Origin: Hyalella azteca
Taxonomy: Eukaryota > Arthropoda > Malacostraca > Amphipoda > Hyalellidae
Assembly (NCBI RefSeq): GCF_000764305.2
Contig: NW_025933291.1
Span: 1-64,000, forward strand
Direction of reading: 5' to 3'
DNA length: 64,000 nt
Shown here piece after piece: positions 1 through 64,000 of the stretch (its first letter is position 1; each line of letters starts with the position of its first letter). Below the pieces are notes generated by a model. It was not told where the DNA came from. It saw nothing but the letters and a program-made list of their open reading frames with translations, and did not search any database. The translations under genes were made by a program, and so were the position numbers.

Positions 1-1340
1 AAGCCAGCAGGATATTAAAGTTGATTGCAGAGCCATCTTTTATGAGGGTAAATGGAAAGTTGTTTAATTACTTTGTTCTGTTTATCACTAAAATATAATA
101 CTAAAGCAAAAATTATTGGATAACAGGATTCTAAAATTGCAGAAATTACCTAATCGAAGCAACGTTGGTAATCAATAAATACTCTACACATATACTATGA
201 AAAATTAAAATCAACGTGCCATCGCACAATGTAATGCTGAAAAATCCTGCAGAAATTTCTATCAGCAATATCCATAATTTCCCTAACCCCGGAGGCCTGG
301 ACAATCAAAAGTTCAGTGAGAAGCTATCAAGTCTAAGTTTAGGAAGTCGTAAAAATTTATCACTCATGCAAATTTCTTCGTAAGCTTTCATGAAAAAAAA
401 CCTGCTGTCCCCAAAAATTTCACTCAAATTACGGAAAGAATTGAATTTTTGCAACATCAAAAGCCCTACTGGAATTTTAGTGAGAAGGAGAGGAAAAATC
501 ATAAATGTATATATAATAAGATTAAATATTAGAATGGGATGGAATATTATAATTAAATGTAATATCTCAATTAGAGGACTAGTCGAAAATCGAATTCTTC
601 CCACAATCAAAGATCTAAGGGAACTTGAACACAATATTGTTTAACATCTGCAAAAATCTAAATGGAATTCCATGATAAAAATATTTGTCACAAATTTATT
701 TGTAATTTCTCGTTGATATGGAATTTCATATATTTATTTATATATAATATAAATAAATATATGGAATTATAAAAATTAATGAATTTTTCGACCGAAATGC
801 ATAAATAATAAGACTTTTTGAAATGATTTGTGTGATCTGTCGATGTGTGCATTTGAGTCCTAATATTATAGTTATTTAAAGTTTATAATAAATTTACTTG
901 CTTATTTATTATTTCTTTTTGAATGGACAGTTTATCTATTCTTTTAATCTATGATTGGATGTCATGAACTAAGCGACCATTATATTATTTTAACCTACAA
1001 AATAATTCATTGTATAAGACACTTTAAAGAAAATATTGGCAACAATTGAATATTTCAAATTGGAGTTATATGAATATTAAAAAGTTTCCTTTACGAACGA
1101 TTTTGCGATCATGGAATGTTTAAAATAAATTAAACACCGAATTATTAAACGAAAAATAAACTTTTAGATTACACAATTTTTTCCTTTCAAGCGAGCCTCC
1201 GGAGCACTGCAGTGATTTTTTAACCTGAAGGTTTCTTTTTGTTAATAAAAATTAGAACTTCTCACTGATGAAAAACGAAAAATCCTAGTTATCATTGCAA
1301 CACTCGCATGAAACAGAGTCAGCAGATGCATCACTGAAAT
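1..1340. other. AT-rich intergenic sequence, no gene seen
   Basis: The open frames around 305-644 have no recognisable motif and lie in AT-rich sequence, so I treat them as chance. No RNA gene or clear mobile element was recognised. Confidence 0.5.
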
Positions 1341-1440
1341 AAGATCATATGTAATAAATATAGATAAGCATTCATTTAATAATTCTATCATCTCAAAATT
1401 TTGAGATATACAGTCAACGCATATTGTTATTATTTTATAG

Positions 1441-1598
1441 CGACTTCAATTTTAATTGGAAAACAATTCTTGCAACTATTAGTTGTAGAGAGCGTCGTAT
1501 CATCTGCAGGTTTCTTCACTTTCGCTTGTTCAGGCGCATGGAAGTTCTGCCAATTTGTCCACTCATTGCAAGACCGCAAAACTTCGCCTCTTCAGTGA
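1441..1598 (+). CDS. Conserved exon-like frame, copy 1 of 3 (hydrophobic segment)
   Basis: The frame begins right after a plausible splice acceptor (T-rich tract then TTTTATAG at 1433-1440) and reads through one hydrophobic stretch containing VVESVVSSAGFFTFACSGAW, then a charged tail with LQDRK, ending at TGA 1596-1598. The same frame occurs at 16060 and 16528. Across the three copies the distal 40 codons are identical in protein, while the DNA differs at several third positions, which suggests selection on this frame. GT at 1601 gives a possible donor just after the stop. I do not recognise the family; one exon of a polytopic membrane protein (MARVEL-like or chemoreceptor-like) is conceivable. 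No flanking exons were identified, so it may equally be a duplicated pseudo-exon. Confidence 0.35.
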
Positions 1599-1784
1599 AG
1601 GTTTAGCGAATAAAGAATGGAGTTTAGAGGACGTGGATCTCCATTGATTGCTTTGAGAGGCTCTTTTGTTGGACAATGTGTGGTGTTTACTCCACCGCCA
1701 AGTGCTGAGCTGGAAGATTGCTAATTTACGACGGTTGGGCACACAAATTAACCAACAACATCCAATTCCAAATTGGCGAGAAAA

Positions 1785-2290
1785 TGACCTGTGTTGGCGT
1801 GAAAGTTCCTTTTTTTGTGAGAAAATTCCCTGTATTGACGAGACAATTTCCGATAGTGACAAGGAAATTTCTTATTCCTGCTTTGGATAAGAAATTTTTC
1901 GTTGGTAATTAAGGAAAAATAATTTAATTTAATAAGGAAATTTTCAATATTAGCTAGTAAATTCCCCTTTTTTGCTAGAAAATCCCCGGTATTGGCTTGG
2001 GAACTCACAGTATAGGCTAGAAAACTTTCATATTTTTAAGGAAATTCAGCTATTAACTAGCAAATTTCCAGCATTGGCAAGAGAAAGCCCGGTATTGGCT
2101 GCAAAATTCCCGCTGGTTTTGAAGAAATTCCCAGTACAGCTTATTGCTTGGAAATTCCTAGCGTTGCTTGTAAATTTCCGATAATGGTAAAAATATTCCC
2201 GGTTTTAGCAAAAAAAAATTGCAGTTTTGCTTGGAAATCCCCGCTTTTGGTCAGTAAATTCAATCTTATGGCAAGGTAATTTTTGTTCCA
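1785..2290. repeat. Degenerate tandem repeat, unit about 20-25 bp (AAATTCCC.GTATTGGC)
   Basis: Short, diverged units with the consensus AAATTCCCGGTATTGGC follow one another irregularly. Reading frames through it give pseudo-periodic proteins that are not genes. The homologous array is at about 16850-17300. Confidence 0.7.
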
Positions 2291-2889
2291 GAAATTGGAG
2301 CTGATGCAGCGGAGGCGCATCGCCTGCCAATATTTTCAACTGGATATTGGCTGGTGAGAGACACATGGAGGGCCACAAATTTAGAATGAAGAACATGAAT
2401 ATTTTAAATTTGCAGTTTGCGGACCTCAAGTGTCTTGATATTTGAGCCTGCAGAGCAGCCGAGTTGGATGGAACCTTTTGATGAGTGAAATATTAATAGT
2501 ATCGTAAAAAACAAACGCATTCAAAACATATTCATACGCATACTAAAAAAGTAAACTTGTGCGTAGAATTTACTGTCGTTGAGATCACATGTGACCAATC
2601 ACTGCTTGAACCCTTAACATGCGCTGTATTTATGTATTATTCAGCATACAATATCCATGCGCTTCTGTATAGTAATTATCCATTTTCTGAGCATCTTGAT
2701 AGCTTATGTAACTTTTATCTAAAACTTGTGTTCTATTATTTTATTAAGTTTTATATTTCTGTTTTTTATTCGTGTTTAAATTTGGATAAAAAGTAGAATA
2801 TCGTGCTTTTCAATATCATAAGATAACTCATCGTTTTCAGATCTGTTCGTCATGAAGCAACTATAACATCACTGCCAGTGCGAGTTAAT

Positions 2890-3980
2890 ATTGTTTATTT
2901 TTATATAGTATTTACATTGTCTACAGTATTATTTAGGCGCAAATATTTTCATTTAATTCTGCCGCATAATATATAAAAAACTTTTTTCTTGGAATTAGAA
3001 CTTTTTCTACGCAGCCTTTACTTCTTTTTCGTTTCCTTTTTTCTCGTTTCCTTGCCAAGTCTCTTGAGTTGTTTGTGATATTGAACAGGACTCGTGGACA
3101 TACTCAGGAAGTGACCTTCTAAAGATCATTTCCACAAAATTCCTAGTGGCACGCAGGAAAATCAAAATTTTTAGCCTTTTCTCTCGATTGATTTTTCCTG
3201 GGGGCTAAGCTGAACAGCTTTTTGAGCCTATAAATATTTTAATGAGCGTTTCAATATATTTAAGAGCATTCCAACAAATTAGAGAGCTGTCTAGTAATTT
3301 TTCGAGTGTTTAAATATATTTGCGAGCTATTTAACATATTTTAGAGTGCTTTGACATATTTTGAACTGTTTCAACAAATTTCTGATATGTTTAACATATT
3401 TAGAAGTTTTTAATAAATTTAGGCATTTAAGTCGAAAATTTTGTGCATTCACTCAGGATATTATGGACTTGAATAGAATTTTTAACGCGCAGATTTCATG
3501 TACGTTTAATCTGCTTGTGAAAAATTTCACAAATGAAGATCCATATCAATTTCAAACTTCCATCAGTATAAATATTTTAATATTATTATTATAATTTGTA
3601 ATAAATCCCAAAAACTTACGCCCCAACTTTGAACCAATATTAGCTGTGATATATTATGGTTACATTTTTTATTTAAAAATTAAATCTAAGTAATTCACTT
3701 GCTCGTTGAAACAGACATTTTTTTGCGCTCAACTATTTCAATATTTCAGTAGAATAAATCAGAAGTTGATTGATTTCAAAAGTTTACTGCGAAATAATGT
3801 CAAATTTTAATTGATGAAATCGATCCTTAATGAAATTTTTCTAATTCAGCTTATTTAGCGACAAAATTCAATTATCATATGAAGAATGCGTCATAAATGA
3901 AATAAGCCGTAAACAGAACTTCGCACAAAGAACCTATAAGACATTCATGATTGCAGTCATTCTACACACTCATAAAAATT
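2890..3980. other. AT-rich sequence with a degenerate repeat at 3215-3420
   Basis: Units resembling GAGCGTTTCAATATATTTAA recur about every 25 bp between 3215 and 3420. Nothing gene-like was recognised in the rest. Confidence 0.45.
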
Positions 3981-3984
3981 AGTG

Positions 3985-4160
3985 TGCTTCATATTGCCAA
4001 ATAGTGACACACTCTTTTGACCACCGCACGACCAATGCGTAAACTCAGATACTTCCAGTTGCCTAGCCAAACTGGGTCAGTATTACCCACACAAGGACAA
4101 AAAGTGCATCGCTTTTTGGACAAAGTGTCACTCATTTCATTGAGTGCGCGGTAGCCAAAT
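3985..4160. mobile_element. CACT-ended inverted-repeat element (MITE family A), copy
   Basis: The left arm contains TTGCCAAATAGTGACACAC and the right arm contains GGACAAAGTGTCACTCATTT followed by CATTGAGTG. Between them is the family's CTGGGTCAG motif. The arms are inverted copies of each other as in the better-defined copy at 13304-13463. Confidence 0.65.
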
Positions 4161-4620
4161 GAGTGCAACTCCTCGCTTGTAATATTCAGGGAGGCGAGGT
4201 GCCGCTAATGGCTGGCGGTTGAGACTACGTTAAAAAAACTTTCAGAATGGATGAACAACCGCAAACCAGTATATACGGAATATATTGACGCCTAAAAGGC
4301 GAATGAACTAGCTAAAAGACCACCAAAAAACAGAATTTTAGTGGTCAGAAGTTCTTTTGCAAAGAAGGCTATAGATTGCATACTTTTTCGAAATATGGAC
4401 TACATCGGAATACAATTTGAATTCAAGCTAAAATGCAAACGCAAATAAAAACTCCATACAAATGTACTATATCTCAATGACAACATTTTAGTCGAAATTA
4501 TGGTGCATTTACTAGCATGTTTTTGTGCGAGTGTCTTTCATCGGCTAACCATAAACCGGCCTTGATTGTTACATAGCATTCCTCCTGCACCATCAATATT
4601 TTTGAAAAAATTAGTAATTC

Positions 4621-5225
4621 TCAAGCGCCATCTTGAGGAGAGAACTCCAGCAGCATCAGCGAGTAGGTCACGGTTGCATTCAGCGACTTGAAGGGGTCAA
4701 ATAACAAAAAATTTGACGAAAAACGCTAAATATCAGATAAATAACTGCAAAATAATGAAATAAATGTTCGCAAACGGAGAACGTGGCTCTAAAAATCTTT
4801 CTGAAACTCCCAGTGGTTTTTATGTTGAAAAAAATATATCAAATTTTTAATAATCATTCCAAATCCGATTTCTGAAAATGCAAAGTCATCGAGAAAGCAT
4901 TACCATTATTTTTCATCATTTGTATTATTTACCGTCCGCATGCTCTTCCCACTCACCAGCCACGCAGGATCGTCCCACTCACCAGCCACGCAGGATCGTC
5001 CCACTCACCAGCCACGCAGGATCGTCCCACTCACCAGCCCCGCAGGATCGTCCCACTCACCAGCCCCGCAGGATCGTCCCACTCACCAGCCCCGCAGGAT
5101 CGTCCCACTCACCAGCCCCGCAGGATCGTCCCACTCACCGGCAGGAGGCTGTGGCCCCCCAGCAAAAAAAGTCCCAACAGGTCACAGGCGCCGCCGCTGT
5201 GCAGGCTGCTTAGCACCCCCTCCAC
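4621..5225 (-). CDS. Gustatory receptor, last two exons only
   Basis: The penultimate exon is 5225-5139 (87 bp, 29 codons, phase 0 on both sides) and reads VEGVLSSLHSGGACDLLGLF onward to LLP, the loop and transmembrane start seen in arthropod gustatory receptors before the C-terminus. Its acceptor is TTGAG and its donor is a near-consensus GTGAGT. The last exon is 4686-4621, after acceptor TTCAAG, and reads SLNATVTYSLMLLEFSPQDGA then stop; TYSLMLLEF fits the TY-x5-EF hallmark in the last membrane helix. Exon D of the receptor at 27.7-30.8 kb has the same length, phase and borders. The receptor would be a seven-helix ligand-gated channel in sensory neurons. Upstream exons were not found: the sequence above 5226 is AT-rich and then satellite, so the gene is either truncated or its 5' exons lie further right. 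Confidence 0.75.
4946..5138. repeat. 26-bp minisatellite built from a splice donor
   Basis: About seven copies of a 26-bp unit (plus strand CCCACTCACCAGCCCCGCAG then GATCGT) run up to the receptor exon. On the minus strand each unit contains GGTGAGTGGGACGATCCTGC, so each repeats the GTGAGT donor of the exon ending at 5139. Left units have CACGCAG where right units have CCCGCAG. Confidence 0.9.
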
Positions 5226-5990
5226 CTCAAGCATTTAACAGAAACTCTCATTATTATTTTCATATTATGTCGAATGAAGTAATGAATTTGTAGGAAAAAT
5301 CAAAGCAGTTTTGAAGCATGAGGATAAATATAAATTTCCAAGAAAAGCTCATGGATCTAAAAAAGTATAAATAGTATATGTCACGTATGCTAGTAAGTAA
5401 AATATGTAATAGTATGTATTAAACTAATATATTACGGTACCTTAAGCGATTGGCTGCATTAAATTAATCTAGAAAATATTCGACAAAATTATTTACAGTG
5501 CCTCATGAACAGTTTAACTCATTTGCGTCTGTTTTGTAAATAACTGATAATGATCACGATCGCGAATAAAGTTAAGGTATCGCTTTTAATCAGACAGAAG
5601 GAATGCCGATTAAGTTTTACCGGATGAAACCATTCCTAAATAGAATCCATTTACAGCAATCACTACTTCTATTCTCGTTATTTTGACTTGTTATAAATTT
5701 ATAGAGTACTAAATCGAGTTGTAAAATCATTACAACTCGAAAACTTTCCAAAGAATAATATGGAAATTTTTGATGTTGAATTATCAGATCATGATAATTA
5801 CGATTAAATTACCAACTTCATTTCACAGAAAACACGTAAACGAATTAAGTTATACCTACGCAATCACAATCAATTGATTATATCAACTAAAATTGGAAAA
5901 ATGCAGAGCCTATTAAGTAAATAACGCCACTATCAGACTCAAAATTTGATTGAAACCATCATTTGGCAGTAAAATTTTCACATCAGGCCG
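5226..5990. other. AT-rich sequence including an inverted paralogue of 42.85-42.98 kb
   Basis: No gene is seen. The stretch 5757-5900 (with GAAAACACGTAAACGAATTA) is the reverse complement of a diverged stretch at about 42850-42985. Confidence 0.5.
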
Positions 5991-5994
5991 AAGA

Positions 5995-6110
5995 TGAAGA
6001 TATTGAGAAGATATTCACATATTGAAGAGGCGACTCTAGAGGCATGAAGAGGCGACTCTAGAGGCATGAAGAGACGACTCTAGAGGCATGAAGAGACGAC
6101 TCTAGAGGAT
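5995..6110. repeat. 22-bp tandem repeat, GAAGAGGCGACTCTAGAGGCAT
   Basis: Four to five near-identical units. The same unit occurs in reverse complement at 38700-38893 and 41505-41905. Confidence 0.9.
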
Positions 6111-7240
6111 CCTAATATTATCCTCCTCATAATATCCTTCTCATAATATCCTTCTCATATTATCCTCCTAATAATATCCTCCTAATAATATCCTCCTCAC
6201 TATATCCTCCTAATATTATCCTCATCATAATATCCACCTCATAATATCCTCCACATAATATCCTCCTCATAATGTCCTCCTCATAATATCGTTCTCATAA
6301 TATCCTCCTCATAATATCCTTCTCATAATATATTCCTCGTAGTATCCTCCTCATAATATCTTTCTCATAATATCCTCTTCATAGTATCATCCTCGTAATA
6401 TCCTCCTCGTAATATCCTCCTCATAATATCCTTCTCATATCCTCCTCATAATATCCTCATCATAATGTCCTCCTCATAATATCCTCTTCATATTATCTTC
6501 CTCAAAATATTACCCCATGATAGCCTCTCTACAACATCATCCTCATAATATCCTCATCGTAATATCCTCATCGTAATATCCTCTTCATAATATCCTCCTC
6601 ATAATATCTTGCAAATAATGTCCTCCTCCTAATATCCTCCTCATAATAGCCTCTTCATACTATCCTCCTCATAATATCCTCCTCATAATATCCTCCTCAT
6701 AATATCCTCCTCATAATATCCTCCTCATAATATCCTCCTCATAATATCGTCCTAATAATATCCTCCTCTTAATATCCTCTTCATAATATTCTCCTCATAA
6801 TATCCTTCTCATAATATCCTCCTTATAATATCCTCCTCATACTATCCTCCTCATAATATCCTCCCATACTATCCTCCACATAAAATCCTCCTCATAATAT
6901 TCTCCTCATAATATCCTCCTCATAATATCCTCCTCGTAATATCCTCGTCATGATATCCTCCTCATAATATCCTCCTCATATTATCTTCCTTATAATATTG
7001 CCCTATGATAGCCTCTCTACAATATCCTCCTCATAATATCATCCTCATATTATCCTCCTCATAATATCCTCCTCATAATACCTCCTCATAATACCTCCTC
7101 ATGATATCCTCCTAATAATATCCTCCTCATATTATCCTTCCTATAATAACCTCCTCATAATATTCACCCCATGATAGCCTCTCTATAATATCCTCCTCAC
7201 TATATCCTCCTCCTAATATTCACCCTATGATAGCCTCTTT
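6111..7240. repeat. 14-bp satellite, consensus ATAATATCCTCCTC
   Basis: About 80 imperfect units of roughly 14 bp fill more than 1.1 kb. Interruptions with CCCCATGATAGCCTCTCTAC recur near 6510, 7000, 7160 and 7220, giving a weak higher-order period. Confidence 0.95.
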
Positions 7241-8671
7241 ACAATACCCTGCTTACGATATCCTCATGGTATCCCTCTTAAGAAGTCCTTCATATGATAT
7301 CCTCAGAATATCCTCTTGCCTCACAAGGCAAGCGCTATCATCTGTGCAGCTTCCTCCTCGTGAGGCGCGTTGTGAGGATACAGCGCCTGGCACCTCATAT
7401 ATTATCGCCACTTTGCCCCACATGATATATTAGGAATTTTTAATAATTATTAAAGTTTTAATCTCTATATTGTTCCATCTCATTAAAAAAAACTAAAGTC
7501 AATAGGTATGATAAGTGTCTCCATAGCATCTAACTCCGCAGCGCCAACATTAAAACGTAAATACACAGAGCCCTCATCAAAAGTTTGCAGGGCCGTCATC
7601 AAAATTCTGCAAAGCTCTCATCAACATTTTTCATGCGAGCTTTCTCATTTTTCATTTAAAGATAATATACAACGAAACAAATAATAAAAACAAATAATGC
7701 ACTATTTGAACAGTACGATCCCTGAGCTGGGATTTCATAACAAAATCTTGGAGTGCTTTTGGTTGTTTTGGTTGCAATGAAGATAATTTCACTTCATTGT
7801 CTCCGTAACATTGAATTTTCTATTTTCGTGGAACTTGTGAGTGTTGTTCAAAGGAACTTTACGTGTACGTACATAAATAACTTAGAAAAAATACATGCAT
7901 AGAAAAAAATTCATTAGCCTTATTTGGGTTAGATGTTAATTAAAATGTGCTTCTATATATTACAGGAGTGAGGTACATATATTATTTAGTATTAAAGCTC
8001 AGGTTAGAACTGTAAGACTTAAATTACATTGGAAAGCCAAACAAATCAAATTAGGAGTTAAATATGGGACTCTGAAGTTTAATTTACGCATGATATCGAG
8101 TTCTCTTTTATGGTAATGTTTAGCGTTGGAAAAAATGTGATTGAATTTTTGGCGATAAATCGACTTCAAAAAAAAAAGGTTTTCTTTGCGATCTATATTC
8201 ACGTACCATATAGAAAATTGCAATATTTTCTATTCTCGATTGCCATATCCGCATTATGGATAGCAAAATCAACACTGGATGCTTAGTTCCTGGAATTTTT
8301 GTCATCCACGCATTTTTTCTGTTAATTCAATAAACAAAATTTCGATCTTCAGCAAAATAAATGAGTCACATAACGTGAAACGCATCCTGTATTCACATTA
8401 GTAATGGCCAGCTGGTTCAACGCGTTCCTATTCATGCTGTACACGTGTTGCACTTAAGCATTTGAATATTATATGTCAATCCTATTATATCATTATATAA
8501 TGAATACAATATAACGATCTACTGACATTCACATGGAGTTATTTATGAATTTTTAACTCAGTCTTTCAAAATATTTTCTGAAGCGAGCGGCTGGGAATTT
8601 TTACCAAGCAAATGACATTGAAAAACCGCTGAATTCGACGTTGCTTCAACCAAACAACTTTCAATTCACTG
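7241..8671. other. Unassigned sequence
   Basis: A short GC-richer stretch at 7320-7400 has no recognisable product. The rest is AT-rich, and its open frames on either strand show no motif. Confidence 0.4.
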
Positions 8672-9078
8672 TTGATTCAATCAAACAACGTTTAATTCGA
8701 CGTTGATTTAACGTCAGATATCTGGTACGCTGCAAATAACAGGATTGGCTTCTTTGAGCTTAAGACGGCTCCTGTTGATTCAAACAACGTTTAATTCGAC
8801 GTTGATTTAACGTCAGATATCTGGTACGTTGCAAATAACAGGATTGGCTTCTTTGAGCTTAAGACGGCTCCTGTTGATTCCACCAAACAACGTTTAATTC
8901 GACGTTGATTTAACGTCAGATATCTGGTACGTTGCAAATAACAGGATTGGCTTCTTTGAGCTTAAGACGGCTCCTGTTGATTCCACCAAACAACGTTTAA
9001 TTCGACGTTAATTTAACGTCACATATCTGGTACGCTGCAAATAACAGGATTGGCTTCTTTGAGCTTAAGACGGCTCCT
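8672..9078. repeat. Tandem repeat, unit about 103 bp, four copies
   Basis: Units start with GTTGATTC at 8672, 8774, 8873 and 8976 and share CGTTTAATTCGACGTTGATT and ATCTGGTACGTTGCAAATAA. Copies are nearly identical; the 8774 unit lacks about 4 bp. The last unit runs into unrelated GC-rich sequence near 9079. Confidence 0.95.
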
Positions 9079-9289
9079 AAATTGCATAGTTTATGCCGCG
9101 GCCGCCACAGTTCTGCAGGCCGACGCTGCAATGCGCACGCCGCGGATTACCGACAGAAAACTTCCTATTGCTGCAGAACACGCGCAGAAAAATGAATATG
9201 TAATTTTGTCCAAAAAATGGACACTCGTGCTGCCCACAGTACTGATGCGCCCTGTTCTCCATGGGAAAATGGGTCAGAATAACCCGTGC

Positions 9290-9690
9290 GGATACAAAAA
9301 TAAATATAAAACCATTTTTAAAAACCACGTTTTTCTGGTGGTTAAAAAACCAAAAACAATGAAATAAAACAAATAAATAAAGCAAATAAAAAACTTTCAA
9401 AAAACACGTTTTCTTAATGGACAAATAAACAAATAAAAAAACTTTTAAAAACCACGTTTTCTTAACGGGCAAAAATAAAAACATTTACTCATACATAACA
9501 TTACATATCATTTTACATAACTTTAATGTTATGTAAGAGTAAATGTTTTTTTTTCGTTAAGAAAATGTGGTTTTTTTAAAGTTTTTCATTTGTTTTATTT
9601 CTTCATTTTTAGTTTTGTAAAAACCAGAAAAACGTGGTTTTTAAAAATAGTTTTTTATATTTATTTATTTTCTACTTTTCAGTTTAGCAA
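9290..9690. repeat. Long imperfect palindrome (foldback)
   Basis: The left arm contains ACTTTTAAAAACCACGTTTT and CATTTACTCATACATAACAT; the right arm contains their inverses (ATGTTATGTAAGAGTAAATG, then AAAATGTGGTTTTTTTAAAG). The centre is near 9508. Arms of roughly 170 bp show several mismatches and small indels. No terminal duplication was identified. Confidence 0.75.
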
Positions 9691-9699
9691 TTTTATCAA

Positions 9700-12640
9700 T
9701 TCAAATAATTTTCCAGTGTTAGCAACTCTGGATGTTCGACAAAAAACTCCATTCCCAACCGTTAATTTTAGGGGTTTTTATTAAAAAAATTAAAATGTTT
9801 TCTAATTATTACTTCTGATGATCAAATCTTGAATTGTTAGGCAGCATAAGCATGCATGCCAAATTTCAAGTTTCTAGAATCTTCAGAGGTGCTCTAAATT
9901 AAGGTTTGTATTTTTGGCGACAGACAGAGACGAAACGAAACTAAGAAAAACGTGGTAAAAAAATACATCACTTTTTGAATAACGCGTCCTCCTTTTTTTT
10001 GAGTGATGTGGAAACGTTATAAAAGCTCTGCTGCCTGCAAGAATCATCCAGCAGAGATTAAAGATAAAATCTAAATTAATTGCGTTATCTTCACAGAGAA
10101 ATCATTTGTGAATGGAAGTCTGGTTCAGTCCGATGAAGCGAAGTTATGCAAATTAATAAATTTTGATACCCTCAGTAGATACATTAGTTTCCCTCAAAAG
10201 TGTATATTTTTCCCATCATGTGCAAGCTAAAGCCCGGTGAAAAAGGTTTGTAGTTAAAAGCATTAGTTATAAATACTGAAATACAGAAAATTGTATTCCT
10301 ATCAGTATAATTTTTTCTCATGGATACGATTTTATTTCACAAGTTTATTATATTTTAAATGTGTTATATTACTTTGTATTTTCTGGCATAAACCTTCCCC
10401 GTGTTCAGCAGTTGCGGTTGCAAGGCAAACTCTTAATGTCCTTAATCCCACACTGCAGATCCTACGCAGAAGCCCTCACACTTTGTTAACGAGGCAATGC
10501 GTGTGGGGAAATTGCTTCAATTATTTTCCCTTAGATATTCCCCTTGCTCGGTGAATTCATGTCGATATATAGCAGCGAGTGTAGCGAAAGCGATTCCCCA
10601 ACTTCAAGAAGCTTGGTGTTCTAGGGTGTGGTCTCGTGCACATACAGGGAAGCATATAGATCATTCTACGGTGCATGATAAATGTTTTTAATAATTCTGC
10701 GTTTGGTATTTATTATCGAAAATGCAAGTACCGTATCTTATTCTTAATTAAACATGCATTCATGCAATGTTTAATTTTGCTTCTCTAATTCTATCTCAGA
10801 AATATTGTGCTGAGAAGAAACTTCTCAGGCATGTTTTTTTTATTTTATTTTTTCTCGATTATAGAGTACAATACATACAATATTACAATTATAGATACAA
10901 GGAAATCGATGACCCACTCCGATAATTTAATGGGTCATTGTCTAAATATTACGACATCTTTATTATTATTTTTTTTAGTATACAGAGGACGTAGCACTAG
11001 CTGATGCGCCCTTTAACCGCGCAAACTGGGTCAGCATAACTCAGGCGAGGGCAAAAAGTGCATTGCTCCTTAACAAAGACTCACTCATTTGTCAGAGTGT
11101 CGCCTCAGATTAAGTGCTCTTGGTTGCTTTGAAACATACGCTATCATATTTAAGTAATTGAGAGTCCCTCAATTTGCATCTACATTCAGACGAAGTTCAC
11201 TCTGTTAATTTGCAATGTTTTTGGATATCAATACGTTTGCTGAACATTTGTTTCACTTCTTTGCCAGCTCATGTATAGCTTAGTATCGTGATACAAAATA
11301 AAATATCATAAAAGTTTCAAATAACACTTAGACTAAAATATTCGTCCAATACAGAAATATCTCCACGTAGAGACGCGCTGTATGCACGGCGGCTCAGCGC
11401 CGGCATTGCCAATGCATTCATCGTATTTTGTGAGGTGCGCGGCCACGGTATTGGACAATGCAGATATTCGCTGGTGAATAAAATTCAATTTGATCGGCAG
11501 CCAGTCGCTCGTTGAAAGCAAGATTGATTGGCATTTTATTTTATCGAATGAAATATGAAATATTAGTCTGTGTTTTTTTACACTCTGATATCTGAAATCG
11601 TCCTTTATTGCAGGAAGTTACATTTTTTCTAGTAAATTTTTGTAAGTTATATTTTTTATTATATTACTAGCTTAATTTTATATTTAAATAGCATTATTAG
11701 GTCAATTACATACGATCCTGATGAACACAAATAGCGCTAACCAGCAATGGATATTCAGCACTAGTACTCATGAATGTTACCCGAACATTTTTCTCAATTG
11801 AGATTACAATGTACATATTGATAAGTTTATAGTTATATACACTATTTGTTATATCAATTTGGTATATTGTTTTCCATATAAATATAGGTACTATTATATA
11901 TACTATTATGTATATCATTTGTTTTGCCGTTGATATAACTCTTAAAGCAAAATCGCTTTCCCATCGATAGGCAGGAAATATCCCCTTATTAATAATTATT
12001 AATTTATTTGATTTTTTGTTTAGGTTTGGTAAAGTTGCGATATTCCAGCGAAGGGGAGATTAACTCCATATCAATAGAGGGTATCATTAATAGAAGGTAG
12101 GAGAGAAAAGTGAGGGTAAGTGGGAAAAATGAGGGGACGTCAGCTCCAGGTTGCGAAATTCCCTCACGCTAAATAAACCATCCGCTTATCGGGCGGTTGA
12201 ATAACGTGAACGGATAACGTCCACAAAATCGTTAGAATATCTGTCGTGTCACAACAATTACCTTGCAACAATAATTACAGAGCTCGAAAATTATTTCATT
12301 GCAAAAGGGCCATGAAAAACACTGATGGCTTTGACACAAGCAATTAGTATGCACAATATAAACAATATGTGCACTGCAGTTAGTGGAAAGTATTGAAATT
12401 GAACGATTGGAATCCATTAAGCTTTGAAAACCTAGTAACTATATAATTTGCATGTCACTCTACAGCAATCCATGCCGGCTTGGCGAGTCCTGTGCGATAG
12501 AAGCGATTTTTGTTGCGTGTGTTAACAGAAAATTAAAATTCGAGTGAAGAAATTCTCCCGTCGCTGAGAAAATTTGGGAGAGAAATTTTCAGAAGTAAGC
12601 TTTCATGACGAGAAAAGCAGTCTTGGTAAGTAAGAGAAGT
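9700..12640. other. Unassigned sequence with two GC-richer islands
   Basis: Islands at about 10390-10640 and 11340-11520 are GC-richer than their surroundings, and the second has an open minus-strand frame, but I recognise no family and cannot set exon limits. A half copy of MITE family A lies at about 11000-11115. The rest is AT-rich with nothing identified. Confidence 0.35.
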
Positions 12641-12649
12641 TTGTGAATT

Positions 12650-12970
12650 TGTTAAACAAGGCGAAGAAGCCATGCAGGACAAGCCAGCCTAACAATCCAA
12701 ACCAGCCTCGAAAGCCAGCCAAACCGGCCTCACAAGCGAGACTATCAATCCACACCAATCAAACCAGCGCCCAAAGTCGGCATAGCAATCTACACAAATC
12801 AAATCAGCCAAACCAGCCAGGCAAAGCATCCAAGTAATCCAAACCAATCAAGCCAGCCTAGCAACCCAAACCAATCTAGCCAGCAAATCCAGCCTAGTTA
12901 TCCAAATGAATCAAGCCAGCCAAGCCAGCCTAGCTAACCAAACCAATTGAGCCAGCCAAGCCAGCCCCTG
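12650..12970. repeat. Degenerate CCAAACCAATCAAGCCAGCC tandem region
   Basis: Irregular units of about 20 bp based on AACCAATCAAGCCAGCC follow one another. The open frame over it is a repeat read-through. Confidence 0.8.
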
Positions 12971-12971
12971 C

Positions 12972-13166
12972 AAACCAGGAACGTAAGCACGGCAGTAACC
13001 GGAGTCTCTCTAATTAAAGTCGTTCCCTCCAAACCAGGCACGTAAGCACGGCAGTAACCCGAGTCTCTCTAATTAAATTCGTTCCCTCCAAACCAGGCAC
13101 GTAAGCACAGCAGTAACCGGAGTCTCTCCAATTAAAGTCGTTCCCTCCAAACCAGGCACGTAAGCA
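12972..13166. repeat. 59-60 bp tandem repeat, just over three copies
   Basis: Units begin AAACCAGGCACGTAAGCAC at 12972, 13031, 13090 and 13149. Identity is very high. Each unit contains GTAAGC, a possible 5' splice motif, but no exon could be attached to it. Confidence 0.95.
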
Positions 13167-13262
13167 CATAAGATTTTCTCTTAAATAGATTGATTATAAG
13201 ATTGCTTGTTAAATAGATTGATCATAAGATTGCATATTAAATGCATAGGTTGTTATAAGATT
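13166..13262. repeat. Short run of the 28-bp satellite
   Basis: About three units of the AGATTGCCTGTTAAATAGAT family also seen at 18575-20046, followed by the same flank (TAGGTTGTTATAAGATTCGT) as there. The 13.2 and 20.0 kb regions are therefore paralogous. Confidence 0.85.
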
Positions 13263-13303
13263 CGTGCAAAGACCTGACGCGAGCCCGCGGCTGTTGGTAC
13301 GCT

Positions 13304-13463
13304 CACTGAGAGAAATGGGAAGGTCATTGTTCAAATAAAGACGCACTCTTTGTTTTATGTGGGTTATCCTAACCCAGTTTGGCCCGGCTGCAGAGCGTAT
13401 CAGAGCTACATACCAAGAGTGTGTCACAATTTGGACAATATGACTCATTTATTTTTCTGAGTG
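13304..13463. mobile_element. CACT-ended inverted-repeat element (MITE family A), best-defined copy
   Basis: A 160-bp element starting CACTGAGAGAAATGGGAAGG and ending with CATTTATTTTTCTGAGTG. The arms are about 45 bp and imperfectly inverted, both containing a TTGGACAAT/ATTGTTCAA core. It is flanked by CT on both sides (13302-13303 and 13464-13465). The paralogous region at 20090-20110 lacks the element: GGTGCACTAGCAC there corresponds to GGTACGCT plus AGCAC here. This shows precise insertion with a 2-bp target duplication. It has no coding capacity. Confidence 0.85.
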
Positions 13464-13596
13464 CTAGCACTGATCACGCGATGGCGATCAAAGGCCTGTG
13501 TTACTTCTGTTCATTTATTCAATGGCCTTTATGTACTCTAATGATATTTACTTATTTTGTAATGGTAACTATTATAGTTATTATTCTAACTCTCCC

Positions 13597-13762
13597 ATAT
13601 ACTGACTGCTTATATACTGACTGCCTATATACTGACTGCCTAAATACTGACTGCCTATATACTGACTGCCTATATACTGACTGTCTACATACTGACTGCC
13701 TATATACTGACTGCCTATATACTGACTGCCTATATACTGACTGCCTATATACTGACTGCCTA
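13597..13762. repeat. 15-bp satellite TATACTGACTGCCTA, truncated by gap
   Basis: Eleven or so near-perfect 15-bp units. As 15 is divisible by 3 it reads as repeated YTDCL, which is not a gene. The minus-strand unit contains GGCAGTCAGT, the donor found at the exon ends at 20578 and 22269. Confidence 0.95.
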
Positions 13763-14328
13763 NNNNNNNNNNNNNNNNNNNNNNNNNNNNNNNNNNNNNN
13801 NNNNNNNNNNNNNNNNNNNNNNNNNNNNNNNNNNNNNNNNNNNNNNNNNNNNNNNNNNNNNNNNNNNNNNNNNNNNNNNNNNNNNNNNNNNNNNNNNNNN
13901 NNNNNNNNNNNNNNNNNNNNNNNNNNNNNNNNNNNNNNNNNNNNNNNNNNNNNNNNNNNNNNNNNNNNNNNNNNNNNNNNNNNNNNNNNNNNNNNNNNNN
14001 NNNNNNNNNNNNNNNNNNNNNNNNNNNNNNNNNNNNNNNNNNNNNNNNNNNNNNNNNNNNNNNNNNNNNNNNNNNNNNNNNNNNNNNNNNNNNNNNNNNN
14101 NNNNNNNNNNNNNNNNNNNNNNNNNNNNNNNNNNNNNNNNNNNNNNNNNNNNNNNNNNNNNNNNNNNNNNNNNNNNNNNNNNNNNNNNNNNNNNNNNNNN
14201 NNNNNNNNNNNNNNNNNNNNNNNNNNNNNNNNNNNNNNNNNNNNNNNNNNNNNNNNNNNNNNNNNNNNNNNNNNNNNNNNNNNNNNNNNNNNNNNNNNNN
14301 NNNNNNNNNNNNNNNNNNNNNNNNNNNN
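13763..14328. other. Assembly gap (566 N)
   Basis: Run of N starting inside the 15-bp satellite. The distance is unlikely to be exact because the right edge carries a library adapter. Confidence 0.99.
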
Positions 14329-14378
14329 GTGCTGTACTGATAGCGTTCTTCACCAGATGCAGAGTAGCAATTGTGCTC

Positions 14379-14416
14379 CTGTCTCTTATACACATCTAGA
14401 TGTGTATAAGAGACAG
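14379..14416. other. Nextera mate-pair junction adapter (library artefact)
   Basis: CTGTCTCTTATACACATCT followed directly by its inverse AGATGTGTATAAGAGACAG. This is the circularisation junction of two Tn5 mosaic-end adapters, so it is synthetic. The sequences on its two sides were joined in the library and need not be neighbours in the genome. Confidence 0.97.
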
Positions 14417-14935
14417 GCATAATACATCATCCACTTCAGCATAATACATCATCCACTTCAGCATAATGCATCATTCACTTCAGTATAAAACATCATCCAC
14501 TTCAGCATAATTCATCATCCACTTCAGCAAAATGCATCATCCACTTCAGCATAATGCATCATCCACTTCAGTATAATACATCATCCACTTCAGTATAATG
14601 CAGCATCCACTTTAGTAAAATGCAGCATCCACTTCAGTATAATACATCATCCACTTCAGTATAATGCATCATCCACTTCAGTATAATACATCATCCACTT
14701 CAGCATAATGCATCATCCACTTCAGTATAATGCAGCATCCACTTCAGCATAATGCATCATCCACTTCAGTATAAAACATCATCCACTTCAGTATAATGAA
14801 TCATTCACTTCAGTATAATACATCATCCACTTCACTATAATGCTTCATCCACTTCAGTATAATGCACCATCCACTTCAGTATAATACATCATCCACTTCA
14901 GTATAATGCTTCATCCACTTATTATCATGCAGTAT
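14417..14935. repeat. 22-bp satellite CATAATACATCATCCACTTC
   Basis: About 23 units with a 22-bp period (for example unit starts at 14418 and 14440). Variants swap TACATC, TGCATC and TGCAGC. It begins immediately after the adapter. Confidence 0.95.
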
Positions 14936-15099
14936 CCACTTGAGTTCAATGCAGTTTCGCTTACCGAAACTATACGCATCCTAAATGATTCAATGCTGTT
15001 TAAAAACATTAGCCTTTTTTTTATTAAATTTCGTAGATCAGGAATTTCTTTCAAATTTGTTCAATTCTTCTTCACTATGCTCGGTTGAGACCGTGTAAG

Positions 15100-15363
15100 T
15101 TACTGAAAACGATGAACGTAAATTTTCAACCATTTTCTCGAGTGTAAAGTTGTTATCGTATTTAATAGTGATAATGTTTTCACAGCATGCGGCTCAGAAA
15201 CATTGCTGGTTGGTTCGCTGGGTGATCCTGTAAAAGTTTCGTTGAAAGTTACGGCCGCGCTATCGCCGGCCGTTATCTGGCCTCTACAGTAAAGGTCAGA
15301 CTGGATTTTCAAACGTGCGTTTAAACGTAATTGCCTCTGAGGAAAGTTTACGTCGTACTCCAT
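15100..15363 (-). CDS. Unrecognised open frame, possible exon
   Basis: An open frame of 87 codons in a locally GC-richer tract, extendable upstream to a possible acceptor (GTGTAG) about 30 bp before the ATG. Composition looks protein-like (EYDVNFPQRQLRLNARLKIQ early, then a Ser/Thr-rich middle), but I recognise no domain. A 5'-truncated LINE tail lies at 15434-15502. It may be a decayed exon or a chance frame. Confidence 0.25.
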   Translation of the reverse strand: MEYDVNFPQRQLRLNARLKIQSDLYCRGQITAGDSAAVTFNETFTGSPSEPTSNVSEPHAVKTLSLLNTITTLHSRKWLKIYVHRFQ

Positions 15364-15433
15364 AATTGCGTGAGAATTGGCTTGCTGCTACACCGCCGTA
15401 CGCTTTACTAACCATGCACGGTCACTATATGTA

Positions 15434-15502
15434 TAGAATAGAATAGAAGTGTCGGCGCTGAAGAAATAGGCCCATGGCCTGTTGCCGATCCTTGATTCTT
15501 GA
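15434..15502 (-). mobile_element. CR1-type LINE, 3' tail only
   Basis: About 70 bp match the 3' end of the LINE at 57529-58431 (AAGAAATAGGCCCATGGCCT), with the same short ATTCT-repeat tail on the minus strand. Severe 5' truncation is typical of LINE insertion. Confidence 0.75.
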
Positions 15503-16059
15503 ATAATATTTATATATTTACATATCTTGAACATAATATTCATTTACCTTTTACCTTTTCTTACAATACATAAAATACATATTTTTATTTTGACCTTCTT
15601 CAATAAATGAAATATGAGCAATTATTGAGTATGACTAATAGTTTTCAAGCAATGTTAGTTTATAATGGTTTAATTTCAGGAAAAAAATGCTTTGCTACTT
15701 AGGTTGCACAACGCACGAAATTTTATATGTTTCCAGACCTTTGCATTACGAAATAGACATAAAAATATTGTATTAGAAATAAGTTACACAAGATTACGTT
15801 TTATAATACAAATATAACGCCCTGCTAAGCGAAATTTACGAGTGCCGTTTCGATTTCTATTAATTACAGATTAATCAATGTTATTAATTCTATTATTTTT
15901 CGTAAGCCAGCCATTTCTTTCTCAGGCGGGATGATTTCGTGCATTACCGCTAAAAATACTATTGTATACGAGTATACAGATAAGCATTCATTTAATTCTA
16001 TCATATCAAAATTTTGATATCACATCGCACAGTCATCGCGTCTTGCTTTTATTTTATAG

Positions 16060-16217
16060 CGACTTCAATGTTAATTGGAAAACAATTTTTGCAACTACTC
16101 GTTGTAGAGAGCGTCGTATCGTCTGCAGGTTTCTTCACCTTCGCTTGTTCAGGCGCATGGAAGTTCTGCCAATTTGTCCACTCATTGCAAGACCGCAAAA
16201 CTTCGCCTCTTCAGTGA
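16060..16217 (+). CDS. Conserved exon-like frame, copy 2 of 3
   Basis: Same acceptor context (TTTTATAG at 16052-16059) and same frame as 1441-1598. Compared with copy 1 it has one clear replacement near the start (Ile to Met); the other differences, such as TTC/TTT, TTA/CTC, TCA/TCG and ACT/ACC, are silent in this frame. It ends in the same SPLQ-stop. Confidence 0.35.
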
Positions 16218-16429
16218 AGGTTTAGCGAATAAAGAAAAGATTGTATTAGAAATAAGTTACACTAGATTAGATTTTATAATACAAATATAACGTTCTGCTA
16301 AGCGAAAATCACGAGTGCCGTTTCGATTTCTATTAATTATACATTAATCAATGTCATTAATTCTATTATTTTTCGGAAGCCAGCCATTTCTTTCTCAGGC
16401 GGGATGATTTTGTGCATTACCGCTAAAAA

Positions 16430-17945
16430 TACTATTGTAATACGAGTATATAGATACGCATTCATTTAATTCTATCATCTCAAAATTTTGAGATATACAG
16501 TCATCGCATATTGCTTTTATTTTATAGCGACTTCAATGTTAATAGGAGAACAATTATTGCAACTCCTCGTTGTAGAGAGCGTCGTATCGTCTGCAGGTTT
16601 CTTCACTTTCGCTTGTTCAGGTGCATGGAAGTTCTGCCAATTTGTCCACTCATTGCAAGACCGCAAAACTTCGCCTCTTCAGTGAAGGTTTAGCGAATAA
16701 AGAATGGAGTTTAGAGGACGTGGATCTCCATTGATTGCTTTGAGTGGCTCTTTTGTTGGACAATGTGTGGTGTTTACTCCACCGCCAAGTGCTGAGCTGG
16801 AAGATTGCTGATCCACGATGTTTGGGCACACAAATTAACCGAAAACATCCAATTCCAAATTGGCGCGAAAATTCCCTGTATTGGCGAGAAAATTCCTTAT
16901 ATTGGTGCAAAATTTTGAAAATTCCTTATAGTGACAAGGAAATTTTTTTCCTTGCTTTGGATAAAAAATTTCTCGTTGTTCGAATGAAATTTCCGGTGCT
17001 GGAAAGGAAATGTTCAGTATTAGCTAAGAAATTCCCAGTATTGGCTATAAACCTGCCGGTATTGGCTTGGGAACTTCCAGTATAAGGTAAAAAACTTTCT
17101 TGTTTGTATGGAAATTCAGGTATTTACTGGCAAATTCCCAGCATTGGCATGAGAAAGCCCGGTATTGGCTGCAAAGTTCAAGGTGGTTGTGACGAAATTC
17201 CCAGCATTGCTTGGAAATTTCAGATAATGGTAAGAAAATTCCCGGTTTGAGCAAAGAAGTTTGCAGTGTTGCTTGGAAATACCCGCTTTTGGTTAGTAAA
17301 TTTCATCTATTGACAAGGAAATTTTAGTTCCAGAAATTCGAGCTGATGCAGCGGAGGCGCATCGCCAGCCAATATTTTCAATTGGATATTGGCTGGTGAG
17401 AGACACATGGAGGACCATAAATTTAGAATGAAGAACATGAACATTTTAAATTTGCAGTTTGCGGACCTCAAGTGTCTTGATATTTGGGCCTGCACAGCAG
17501 CGAGTTGGACGGAACCTTTAGATGAGTGAAATATTAATAGGAATCTATATGAGCGAAATATTCATAGGAAAATCAAAAAGCGTATACTTGTGCGTAAAAT
17601 TTATTGTCATAGAGTTCACATGTGCCAATCACAGCTTGAATCCTGTAACGAGCGCTGAATTATGCAGCATACAATATACATAGATGGGCTTAAGTATCGT
17701 TATTATTCATTTTCGGAGCATCTTGATAGTTTTTATCATTGTTTTTTTTTCTCAAACTTGTGTTCTATTTTAATAAGTTTCATATTTCTGTTTTTACTTG
17801 TGTTATATTATTTCAATATTTTTTATATTTTCATTTTTTATTCTTATTTAAATTTCGAGAAAATGAGAAAAAGATTTTTTTAACTCCTAAGATCGTTTTC
17901 AGATTTATTTGTCATAGAGCATCTATGACATCACTGCTAGTGTTA
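16430..17945 (+). repeat. Segmental duplication, copy 2 (paralogue of 1330-2885)
   Basis: Co-linear with 1330-2885, including the degenerate AAATTCCC.GTATTGGC tract (about 16850-17300) and the tract with AGACACATGGAGG near 17400. Confidence 0.8.
16528..16685 (+). CDS. Conserved exon-like frame, copy 3 of 3
   Basis: Third copy, starting after TTTTATAG at 16520-16527. Replacements relative to copy 1 are limited to the first part (Ile to Met, Lys to Glu, Phe to Leu). CTA/CTC, TTA/CTC, TCA/TCG and GGC/GGT are silent. The downstream segment to 17945 follows copy 1's downstream segment. Confidence 0.35.
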
Positions 17946-18012
17946 CTTTAGTTAATATATATTTAGTTTATATATTTAGTGTTTGTGATGATAGTGAATT
18001 TCGTGTGATAAT

Positions 18013-18297
18013 TTAGGTAGCACTGGTGCTCAGGTCAAGTTCCATTAAATCATCTTTTTTATATTTCACTATTATTTTCGATTTCCGAACTTCACCTTTC
18101 AGTTCAGTCATTACGAGAAGTGAATTAGTGAATGTCATTAGCTGGGGATCTTCTTTACTCCGAATTGACTTTTCATCAGTTATTTTAATTAGCAATAAAC
18201 TTTCTAAAATACCCAACATTATCCCTTGTTCGATGAAAGTTTGTGATGTTTGGTCTGGTAGGCGACCAATCACTGTCGAGCTTAAAATAGCGTTCAA
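18013..18297 (-). CDS. Unrecognised open frame, possible exon or retroelement fragment
   Basis: The minus-strand frame has charged and hydrophobic residues in protein-like proportion (GRLPDQTSQTFIEQGIMLGI near the start, KSKIIVKYKKDDLMELDL near the end). The opposite-strand frame is Phe/Ser-rich and looks like a shadow. I cannot assign a family. Sequence overlapping its upstream part (about 18290-18560) is repeated at 18722-18985. Confidence 0.3.
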   Translation of the reverse strand: MNAILSSTVIGRLPDQTSQTFIEQGIMLGILESLLLIKITDEKSIRSKEDPQLMTFTNSLLVMTELKGEVRKSKIIVKYKKDDLMELDLSTSAT

Positions 18298-18985
18298 ATT
18301 TTGTTATTTTGTGCCTAATATTTTTGTCTATTTTTTTATTGAAGACGCATTGAAGGAATATAAATACTCATGTTTCCTTTAATTCTTAAATATATCAAGA
18401 AATATTGAAGAATATCATGAAATAGGTCAAGAGTTATGGATATTTCTCCAATATTTCTTATAGAATATATCGATAGATTTTTATTTTAATTGTAATATCT
18501 CAATTGAAAGTTACGGATAACAAGTGAAGAGCCATAAGATATAAGCCACTGCTCGGTAATAAAGAGTAAATTGTCTGTTATATACATTGATTATAAGATT
18601 GCCTGTTAAATAGATTGATTACAAGATTGCCTGATAAATAGATTGATTATAAGATTGCCTGTTAAATAAATTGATAATAAGATTGCCTGTTAAATAGATT
18701 GATCATAAGATTGCCTGTTATATCGTTCAAATTTTGTTATTTTGTGCCTAATATTTTTGTCGATTCTTCTATTGAAGACGCATTGAAGGAATATAAATAC
18801 TCATGATTCCTTTAGTTCTTAAATATATCGAGAAATATTGAGAAATATCAAGAAATAGGTCAAGAGTTATGGATATTTCTCCAATATTTCTTAAAGATAA
18901 TATCGATAGATTTTAATTTTAATTGTAATATCTTGATGGAAAGTTACGGGTAACCAGTGAAGTGGCATAAGATATAAGCCACTAC
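18290..18985. repeat. Duplicated block of about 265 bp flanking a satellite run
   Basis: 18290-18560 and 18722-18985 share GTTCAAATTTTGTTATTTTG and AAGACGCATTGAAGGAATAT with few differences. A run of the 28-bp satellite (18575-18721) lies between them. Confidence 0.85.
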
Positions 18986-20046
18986 TCGGTAATAAGGAAC
19001 AAATTGTCTGTTAAATAGATCGATTATAAGATTGCTTGTTAAATAGATGGATTATAAGATTGCCAGTTAAATAGATTGATTATAAGATTGCTTGTTAAAT
19101 AGATTGATCATAAGATTGCCTGTTAAATAGATTGATTATAAGATTGCTAGATTGATTATAAGATTGCCTGTGAAATAGATTGATTATAAGATTGCCTGTT
19201 AAATAGATTGATTACAAGATTGCCTGATAAATAGATTGATTATAAAATTGCCTGTTAAATAGATTGATTACAAGATTGTCTGATAAATAGATTGATCATA
19301 AGATTGCCTGTTAAATAAATTGATTATAATATTGCCTGTTAAATAGATTGATTATAAGATTGCCTGGTAAATAGATTGATCAAAAGATTGCCTGTTAAAT
19401 AGATTCATCATTAGATTGCCTGTTAAATAGATTAATTATAAGATTGTCTGGTAAATAAATTGATTGTAAGATTGCCTGTTAAATAGATTGATCATAAGAT
19501 TGCCTGTTGAATAGATTGATTATAAGATTGCCAGTTAAATATATTAATTGTAAGATTACTTGTTAAATAATTTGATTATAAAATTGCCTGTTAAATAGTT
19601 TGATCATAAGATTGCCTAGTATATAGATTGATTATAAGTTTGTCTGTTAAATAGATTGATTATAAGATTGGTTGTTAAATAAATGTATCATAATATTGCC
19701 TGTTAAATAGCTTGATCATAGGATTGCCTGTTAAATAGATTGATTATAAGATTGCCTGTTAAATTGATTGATTAAAAATTGCTTGTTAAATAAATTGATT
19801 ATAATGTTGGCTGTTAAATAGCTTGATCATATGATTGTCTGTTAAATAGAATGATTGTAAGATTGCCTGTTAAATAGATTGATTATAAAATTGCCTGTCA
19901 ATTAGATTGATTATATGATTTCCTGATAAATAGATTGATTATAAGATTGCCTGTTAATTAGATTGATTATAAAGTTGCCTGTTAATAGATTATTTATGAG
20001 ATTGCCTGTTAGATAGCTTAATTATAAGATTGCCAGTTAAATGCTT
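18575..20046. repeat. 28-bp satellite AGATTGCCTGTTAAATAGAT plus TGATTATA
   Basis: Roughly 40 imperfect units, interrupted by the duplicated block at 18722-18985. It ends in the same flank as the short run at 13166-13262. Confidence 0.95.
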
Positions 20047-20228
20047 AGGTTGTTATAAGATTCGTGCAAAGACCTGACGCGAGCCCGCGGCTGTTGGTGC
20101 ACTAGCACTGATCACGCGATGGCGACCAAAGGCCTGTGTTATTTCTGTTCTTTTATTCACTGGCCATCATTTTCTTTAATGATATTTACTTATTTTGTAA
20201 TGGTGACGGTTTAGTTATTTTTCTAACT
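20047..20228. other. Flank shared with 13.23-13.60 kb, empty site of MITE family A
   Basis: Co-linear with the 13.2-13.6 kb region (GACCTGACGCGAGCCCGCGG, then GCACTGATCACGCGATGGCG) but without the 160-bp element. On the minus strand AATAACACAG could serve as an acceptor for an open stretch (AFGRHRVISASAPTAAGSRQ), which I could not tie to any gene. Confidence 0.6.
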
Positions 20229-20576
20229 GTCCCATATAATGACTGTCTATATACTAACTGCCTATATACTGACTGCCTATATACTGACTGCCTATATACT
20301 GACTGCCCATATACTGACTGTCTATATACTAACTGCCTATATACTGACTGCCTATATACTGCCTGCCTATATACTGACTGCCCATATACTGACTGTCTAT
20401 ATACAGACAGCCTAAATGCCTTACTGCCTATATACTGACTGTCCATATATTGACTGCCTAGAAACTGACTGCCTATATACTGACTGCCTATACACTGTCC
20501 GCCGAATACACTGACTGCCTATACACTGTCCGCCCAATACACTGACTGCCTATACACTGTCCGCCGAGTACACTGA
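20229..20576. repeat. 15-bp satellite with 31-bp variants adjoining an exon
   Basis: TATACTGACTGCCTA units, then longer units including CACTGTCCGCCGAATA at 20490-20576. On the minus strand the array begins exactly at the GTCAGT donor after 20578, and every unit repeats GGCAGTCAGT. Confidence 0.9.
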
Positions 20577-20577
20577 C

Positions 20578-20679
20578 TGCCTTGCATGCCAGTGCGCCAC
20601 AGCAACAGCGGCTGAGCGCAGACAATCAAGATAAACATGACAATTGCGGGGCGATGCGCGCGCCAGCGATGCGGCGAAA
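20578..20679 (-). CDS. Chemoreceptor-like transmembrane exon, copy A
   Basis: A 102-bp exon between acceptor GCGCAG (before 20679) and donor GCA/GTCAGT. It reads RWRAHRPAIVMFILIVCAQP then LLLWRTGMQG: a basic start, one helix and an AQPLLL..TG motif. Insect odorant receptors have a similarly placed (R)AQ.P(L/V)...(A)G motif in the sixth helix; assignment to that family is inference. Phase is 1 in and 1 out. The region is GC-rich in an AT-rich satellite desert and is duplicated at 22269-22370 with the same frame open. No other exon of the gene was securely found. Confidence 0.45.
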
Positions 20680-21333
20680 CTGCGCCAGTTATTTTACACA
20701 CTAATTCTGGTTAAACAAATATTTAATTGAAAAGTTATATGATTCGAAACTATTTTTCATTGCTATTTTGCTTGAGTAGGACACTGAGTTAGGAGTTTAG
20801 AAAATTAGTCAATGTAAGTTTTTCGTCTTGATGATGGATGGTAATTGGAAGTTCTAGAACTATAAAATTGTCGAAAAATATAACGTATAATGAGCGTCAT
20901 GTGCTTAAGTGAAGCTAGTGACATGGAAATATTTCATTTGGTGTCATATTGGGTGCTAGAAATTTCTGCAGATTATTAATTGCAGGTAATTTTTCAGTAA
21001 TATTAACTTTACACAGAGTATACACTGTATTTTCTTATTTAATTCAATAAAATTATCATGCTTTTTTTCAAGTTTAATAGCTAGATAAAGTTATTCTAAA
21101 TTCTAAAAATTGAATACTTCATTATTCTTCCGCTGAAATTCACGGGCGAACCCAATTTAACATTCTTGTCACCTTCAAAGGATCTAAAAACTGGAATATT
21201 TTCTCGCTTTATTATCCATTAATAACAGAGATTTTATGTTCTTCGTGACCATTTCTGACTTTTATCCTGCGTAGTTTCTGATAAGATCGCCGATCAGACT
21301 GAGAATTTTAGTTACTTATATTGTTATCTGCCG

Positions 21334-21540
21334 TTCTCAGAGAAGTGAGCGGGTCATTGTCCGAATAGTGGTGCAACTTTTGCCATAGTTTGGGCCATAC
21401 TAAACAATTTATTTTTTCTTAAAAAATGCGTATTAGTTCTACTTCCACTCTCTTCTCGTGCCATAAGTAGCGTGCGCATGCCCAAAAGTGTGTCACTATT
21501 TGGGCAATATGCCCCACTTATTTTTCTGCGTGTTCACTTA
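21334..21540. mobile_element. MITE family A, copy with longer centre
   Basis: Starts near CTCAGAGAAGTGAGCGGGTC and ends near CACTTATTTTTCTGCGTG. The arms carry the ATTGTCCGAATAGTG / CACTATTTGGGCAAT pair. Confidence 0.6.
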
Positions 21541-21684
21541 TTTTTCCCAAACCAGTAGATTTTTTATTAATTTTAAGGTTTTTAAGTTTTCCGAGCGACA
21601 CGAATTGACGTTTAAAAAAGTTTCTACGTTATGGGGCAGACGTGTTGAAAGCGTTGTCCGTTCACCCATAAAAATATATGGTTA

Positions 21685-21832
21685 TATTGTCCGAAATGGT
21701 GAAACACTTTCTGTACGTTTCACTGATATAGGCACTTTTAACCCGACTAAACTGAGTCAGGGGGACAAGCACAAGGGCAACAAGTGCGTGGCAATCAGTG
21801 CAAAGACTCACTCATTTCTTTGAGTGTACAAG
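21685..21832. mobile_element. MITE family A, copy
   Basis: Contains ATATTGTCCGAAATGGTG on the left, AACTGAGTCAGGGGGAC in the middle and CTCACTCATTTCTTTGAGTG at the right end. Confidence 0.6.
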
Positions 21833-21854
21833 GTGATAAAAACTTGTTCAAATC

Positions 21855-22015
21855 TACTGTTTATCTACTGTTTATCTACTGCATATCTACTGTTTTTCTA
21901 CAGTTCATCTACTGTTTATCTACTGTTCACCTACAGTTTAATTACTGTTTACACATAGTTTATCTACTGTTTACTTACTGTTTATCTATTGTTTATCTAC
22001 TGTTTGTTTAAGTTT
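21855..22015. repeat. 11-bp satellite TTATCTACTGT, short array
   Basis: About 14 units, less regular than the array at 23620-24530. Confidence 0.85.
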
Positions 22016-22204
22016 TTTCTCTCCTATTCGTTGCTGTCAACTAATTAGGTTGTGACGGACAATCTTGTAAACCAATAATTTCTAATTAACGATACAACCC
22101 AGCTTCTGTTCCTACTAACAAAGGACACTCAGAGCAATAAGAAGGTTCTCGTCTAAATAGTGAGGCAAGTTTCGCGCTTGTGAATGAGTTTGAAGTTGTG
22201 AAGT

Positions 22205-22268
22205 TTCACCTATACACTGTCCGCCGAATACACTGACTGCCTATACACTGTCCGCCCAATACACTGAC
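22205..22268. repeat. 31-bp units of the donor-derived satellite
   Basis: Two units of CACTGTCCGCC.AATACACT adjoining the transmembrane exon, equivalent to the right end of the 20229-20576 array. Confidence 0.85.
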
Positions 22269-22370
22269 TGCCTTGCATGTCAGTGCGCCACAGCAACAGC
22301 GGCTGAGCGCAGACAATCAAGATAAACATGACAATTGCGGGGCGATGCGCGCGCCGGCGATGCGGCGAAA
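22269..22370 (-). CDS. Chemoreceptor-like transmembrane exon, copy B
   Basis: Same 102-bp length, acceptor, donor (GCA/GTCAGT) and open frame as 20578-20679. I see only two differences inside the exon (Gly to Asp near WRT, Trp to Arg near the start). The second copy results from the segmental duplication, so conservation here is weak evidence of function. Confidence 0.4.
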
Positions 22371-22379
22371 CTGCGCCAG

Positions 22380-23570
22380 TTATTTTACGCACAAATTCTG
22401 GTTAAACAAATAAAAAAAAGTTATGTGGTGGGGAATAACTTTTCATAGCTATTTTACTTGAGTAAGACACTGAGTTAGGAGTTTAGAAAGTTGGTAATTG
22501 TAATTTTTTCGACTTGATGGATTGTAATTGGAAATTTTAGAATTATATTGTTGAAAAAGATAACGTATGATGAGCGTCATGTGTTTAAGTGAAACTAGTG
22601 ATATGGAAATATTTTTATTTGGTGTCATATTCGATGCTGGAAATTTTCGCACACTATTAATTGCCGATAATTTTTCAGTAGTAATAATTTTACACTGAGT
22701 ACATACTGCATTTTCCGATTTAATTTAACACATCCTCATACTTTTTTTCAAGCTTGCAAGCATAAATTTATTTTAAGTTTTATGCCAATTCCTTCAGTAA
22801 ACCTCCACCCGAATTCTAAAAATTGAATTCTTCAGTATTCCACAACCTGAAATTCACAAGAGAACCCAATTTGCCATTCCTGCCACCTTCAAAAGATCTA
22901 AAAACTGAAATATTTTCTCGCTTTATCATCCATTAATAACAGAGATTTTATGGTCTTAGTGACCATTTCTGACTTTTATCCCGCGTAGTTTCTGATAAGA
23001 TCGCCGATCAGACATAGAATTTGGTTACTTATATTGTTATCTGCCGTTACCACTCAGAGAAGTGAGCGGGTCATTGTCCAAACAGTGGTGCAATTTTAGC
23101 CATAGTTTGGGTCATTCTAAACAGTTTTTTTTTCTTAAAAAGTGCGTATTAGTTCTACGTCCACTCTCTTCTCATGTTTTAAATGGCGCCTGACCAAAGT
23201 GTGCAACTATTTGGACAATATGTCCCATTCATTTTTTTGAGTGTTTCACTTCACTTGTTTTTTTTGCCAGAACATTTTTTTATTAACTTTAAGGTTTTTA
23301 AATTTTGCAAGCGACACGAATTGACGCTTAAAAAAAGTTTCTATTTTATGAGGCGGGCGTGTTGAAGGCACTGTCATCCGTTAACCCATAAAAATTAATT
23401 GGTCATATTATCCCAACTGGTGAAACACTTTCTGAACGAACCATTGATATACGCACTTTTAACCCGACTAAACAGAGTCAGGATGACTAACACAAGAACA
23501 AGAAGTGCGTCGCCGTCAGTGCAAAGTCTCACTCATTTCTTTGAGTGTACAAGGTAATGGGAGTATCGAT
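22380..23570. repeat. Segmental duplication, copy B
   Basis: Paralogue of 20690-21840. Includes two MITE family A copies at about 23050-23260 and 23410-23560. Confidence 0.85.
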
Positions 23571-23619
23571 AGTGAAAACTTGTTCATACGACGAGACTTG
23601 AGTTTTCAACTGTTTGTCT

Positions 23620-24530
23620 TGTTTGTCTACTCTTTAGCTACTGTTTATCTTCAGTTTGTATATTGTTTTTCTAATGTTTATCTGTTGTTTTTCTACTGTT
23701 TATATTCTGTTTATCTACTGTTAACCTACTGTTAATCTACTATTTATCTACTGTTTATCTACTGTTTATCTACTGTTTATCTACTGTTTATCTACTATTT
23801 ATCTACTGTTTGTCTACTGTTTATCTACTGTTTATTTACTGTCTATCTAATATTTATCTACTGTTTATCTACTGTTTATCTACTGTTTGTCTACTGTTTA
23901 TCTACTGTTTATCTACTGTTTATCTACTGTTTATCTACTGTTTATCTACTGTTTATCTACTGTTTATCTACTGTTTATTTACTGTCTATCTAATATTTAT
24001 CTACTGTTTATCTACTGTTTATCTACTGTTTGTCTACTGTTTATCTACTGTTTATCAGCTGTTTATCTACTGTTTACCTAGTGTTTATCTACTGTATATC
24101 CACTGTTTACCTACTGTTTATCTACTGTTTATCTACTGTTTATCTAATGTTTATCTACTGTTTACCTACTGTTTGTCTACTGTTTATCTACCGTTTATCT
24201 ACTGTTAATCTACTGTTTATCTACTGTTTATCTACTGTTTATCTACTGTTTATCTACTGTATATCCACTGTTTACCTACTGTTTATCTACTGTTTACCTA
24301 CTGTTTGTCTACTGTTTATCTACCGTTTATCTACTGTTTATCTACCGTTTATCTACCGTTTATCTACTGTTAATCTACTGTTTATCTACTGTTTATCTAC
24401 TGTTTATCTACTGTTTATCTACTAATTATCTACTATTTACCTACTGTTTATCTACTGTTTATCTACTGTTCATCTACTGTTTATCTACTGTTTATCTACT
24501 GTTTATCTACTGTTTACCTACGATTTGTCT
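23620..24530. repeat. 11-bp satellite TTATCTACTGT, expanded array
   Basis: About 80 units. Since 11 is not divisible by 3, every forward frame reads the same 11-residue cycle (YLLFIYCLSTV), which explains the long overlapping hydrophobic frames; none is a gene. Confidence 0.97.
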
Positions 24531-24579
24531 ACGTTTTTTCTCTCCTGTTCGTTGCCGTCAACTCATTAAGTAATGACGG

Positions 24580-24935
24580 ACAATCTGGGTAACCAATAAT
24601 GTCTGATTAATATCTCTTAATCCCAAAAATGTCTAATTAACATCTTTTTAACCAACAATGTCTAATTTACATCTTGTTAACCAATAATGTCCAATTAACA
24701 TCTTGTTAACCAGTAATGTCTAATTAACATCTTTTTAACTAATAATGTCTAATTAACATCTTTTTAACCAATAATGTCAATTAACATGTTTTTAACCAAT
24801 AATGTCTAATTAATATCTTGTTAACCAATAATGTCTAATTAACATCTTTTTAACCAATAATGTCAATTAACATCTTTTTAACCAATAATGTCTAATTAAC
24901 ATCTCGTTAACCAATAATGTCTAATTAACGATACA
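24580..24935. repeat. Tandem repeat about 29 bp, AATGTCTAATTAACATCTTT
   Basis: About 12 imperfect units joined by TTAACCAAT. Confidence 0.95.
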
Positions 24936-24959
24936 TCCACGCTAACCCACTAACAAATG

Positions 24960-25150
24960 ACACTCAGAACAATAAGTAGGTCTTTGTCTAAATAGTGAGG
25001 CACGTTTCGCGCTTGTGTCAGTCACCCTGACCCAGATTAGCCCGGCAAAAAAGCTTTTCAAAGCTAGCTTCGCTCTCTGATTTATTTGTCCACGAGATAA
25101 TAAGTCATTATTTCGTCAGTATCCCATTCATTTTTTCTGTAATCACGCTA
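24960..25150. mobile_element. MITE family A, copy
   Basis: Left end CACTCAGAACAATAAGTAGG with GTCTAAATAGTGAGGCACG; centre CACCCTGACCCAGATTAG; right part ends near TTCATTTTTTCTGTAA. Confidence 0.55.
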
Positions 25151-25680
25151 GAAGTGCGTGAATACGATTAAAACTCTATGCAGGAAATATGTAATAAATG
25201 CAATAAACTAATCAACTAATTAACATGCATTCGCACGCTAATTTATTGATTTTATTATCCCTAATTTAATGAGAGATATGTGAATGAATTTTATCCGACA
25301 ATTTTCACACAATTTCCTTTTTTAGGGGAAAAACTGCGGAATTTTAACCTGGGCCAAATTATGCTCTCTAAAAGCCGCTCTCGAATTTTTCCCACAGAGA
25401 AAAATGTTTAAAAATTTAGATGGGCTTTTTAGCATAACATGAAAACCTGTTTACGGAAGCCGCGGTCTAAATCAGTGTAGGCATCTGGTCAAGTAATAAT
25501 TTTCATTTTTAAAATTCGCTTCAAATTTTTGCAGGTGAATATTTGCATTATATTTCGAGTAATCACACAGATTTTTTACTATTTTTTAAGAAAAAAAAAG
25601 AATGGCTGGAGTTGTGCATCTGACCGCAGCTCGAGTTCAGCTTAGCGCGCATTAATCCTTCGTACGCTCAGGCTGGAATT
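25150..25680. other. Unassigned AT-rich sequence
   Basis: No gene or repeat family recognised. Confidence 0.4.
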
Positions 25681-25689
25681 TTTGCAGCT

Positions 25690-25830
25690 GCACGCAATTT
25701 GGCAAGTGCAGCATCTGCTCGGCATCTGAAGTGCAGCATCTGCTCAGCAGCATCTGCTCGGCATCTGAAGAGCAGCATCTGCTCGGCATCTGAAGAGCAG
25801 CATCTGCTCGGCATCTGAGGAGCCGGATCT
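25690..25830. repeat. Tandem repeat about 25 bp, GCAGCATCTGCTCGGCATCT
   Basis: Five to six units, some shortened. The open minus-strand frame (CRADAALQMPSRCC) is repeat read-through. Confidence 0.9.
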
Positions 25831-25839
25831 GGGAAATCA

Positions 25840-26730
25840 ACCTAAAATTTCCGGTTTTCCGTTTTCCTAAGGGGAAAATTTAGCTGGTATAACAGGGCTC
25901 CTGCCTTTATTAAACTGACTTGCATGAGTCTGTAAACATTTTTATTTTAATTTCGAACGTAGATCAACTAGGGAGTTTTTTTTAGAAACTAAAAGAAAAC
26001 AAATGAAAAATACGTAATGTCTTCAAATCTGCTTACATGGAAATTGTGGGCGCGATATTTAATAATTCATTAGTTAATTAAATTGCAGTGCAAGTCTTTG
26101 GTTCGTTGAAGATTTTTACGAATTATTCTCAGCCTTTACATCTTGCTACCACAAATAATAATTATAAAGAAATTAAAACAAATTAGACCAATTACTACTT
26201 GTCTATGATGAAGAAAATGCAATGTTCAAAAGCCTCATGAGTTTATTGATTACGTTTATTGTTATATGTGTAAAAAATGAAATGTATTTTAAGTGGGGGC
26301 AACGTTGATAACTAGCAGGAGTTTCGCATGCAATTTTATTGCTGAATTTATGAATGATGAACTATACTTAACTTTTATTATTTATTATCTACTATATATT
26401 AATAATGACAAAACTGAACGGCGACGGGGCACAAAAGGTGTCACATTATAAACCATATAAAGTAGTAATGTGTATAGAACTTATATTTTATTAATACATA
26501 TGTAATATTAAATAATATAATATTGTAACTACTTCGCATTTGTTTTGATAATTTAACATTATATTTGCTTACCCTTGACTTGAAGCGATGAATGGGCAAA
26601 TGATTTGCCAATTTATTTTTGACGATTGATACAACGTATCATGAATTAAATCATCGCCTGCCAATCATCTGCCCACTATACCGTGAATAATATTACCGCC
26701 TGCGATGCTCTAGAATTATTCATGTTATAG
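25840..26730. other. AT-rich sequence, no gene seen
   Basis: Includes a diverged inverted pair around TGATTTGCCAATTTATTTTT and AATCATCTGCCCAC (26590-26680). No other structure. Confidence 0.4.
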
Positions 26731-26734
26731 CATT

Positions 26735-27222
26735 GGAAGAACACTAGAGAACAGGCCTATGAACACTAGATAACAGGTCTGTGAACACTAGAGAACAGGC
26801 CTGTGAACACTAGATAACAGGCCTGTGAACACTAGAGAACAGGTCTGTGAACACTAGCTAACAGGCCTGTGAACACTAGAGAACAGGTCTGTGAACACTA
26901 GAGAACAGGACTGTGAACACTAGAGAACAGGACTGTGAACACTAGAGAACAGGTCTGTGAACACTAGATAACAGGCATGTGAACACTAGATAACAGGTCT
27001 GTGAACACTAGAGAACAGGACTGTGAACACTAGATAACAGGCCTATGAACACTAGAGAATAGGACTGTGAACACTAGCTAACAGGCCTGTGAACACTAGA
27101 GAACAGGACTGTGATCACTAGAGAACAGGCCTGTGAACACTAGAGAACAGGACTGTAAACACTAGATAACAGGTCTGTGATCAGTTTATAACAGGCCTGT
27201 GAACACTAGAGAACAGGTAGTA
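26735..27222. repeat. 22-bp satellite GAACACTAGAGAACAGGCCT
   Basis: About 22 units, varying at AGAGAAC/AGATAAC/AGCTAAC and GGCCTGT/GGTCTGT/GGACTGT. Confidence 0.96.
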
Positions 27223-27429
27223 GCCTAGACATCCACATTGAAACTACTTTTCGTATCTAATTCCCAATTCTGCACTACACTGAGTAATACAAGCAACTTT
27301 ACAATAGTACATTGGCTTACAGTAGAAGGATTAGCGTCCAGAGCTAGTCTATGTTAAATATTAATACATATATTACCATACCAACCATAAACATAAACCT
27401 GGCAAGGCGGTATCTTGCAGTGTCTTAAA

Positions 27430-27592
27430 CTCAGAAAAATCAATATGTAATATTGTCAAATAGTGACACACGTTCTGCTCGTAGCATTGATACGTCCAAT
27501 TACCGGACCAAAAGAGGTCAGAATGATCTACACAGGGGCAAATGTGCATTGATTTGTAGACAAAGTCAAACTGATTTCTCTGATTTTACAAT
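27430..27592. mobile_element. MITE family A, copy inside or next to the receptor gene 3' end
   Basis: Left CTCAGAAAAATCAATATGTA with TTGTCAAATAGTGACACACG; right TAGACAAAGTCAAACTGATT. It lies about 100 bp downstream of the receptor stop codon at 27696. Confidence 0.6.
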
Positions 27593-27695
27593 TTAGTGAA
27601 TGTATACAAAAATGATTCATACAGACAAGTGCATCAACATTTATGTTATTATATTATTATTAATATATTTATTCATTATTCATGAATTATTTTAG

Positions 27696-30600
27696 TTAAG
27701 TGACAGAGAAGTCCATGAGTATGAGGCTGTAGGTGAGTATGGCGTTCAGCAGCTGTGGCAAGAGAGGAAGCATGAGTAAAACATTTATGTTTACATTAAT
27801 TAACATTGGTATTTCATTATTTGGACCCATGGTATCCACAATTTTCAACTATATAAAAAACATGAATTTAGTGACGTTCCCTATACCCAATAAAAACAGT
27901 TCGGTAGTATTAATCCGTATATAATGTATAATTTTAAATCCGAATTTACTGTTCAATGAATATTAGATTACATCGAATTGTATTAGATATATTAGGTGTA
28001 ATAATGTTTATAACATAATTATAATATAATTTTTCTTGACTTATTCTGGTATAGACTGACGGGCAGTGTGCAGTAGCCCCCCATATTAGATATATTAGGT
28101 ATAATAATCTTTATAATATAATTATAATATAATTTATCTTTCATTATTCTGGTATAGACTGACGGGCAGTATGCAGTAGCCCGCCAGGGAGAACAGCCCC
28201 AGCACATCACAGCCGCCCCCGCTGCGCAGGGCGCTCAGCGCTCCCTCCACCTCAACAGTTGTTCATTTTAAATAAAACTGACAATAATATTAGGACATTT
28301 TTTGATTTTCTAATGAACTTGTGAATAATTTTAGAAAATTCTTTGATGTTTCTAAATGATTAATTTGAATCAAACAGTCAGGGTGTCAACGACACAATTG
28401 CCATACCAACATAAGTGGGAGAATGTCACAATAGCGATACACTTTTCACCATTTGTGTGAGTCATGTTAACCCAGTTATGCACGAATAAGTGCGTCACAA
28501 TCTGGACAATAAGATATATTCATTTATCTCAGTATTTCACGACTCATTCACTCAGACTTACTTTCATTTTAGTTTCGTTGTCGTCGGTCCCGAACAGGAA
28601 TTCCTTCTCGAGCAGAGGCACAAGTTTCTCTTTCTGAGGACGAACAATAGATTTAGATGATTAAGATAATAACACAGATTATGTTAATAATATTAACTTT
28701 CAGTCAGAGTTCATTGTACTAATAATTTAAGTAATGTAGACTCATTGAAATAATATTCAATATTAATTCAATAATAATTCAATATTGATTGAAATAATAA
28801 CCTGCTCCCTGAATTGCTCATGTAGCTGAATCTTCATGTTGATATTCATATAATTCTTAATTACAGTTCAATTAACAAAAGATTTATTTACTGTATCTGT
28901 ACTTACAATCATACACCACGTGTAGAAAACTGAAGGTATCTTCCTACCTTCACTTAGTTTGGTAGCTCGGCGATTTATAAAATTAATGCCTCGAACAATT
29001 TGACCGGACTTCCAATTTTATAATTCAGATTTAATGTCTTTATTAACTAAGCTTTACATTTCTTCATAATTTCGAGCACACGTAGCAGTCTAGCAGCTAA
29101 GCCATCCTTATTTCTATTATAACGACTCTAAAGACAAAACTTCCCTGCCCCTGTTTCGCGACCCAGCAGCCAGTCCCACTCTAACGTTCATTCAGTCAGC
29201 ACACGGCATTAATCATCTCTTCATCTTCAGCCTTCGTCGACGTCAAGATGTCGGATACGAACTTGTGTTTAGTATTGTCTCTATGAAGCAGTAGAGACTT
29301 GTGGAGCGATCGGGGTTCGGCGGTGGCTACCTTTCGGGCGGTGATGAGGTCACGGCGGACCACACTGGTACTATCTATGACGCGTCCGGGACTTGGGCCC
29401 TACCATGAGCGACTTCCCGTCAGCACGGCATGAAGAACTGTCGTCACGGCGTCCACGGACCAGCGGACCATCTGGCTACGCTACGACACCGAACTTATCT
29501 CGAAGCGTTACTTTCTTCCGGCGGTCAATTAATAAATAATTATTTAGTTGACATTGCCTTATTTATCCCCCACTCGGCCGTGTTTTCAATACCACGGAGT
29601 TGGATTAGATGATTTTTAGAAATACGATGGATTTAAAGAAAAAGCAAACAAAAATCCCACGATATACAATGCAGGATCGAAAGGAAATTACACGCAGTAA
29701 TTGTACCACTCACCTGAGTCTGCAGCACTCACCTGAGTCTGCAGCATTATAGCACTCACCTGAGTCTGCAGCATTGATGACTATGTCGAGGAACATGCGC
29801 GTCAACATGAGCAGCAGCGGCATCTCCAGCATGGACATGAGTTGCGACTGCATGTCATCCACCTGTCGTGTTCAAAACTTAATCAACGAGCAAAAAAGGG
29901 TTAATTTTTAATATTCAGCATCACGCGTAAATAGTACGCATAAGACGTGTTCAAAAAAACAATTACAGGTAGGCAAAGTTTAATATATCATGGAAGAATA
30001 AAATTGAAAATATCACACAAATACAAATGATATAAAATATTAAAATATTTCTACAATAATATTTTAAAATCAAAGTGCATGTCTCACGATTCGTATTGTC
30101 TTCCGAATTTGTTCTAGCAGAGGCCCGCCACAGCCTTCAGCTTTACGTTCGCTGTGTTTTAAAACAACTTCAACGGAAACGCAAGTTAAGTGCAAACTCA
30201 GCCGACGGAAAATCACGTCCAGGAGCAATATTTCGCAGAAACAATATCCATCAGTAAGAAGAATGTGCAGGTTAGGCAGGAGGTCGGCGTCGGTCGTTAC
30301 ATGGGTGACCAAACTAATCATTCCGACAGCGGCAAACACGAAAAAACGACAACTGAACAGCGTGCGTTTTTTATCCATGATGTCCTCGCAGAAAAACTTG
30401 ATTGATTTCGTCATCTTCGTGGGTTGCGACAAGCTAATTTGCGTGCGAAGTCTGTTGATTCTATTTAGGAATTTTGTGAGATTTTTCGAGTTCCAGAAAA
30501 TCAGGAAAATTGCCACGACAATCAAAAGATCTTCGAAGCTGTCAAGAAACGCCGTGACTGTTTCTGACGCGTCCCTCACTGCTTTATCTTTTGATTGTAT

Positions 30601-30792
30601 TTCCATTAAAGTTAAGTAAGAATTATTGCAGCATATCACCATTATTGTTAAGTTCAAAGTTGTGAACAAAAACTGGGAGAAAAGATCCAATGTCGCTCTT
30701 AAACGGTCATTGGAACTTTTTTGGGATTTCCACTTTAGTAAACCACTTATATAAAATAGGAAATAGGAAGCATTTTCATCCCAAACCTTCAT
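27696..30792 (-). CDS. Gustatory receptor gene, nearly complete
   Basis: Exon A, 30792-30088 (705 bp, 235 codons), runs from ATG to a GTGAGA donor; an in-frame TAG lies seven codons before the ATG. It has four hydrophobic segments, including LFSQFLFTTLNLTIMVICC, EDLLIVVAIFLIFW and FFVFAAVGMISLVTHV, and ends LLEQIRKTIRI. Exon B, 29862-29760, follows acceptor GACAG and reads VDDMQSQLMSMLEMPLLLML, the sixth-helix region. Exon C, 28633-28562 (KEKLVPLLEKEFLFGTDDNE), exon D, 28250-28164 (VEGALSALRSGGGCDVLGLF) and exon E, 27752-27696 (LLNAILTYSLILMDFSVT, stop) join in phase 0. TYSLILMDF is the TY-x5-[ED]F hallmark, with D for E. Exon B ends in phase 1 or 2 while C needs phase 0, so an exon between them is missing from this model; an open stretch at 29475-29404 (VRWSVDAVTTVLHAVL) is a candidate. 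The expected product is a seven-helix sensory ion channel of about 400 residues. Confidence 0.8.
28020..28200. repeat. Tandem duplication of exon D end plus donor
   Basis: The exon D tail with its donor (CTGCCC/GTCAGTCTATACC on the minus strand) and about 60 bp of the following intron are present twice, about 110 bp apart (donors at about 28163 and 28054). The downstream copy has GCACACTGCCC instead of GCATACTGCCC. Confidence 0.85.
28400..28550. mobile_element. MITE family A, copy in receptor intron
   Basis: Contains GTCACAATAGCGATACACTT, GAGTCATGTTAACCCAGTT and AGTGCGTCACAATCTGGACA, the family's arms and centre. It sits in the intron between exons C and D. Confidence 0.55.
29714..29770 (-). 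promoter_or_regulatory. Three tandem 5' splice sites at the end of receptor exon B
   Basis: TGCAGACTCAG/GTGAGTG occurs three times in a row, with exon ends at 29760, 29733 and 29714. The first spacing is 27 bp (frame kept), the second 19 bp (frame changed). All three match the 5' splice consensus equally, so use of each would give different proteins. Confidence 0.75.
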
Positions 30793-30799
30793 CTCGATA

Positions 30800-32670
30800 G
30801 GAGCTTTTACCTAATTTTTTTTTAGTTTTGAAAAAACTTCTACCCTTTCGAGGTGATCTAAAGACTTAATTTCTGCAGGAACCACTGAAAATATTGAAAG
30901 TTTCAAGATAAACTGTAAAATATTGATGGTGTGGGACTAAAACATCTAATTGATCATTTTTTAGCCTTAAATACGAGTACTAATAAAGGAACATGTCTCA
31001 GCAGTTCTTAAAAAGAATAAAAAATATGATGAATTTGTTAGTCACTATCAGAAATAGTTAATTTTAAGTAGAACTAGAATATGCAGATGAAATTAAACTA
31101 AATACAAGTTGAATAATCAACGATTCATTTCAAATTTCTATTCTTTTCATGCAATAAACCAATTTTTGATCTGAGAGCGGGACACAATGACTACAATGCA
31201 TCCGAGTTGTGACCCATCACAAAATCATGCCTCAATATTGTCTACATTGTGACCCATCACAATATCGTGCCTCAACATTGTCAAAATTGTGACCCACGAC
31301 AAAATCACGCCTCAGCAGCTCTATACGTCAATGCGTCAGCCATGGCTCCTCTTCGACCACTGAAACAGTGCAGGCTTTTTAACACAATATATATTACTAA
31401 CCTCAGTAAACGTGCATGCACAAGCTGTCGTCGCTAGCACAAGTGAAGTGAAAGTAAATAGAATGAAAAATATTCTTTGGTGTGGTGAAGGATGATGCGC
31501 GTCACTCGCTCCTTTGTGGGACGGAGGTAAACATTATTATGAATTTGTGAGTAAATACGGCCAACAATGGTCTCGATTGTTACTTAGAAGAGAACAAATC
31601 CTTCAGTTACAAAGATAAAAAAAACAAAGATACGTTAATTTGATCGTCATTGATTGTTACCACAAACAACCAAGCATCCGAGTTCTAAACACGCACATAT
31701 GATTTCTCTTATTCGTATTGCAAATTAAATTAGTCTTTGTGAATCTTACAAGGTCGTATTGCAAAAAAGATAGTAACCCCAGTCCCAATAACCCAGCTCT
31801 ATTAATAAAAATAATCGTATTAAATTGAAAATGGCAAGCATTTCAGTTAATGTATGCACAAATACCGGCTAGTCTTTCGACAGAGAACATTCGTCAATAA
31901 AGATCAGATTTGAAAATATATCTATTAATTGTAATATGACAGGTGTAGCTGTATGTATAAAATTTCAATATAATTAGTGCAATATTTTAACTATTTTATG
32001 ATATAAATAATTCAGCCAACTGAATAATATGACAGTACCATTAGTACTAGGTAAAAATTAGAAATAACTATACAGGTTACCTCCATAATTCACTTATTTC
32101 TAGATAATTTCAAAGCTAAATTAAAGGCAAATCTCAGTTCGAAAACAAGACAGGCACGACTTATTAGCTTGAAGTAAGCGCTCAATTTTCCAAATGTGCA
32201 AAATATTCCGGCATAGACTGGTTGTAAAGGACTTTCTTGTTGGCTAGTCCTTTGGGAACGTTTACCGAACTATTCATAGACGCGCCATCATAGCAGGATA
32301 AAAAAACGAGTATTCCATGATGTACGGTTTCTAGAAAGGAAATGACAAATATACATAAGAAATATATACAAGACAAAATATACGCCAATTACATGAAATA
32401 TATGAACCAAGATAAAGCCATAATTAAACAGGATAATCAATAATTCACGAAAACAAACGATAAATCGAACGAACCGAATAGCTTGGTTCCCCTGGTAGTG
32501 CAGGCATCCGTAATCAAGGGCTAACAATGAATGCTAATGACGCTTGTAAAATCAACTGCGTCGAGTAGGCTAATTCTATAGCTACAAGTTTCAGAAAAAG
32601 GGAAAATGGCGGCTACACTGGTAATAATTGACTGGTTCTTGCGAGTAAGACCTGTGAGCAATGTTCTTAA
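30800..32670. other. Intergenic; short repeat at 31215-31315
   Basis: Three units of TTGTGACCCATCACAA plus TGCCTCAACATTGTC lie at 31215-31315. Open minus-strand frames at 32182-32527 are hydrophobic and AT-rich without a recognised motif. Confidence 0.4.
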
Positions 32671-32679
32671 ACCGTCAAA

Positions 32680-32975
32680 ATTCTCAGAAGAGTCCGTCGC
32701 AAAAGAAAGTTCTTGACAAAATCAGTCACAAAAAAAAGTTCTCAGAAAGTCCGTCGCAAAAGAAAGTTCGCAGAAATTCTCTCACAAAAGAAAGTTCTCG
32801 GAAAATCTGGCACAAAAGAAAGTTCGCAGAAAATCTGTCACAAAGGAAATTTCTCAGAAAGTCTTTCACAAAAGGAAGTTCTCAGGAAGACTGTCACAAT
32901 AGAAAGTTCTCAGAAATACTGTCACAATAGAAAGTTCGCAGAAAGCCTGTCACAGAAGAAAGTTTTCAGACGAGA
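32680..32975. repeat. 28-bp tandem repeat CACAAAAGAAAGTTCTCAGA
   Basis: About 10 units. Lys/Ser-rich frames over it (SQKKV) are read-through. Confidence 0.95.
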
Positions 32976-33159
32976 CCGACAATTCTGAAAGTCATCCATG
33001 GCACCCGTCACCCGTGAAATTTCTCTATAGACTTCGCTATCTATTGTCCATCTTTTCGTATACAAAGTTTTGGACGTCCTTGTCCACAGCCACACCGATG
33101 CACCGCCTTTGTCGTCCGCCGTACCACAGTTTAGATATAAGTGAGATTTAAGATGAATT

Positions 33160-33325
33160 TGTCCTCAGTTAGACCAGCTGATGCCCTCAGTTAGACCAAC
33201 TGATGCCCTCAGTTAGGCCAGCTGATGCCCTCAGTTAGACCAGCTGATGCCCTCAGTTGAACAAGCTGATGCTCTTAGTTAGGCCAACTGATGCCCTCAC
33301 TTATGGCAGCTGATGCCTTCAGTTG
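33160..33325. repeat. 22-bp tandem repeat CAGTTAGACCAGCTGATGCC, array 1
   Basis: About seven units. A second array of the same unit is at 34630-34780, at the same place in the duplicated block. Confidence 0.93.
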
Positions 33326-34069
33326 ATCCAGCTTGCTTCTTGCCGCTATCGTTGTTGTAGAGACAGACGATCAGTAATTGTGTCCAGAAACATGTTCAGT
33401 CGTCTCTCGAAGGCCTACAGGGTGAACTCGTCTCTCTTGTATCATTTTGCAATTTGTTAAACAGCAACTTTCGCCCCTCGGAAAGGGATCTTACTCGAAT
33501 AAATTTGAATTTGACCGCAGCTTTGCTGTGTAATGGGGATCTTGCACCGTCTCATTCTGGTGGTATCTTACATTTGTCACTGATAACAATCTTTACTTCC
33601 TTGCTAGTAATAAGTCTAATTCGTAGTTAACAATCTCTCCTCCTTTCTAACAATTTCACTTTCTTTCAACAATCTACTTCCTTTTATCAATTCTACTTCC
33701 TCTTAACAATTCCACTTCCTTGTTAAAATTCAAACTATTTGTACTGGACAATTGTAATTCCCACTTCACGTAGCTGTTCTCAAAGTTGCGGTGTTGTTGG
33801 CATTGTCCCGACAATTTTCCTCACTGCAATATTGCCGCGTACACTGCAGGTCCTGACGATTATTCTACGAACCTTCAATAATGACCGAAGCAAGCTTTAA
33901 TAATGTAAAAAAACAGTTTGCGGCAAATTCAGCTTCACAAAAGAGCGATGAAATTTAAAGCTAAACCAAAAGTTTGGTGATGGTTCCGTCATTCATTAAG
34001 TCGTAATCTAAAAACTAATGGTTTTATTGTGTTTATGTTTTTCTCACGAATATTGGCTTAATTTCCGTA

Positions 34070-34244
34070 TTTGAATTGCGTGGCCTTAAATGCGAAATGT
34101 CTCGCCAGGTTCGCATTGAAATGCCGGGGACAAGTGCCATATTTACCATCAAATCCTACAGGTTTACGGGCCGCAGGATTTGTGGCATTAACGCCAACGT
34201 AGGCCGGTTGGCCTCAGAGCTGCCGTTGCCTATGGCAACGATGG
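34070..34244 (+). pseudogene. Exon-like frame, copy 1, acceptor apparently lost
   Basis: The frame FELRGLKC..RQVRIE.PG then RFTGRRICGINAN is shared with copy 2 at 35487. Where copy 2 has CCGAG before TTTGAATTG, this copy has CCGTA, so the AG acceptor is absent. The 28-bp satellite starts at its 3' end. Family unknown. Confidence 0.3.
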
Positions 34245-34628
34245 CGATGTGAATGTCTTATGGTAACGCTGGTGATGTGAATGTCTTATGTCAACGCTGG
34301 TGTTGTGAATGCCTTATGGCAACGCTGGTGATGTGAATGCCTTATGGCAACGCTTGTGTTGTCAACGCCTTATGGCAACGCTGGCGTTGTCAATGCCTTA
34401 TGGCAACGCTTGTGTTGTCAATGCCTTATGGCAACGCTTGTGTTATCAACGCCTTATGGCAATGCTGGTGTTGTCAACGCCTTATGGCAACGCTGGTGTT
34501 GTCAATGCCTTATGACAACGCTTGTGTTGTCAATGCCTTATGGCAACGCTGGTGTTGTCAACGCCTTATGGCAACGCTGGTGTTGTCAACGCCTTATGGC
34601 AACGCTGGTGTTGTCAATGCCTTATGAG
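34200..34628. repeat. 28-bp tandem repeat TTATGGCAACGCTGGTGTTG
   Basis: About 15 units. Each repeats GGCAACGCTG/GTGTTG, the sequence at the 3' end of the exon-like frame in copy 2 (35661-35676). Overlapping frames (MPYGNAGVVNAL) are read-through. Confidence 0.95.
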
Positions 34629-34629
34629 G

Positions 34630-34780
34630 CATCAGTTAGGCCAGCTGATGCCGTCAGTTAGGCCAGCTGATGCTTTCAGTTGGGCTAGTTGATGTCCTCC
34701 GCTGGCCCAACTGATGCCTTCAGATAGGCCAACTGATGCCCTCAGTTGGGTCAGCTGATGCCCTCAGTTGGGCCAGCTTG
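34630..34780. repeat. 22-bp tandem repeat, array 2
   Basis: About seven diverged units of CAGTTAGGCCAGCTGATGCC. Confidence 0.93.
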
Positions 34781-35486
34781 CTTCTTGCCGCTATCGTTGT
34801 TGTAGAGACACACGATCAGTAATTGTGTCCAGGAACATGTCCAGTCGTCTCTTGAAAGCCGCCATGGTGAACTCGTCCCTATTATTCATTTGGCAATTTG
34901 TTAAACAGCAACTTTCGCTCCTCGGAAAGGGATCTTACTCAAGGAAATTGGAATTTGACCGTAGCTCTGCTGCGTAATGAGGATCTTGCACCGTTTCCCT
35001 CTGGTGGTATCTAGCCTTTGTCTCTAGTAACAATCTTTACTTCCTTGATAACAATTCTAATGCCTTGTTAATAATCTTTCCTTCCTTGGTTACTATTCTA
35101 ATTCCTTCCAAAAATTTTACTTCCTTTTAACAATTCTACTCATCTGTTAAAATTCAAACTATTTGTACTGCGCAATTGTAATTCCCACTACGCGAAGTAG
35201 GTCCGGCGTTGTTGGCATTGTCCCGACAATTTTCCTCACTGCAATATTGCCGAGTGCATTGCAGGTCCTGATGAAAATTCTACGAAACTTGCAATAATGA
35301 CCGAGGCAAGCTTTAATAATGTAAAAAAAAACTCGCGGAAAATTCATCTCCACAAGTGAGCGATGAAATTTAGAGTTAAACCAAAAGTTCGGTGTCGGCT
35401 CAGTCATTCATTAAGTTTTTATCTGAAAAAAAAATTCGTTTTACTGTGTTTGTGTTTTTCTCGCAAAAATCGGCTTAATTTCCGAG

Positions 35487-35670
35487 TTTGAATTGCGTGG
35501 CCTTAAATGCAAAATATGTCGTCAGGTTCGCATTGAAGTGCCGGGGCCAAATGCCATTTTTGCCATCAAATCCTCCAGGTTTACGGGCCGCAGGATTTGT
35601 GGCATTAACGCCAACGGAGGCCAGTTGGCCTCAGAGCTGCCATTTATTGGCATTTCCTATGGCAACGCTG
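35487..35670 (+). CDS. Exon-like frame, copy 2
   Basis: Possible acceptor TTCCGAG before 35487 and possible donor GCTG/GTGTTG at 35671. The frame reads FELRGLKCKICRQVRIEVPG, then AIFAIKSSRFTGRRICGINA. The second part, with R-ICG, is faintly reminiscent of a CUB domain, but that is speculation. Copy 1 keeps the frame but with replacements as well as silent changes. Confidence 0.3.
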
Positions 35671-35914
35671 GTGTTGTGACCAAACTTCACCCAGCAATGA
35701 TCAGTGTATTAATCCTACAAATGATTATAATTACAATAATATTTACTTTAAGTAAAGTATATTTATTACGTATATTTATCCCATTTCATTTATACTATGC
35801 AACTGTTATATTAAATTAAAAAAGTATAATAATTATGAGTATGTTGATCACAGAATTGGTTTTATGAACCTATGTTATACAAGTAATGACAACTGTTATA
35901 TTATTCTACCAATT

Positions 35915-36780
35915 ATTATAAGTGGAATTACATATCAGGTTAAGTCAGCGTGCACTCGAAGGAATAAATGAGACTTTGTCCAGGTAGCGATGTATTTTCT
36001 GCTCTTACGTGGGTCATCCTGACCCAGTTTGCGTGTAATGCCGCGGCGTGAAATGCCGTTGCTGCCAAACTGAAATGAAACACGGCAACATTTCACCGCC
36101 GATGAACTAAAAAAAAGCTGGGCTCGAATTTCACTTCATGGCAAAGTTACGGTAAATTTGGTTTTATTTTTTACGTCAGATGTGAGCAAGTTAAAAAATG
36201 CCTGGCACACACACCAGATTTTGAGTTTTGTCCGGGGTTCCTTGCACGAAAATTTGTGACAAATTTCAACTGAAATTCTTGTGCATTTATTCACTTCTTT
36301 GTATTTTAAATTTTTTTACTCAATATTTTTTCCAACTTGAGATATCATACCTCACTATAAGCAACCTTATAGAAAAAACCTGATATGCAAATGTAGTATA
36401 AAGTACCTACATATTAATTTATATACAATATATGCGAGGAAATGACAGAATTTAGTCTACGGAATTTACAGCCAACATTCCAGTATCTCCGACTTCGTTT
36501 ACGGCTGATTGTTGATAATTGACGAATCTTGCCACTATTTATTATGTTGCAATTATTGTATTTTTATGATGTATTCCTTATAAAGCATTGCATTTTCCAT
36601 TTCTATTAGATTCGAAAATAGCCCGGAACCGTTCTACGAAAAAGCACGTGAACAACTTCTCGTAACATATATATATATAGAAAATTGTATGAATTGAGAC
36701 TATAAATAGACCAGAATTCAAATTTCCTATTTACACGGGAAACTCATAAATTCAAAAACTTATATTAAGTCATACTGTCG
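35915..36780 (+). repeat. Higher-order unit, copy 1
   Basis: Contains half of MITE family A (GACTTTGTCCAGGTAGCGAT, CATCCTGACCCAGTTTGCGT), then AATGCCGTTGCTGCCAAACT and about 650 bp of AT-rich sequence. Repeated at 37065-37940, 38893-39545 and partly at 40455-40590. Confidence 0.9.
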
Positions 36781-36837
36781 AAACATTGACACACTTTGTG
36801 TATTCAAATATCTTGCCAAGCATTGCTAGTTTACATG

Positions 36838-37045
36838 CTAGACCCCTGATTTGAGTATGTAGACCCCTGATATGAGTATGTAGACCCCTGACATGAGTAT
36901 GTAGACCCCTGACATGAGTATGTAGACCCCTGACATGAGTATGAAGGTATATATATCCTCCAATGATTACAGGTATATATATCCTCCAATGATTACAGGT
37001 ATATATATCCTCCAATGATTACAGGTATATATATCCTCCGATGAT
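36838..37045. repeat. 21-bp and 26-27 bp satellites
   Basis: GTAGACCCCTGACATGAGTAT units to about 36943, then four units of GATTACAGGTATATATATCC plus TCCAAT. Confidence 0.93.
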
Positions 37046-37064
37046 TATAGATATATTATCCATC

Positions 37065-37940
37065 AATGATTATAAGTGGAATTACATTTCAGGTTAACTC
37101 AGCGTGCACTCAAAGGAATAAATGTGACTTTTGTCCAGATAGCGATGCATTTTCTGCTCATGCGTGGGTCACCCTGACCCAGTTTGCGTGTAATGCCGCG
37201 GCGTAAAATGCCGTTGCTGCCAAACTGAAATGAAACACGGCAACATTTCACCGCCGATGAACTAAAAAAAAGCTTCGCTCGAGTTTCACTTTATGGCGAA
37301 GTTATGTTAATTTTGGTCCTTTTTTTAAGCTCGGAAGTAAGAAAGTTCAAAAAATGCTTCGCACACATCCGATTCTGAGTATTATTCGTGGTTCATAGCA
37401 AGAAAATTTGTGACGAATTTCAACTGAAATTCTTGTGCATTTATTCGCAATTATATACTTAAAAATTTTTACTAACTATTTTTCCATCTTGAAATATCAT
37501 ACCTCACTATAAGCAACCTTATAGATAAAACCTGACATTCATATGTAGTATAGAGAACCTACATATTAATTTGTATACAATTTATGCGAGGAAATGACAC
37601 TTAGTATGCGGAAATTACAACCAACATTCCAATATCTCTAACTGCGTTTGCGGCTCATGGTCGAATATTATTGACGAAGCTTGCCACTATTAATTGTGTT
37701 ACAATTGTTGTATTTTTATAATGTATTCTTTATAGTGCATTGTATTTTACACTTCTATAATATTCGAAAATGGCCTGGAACCGTTCTAAGAAAAAGCACA
37801 TTAACAACTTCTCGCACCATTTGGATATTGAAAATTGAATGTATTTAGACTCTATAATAGACCAGAATTCAAATTTCCCATTCCCCAGGAACTCACAATT
37901 TTGAAAAAATATTAAGTCATCCTGTCGAAACATTGTCACA
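37065..37940 (+). repeat. Higher-order unit, copy 2
   Basis: Co-linear with 35915-36780 with scattered substitutions. Confidence 0.9.
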
Positions 37941-37984
37941 CTTTGTATATTCAGTTATTATGCCAAGCATTGCTGGTTTACATG

Positions 37985-38545
37985 CTAGACCCCTGACATG
38001 ACTATTTAGACCTCTGACATGAATGTATAGGCCCCAACATGAGTACATAGAGCTCTGAGATGAATAAATGGACCTCCGACAAGAGTATTTAGACTCTCGA
38101 GATGAATATATGGACCCCTGACAAGAGTATGTAGATCCCCGATATGAATATAAAGACCCCCGATATGAGTATAGACCCCCGATATGAGTATATAGACCCC
38201 CGATATGAATATATAGACCCCTGACAAGAGTATATAGACCCCTGACATGAGTAAATAGACCCTTAACATTAGTATATAGACCCCTGACATGAGTATATAG
38301 ACCCCTGACAAGAGTATATAGACCCCTGACATGAGTAAATAGACCCTTAACATTAGTATATAGACCCCTGACATGAGTATATAGACCCCCGAGATGAACA
38401 TATATAGACCCCTGACAAGAGTATATAGACCCCTGAATTGGATAGATGGACCTCCGACATAAGTATATAAACCACCGAGATGAATAAATGGACCAACGAC
38501 AAGGATAAATAGATCACTGAATGAATATATAGACCCTCTTCATAA
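37985..38545. repeat. 21-bp satellite, GACCCCTGACATGAGTATAT
   Basis: About 26 units; the minus-strand frame reads MSGVYIL repeatedly. Borders a 100-bp tract (38546-38645) repeated at about 41345-41450. Confidence 0.95.
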
Positions 38546-38699
38546 CGGACTCTGATGCGTGCAAGTTTCATTCCACTATCCCAGTAAATTCGATGTGAGA
38601 GATCACAGCGCATCTTGACTCATGCATTCGGAAGTGAGTCTGGGGAATCCAGCCCCACCACCTTCCCATTCCTGCGTCATCAGTTCTTGCTAGATTCAT

Positions 38700-38893
38700 G
38701 CCTCTAGAGTCGTCTCTTCATGCCTCTAGAGCCACCTCTTCATGCCTCTAGAGTCACCTCTTCATGCCTCTAGAGCCGCCTAGCTCTTCATGCCTCTAGA
38801 GTCGTCTCATCATGCCTCTAGAGTCGCCTCTTCATGCCTCTAGAGTCGCCTCTTCATGCCTCTAGAGTCGCCTCTTCATGCCTCTAGAGTCGA
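38700..38893. repeat. 22-bp repeat CTCTTCATGCCTCTAGAGTC
   Basis: Eight to nine units; inverse of the array at 5995-6110. Confidence 0.95.
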
Positions 38894-39545
38894 GGCGTTA
38901 AATGCCGTTGCTGCCAAACTGAAATGAAACACGGCAACATTTCACAGCCGATGAACTAAAAAAGCTTGGCTCGAGTTTCACTTTGTGGCGAATTATGTTA
39001 ATTTTGGTCCATTTTTAAGCTCAGAAGTATGAAAGTTCAAAAATGCTTCGCACACATCCGATTCTGAGTGTTGCTCGGGGTTCCTAGCACGAAAATTTGT
39101 GACGAATTTCAACTGAAATTCATGTGCATTTATAATATATTATAATATATATAATTTTTACTTAATATTTTTTTCCATCTTGAAATATCATACTTCACTA
39201 TAAGCAACCTTATAGATAAAACCTGACATTCATATGTAGTATAAAGACCCTACATATCAGTTTTTACACAATATATGCGAGCAAATGACACTTAGTCTGC
39301 GGAATTTACAACCAACGTTCCAGTATCTCTAACTGCGTTTGCGGCTGAAGGTCGATAATTGACGAAGCTTGTCACTATTAATTATGTTACAATTATTGTA
39401 TTTTTATGATGTATTCTTTATAGTGCATTGTATTTTACACTTCTATTAGATTCGAAAATGACCCGGAATCGTTCTAAGAAAAAGCACGTTAACAACTTCT
39501 CGTGACATTTGGATATTGAAAATTGAATGTATTTAGACTCTATTG
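38893..39545 (+). repeat. Higher-order unit, copy 3, 5'-truncated
   Basis: Begins inside the unit at AAATGCCGTTGCTGCCAAAC, directly fused to the 22-bp array. Confidence 0.88.
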
Positions 39546-40455
39546 TTGGAAATATTTTCCAACCTGATTACTGAGTCAGTTGCGACGAAGAACAAGATCT
39601 TGTCCTGCCTATTAAAGGGCAGAGTCGCTGCAACTAGAAGAAGGCTTACCTTAAATTCAAAGCGTGCGGTTGTAACAAGAGCGTCTAAATGTTTCTTCAC
39701 CATAGTTTCCGAACTATTCATAGAGGTGTTAAGTTGTTGTGCACAACCTTTGCTTTGTTTAAACTTTGATTTTGGGGTGCATGCGTTTTTCACTTCTTTT
39801 GGAACGCTTTGGCCGGCTGGTTCAATCGCGTAGTTAAACTTTAAATGTAAAGCTCTGCAACTTAAATTACTTAAATGAACTTAAAAAACTACTTTAAGTC
39901 TTTTTTGGAACTTCGTCTGTTCCCAACTATTAACGTGAAGTGGCCTGTGGCTAAAGCGATCTACCCTTTAAAACCTGTGGTGACATTTAATTTAAGCTAC
40001 CGCACCTAAATTTATTCAATTGCCTAGTCTTACTCGTATTGCCAATTTCGTCTGAGAGCACCAGTTTGGTGCACTTATTTTCAATTAAATAAGGTGAGCT
40101 ACACTTTTTGAATTCGAACTAATATTGAAAAAACTGAGATAAAAAATGACTGAAAATTCATAGCGTACATAATTGTAATTCAAGTATCCATTTTGTACAG
40201 TATGACTTCCTTGTAAACTTCTGGCGTCGCCCTCGCTCGTATACGCTGCTTTCTTAAAATGGATTTACTTTCCTCAAGCGGAATCTCTATTAACTCTGAA
40301 ATCTGAATGCAGTACCAGCAACAACTGTTGAATTTTGATTAAAACAACCTCGATTTATGTTTATTTGTTTCAAATCCCTTTCCCAAAATTTTCGTGAATG
40401 AAAACTATTTCTGAAAGAGGAATATCCTCGTGCGTAGGGAGGAAAATTCACTACA
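39545..40455. other. Unassigned sequence
   Basis: An open frame around 39543-39833 on both strands has no recognised motif. A stretch near 40060-40120 (AATAAGGTGAGCTACAC) resembles 45585-45640 in inverse, suggesting another dispersed repeat. Confidence 0.35.
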
Positions 40456-40925
40456 CTATAAATAGACCAGAATTTAAATTTCCCATTCCCCAGAACTCAT
40501 AAATTTTAAAAAATTATTAAGTCATCCTGTCGAAACATTGACACACTTTGTATATTCAGTTATTATGCCAAGCACTGTTAGTTTACATGCTAAACCCCTG
40601 ATATGAGAATTTAGACCCCTGACAAGAGTGTATAGGCCCCGACATGAGTACATAGACCTCTGAGATGAATAAATGAACCTCCGACATGAGTATATAGACC
40701 CCCAACATGAGCATATAGACCGTTGACAATAGTATATAGACCCCCGACATGGGCAAATAGATTCCCGAGATAAATATATAGACCCGACATGAGTATATAG
40801 ACCCCCGATATGAACATATAGACCCCTGAGATGGATAAATGGACATCCGACGTAAGTATATAGACCACCGAGATGAATAAATGGACCAACGACAAGGATA
40901 AATAGACCACTGAAGAATATATAGA
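40455..40925. repeat. Higher-order unit fragment plus 21-bp satellite
   Basis: 40455-40590 matches the 3' end of the higher-order unit; 40590-40925 is about 16 units of the 21-bp satellite. Confidence 0.9.
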
Positions 40926-40936
40926 CCATATTCATA

Positions 40937-41342
40937 CTTATATCATTAGTCTGCTTATATCGCAAGTTCACAAGGAATTTAAAAGCAAAGAAAACGCCAA
41001 GAAAATTCACCATATCGATTTTGAAAACGTTTCGGAGTCCAGCTCCATCATCAGTTCGACTAAACTAAAAATGAATAAAATCACTTTTACAGTCAAAATT
41101 CAAAGACAGACATAAAACCTAAACAAGACCTAACATTATATCGAAATAAACAGGACTAGTTATGAACAACTTAGTCCTAGGGGTACGACAAGAATATAAA
41201 ATCCTAGCGATTTACTATTTCCAGATTATATGAGCTAAACGCATTATTATAGTCGAACTGATGATGGAGCTGGACTCCGAAACGTTTTCAAAATCGATAT
41301 GGTGAATTTTCTTGGCGTTTTCTTTGCTTTTAAATTCCTTGT
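40937..41342. mobile_element. Palindromic element with 13-bp target duplication and ribozyme-like core
   Basis: Arms of about 92 bp (TCACAAGGAATTTAAAAGCA at 40968 and its inverse ending at 41344) are almost perfectly inverted around a 190-bp centre. GACCATATTCATA occurs at 40924-40936 and 41343-41355, a likely target duplication; the paralogue at about 38535 lacks the insert. Each arm contains CTGATGA, a GGAG/CTCC stem and GAAAC, the central parts of a hammerhead ribozyme (41258-41283 plus, 41029-41054 minus). Penelope-like elements carry such motifs in their terminal repeats, so a Penelope-like origin is plausible. No reverse transcriptase is present. Confidence 0.6.
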
Positions 41343-41504
41343 GACCATATTCATAACGTACTCTGATGCGTGCAAGTTTCATTCCACTATTCCAGTAAAT
41401 TCGACGTGAGAGATCATAGCGCGTCTTGACTCATGCATTCGGAAGTGGGTCTGGGGAATCAAACCCCACCACCTTCCCATTCCTGCGTCATCAGTTCTTG
41501 CTAG

Positions 41505-41905
41505 ATTCATGCCTCTAGAGCCGCCTCATCGTGCCTCTAGAGTCGCCTCTTCATGCCTCTAGAATTACCTCTTCATGCCTCCAGAGCCGTCGCTTCGTGC
41601 CTCTTGAACCGTCACTTCATTCCTCTAGAGTTGCCATTTTATTCCTCTAGAGTCACCTCTTCATGCCTCTAGAGCCGTCTCTTCATGCCTCTAGAGCCGT
41701 CTCTTCATGCCTCTAGAGCCGTCTCTTCATGCCTCTAGAGCCGTCTCTTCATGCCTCTAGAGCCGCCTCTTCATGCTTCTAGAATTATCTCTTCATGCCT
41801 CCAGAGCCGTCGCTTCGTGCCTCTTGAACCGTCTCTTCATGCCTCTAAATTCGCGTCTTCATGCCTCTAGATTCGCGTCTTCCTGCCTGTAGAGCCGCCA
41901 TGAGA
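41505..41905. repeat. 22-bp repeat CTCTTCATGCCTCTAGAGCC
   Basis: About 18 units, including a five-unit near-identical run at 41645-41770 and a block containing CTCCAGAGCCGTCGCTTCGT that occurs twice (about 41578 and 41797). Confidence 0.95.
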
Positions 41906-44467
41906 GCGGCGTTCTAGCTCTAAGAATCTCGTTATAAGAACAGCTAATAACTTCTCACCAAACACAAACATCACTAATGCGCAGTATTTCTTTAGTTTAG
42001 CAGAAATTTTATTACTTTTCCATAATTTGTTTATGATTATAAGTTATTAACTGTTTGGTGAACAAGAACCTGGAGCTGGGAGTGTCTCTAAATAGTTCAA
42101 TAATGTGTATTTTGTTCATAAGTCCCGGAAAAATCCCGTTGACACAACGTGTAATCAATGTCTATTCAACGAAATAACGTAGATTAAACGTTATTTCGAT
42201 AAAAATCAATTCGTAAACAAAATTGTTTTGACGCCACTTGAATGAAAGATTTTGAATAGGCAATGAATTTACCCGAAATTTGTCACACAGTAGCGAAAAG
42301 GGTCTTAAAAATCAAGGTCGGCTGCCATGTCACGAAGCACGACGTCTTACTTAAGTATGCAGGCCCAAGGATTTCTTGCTTGCCTTCGGCAATCTCAAGG
42401 TTGCCTTTGAAGTTATGTCCAATTTTGTGCTTCTATGTCTTTCCCCCAAACAGTTTTCGAAGATTTATCCTTCGCATGGCCTCTAATGTTCATCATTTAC
42501 ATGTATTTTAGGGAAAATATTTCTTCTAAACATTTCTTCAAAGGTTCATTCCCAATCCTGCCTATTATGGCTCATTTCATTCGAATAGAGAGCTTCGCTT
42601 TAAACTTTACTTGAACGTTTATAGCAATTCAGCTGTCTTCGTGAACATTGTTTAAAAAACTGTGTGTTTGTCCAAATTTTACTGTTGTTTGTTACAGTTG
42701 TGGCTATATTTCTCTTATTTTTATATTTTTTCGATCTTCGGCCTGATGTGAAAATTTTGCTGCCAAATCATGATTGCAATCAAATTTTAAGTCTGAGAGT
42801 GGAGTTATTTACTTTATGGGTTCTGCATTTTTCCGATTGTAGTTTGATCAATCAATTGATTGGGATTGAGTAGGAATTATTTAATTCGTTTACGTGTTTT
42901 CGGTGAAATAAAATTGATTATTTTATCGTAATTATCGTGACCTGATAATTCAACATCATAAATTCCCACATTATTCAGTATTATCTTATGATGATTAAAA
43001 ATAATATATTGTACTAATCAAACCCTAAGTGCAAAACAATTAGAATTTTAGCCTGTGCGTTTCATTATTATAAACTATTGTTATAAAACTTTCAGAAGAG
43101 ACTTTTCAAGTCCTTGTTTAGTAGCCACTTGGCAAACACAAACCAACACAAATTATGAATTAGCATCATCAATAAATTAACAAAGCAGTATTTAATAAAG
43201 ATTGCGTGAATAAATAACGAAAAAATTTAATTGATTATATTTTCGGAAACTTGATTCGTTTAGGAGAACACAGTAAAGTTTGGGCACCACAGATGATACT
43301 TTATTTAGCACCATATATGCAGTTACGCTTACCGCTTACGTGCAATAGTCAAAACGAGAAAATATAACAGTATGCCACTAAACAAAAGTTTTTTACGATG
43401 GAATATTCCCATTAAGAAAATGACTGAAGTACAGCACTTACTAAATTAAAACGAGAGGTCTCTCGGGCTTCAACGATGCCACGACGCTCAATTTCACAGA
43501 CTTTACTATTTTGGATTTTGTGGATTTTGAATCAGTTACTTTGTTTTTCAGTTGCAAAACAAAGAGAAGTTGTAGAAAATCAACGCATGACAAATAGAAA
43601 TAGTTTTTGAAAATTCACACAGTACTTCTACAATTGTGTGTACTGTGTAGTTGTAGTAGTGGTGCATAAATTACGCACCATACAACGACGAATTTAATAT
43701 ATAAATTTAGCAATGACGAACAATACCAGGTCAATTGAATTTTATTGAAATTTATTGGCTGATTCGGGATAAGAAGAAATATTATTCAGTGATTTTCAAT
43801 CCCAGGCAACGACGGGCTAACCTGTATTTTAATGCAAATTTATGACTGAAAGCTTATTCTAATTGTTTAATTTTAGTACCGTATGATATTAGTTGAGAGA
43901 TATTAATTAATGAGAAATAACACCTGGTGTAACATAAGGAAGCTTTATCTGGTATAAGATGAATATTAATGCAGGTAACAGGCGAACGCTGCGTTACAAG
44001 GGATAAATAATTAATGGAATTTGTGAATACCGTTCACATATATTCAATAATAAATTTCACCACACATTTATTAATAACGTCAACATACATTCACTAATAA
44101 ACTTTAAACGATCAGCTGGAAGTCGCAAGAAGAAGATCGGCCTAAGCTACGAGGCCAGTTCGCCGAGCAGCGATACTGGCGACGTTCCTCATGAAGATCG
44201 AAAAAATATGGAGGCTGAGAAACTGTTTTACAGTAGAAATTATTAAAGTAGACTAGCAGTGGACTGCCAATAGACTGCCAGTAGACTGTCATGTAAGGAA
44301 ATTTCTCCCTACGCTAGAGGGAAACCTCATCAAGAAGTCTTTCGAAATGAACATTTAAGGATTGAGCTAGTAATGACAAATTACGCTTAAACAGATTTAT
44401 TGTAGTATCTTCTTATAGCACAAGTATTCATTTTCGGGGACGTAATCCAAAACGAATTAGCAGAGTC
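41905..44467. other. AT-rich sequence, no gene seen
   Basis: 42850-42985 is a diverged inverse of 5757-5900. Frames at 42263-42511 and 42664-42873 have no motif. Confidence 0.4.
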
Positions 44468-45441
44468 CAGGGGCTGGATTATCAAAACATCGCTAAGTAC
44501 ACGTAGCGACTTACGTGTGGCGTAAGTGCTGATATGAAGAAGTAACTCTAGCGGTGGTATTATCAAAACATTTGCGCGGGAAGCTACGTACAAGAAGCCG
44601 TACGTAGCTCTACGCCTGCTCGGAGGTGTCGTAAGTGGAGTTACGTAGACGTTTTGAGTGTACCGAAGCAATATAAAACTATTGATTTACTTGCAACACG
44701 GTGAATTGTGATAGAATTTTGTCAATAATTCAACATAGGCATAATATGTGATCGTGCTAAACGGTGCTTTTTGAGAAAAAATTTCAATTAAGGTTATGCC
44801 AGCTAATTTCTTTTCATTTTGTGCTATAATTTGCTAGCAAATCTTGATATTCGTATCTAGGAGTTTTATGATCATTCACTAAAATAATATCTTCATGACT
44901 ATTTGATTCAAAAGTGGAGTTTGACAAGCCAACCATTTTTCTAGCTACGTACACAAATTCCTTTCTTTCTCCGCTGATAGTTGAACTCCAACTCACAAGA
45001 ACTCCAACTAACAAAATGTACTAAATTCTAGGTAGCTCTCTAAAAAGTCCTCAAATTTTAAATGGGAAAAATGTAATTTTTTGCCTTGATTGCAAAAAAT
45101 TACAATCAAGGCGTTGTCATTGCTATTTAGACAACGTCTCACTCATTTCTCCATATGCTCCCTAGTCAGCCTGCCTTAGTCACGCAGATGACGCTGACAC
45201 CATACACCCTCCTTTCATCCACGTGCACTGAGCACTGAGTCGACAGGAGCTAGAATGGCAAATTCGAAGCCTCTGATTGGTCAGTTAGTTGGATAGTTTC
45301 GATAATACCTTTTCAGATGAGTCTTGCGCAAGACAGTTTTGTTAATGCCAAATTTTGACTGACTTACGCAATACGCAACTTTTTCAACGTAAGTACGAAA
45401 AGTTACGTGTACTTAGCAAAGTTTCGTTAATCTCTGCCCAG
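44468..45441. mobile_element. Non-autonomous DNA transposon with inverted termini
   Basis: Left end CAGGGGCTGGATTATCAAAA then CATCGCTAAGTACACGTAG; the right end reads the inverse (ACGTGTACTTAGC to CTGCCCAG). GTC flanks both sides (44465-44467, 45442-45444), a possible 3-bp target duplication. Subterminal motifs (ATTATCAAAACAT, CTACGTAC) recur inside. It has no transposase; the minus-strand frame 44387-44671 lies partly within its arm. Confidence 0.65.
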
Positions 45442-45444
45442 GTC

Positions 45445-46271
45445 AGCTCATTGGGCCCAGACTTGAAGTTTGATGAAGTAATACTGGGCGAAGAAACGCA
45501 CAAGGTTACAAACCACGCTGACTCTAGAGTCTAGAACATTGCTGTGAAGAATTATGAAATTCAATGCAACAATTTTATTTCAAGGTAAAGCTCACCTTAT
45601 TAAAGAAAAATAAGTGCGCGTGTAGAGTGCTTTTAGAAGTGAAGTTTAATAGTAGCACGCGGTTTGCATTCGTAAGTTTAAACGCTGCAGCATTAATGTG
45701 GTCGCAAACCGCAAGAATTAACAATTGAAATGGTCGCCACTGTTGCACAAGTAAATATGCGCCACAAAGATTGAACACCGTGGCCTTTTTGTTAAAGTAA
45801 GGCTTTATGTCAAGTTAGAGATTTAAACGGAACCTGCCAAACAAAGTTTAATAGAAATTTAAGGTATTGGTCAAGTTTAGTTTCAAGTTTAGCTGATAAT
45901 TCTTTAAGAGGTAATTGTCACACAGCGTGCCGGGCCTGTGAAAGTGTTCGAAGGTGTAGGAATGTAGGATCAAATCAGAATATTTTGTTCGATCTTCTTA
46001 AAAGCATCATAAAGACTAAGAGCAAACCGTATTGTTCGATCTGACGCGATTAGAGCGGTTTGATGATCCCGTAGCAGATAGCGAACTTGGTGCCAACTTA
46101 CCTTGGGGTTACGGAGAGATGTGCCCGTAGTTCAGCATCTGCAGAGGTATGTTCTAGTGGTGTGTACTTAAATTTACTGCGTTTCCAAGTGTTGAATATT
46201 CTGTTTGTAATTCCCAAGGATTCATTTCTATTTTGAGATAAGGTGCAATTATTTAAGTTATTAAACTTAAG
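45445..46271. other. Probable 5' LTR upstream part or flanking sequence of the gypsy element
   Basis: No gene. The start of the 5' LTR could not be placed because the second LTR copy matches only from 46272 onward. Confidence 0.4.
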
Positions 46272-46426
46272 CTAGACTTTGTTTCTTGTAGGGAATCGAC
46301 CTTAGAAGAGGCCAGTCCCAATCATTGCCGCTCCTGAGCTCTTAGCTAGTTCACCATAAAGTTAATAATAAAACTTTCATGTGGGTAAAGCTTTTTAATT
46401 AAACCTCGGCACGGAAGATTATCACA
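46272..46426 (+). repeat. 5' LTR, 3' portion (Gmr1-like gypsy element)
   Basis: 155 bp, from CTAGACTTTGTTTCTTGTAG to TTATCACA, identical to 52724-52878 except one base (AGTTAATAA versus AGTTGATAA). It contains AATAAA and ends in CA, just before a primer-binding site. Confidence 0.85.
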
Positions 46427-46428
46427 TA

Positions 46429-46446
46429 TGTGGGCTCGTCCGGGAT
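46429..46446 (+). promoter_or_regulatory. Primer-binding site, tRNA-Pro-like
   Basis: TGTGGGCTCGTCCGGGAT lies 2 bp after the LTR end. It differs at one base from the classical proline tRNA complement used by some retroelements. Confidence 0.7.
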
Positions 46447-46561
46447 TTCAATTAGTTACAGAAATTATTTCCGTTAATCCAAACCTTATGTTTACCAAAA
46501 CCTAAACTGCGATTCAGTTGCTGTAACTTATATTGAACGTGCCGAGGGTTGAGATTCTATA

Positions 46562-48058
46562 ATGGAAGAATTAGATCTATATAACCGCTTCATAGAGCTG
46601 GGGAAAAATTTGAGCTTGTCTGATAGAGCTCTTCTAGACTTTGCTAGCAAGAAAGTCGCAGATGCAATTGAGAGACAGGGGCGGCATTTGGAAAGGGAGG
46701 CTAGAGAGAAAGAGAGACTCCTTGACGATAAGGAGAAAGAACGAAACCGTGAGAGAGCGGGAGCAACATCAGTTGGAGTTGGCCAGACTCAGACCTCAGG
46801 GGCATAATGAGAGTCGTGAAGAAGGCACCAACCGTTCATTGATGAAGCTTGTGTCTTATCGAGATGGCGACGACGTTGAAGTATATTTGGCAACATTTGA
46901 ACTGGTGCGATCTGCGAACAAATGGTCAGATTCAGTCGCTATGTCGGCTCTGCATAATGGGTTTGCGTCATCGAAAGTGATCTCGTTGATTGCATCATTA
47001 CCTGGGAAGACAACGTACGATGAAATGAAGAAACAAATTGTGAAAAGATTTAGCTTCACTGCGTACGATTACCAAAATTCCTTCAGAAATGCTAAGCAGG
47101 GCGAAGAAAATTTTCGCCAATACATTTTGAAGATGTCTAACACGCTGAATCGCTGGTGTCAAGTTATTGAAGTAGAGGAAAGTTTCAACGGAATGAGAGA
47201 ACTGCTACTTAAGGATCAGATCATTCGATCAGCATCGCGTGAACTTGCAGACTATTTAAAAGAGAAGAACATTTTTAAATTACCGTTGGACGAAGTAATA
47301 ACATTGGCAGATAATTTTCAAGCTATCCATCCTCAACCAAAGCGGTCATTTCCTTGTGTTTCTCATCGTGAAAATCTTGCTACCGAAGCAAAGTGCTACA
47401 TTTCTCCTAGTCCGGGTCACATAGCCAGAAACTGCCGCAAGTTATACAATGAAAATAAAACCAAACCAAATACCGCACAGGATGTAAAATTGAGATGCTT
47501 TAACTGCAACCAGCAGGGACACCTTGCACGTAATTGTCAAGAAAGGAGACCAGCTACAGCATCCAGTCGTCGTAGAGACGTGAACCACGTGCAACATTCG
47601 AGCTCAGTCGTAGACGAGTACGTCTCAAAGGGCGAAATTCACCAGATCAACACGATTGAGCATGCTAATGTTGTGGTGGATAATTCTTTGCCGGTAACAT
47701 TTGGAACTGTAAATGGTAAAGAGGTCAAAATATTACGTGATACGGGTGCATCTGTGGCACTGATGCGTAAGGCACTACTAGATTCGAACGACAGTATCTT
47801 GGATAAACGAATTAGACTAAGATTTGCTAATAATTCACATGTGACTGTTGCCGTGGCTAGAGTTAAATTAAATTGTCCATTATATGATGGCAAATTGGAA
47901 GTTGCATTGTTGGAAGACTTACCATTTGATGTATTGTTAGGAAATATTCCGGGTGTGAAGTGTGCTTGTGACATTTCTGCAGGAATTGCGATCCTACGGC
48001 TTGCGTGGTGCAAACTAGAGGGCAGAAACGTACCGAAGGAATACCCGAGAGCATTTTA
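46562..48058 (+). pseudogene. gag: gag plus protease of Gmr1-like Ty3/gypsy element
   Basis: Starts at ATG 46562 (MEELDLYNRFIELGKNLS) with an acidic/basic coiled N-terminus, then a frame change near 46780-46810 into the frame that runs to 48058. A capsid-like region (KLVSYRDGDDVEVYLATFEL) is followed by two zinc knuckles, the first damaged (CYISPSPGHIARNC, second Cys lost) and the second intact (CFNCNQQGHLARNC, about 47497). An aspartic protease follows with DTGASVALM at about 47740 and the LLGN flap-end motif at about 47936. Capsid and protease would package and process the element's RNA. The frame change makes this copy non-functional as read, unless it is programmed or an assembly error. 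Confidence 0.85.
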
Positions 48059-48059
48059 G

Positions 48060-49246
48060 GTAAGCAGAGTAAGATTAAATTCAATTTGGAAACTTTGACT
48101 TGCCAGGAGCTTTGTGCATTGCAAAAAAGAGATGCAACATTGAACTTTGCTTTTAAAAAGGCTGAATTAGCGGTAGACTCTCTCCCAAGGTATTTTATTA
48201 GAGATAGTTTACTCCTCCGTGAATGTTACAAAAGCCAGCAGATACGTGACATAGTTACTCAGCTAGTATTGCCTGTTGATCTTAAAGCTCGTGTAATAAG
48301 GTCGCGCACGACAGTATTTTGGCAGGACATTTGGGGACAAGAAAAACCCAAGATAGAATTCTCAATCATTTTTATTGGCCTGGTATTCAGATATTAGGAG
48401 GTACTGCCAGTCGTGTAGTCTTTGCCAAAAGTTGGATGGTACGAAGCCTACTAGAGCTCCGTTAATCTCTGTCCCTGTAATAGGTAAACCATTTCAACGT
48501 GTGGCAATAGATATTGTAGGACCGCTTAGTAAATCGAGGAGGAATAACAGATTTGTCCTTGTAGCTATTGACTTAGCGACGAAAAATCCAGATGCGGTAG
48601 CTTTAAAAACCATAGATAGCGATAGAGTTGCCGAGGCATTAATGGAAATTTTTAGTTGAGTAGGATTACCGACTGAAATATTGCATGATCAGGGGACTAA
48701 TTTTATGTCAAAGGTCATGGCTAAATTTAATTCTTTGCTTCAAATTAAGCGAGTCACAACAACGCCTTACAACCCTAGTTGTAATGGTACCTGCGAAGCC
48801 ATCAACAAAGTTTTGAAGAAAATGTTGAGGAAAATAGCTAATAAGGATCCCATGAACTGGGATAGATATTTAAATCCATTGCTTTTTGCCTACAGGGAAG
48901 TGCCACAGAGCAGCACAGGCTTTTCTCCCTTTGAACTTCTTTTTGGTTATGATGTCCGTGGTCCTTTGTTTTTAATTAAGGAAAAATTTCTCACTAGAAT
49001 TGAAGATGATGAGCAGATTCCTGTAACAGAGTATGTCATGAATATAAGACAGAGATTAAAAGAATTATTACAGGCTGCTAACGAAAACGAGACTAGCGAG
49101 AAGGCGAAGCAAAAAGTGTACTATGACAGGCGTAGTAGGGTAAGGAACTTTGAAGTAGGTGATAAATTTCTATTGCTGTTGCCCACTTCTTCCAACAAAT
49201 TACTAGCAGAATGGAAGGGATCGTTCGAAATTGTGAGAGCTCAATA
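48060..49246 (+). pseudogene. Integrase region, upstream of reverse transcriptase
   Basis: 48060-48300 encodes the linker typical before gypsy integrases (LPVDLKARVI). The HHCC zinc region is split by a frame change near 48300-48375; CQSCSLCQK survives at about 48407. The catalytic core follows: AIDIVGPLSKSRRNNRFVLV with the first Asp at about 48510, an in-frame TAG at 48657-48659, then LHDQGTNF with the second Asp at about 48683 and the CEAINK Glu at about 48795. The end, LLPTSSNKLLAEWKGSFEIV, is a GPY/F-like C-terminus continuing in another frame at 49261-49320 (YHVNMLKIF). The sequence is Ty3/gypsy-type in character even though it lies before reverse transcriptase. Confidence 0.85.
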
Positions 49247-49370
49247 AAGTAGACTATGTTGTGCAGCTAGAAGATAGACAAAAAATGTACCATGTCAATA
49301 TGTTGAAAATTTTCAGGGAAAGACCAAAGTGTGCTAATTTTGTATCAACGAATGGGCAGACGAAGACTTT

Positions 49371-50827
49371 TTGGATGAAATCGCTGCATTTCCAGTCTGT
49401 GATGGTAAGAATGAGACTGTGTACAAGTATGCAGATACGATGCTCAACGAGCAGAAAGAATTGATTGGCCGAATGCTCGACACGCATACCGGTGTTTTTA
49501 AGAATATCCCTGGAAGAACAAATTTAATTCACTACGACATAAAGGTTGATCCTAATGTAACACCAATTGCTCAGCGACCATATAAGATACCATTTCATTT
49601 GCGCGATAAAGTCAAGGAAGAGATTGATATGTGGTTGCGTATGGGGATAATTAAACCATCTTGTAGTCCTTGGGCTTCACCTGTGGTCACTGTGGTTAAC
49701 AAGGATAAAAGTTTGCGCATTTGTGTTGACTACAGGAAGCTTAATAAATATGTAATGGTAGATCCGTATCCCATGCCAATCTTGGATTCTGTGCTGAATA
49801 ATTTAGGAAAAGCCCGATTCATTACGAAGTTAGATTTAACCAAAGCATTCTTTCAAATTCCATTAACCGAAAATTCATCGAAATACACTTCATTTGTTTT
49901 GGACTGTGGTCAATATGAATTCTGTGTGGTGCCATTTGGGATAAAATTTGCTAGTGCAGTGTGTAACAGGATTATTAGAGGACTTGTTGGAGACTTACCG
50001 TTCGTAGATTCATTTGTCGATGACATAGTTATTTTCAGTGAGACGTTTGATGAACATGTACAGAACGTAGATCTGGTTCGGTCGAAATTTTCTGAGGCTG
50101 GACTAACTATTAATTTAAGCAAATGTTTGTTTGGGGCAACTAAAACTAAGTTTCTAGGATTTATTGTGGGAGAAGGTGAAGTATCGGCGGATCCTTCCAA
50201 ACTTGAAGCCGTCAACGGATTCCCGCGCGTCAGACCCAGGAATTCATTCCCAAGACCCAGGAACAAAAAGGACATGCGTTCATTCCTCGGACTGGTACAA
50301 TTTTGTCACAGATTTGTGCCGAAACTTTCCATTATGTGTGCGCCGTTGTTCGATACTCTACGTAAATGTTGTCCAGATGTCATTCATTGGACTCCAGAAA
50401 ACTTGTTGTGTTTTGAGAGAGTAAAGAGGGCAGTAGTAGAAGGAAGTGTATAGTCAATTCCGAAGCCTGATGGTAAATTTGTATTGCAAACCGATGCCTG
50501 TGATGTTGGGATTTCTGCGGTGTTGTCACAGATTAATGATGAGGTAGAGAAACCAGTATTTTTTTTAGTAGGAAGTTGCATGACAATGAAGTGAAGTTTG
50601 CCACTATTGAGAAAGAATGTTTAGCTATTTTAGTAGGAATTAATAAGTTCAAAGATTATTTGTACGGAGCGCCATTCTTGATCAGAACTGATCCCGCACC
50701 ACTACAGTGGCTGAACGAGAATAAAAATGTTTCTAGGAGAAGAATGCGCTGGGCATTATCGCTACAGCCGTTTGAATTTGACATTGATTACGTTGTTGGA
50801 AAAAGCATTTTCCACATGCTTCATTAA
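49371..50827 (+). pseudogene. pol: Reverse transcriptase and RNase H of the same element
   Basis: The 49371-50453 frame has the gypsy RT order: LRMGIIKPSCSPWASPVVTV, VDYRKLNKYVMVDPYPMP, TKLDLTKAFFQIPL, VPFGIKFASA, and the catalytic FVDDIVIF at about 50012. It then has LGFIVGEGEVSADPSK and the connection region with RSFLGLVQFCHRFVPKLSIM. A TAG at 50451-50453 and a frame change near 50560 break the RNase H domain; TDACDVGISAVLSQ precedes the break and KFATIEKECLAI with RTDPAPLQWLNE follows. The polyprotein ends at 50827 (KSIFHMLH). RNase H is last, so the order is gag-PR-IN-RT-RH, which defines Gmr1-like elements. An extra duplicated RPRN-type stretch at about 50225-50265 looks like a small insertion. 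Confidence 0.88.
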
Positions 50828-50876
50828 GCTTAAATATCTGGACTTGTTTTGTGTTGTAAAATTAGTAAACGGAAAC

Positions 50877-51222
50877 TGTTGGTTGTTGGGCGGATAGCCG
50901 GAGAGTCAGTTGGAGGAGACACGTGGCGCCGAATACACAGATTACTATAGCTTCCTGATACGCTAGCCCTTTTACGTGTCCAGTGTCCGAACTATTTAAT
51001 CAATAAGCTGCATAGTCCTTAATGAACTTCTGTTATACCGATTTGTGATTAATACTGTTAACCTACTTTGTGAATAAAGTTATTGAACTTAAACGTCTAC
51101 AAGTGCCCTTATTAAATTCGTAATTATAGAATCAACAGTTAAACAACGCTATGTACTAAAGAACGATCACTATAGGCCTATATGCGGTGCCTCAGCTGAT
51201 GCGGCAGCTGACAGGCCCGACA
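50877..51222 (+). repeat. LTR of a BEL/Pao-type element
   Basis: Starts TGTTGGTTGTTGGGCGG and ends GGCCCGACA, a TG...CA pair with short inverted ends. It contains AATAAAG at about 51075. A primer-binding-like TGGTGCCGTGAC (51228-51239) follows a few bases later, and the whole TATTTTGGTGC.GTGAC unit is repeated once. Confidence 0.65.
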
Positions 51223-51352
51223 TATTTTGGTGCCGTGACATATTTTGGTGCAGTGACTCTAGTGTAAATTAGTGATGTGATTTTCAGTAGTGAATTTTCA
51301 CTGTTCCCTTTACCACGTTTTACCGACTGCTTAGAACCCAATAGTGCGCATC

Positions 51353-51670
51353 ATGGCTGAAGCTGTAGGAATTTCGGACAAGACACTTTTGAACGAGAGA
51401 AGAGATTCTTCTGCAGAGGAGGAAGAGGCCATAAGGAAAAACGTGGAATACATAAATGAATTTATTACTAACTGTGAGAGCAGAAGAGGCAAGATTACAC
51501 CTCAGCTAGAAATAGAACTAAAAAAGCTTAAAGAACGTTTCAACAATATTGGTCAAACCGATCAGGGAAACGCAGACAACAATCTGGATGAACAAGCTAA
51601 GGGCGCACACGTCCAATTTATGTCGTGGCGCACACGTCGCCGCAGTCTGTACGTGGCTACCACTTCATAA
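51353..51670 (+). pseudogene. BEL/Pao-type gag N-terminal fragment
   Basis: Begins MAEAVGISDKTLLNERRDSS, 113 bp after the primer-binding-like site, and continues with a charged helical region (KITPQLEIELKKLKERFNNI). It breaks off at 51670 with unrelated Arg-rich residues; no protease or pol follows. Position behind an LTR and composition fit BEL gag; I cannot confirm this without a search. Confidence 0.5.
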
Positions 51671-52083
51671 AAGCCTTGTGTGATCGTCTAGTTCGGTAGT
51701 ACACTTTGTTGCGGAGGATAAAAACAAGACAGTAATTTTCGCCGTTAAATTCATAGACTTTACACTGTGTACATGCGACTTCCACCAACGGCTTCCACTA
51801 ACTTACTAATTTGCATGATCAGTTAAATTTGTTAATTTCTAAAGGCCAAATATTTCAGTATTTACACGTATACACCTGCCAATTCAGAGTCCTTTTCCCA
51901 TTAAAGGATGTCTCCCATTTTTTGGATCAGAAAATTAACAAAACTAGAATATGTCAGCCTTAACCAAGAACTAGCTTCTTCAGCACCACCTTCACGAAAA
52001 CTTTCCCAAAATGACTAACTAGTTTTATATACTACCATGTGTACATAGCAACGTAGTACAGTATAGTATTGCCGTACTTTGTA
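51671..52083. other. Unassigned, retroelement debris
   Basis: No frame or repeat recognised. A GCACACGTC motif occurs twice just upstream (51604 and 51631). Confidence 0.35.
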
Positions 52084-52569
52084 CTAGTTACTACTTTGTA
52101 CTGTAACAGTGCATGCCGACATTTCTTTAACTACACGGCAGCCCTTAACGATGCAAGGCTCAGATCTGCACGTAGAGGAGTGATCCAACAGGGACTTGGT
52201 TGCCCAGCATTTCTGTACACCGCAATCTTCCATCATGCATTGTCGGGCGTGGGGTATCAACCATTCAAGCCCGTCCATCTGCGGGCAGAAGTTGCTGCTC
52301 TGCGAGGCACTGCAGGTTGGGGTTGGTTGAGCAGGAGCCTGTGCAGGAGCCGCCTGGAAGGAGTTGGTTGCAGCCCGCTCGAGGGACACCTTTACTTCTC
52401 CAATCTCCGTCTGCATTTCTTCAATGTTGGAGATCAATTTCGGCACCATCGTCATTAATGTCGTTAGCTTTTCGACGTTTACACATAGAGTGTTCAGACT
52501 CTTCTTAATATCCACCAGTTTCTTCTCATTATTCTTCAGCGTTTTCCTAACTTCGGGAAGCATATCCAT
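52084..52569 (-). CDS. Coiled-coil plus TAZ-finger-like open frame
   Basis: Starts ATG 52569 and runs 161 codons. Residues 1-65 are a Lys/Leu/Glu heptad-like coiled coil, followed by an Ala/Pro/Gln linker (AAPAQAPAQPTPTC). The C-terminal 60 residues have two H-x3-C-x4-C-x4-C groups (HARQCMMEDCGVQKC, HSSTCRSEPCIVKGC), the spacing of TAZ zinc fingers as in CBP/p300. The last group lacks the usual following H-x3-C. Its 5' leader shares about 32 bp, in inverse, with the leader of the BEL gag fragment (51294-51326 and 52595-52627), so it may be the first gene of a related element inserted in opposite orientation and not a host gene. Confidence 0.5.
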   Translation of the reverse strand: MDMLPEVRKTLKNNEKKLVDIKKSLNTLCVNVEKLTTLMTMVPKLISNIEEMQTEIGEVKVSLERAATNSFQAAPAQAPAQPTPTCSASQSSNFCPQMDGLEWLIPHARQCMMEDCGVQKCWATKSLLDHSSTCRSEPCIVKGCRVVKEMSACTVTVQSSN

Positions 52570-52723
52570 TTTGGAATCTGAAATCTTGAAAATTGTCAGT
52601 AAAACGTGGTAAAGGGAACAGTGAAAATACTCAATGTAATTTATAGGGACCGCTTGCGTGTATATATAGCTGTTAAGTGTGTGCTAAATATAGCTGTATT
52701 ATTGTATGTGTTATTGTGTGTGA

Positions 52724-52878
52724 CTAGACTTTGTTTCTTGTAGGGAATCGACCTTAGAAGAGGCCAGTCCCAATCATTGCCGCTCCTGAGCTCTTAGCTA
52801 GTTCACCATAAAGTTGATAATAAAACTTTCATGTGGGTAAAGCTTTTTAATTAAACCTCGGCACGGAAGATTATCACA
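52724..52878 (+). repeat. 3' LTR fragment of the Gmr1-like element
   Basis: 155 bp matching 46272-46426 with one difference. The upstream part of the LTR is missing, replaced abruptly by unrelated sequence at 52723. Confidence 0.85.
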
Positions 52879-53179
52879 GAAGGGAAGTGATAAAAGCATG
52901 CATCCAAAAGTAAACAAATAACTCGGCAAGGTTTCTGCACAACAAAATAAAAACCTCCGCAGAAGACAAGAAAAATATGGCGCAAAACCAAGAACAATGG
53001 GAACAGATAAGACCGCGGAAAACTTAAATAGAAGTGTTGTTTATTTGTTTATTAAAAATGTGCTTATAATAGAAGGGAACATTCAAAGTAGCTTTTTCGA
53101 GCGCTGCGCCTCTTTCTTATATAGGCAGAGTAAGCTCTACTTCTTAAGAAGTTTCAAGTATCCAGGTTGGGAATTTTTC

Positions 53180-55105
53180 CTAACATTCAGAACTTTCTAA
53201 ATTAAACTCGAAAGTTCTCCCAAACCTTGAAATTTATTAGCTTCAATGCGGCAAAAATACCGTTATAATTGAATATCAGATCTGGCGTTTCCAAAATAGA
53301 ATTAGTATTCATAAATTTTCACAAAATTATCCAAAAACCAAACCTTGAAATTTATTCGCTTTAAAGCGGCAAAAGGTTTGTTATAATTTCAGGAGCATCA
53401 CAGCCGTTTCTAAAATAAATATAGAATTCATAACTTTTCAAATTCAATTCGAAAGTTCTCCCAAAGCTAGCAATTCATTCACTTTAAAAGGGCAAAAAGT
53501 CTGTTATAATTTCGGGAATATGTGTTCAATGGATTCTAAAATATAAATAGTATTTAGAACATTTTAATTTTGACTTAAAAGTTCTCCCACACCTAGAAAT
53601 TTGATCACTTTGAAGCGGCAAAAAGACAGTTATAATGATCCGAGTATCAGTTCAGCCGTTTCTAAAATGGAATTAATATTCATAACTTTTCAAATTCAAC
53701 CCGAAAGTCCTCGAAACCTGAAAATTTATTCATTTCAGAGCGACAAAAAATCTGTTAAAATTTCAGGAGTATCAATTCTGCCGTTTCTAAGACAGAATTC
53801 GTAGTCATAATATTTCAAATTATACTCGGAAATTCTCCTAAAATTAGAAATTTATTCACTTTGAGGCAGCAAAAAGTCTATTATAATTTCAGAAGTATCA
53901 GTTCAGCCGTTTCTAATACCGTATAGAATTAGTATTCAAAACTTTTTAAATTCAACTCGAAAGTTCTCTCAACCTAGCAATTAATTCATTTTGAAACGGG
54001 AGCATCAGTTCAGCAATTCCTAAAATATAATTAGTATTCAGAACATTCTAAATTTGACTCGAAAATTCTCCCAAACCTATCAATATATTCACTTTAAAGC
54101 GTCACAAGTCTATTACAATTGCAGGACTATATATCAGTTAAACCAGTGGTTCCCAAAGTGGGCGATATCGCCCACTTTGGAAAAGGGCAGTGAGGAAGAA
54201 AGGGGCAGTAGGGTAGCGGCAGTCCGCGAAATCGAAGTCAGAAGTTCGTACGTTTGTTTGACGATTTGTACACAACACGTGTAGAACATGACTCCGAATC
54301 GAATAAATTTTCACGAGCTAAAAATCACCGTTTGGTAGTTAGGAATTTATATTCAAAATTTCGTTCGAATCTGTTCAGTAGTTTAGAAGTAATTCTTCGA
54401 TCACTACAATTTCGGCCCGTATCGCCATATAACTCCCGAATGAAGGTGAAATTTAAAATTTTTTCGCGAGCTAAACATAACAGTTAGGTCCTAATGAATA
54501 CGTACTCCAAGTTTTATCGAGCTGCGTTAATTAGTTTGGGAGATATTCCTTGGTCACTGAATTTGGAGATTGGCCGTGAGACCGGCTGCGAGACCGGCCA
54601 CGAGCCCGGCCGTAAATTTGTCCGAGCCTTCTTGAATTTCTAGTGCTGAAACAGTTGAAACTGTAAAAAAATTATATTGGTTTACTAAATGAGGTTCTAT
54701 TTGTGAAATACAAATTTGTGTTTAACCTTTCTCTATTAAAGTTGCAGCATACGAAATATGGAGAAAGAGGCGTTTGTTTTTATACGTGTCTGTCGGGGGG
54801 GGGGGGGGGGCTCGAGATTCATTGGGGAGCCAAAGGGGGCGCCACGCTTAAAAGGTTTGGGAACCACTGAGTTAAGCAGTTCCTAAAAAAATTAGTATTC
54901 ATAACTTTTAAAATTAAACTCGAAAGTTCTCCCAAACCTAGAAACTCTTTCACTTTAAAAAGGCAAAAAGTCTGTTATAATTTCAGAAGTAATAGTTCAG
55001 CAGTTTCTAAAATAGAATTAGTAATTAGTATACAGAAAATTTTAAATTTGACTCGAAAGTTCTCCCAAATCTATAAATTTATTCACTTTAAAGGCTTCAA
55101 CACCT
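53180..55105. repeat. Degenerate tandem repeat, unit about 120-130 bp
   Basis: Units contain AACTCGAAAGTTCTCCCAAA, CTAGAAATTTATTCACTTTA and AGTCTGTTATAATTTCAG. About nine units precede the hAT insertion (54144-54869) and two follow it. AT-rich and non-coding. Confidence 0.85.
54144..54869. mobile_element. Non-autonomous hAT element
   Basis: Termini CAGTGGTTCCCAAA and TTTGGGAACCACTG are perfect inverted repeats. An 8-bp target duplication is visible (AGTTAAAC at 54136-54143, AGTTAAGC at 54870-54877, one mismatch). The interior has no transposase and includes a run of G at about 54796-54810. Confidence 0.88.
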
Positions 55106-55229
55106 CTTCAATCAATGCACTAACTTGTGCGCCATTCATACCTTAAACATTACCCTTTAATTATATTATATACATATAAATGAAGAATCCTACTGCACCC
55201 TGCTTTCCTCTACGCATTACCACATACAT

Positions 55230-55365
55230 ACAAATGAATGGCTCATATTGTCCAAATAGTCATACACTTTCTGCACGTGGTACTGATATGTAGGCCATTT
55301 TGCGGAGTTAAAATGGTTAAGGATGACCCACGATACTGCACAAATCTCTCATTTCTTGGAATAGA
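55230..55365. mobile_element. MITE family A, copy
   Basis: Left TGGCTCATATTGTCCAAATA, centre GGATGACCCACG, right ACAAATCTCTCATTTCTTGG. Confidence 0.6.
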
Positions 55366-55745
55366 ATAACATTTTCTTAAATTATATATAATATTGAATA
55401 TAATAAAAAACATGTATACATTCACTTACGTCCCCATTCATTGTAGGTGCTTGTGACCCCAAAAGACCAAACTAATATTGACCAACTTATTTATAAAACA
55501 GTACGTGCTCCCCTATCGAAGTTTTTAGACCTGTCAGCCGCTGGCACACGGACGCCCGAAGCGCGACTGGCGGTGTAAATCAGCGGCTCTATATATGTCC
55601 GCTTTAGGTTCCAGTTGCCGGAGCGAAATAAGCGCCGAAATAGAATCTTATAAAATTCCTGTCGAGCTTGGGGCGATCGTGGGGAGCTCGTTTTTGGTAC
55701 CTGATACGTTCGGGAGAGACACGGCCGACCCTAACAAGCGTCCAA

Positions 55746-55800
55746 AAAACGCCCCCTCCCTGCCCCCCTATTGGGAGGCAGGGAGGGGGCGCTTTTTTTC
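55746..55800. repeat. GC-rich perfect hairpin
   Basis: Arms CGCCCCCTCCCTGCC and GGCAGGGAGGGGGCG, separated by about 12 nt and flanked by A-run and T-run, pair over 15 bp and more. It sits in a GC-rich island (55500-55800) with no assigned gene. Confidence 0.8.
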
Positions 55801-55869
55801 TAAATTCGCCAGCACCGCATACTCTCATATTCAACGATTACAAACATCCTTTCACGTTCACAACAAATG

Positions 55870-56647
55870 ACATATTTTCTGTAATGTTGGATTATCTACG
55901 CAGCCAATGAGCCGGAATATCCAGGCAATTACGGCTCAGTTCTTAACATTAAATCTAGAACAAGTTGTAAATGGAAATAATTGTCTACTTTCCCAACTTA
56001 CTAACCTACAAAAATACGATCGATCATTATAATCAGGAAGAATAGATAAAATGAAATAGTTTATTTATTCAACTAGTGTTTATTGGCAATCTTTTCGTAC
56101 TTCTTCATAAAAGTACGTAAACGACAATTCAGCACCAATAATAACAAATCAGTACACCATTTAGGTCAATATCAAAACTAATCAACTCCACTCTCCAACA
56201 GTTGAACAACAAGAGGTTGACCTGGATTTAAAATAAAATTGCATCGACTTATAAAATTAAAGGTATGCTTCCATGATGATTGAACGAATGGAAAGATCGT
56301 CACTCTTAGCAGTCATCAAGATCAAGAACCCAGCACAAAGCCTAGTAAAATACACTGATAAAATAAAAGGCACTATTAATATTTTCACTTTTGGATGCAC
56401 TATATATCAAAAGAGATTTCCTACAGAATAAACGTGATACTTAATTTTCCGTTGTTTTAAAGAATCAGAAGGTTGTCACATTATGCACTTACTACCTTGA
56501 CAGTTCAACAACTCGTAAAAAAGCGCAGCAAACCTAGAGAAATTTGGAAAAATAATTTTCCGCCGAGTCGTTCAGACTAGAAAAAAATGGCAACTCCTTT
56601 GAGGAAATTATATGACCGTGGTTGACTGTCACAAATAACGGCCTGAA
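55870..56647. other. 3' flank of the five-exon gene
   Basis: AT-rich, no gene. AATAAA-type signals occur (for example TTTATTTATT on the plus strand at 56060, AAATAAATAAA on the minus strand), but none can be tied to transcript end. Confidence 0.4.
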
Positions 56648-59600
56648 TTATACAGGTGACACGAGGAATACAAATTGTAAAAGGTGGGAGGAAACACTGG
56701 CACATCGAGTGTAGTTAGTGATAAGGCAACGTACGAAATTTTTTAGACGTTCAACACTTTTTGCACCCGCATATATGTCAGATACTTGAAGCATCTTGTT
56801 GGCCATTTTAGGCAAGCGCGGTGAACGTTTCGGAGTTGGCGGTATTATGTCAGGAGAAGAGCCGGGGTTCAACACCCTTTTAGCACCCGCGTAAACTTCA
56901 GATATCTGATAAATGTTGTTGTCATTGACCATTACCATTTTAGCAATGCGTGGTGAACGTTTCGGAGTTGCCGGTATTATGTCAGGAGGAGAGCCAGGGT
57001 CTGCATCCACATGCGTTGTATTCGCCATCGAGGCGACAGCTTGTCGCTGAGCTGCTAATCGTCGGCGTATTCTGTGATCGCGGTGGCCCTCCCAGTCTGG
57101 CACATTTTTGAGCGAGGTCATTATCGCTCTATTGATGTCAGGTCTCTTGGCTGTGGCAAACTTGGTGTTCTTTAGAGCGGCTGCAAAGGAGATCACATTT
57201 TAGTATCCTATATTAATTTCAATTCTTATAAGATATTACGGTTTGTAGCTTTTAAATTCGATTGCATGGCAATTAATACGACAGAACACCAATGATTACG
57301 CGCATCGAATTAAATTACCGAGCACAATTTTGTCAACGGTCAATCAAGTAGGTGAACAATATGGACAGTATTTGAGATGCAATGTAACTAGAGACTCTCA
57401 GGGCAGGTGTCAAAATGGTGGTGGGGTTCTTCCACATTGGTTCTGTATGATGAAAACTTGAACTGCTGAATGGCTTAAACAAGTTTGAGAAAAAACAAAT
57501 AAGCTTAGCTATTCCCTTACGTTCATGTAGAATAGAATAGATTAGAATAGAAGTGTCGGCGTTGAAGAAATAGGCCCATTGCCTGTTGCCGATTCTTGAA
57601 CTTTTCGTGACTTGATTCACAAAGGATCCGGCCTTTGGAACCCGATCTTTCCATAGCTGACGATTGATTGAGATAGCTGCTGGACTTATAGCCTGGTCCG
57701 TAATTTGTTAGGCATTTTAAGACTGAACATATGCTCCTGCATAGCTTCGTCTAGTCTGTTTTTGAAGATGTTCATACTCGGAGCGTCAACGATGCTATCA
57801 GGGAGGCTGTTCCACATGTCGGTGACTCAAAGCGAGAAGAAATGTTGTCGCATGGATGTGTTCCAACGCTGTTTTTTTAGTTTATAGCCGTGGCCCATGG
57901 TGTTCGTTCTTGTTTCAGATCCTAGTAATCCTTCTGGGACCTTGTATAAGTCATGAGTATACTTGCATACTTCAATGAGGTCCCCACGCAGACGTCGATA
58001 ACTGAGGCTTGGAAGCATCATAATCTTTAATCTTTCCTCATAGGACTTGCCTTTCAAGCCCGGAACTATTCTTGTTGCGCGTCTTTGAACACTCTCTACT
58101 AAATTTCTGTCCTTTTCAAATTTCGGTGACCATACGACGTTTCCAAACTCTAGGTTCGGGCACACGACAGCAACAAACAACTGCTTCATCGTTTCTGCAT
58201 CTCTGCAAACTCGAAAGAGCGTCTGATCAGTCCAAGTCGTTTATTGGCTTTATTAACTTGACCTTCAATATGCTTAGAAAATTTCAACTCATTGTCGATA
58301 TTAACTCCTAAATCCTTTTCCGTTGTCGACTTCGACATCATCACTCTGTCGTTGCAAGCGTGTCTTCTCACACTGTAATCTTGCTGTTCATTATTCTTGC
58401 CAAGGTGGATAACTTTACATTTGTCAGCGTTNCGTTCAATAACTTTATAAAGAAAGACATTTGTGCGCCTTAAATCATGACAACCCACCAAATAATCATC
58501 ATGCATCAACTTCTCTAGTTCTTCAACAGTTGACGCGGGTTGAAGGTTGGGCCATGCCGGACGTTGTGCGCTCGTAAGGCGCTGGTCGCGCAGCTCATTG
58601 ACCACCAAATTCGTGTCACTGCAGATTGACTGCATGGAGCGGATAGTGGCAAGAATTTCCGGAATGTGCGTTTCACAGCTAGTCACTAGTGCACAAGCTG
58701 TGGATATATACGTTTAATTAACAATAAAACCATTCAAAACCCTGATTCAGTCTTTCAATCAACAATTTCCAATGGAATGCTATTTGAGTTATTCTTACTA
58801 CAGAACTTGAAATAAAATACTGCATTTATATCTAGGACATTGATCCTATAGCTAAACTTACATTACAAATGAACATACTTTTGATAAGGGAGTTCTGTGT
58901 TGTTTGCTGTCAGCCCAGTCCGGATGGTATTGGGTCTAACTGCTGCAGGATGTCGCTTTGCTGTAACGGGACCAAGTCGTAAGTGAAAAAAGGCTTAACA
59001 TATGTTTAAAACCAAAACGAATGCATACGAGATTTGACATCAACGCTCAAGCGATATCATCGGCTCAAGTTCACCTTTAATATATCCTCAACTTCACCAA
59101 CCATCCTTCAGTGACATCGGGACATTGTCCATCCAGCTTCAATATTTCCAGCAGCAATATTAATAAATTAATTTTTTGTTCACGATAAACTAAAATCTGT
59201 TCAATCAACAAACGGTTTAAGAAATTGACAGCAACTTCAATAAAGGTATTACTTTACATTGTATCACTTCACCTGAAATTTCATAAAATCCGTTGTGCTA
59301 ATAAAAAACTTGTCTTCTATTACCCCTGACTCCGACGACGATGAGTCTGATGTGCCAGCACCCAGAAATTGAGCAGACCGCCTAATAGGAAAAGCTTGCG
59401 GTGAAGCGGCCAAAAGATTTTCTTCAATTCCTGAAGAAAACGTAGGCACATGGTCGAAAGAATATATGGTTAATCAAACAACCCTAATCACTCCATTCGG
59501 CTAACGCATACAGTCGCTTAAACGGACTCATAAGACGCACTCTGTGCAACCACTAGAGCCAATCATGTATCAAGAAACCCATCATGCAAGTCACAGCCGA

Positions 59601-59937
59601 GAACAATTATTCCCAAACTCCATCTCCAAATCCATTATTGTAACCAACACTTATTTCTGCACAGGTCTAATACATACTATCTACAAGGAATCCATCAATA
59701 ACTTCCCCCTATTACACCATCAATCAACTATTGTCTTCACTTTCGAATAATGACTGCATTGGGCAACATATTTGACTGAGCTGATTCATAGCATAATTTT
59801 CCAGTTCTCAGTTAAATAAAAATGATCGGTTTGACTAGATTTCCGAACATACCCGATGCAAGGGTTGGTCTTCCGGATCTCTTCTTTTCCGTCTCCGACG
59901 CACTGATGTCAGTGTTTGAGACGTCACCGATCGTCAT
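56648..59937 (-). CDS. Five-exon gene, DUF4806-like protein (365 aa model)
   Basis: Exons: 59937-59853 (MTIGDVSNTDISASE), 59430-59273, 58955-58879, 58678-58434 and 57180-56648. Phases match at each join (1, 0, 2, 1), total 1098 bp including stop. Donors are GTATGT, GTGAAG, GTATGT and, if N at 58432 is T, GTAACG; acceptors are TCTTCAG, AGCAAAG, GTGACTAG and TTTGCAG. After a Ser/acidic tract (GTSDSSSSESG), exon 4 has TVEELEKLMHDD and FLYKVIE, joined to exon 5 ALKNTKFATAKRPDINRAIM. This resembles the C-terminal half of DUF4806, a domain of arthropod proteins of unknown function, but the middle of that domain is not evident. Exon 5 has two repeats with PDIIP.TPKRSPR, proline-directed kinase-like sites. 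It may be a host nuclear protein or the second gene of the EnSpm-like transposon just upstream on the same strand. Confidence 0.6.
57529..58431 (-). mobile_element. CR1-type LINE, 5'-truncated, in the last intron
   Basis: Encodes the C-terminal end of a LINE reverse transcriptase: NADKCKVIHLGKNN, TTEKDLGVNIDNELKFSKHI, QVNKANKRLGLIRRSF, then after a one-base frame change LEFGNVVWSPKF, VQRRATRI and, after one TGA, MWNSLPDSIVDAPSMNIFKN. It ends in a TATTCTATTC tail, like CR1 family tails. Its 5' truncation point lies directly at the splice donor of exon 4, at the ambiguous base 58432. Two further tails of the same family are at 15434 and 63634. Confidence 0.85.
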
Positions 59938-60512
59938 TTTTCTTTCACATCGTGAGAAGTCGTCTACGAATAAACACCAATCAATGCACAATTACACATT
60001 TAAAAGACAGTGCTGCAAAAAATACACATTATCTTTATCGCAAGTACACTTCAACAGGGCTCAAAATGAAAAAATCAGGTGAATAAGATCTGACAAAGCA
60101 ATTGACAACCACAATCTCAAGGAAAAGTTTAGCAGACACAAAATTTATACATCATGTCAAAAGTTGATATCAGAACATGTGAGGAAATAATTAAGTAGAT
60201 GAGAAAATTAAATTTTTTCTTTACCCGACTCTTCAGCAATCTTGGTTACAAGAAATGTATTCCAAGAAGCAGTTTGTGGCAAGGAACTTTTTCTTGCTTG
60301 CCACTCGACGTCTCCAGTTGGTGGCCAATAACAGTAGAATTTTTTCCCTGTTCTAAAATCCATTCCCTTGGAACCACTTGCCATTGCTTACCAAAATAGA
60401 TTAAAACAAATTTTTTAAATTTTGACGTTATTAAGCATGAAGACAAATTTGAGAAAATTATATCGTATTATCTCTTGAATTTTTTTTATTTTATCTGTTG
60501 AATAATGATCAG

Positions 60513-62230
60513 TTAGTGCAGTAGTTCAATGCTGACACAACTGTTCTTACGGACAATAATGAATACTTTGGCTTGTAAGTCATCATACATGATACACTGG
60601 TCCCTTGATAACACTTTTAATTTCTTTATGCCTACCATTGAAGATTTGCATGGACTCTCAAACAATTCAGATTCATTTTCGAATAATTTGACGCACATAC
60701 TTCCCTTTTCAATTCTCTTTATGATTCCAACCCGCCCATTTTTAAGGGCAATGCCGTTGTCGCGCGACCCGAGTTGGCCAGCCTTCAGAACTTTTCCCTT
60801 CCATTGCAGTGATTTGTGGCAGCAGGGCATATCAGCTTGCACTTGTTTTTCGACAGGTCCAAGGCGAACGCCTTCTACTTGTTGACTCCCAAGAGAATGG
60901 AGCATCTTGGAGTTTAACATGGTAATGTAGTTTGCAATTTGCTTAATAGGTTGGAATTTTGCACACAAACAACCTTTGATGTGTACTCCACGAATAGACT
61001 CAAAGGCAAAAGCACTAACGTTATCCAAATTACCAAATTTCATATAATCTTGGGTCAAGTGTATCAAGGAGTGTACATTATATGATAAAAAAGTAGTTCC
61101 ATAAAGTTTCGAAGAAGAATTTACAAAATCTATCATGATATTTTGCACAAGTGGCATATAACTTAGCTGATGGTCCATTAAAAGTAATCGCATTGCTACT
61201 GAAAGCTGTAAGAAGTGATGGTATATTTCATTGGGCACAATTGCTGGTTTGCAGAGGACTAAAACACCCACATACAGCAAGAAAGTCCTAAATTCACTGG
61301 CATTCCAAAATTTGGCACTGGTGAGGCCTCCATGCAGTCGCCTATTGAAATCTGATGGCAAACGGAAGAAATTTTTTCAACCTCTCGATTAAAGAGAATA
61401 GAAGCATTATAACTCAAATGACGCTTAATTTCCTTCCGTTTGCTACTCTTCCACCTCATCACTAACCGTCGCATGACTCCAAGACACACTAAGTGCATAT
61501 AATCAAGAGGGAAATCACGAACAAAATCCACACCAAGCGAATAGGGGGGAGATTCTTTTGCCTTCTGTTAATGATGTGATGCATCCTTTCCTGTTACGAA
61601 GGATTGGTTATTCCTGAGTGGGGCATCGGTTTTCTGCAAGACCACATGTCCATTCACATAATGACCATGTTGAATGCAACGCTCACAACTACTGTAAGCA
61701 CAGTGACCAACAATACCTATTAGTTCAGCTCTTGCAGGTGCATCGCAAACTATTGCACATATAGACACATTTACGTCTAGATCACCAACTCTGATACCAC
61801 GATTTTGTAGCAATGTCAGATCTTCTTTAAATTGACCAAGAATTGTTTGACTGCAGGCATCTTGTTACTGTCAGGAGTTTCACTGACATACAAACCACCA
61901 ACAAAAATTTTATTTGGCTGCCAGTCAGGCTTGACTAAAATGGGATAAGCATGATATCGCCTGGAATCCTTGAACAAAGGAATTCCATCGATGTTGATAA
62001 TTATCTTCACCTCATTGCTTTGGAGCCCCTGTATATTCAAGATATGAAGCTATGTTTTGATACCAATCAGGGAAGTGAGCATAAGTCCCATTGCTCATGG
62101 AAGAGTATTGTATTTGGCCAAATGATTTTCTCCTCAAAGTAGCACAGCACTTAGGGTTTGAGGGATAGTATTCCCTGAATTTCTTCAGAATCGTGTAATT
62201 GATGAATTTGATACAGTTTTATCCTCAGTG
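60513..62230 (-). pseudogene. EnSpm/CACTA-type transposase (TNP2-like), broken
   Basis: In order on the minus strand: a possible N-terminal piece at about 62230-62100; INIDGIPLFKDSRRYHAYPI (62040-61816); CDAPARAELIGIVGHCAYSS with a Cys-rich C..C motif (61813-61568); DFPLDYMHLVCLGVMRRLVM (61531-61259); and a long C-terminal frame (61361-60513) with MPSDFNRRL, FRTFLLYVG and YNVHSLIHLTQDYMKFGNLD. These match the succession in TNP2-like transposases of animal EnSpm elements. Frame changes near 61845, around 61550 and near 61330 break it. No CACT termini were found around it. The five-exon gene starts about 580 bp downstream on the same strand. Confidence 0.8.
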
Positions 62231-63630
62231 GACTACTCTGTTAAAACTTTCTATTTTTTCTTCATCTGGTAGAGCCATGTGGGGATTCAAATTTGAATCT
62301 TGGTCACTCGCTCTAGTTTACAGTGCTCCTCCAATTGGAATGAAAAATCCAGCCTCATCCAGTGGAAGTTGATCTTCTGCATTATTTTCAAGTGCAGTAC
62401 TGAGTGTGCCGAGTCCCTTCGCTGTGTTTTTTGTTTCTTAAAAGCAGATGTTGAAGCGATTGTCTCAGAGGGTCGTCAACGTTTCTGACGAGCTGTGAGT
62501 TCTAAATAGCTCCGTCGATGGTCACTCATGGCTGTTTTGCAAAATAATCAAGCATGGTTAGAAATATTAAGGCTCAAAATAGGATATTAAAAGTTTTCAA
62601 CAATTTCAGCCACATGTAAAGAGATTTGACACGAAATAAACTTGAATATCAGAGAAAAACCACAAGTTTCAAATGAATTTAAAGTACATTGTTGCAGGAT
62701 CAACATTGATAAGCCAGATGTGTTGAAATTATACTCACAATATTTTTAATTTGTATGAAGAAACTTGAAATAATTCTAATATATTGAAATATGGAGTTTT
62801 TAGGTAATTACTTGCCTACTCCTAGGCAGAAAGTTCATACTTTGAAAATAAACCTTATGCCTCCTATCAATCAAATGACGACTATAGATTTGAGGAACAT
62901 ATATTGTACTGTCATTTTGTGGCATCACCACAAAATTTTGTGTGGGCATTTCAATAAAATAAATTTTCCTTAAAATATGAATGACAGTTAAGTATCAGCA
63001 AAATGAGAAACTGAAGGCAAATGGATTTTACTTCCCATTTATTATGTTGGTATCATAATGGACCCTTGTCACTTGAAAGACAAAAATAATGACATGGAGC
63101 AGGTAGACTTGGACTCTATTTATAGCCTTTCATTTAACTTATAAAACATTAAATGATTCGAAATCAAATGAGTGATCTGTATCATACAAAGTCCGTGTCA
63201 CAGTCTGAACTTTTGCTGCTAGTTCAAGGAAATAAACTGGACAATTTTGAGGCATGTGCTGTAGTAACAGGTTTATACTAGAAAATATTTTCAAACTTCT
63301 CTCTCCCTCTATTGAAATATTTTGCAGCCAAATTCCAAGACCAAGTAATTATAGAACTTAATATTACAGCATTGTATTTACTTCTGCTGATAATGTCTAC
63401 TTACTAATACATAAAATAAATGATAAATATTAAATACGTATAAAAAATATGATATATTTAGTAACACTGATGAATCATGTTAACAATGTGAAATACAAAA
63501 TGCCTTAAAAAGACAAAAATCAACAACCAAAATATCATCTTGTTAATTCAATTATTATTAATATGATCACTGAAGCAACAATTTCGAAATCAACACTAAT
63601 AAGTTAATACATTTTTTAAATAGAACCCTA
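62231..63630. other. AT-rich flank, no gene seen
   Basis: Frames at 62300-62488 and 62791-62973 have no motif. The right end of the transposon was not located. Confidence 0.4.
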
Positions 63631-63633
63631 GAC

Positions 63634-63682
63634 ATAGAATAGAAGTGTCGGCACTGAAGAAATAGGCCCATGGCCTGTTGTT
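63634..63682 (-). mobile_element. CR1-type LINE, 3' tail only
   Basis: About 48 bp (AAGAAATAGGCCCATGGCCT plus ATTCT tail), truncated earlier than the other copies. Confidence 0.7.
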
Positions 63683-64000
63683 ATCAACATGCCAGAACAA
63701 ACTCCACAAGTTGATAATCTAGCATCAGTTGAGCGTGTTGCAAAAATATTTGGCATTACACTATTTCTTACAATATTAAAATTTTGAAGAATATCATGAA
63801 GAATGCTGATAAAGGCAGTATAGTCAGATGTAGGAAGACAGGACAAAAACTAACAAGCATGTGGCACTTACACCATGAATAAATGAAAAACCCTGAACCT
63901 GTCACAAGGTGTACTTGTGCAATGGGCTTTCAAACTACAACTCAGACTTTTTGCAACACAGTTTTATGTACAGAGCAAAAAAAGTGAGCTGGCCCCATCT
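63683..64000. other. Unassigned window edge
   Basis: A short minus-strand frame (63628-63846) includes the LINE tail. A neighbouring transposon or gene could continue beyond the window. Confidence 0.35.

Follow-up and report, generated by a model that had tools for sequence, protein, structure and literature searches.

Ladders of duplicated 5' splice donors in tandem repeats of receptor-like and other genes of Hyalella azteca

Introduction

Do 5' splice sites give rise to tandem repeats, or are they places where repeats arising everywhere happen to be tolerated? This question is raised by a stretch of 64,000 nucleotides of the Hyalella azteca genome (contig NW_025933291.1, positions 1 to 64,000; hereafter the window), in which the first-pass annotation described several arrays as beginning at, and being built from, the donors of identifiable exons, and suggested a shared mechanism, such as slippage in replication or R-loop-linked repair at exon ends, or selection for decoy donors.

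Donor arrays in two receptor-like genes

Two chemosensory-receptor-like genes, both on the minus strand, host all three of the donor arrays that were confirmed (Table 1). Their exons are predicted from the similarity between copy 1 and copy 2 and from a match of the joined exons to Pfam 7tm_7 (E 3.7e-5, 23.6 bits), and since this score lies below the curated cut-off of 26.6, the genes are designated receptor-like only. A protein search with the joined receptor gave no match at E<=1 among 4278 candidates, and comparison with solved structures gave none either. Exons D and D' share their exon-intron junction and are 65.5% identical over 29 amino acids.

Table 1. Predicted receptor exons and tandem arrays in the window (slash, exon-intron junction).
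Feature	Position	Strand	Remarks
Copy 2 terminal exon E'	4624..4686	-	SLNATVTYSLMLLEFSPQDGA then stop; similar to exon E
26-bp tandem array x7.8 at exon D'	4936..5139	-	GTGAGT x8, the first being the D' donor; intron from 5138
Copy 2 exon D'	5139..5225	-	VEGVLSSLHSGGACDLLGLFLLGGHSLLP; donor CCG/GTGAGT at 5138; acceptor TTGAG/G
15-bp satellite, as at 20.6 kb	13597..13762	.	No exon seen; assembly gap at its end
15-bp satellite, edge of repeat block	20234..20582	.	Cited as donor array; unsupported
31-bp array, second copy of 20.6-kb block edge	22209..22273	.	Unsupported as donor array
Copy 1 terminal exon E	27699..27752	-	LLNAILTYSLILMDFSVT then stop; from similarity between receptor copies
103-bp x2 duplication at exon D	27981..28186	-	End of D + donor + about 80 bp of intron
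Copy 1 exon D	28164..28250	-	Donor CCC/GTCAGT
Copy 1 exon C	28562..28633	-	Donor AAA/GTAAGT, no array; acceptor and phase with B uncertain
Exon-B-end copies, units of 27 and 19 bp	29707..29775	-	About the last 16 nt of B + donor
Copy 1 exon B	29760..29862	-	Donor CAG/GTGAGT
Copy 1 exon A	30088..30810	-	5' end not fixed; donor ATC/GTGAGA, no array; in joined 7tm_7 match
28-bp satellite in duplicated block	34227..34626	.	No exon seen; sequence not donor consensus

At these three exons the core of the earlier description was borne out: the GTGAGT of the 26-bp array at D' occurs eight times with the exon's own donor as the first copy, the end of exon B carries three identical CAG/GTGAGT sites in a row (29759, 29732 and 29713), and the GTCAGT of exon D at 28163 recurs at 28060 within a 103-bp unit whose two copies are 91% identical. 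That the arrays begin at the donor holds exactly for D' only, the B and D arrays extending about 14-16 and 22-23 nt, respectively, into the exon. Exon tail and donor together make up the unit at B and D, but only partly so at D'; 24-mer duplication scores are 22 for B, 23 for D and only 15 of 24 for D'. A donor consensus is present in every unit (8/8 at D', 3/3 at B and 2/2 at D) and donor scores are equal among copies, while the repeat units at the homologous donors D and D' are different.

Misassembly of exon-end repeats is scarcely credible as the source of these arrays: a gap and an adapter junction do lie beside a satellite in the assembly, but the units differ from each other, the copies have diverged, as in the 103-bp pair, and several independent contigs show such arrays.

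A different concern is the condition of the host genes. Copy 2 shows the last two exons only, D' and E', no counterpart of exons A to C having appeared when the window was searched by tblastn (E<=20); in copy 1, one filter found no exon for the sixth transmembrane segment, and the B-C junction requires an unusual acceptor. Both copies might hence be decaying under relaxed selection, with splice-site duplications free of cost and the window uninformative on working genes. This is doubtful as the main explanation, given that D, D', E and E' show no apparent damage to what remains of their reading frames or to their splice signals, that none of the six receptor acceptors lies in an array, and that like structures occur in CNNM-like and P450 exons. 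Relaxed constraint in damaged receptor copies may add to the count of donor arrays there.

Sites without support as splice donors

The remaining sites cited as donor arrays did not withstand scrutiny. The supposed transmembrane exons ending at 20578 and 22269 belong to one repeat block present twice (20518-22005 and 22209-23756, 81% identity) and without match to a Pfam family, and they were rejected; being copies of one block, the two sites are not independent. Both base differences between the supposed exons, as read by eye, alter the amino acid (W/R and G/D), and another part of the block, 21190-21370, is nearly as conserved (93-95% identity). The 13.6-kb satellite, said to carry the same donor, lies in a copy of the 20.6-kb region with no exon seen. 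Similarly, the probable GCTG/GTGTTG donor proposed at 34.2 kb was discarded, as this array lies within a duplicated block (33187-34252 and 34632-35679), again with no exon seen and no donor consensus. Pfam searches on nine other frames gave one near-threshold match, and Rfam gave no match at the gathering threshold and one below it (E 0.83).

Chance expectation in the window and in the genome

Tandem repeats make up 20.6% of the window in 47 merged arrays, and because of this background the finding of three of five receptor donors inside arrays (acceptors, 0/6) is not unusual unconditionally (binomial P 0.063; shift test 0.0995). Under the strict rule of at most 10 bp between a donor and the nearest array end, the count falls to 1/5 (P 0.19). 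The count becomes unusual only when exons are taken as nearly array-free: given an exon overlap of at most 40 bp, the probability of at least three donors in arrays is 1.6e-5, rising to 9e-5, 6e-4 and 5e-3 for limits of 60, 100 and 200 bp, with these limits picked post hoc and the hypothesis drawn from the same window. Among 44 repeat units of the window, GTNAGT occurs in 8 against 2.3 expected (reached in 0/200 shuffles), three of the eight being one satellite, and GTRAGT in 3 against 1.0 expected (reached in 15/200 shuffles).

Beyond the window, arrays occupy 10.1% of 197 kb of the same genome, and the 115 arrays found there contain GTNAGT in 7 cases as compared to 9 for the reversed control, and GTRAGT in 5 as compared to 4. 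Genome-wide, the pattern GTGAGT-N10-GTGAGT occurs 1064 times versus 1099 for its reverse, and 25 of 29 places with this pattern have no exon by eye. These data do not establish that repeats are drawn to donors in general.

Donor arrays in P450 and other genes

Repeat units that contain donors, as the first-pass annotation had noticed, do recur outside the window. An array of the exon-tail plus donor type was found at a CNNM-like exon (solved-structure match, E 2.4e-19), at a RING-like exon with a sub-threshold Pfam match, and at L010 and L018, two exon-like frames for which no family was supported. A piece resembling a gustatory-type (GR-like) gene in L024 was rejected, the match being weak and the frames unconvincing.

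The counting of donors and acceptors in the genome covers the P450 family, with kinase exons (138 matches) left out; exons were picked blind to repeats, and 15 of 20 repeated bases defined a duplication. Units of exon tail plus donor were observed at 3 of 49 P450 donors (L075, L081 and L104) and tandem copies at 0 of 54 acceptors. The donor rate of 6.1% does not differ significantly from the 3.7% of flanking positions (P 0.28), and the absence from acceptors is also consistent with chance at that rate (P 0.13). When receptors and P450 exons are pooled, 6/54 donors and none of the 60 acceptors tested carry arrays (P 0.0097), a test that includes the discovery cases and mixes two criteria, the receptors being scored by array membership and the P450 exons by the rule of 15 repeated bases in 20. 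At P450 exon L088, a 26-bp array reaches as close as 4 nt to the family match and about 21 nt to the assigned acceptor. Exon interiors are poor in duplications, with 1 in 196 tests at 20-80 nt before donors and 1 in 216 at 20-80 nt after acceptors; within introns, at 20-60 nt, there is little difference between the donor side (8/144 tests) and the acceptor side (3/162). Close P450 paralogues, L076, L078 and L079 for L075 and L082-L084 for L081, are single-copy, which argues that the donor arrays are products of local duplication.

Origin of the donor arrays

The observations are, on balance, probably explained by ordinary local tandem duplication that is tolerated across donors and purged from exons and probably from acceptors. 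Local tandem duplications, by replication slippage or unequal exchange, would arise throughout a minisatellite-rich genome. When one spans an exon end, the first copy would preserve the coding tail and the donor while later copies fall in the intron, the outcome being a ladder of like donors that starts in the exon tail and of which the first is presumably the one mostly used. Tolerance at donors could be expected, as constraint there covers only about 9 nt and every copy carries the same site; exon bodies would be purged of duplications, and probably also acceptors, whose branch point, pyrimidine tract and AG stand in a fixed order. Such tolerance and purging would by themselves make arrays look donor-anchored. 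The filter against exon and acceptor arrays would be selective, yet it is unproven, since the P450 acceptor count fits chance too.

Counter-evidence to this explanation comes from the array close to the acceptor of L088, from the small difference between the donor and acceptor sides of introns, and from the donor count in the window, which is high if exons are taken as array-free (P from 1.6e-5 to 5e-3); the different units at homologous donors D and D' hint at a local predisposition. The last two, together with the recurrence of donor-including units in other genes and the nominal excess of P450 donors over flanks, would suit donors acting as birth sites of repeats, at which R-loops, U1-linked transcription events or the step from a GC-rich tail to an AT-rich intron trigger duplication. 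This is nevertheless unlikely: the P450 excess is not significant, donor motifs are not enriched among the arrays of the 197 kb, and the paired GTGAGT pattern neither exceeds its reverse nor commonly adjoins an exon. A donor-specific mechanism accordingly found no backing in the P450 rates or in the motif counts, and it is rather improbable that minisatellites arise preferentially at 5' splice sites, with a donor-specific rate above the intronic background and ladders in several per cent of introns.

Retention of the copies as decoy or regulatory donors, for tuning of splicing or for isoforms as in human IFI6, is very improbable, although donor scores are equal across all copies and the second donor of exon B keeps the frame. 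Only two of seven unit lengths keep the frame (27 and 24, versus 26, 19, 103, 19 and 25), about the chance level, in both D and D' a reading frame continued past the first donor runs into a stop before long, and selection is unnecessary for near-identical copies to score alike.

Relation to known systems

The donor ladders are real and resemble cases already described. The precedent is human IFI6, with short tandem units at an exon end, of which downstream ones are reported as used donors (PMC4526556), whereas the present arrays are known from their sequence. As there, a donor consensus recurs in each unit and the array adjoins an exon donor, here of exons assigned by homology, in the receptor genes as well as at CNNM-like and P450 exons. 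In human segmental duplications, De Grassi and Ciccarelli 2009 (PMC2812944) described variable internal tandem repeats where exons meet introns, and reported 27 intron modifications; minisatellite expansion over such boundaries in recently duplicated paralogues is common to both, but that work is human, transcript-supported and based on exons for discovery, and the word "donor" is absent from the main text searched. Among the matches listed, none by title concerned tandem repeats at donors in insects.

If the P450 rate of 3/49 is general, the genome would be rich in naturally occurring ladders in which identical donors compete, offering an in vivo view of spliceosome choice among identical 5' splice sites and of intron reshaping by tandem duplication. 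A donor-specific excess, if true, would suggest that repeat birth is linked to transcription or splicing; present evidence shows no such excess.

Tandem genomic duplication is also reviewed as a route to new introns (PMC3443670), in which, as here, a tandemly duplicated stretch holds a donor-like AGGT beside coding sequence; there the duplicated site creates a new intron, whereas in the present arrays additional donors accrue to an intron that already exists. For the two P450 arrays compared with close paralogues, the donor is also present at the corresponding position in L076, L078, L079 and L082-L084, where the array is missing, and therefore the P450 intron predates the array; the single-copy L076, L078 and L079 are ready controls for L075.

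Donor arrays in the receptor genes

The window comprises the first 64,000 of the 121,460 bases of contig C810, in a genome of 4890 contigs (519 Mb), and holds two receptor copies with exons predicted from the sequence (Table). The joined receptor exons resemble Pfam 7tm_7 (E 3.7e-5, 23.6 bits, under the cut-off of 26.6), and exons D and D' are 65.5% identical across 29 amino acids.

Table. Predicted receptor exons and donor arrays of P450 exons
Feature	Position	Strand	Description
Exon A, receptor copy 1	30810-30088	minus	putative, chemosensory-receptor-like
Exon B, receptor copy 1	29862-29760	minus	putative, chemosensory-receptor-like
Exon C, receptor copy 1	28633-28562	minus	putative, chemosensory-receptor-like
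Exon D, receptor copy 1	28250-28164	minus	putative, chemosensory-receptor-like
Exon E, receptor copy 1	27752-27699	minus	putative, chemosensory-receptor-like
Exon D', receptor copy 2	5225-5139	minus	putative second version of penultimate exon, 22 kb from copy 1
Exon E', receptor copy 2	4686-4624	minus	putative second version of last exon
L075			P450 donor array; 24-bp unit, three copies
L104			P450 donor array; 25-bp unit, at least four donors
L081			P450 donor array; 19-bp unit, two copies

The first-pass annotation had described tandem arrays beginning at 5' splice sites, with the donor in every unit. Donor-anchored arrays were borne out at exons D', B and D, but not at 13.6, 20.2-20.6, 22.2 and 34.2 kb, where the satellites lie in repeats or a duplicated block; a start exactly at the donor holds for D', whereas the B and D arrays begin about 16 and 23 nt inside the exon. 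At D' a 26-bp unit carries GTGAGT eight times, the first as CCG/GTGAGT and the remaining seven as CTG/GTGAGT, with equal consensus scores. The B array repeats approximately the final 16 exon nucleotides together with GTGAGT three times (units of 27 and 19 bp), and the 103-bp unit at D, present twice, takes in roughly the final 23 exon nucleotides, GTCAGT and some 80 nt of intron; the donor string is identical across all copies at B and likewise at D. Checked against the window arrays, the donors of exons A and C have none.

Tandem repeats form 47 merged arrays covering 13,188 bp (20.6% of the window), inside which lie 3/5 receptor donors and none of the six acceptors (B, C, D, E, D', E'; binomial P 0.063); an array end lies at most 10 bp from one of the five donors (P 0.19) and at most 20 bp from two (P 0.045). 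When the two genes were slid along the window, P was 0.0995 for at least three donors in arrays; limiting exon-array overlap (observed, 40 bp) gave 1.6e-5 at <=40 bp, 9e-5 at <=60, 6e-4 at <=100 and 5e-3 at <=200, with limits picked post hoc and a hypothesis drawn from this very window. The high donor-array count may partly reflect the condition of both genes: for copy 2 the window yielded the last two exons (4624-5225) but not A-C, and in copy 1 one filter turned up no sixth-segment exon. Set against 27699-28250, the exons at 4624-5225 may be an alternative terminal set for copy 1, spliced over 22 kb.

Donor motifs and P450 exons across the genome

Motif counts beyond the window gave no sign of the proposed enrichment of repeats at donors: GTGAGT-N10-GTGAGT occurs 1064 times versus 1099 for the reversed pattern, and GTNAGT is present in 7/115 array units versus 9/115 for the reversed motif in 20 stretches totalling 197,460 bp (six continuing contig C810, 14 at arbitrary places on contigs among those listed for the first pattern; tandem-repeat share 10.1%, single stretches 0 to 38.5%). 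Among the matches listed (100 of 1064), the 29 distinct places were inspected by eye, unblinded. In four (L010, L011, L013, L018) an exon-like open frame ends where the array starts, and the exon tail recurs in the unit; the other 25 have no exon-end array structure, one of them (L019) being an exon-like frame with just two GTGAGT. Of these four, the L011 exon is CNNM-like, matching a solved structure at E 2.4e-19, and L013 has a RING-finger-like match under cut-off (E 3.8e-4); no supported family was found for L010 and L018.

P450 exons were picked irrespective of repeats (best 60 of 101 matches, inner stops absent), a fixed rule giving 49 donors and 54 acceptors. With at least 15 of 20 nt repeated at 8-90 nt, downstream for donors and upstream for acceptors, 3/49 donors and 0/54 acceptors are duplicated (one-sided P 0.10), and at 16/20 two and none (P 0.22), counts partly non-independent as several exons are close paralogues. 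Flanking positions are duplicated at 3.7% of 13,800 (downstream test), against which the donors give P 0.28. At L075, L104 and L081 alike the unit combines the exon tail with the donor, and it is present once in the paralogues L076, L078, L079 and L082-L084. Receptors and P450 pooled give 6/54 donors versus 0/60 acceptors (P 0.0097), a comparison that counts the discovery cases and combines two different criteria. At P450 exon ends, CAG/GCGAGC (L101) and CAG/GCAAGC (L113), versus CAG/GTGAGC at L085, are possible GC donors.

Probable background duplication and selection

With 20-mers centred on each place and compared upstream as well as downstream (minimum 15/20 nt), duplications number 0-1/49 in the P450 exon interior, 2/49 at the donor itself and 2/48, 4/48 and 2/48 in the intron 20, 40 and 60 nt away; the acceptor itself has 0/54, and the intron at the same distances 1/54, 0/54 and 2/54. 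The donor rate is indistinguishable from that of adjacent intron, exon bodies are nearly devoid of duplications, and none spans an acceptor among those tested. Therefore, background duplication with selection at exons, and probably at acceptors, is a fairly probable account of the data, needing no donor-specific mechanism; it is slightly weakened by the mixed criteria of the pooled test and by the P450 exon L088, which tells against a wholly clean acceptor side, since a 26-bp array there stops 4 nt short of the family match and some 21 nt from the acceptor as assigned. A modest excess at donors may exist. A tandem duplication that crosses a donor leaves the first copy intact and puts later copies into the intron, so that a donor ladder of this kind arises by itself. 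Selection for decoy donors, also suggested earlier, gained no support: of seven units, two have a length divisible by three (27 and 24, versus 26, 19, 103, 19 and 25), which gives no sign of frame selection.

Precedents exist: the human IFI6 minisatellite is reported to supply several splice donor sites (Turri et al. 1995), human paralogues carry repeats at exon-intron boundaries (De Grassi and Ciccarelli 2009, PMC2812944) and tandem duplication has been reviewed as a way in which introns are gained (PMC3443670).

Satellites and other elements in the window

A single 15-bp satellite unit recurs at 13.6, 20.2-20.6 and 22.2 kb, each time in a copy of the same repeat region. The supposed exon beside it was rejected, with no family match; other stretches, 21190-21370 for example, are conserved nearly as well. 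The 34.2-kb satellite, located in a duplicated block, was likewise rejected as a donor array. Immediately after the 15-bp satellite at 13.6 kb lies an N run (13763-14328), then CTGTCTCTTATACACATCT-AGATGTGTATAAGAGACAG at 14379-14416, presumably a Nextera mate-pair junction adapter that the assembly has retained. An insert of about 165 bp (13300-13464), not in the matching copy near 20.1 kb, has CACTCA/GAGTG-like ends recurring at other window places and looks like a MITE-type insertion. Repeated blocks of about 1 kb occupy 35897-41900, with satellites TAGACCCCTGACATGAGTATG and CATGCCTCTAGAGTCGCC at block edges, and 40968-41068 and 41244-41344 form a 101-bp inverted repeat (identity 98%). An LTR-retrotransposon-like element (46272-52878) has 155-bp direct repeats (46272-46426 and 52724-52878, 99.4% alike) enclosing gag-pol-like frames that contain interruptions, and a minus-strand open frame at 52087-52683 matches the TAZ zinc finger just short of the threshold (E 3.8e-5, 24.5 bits versus 25).
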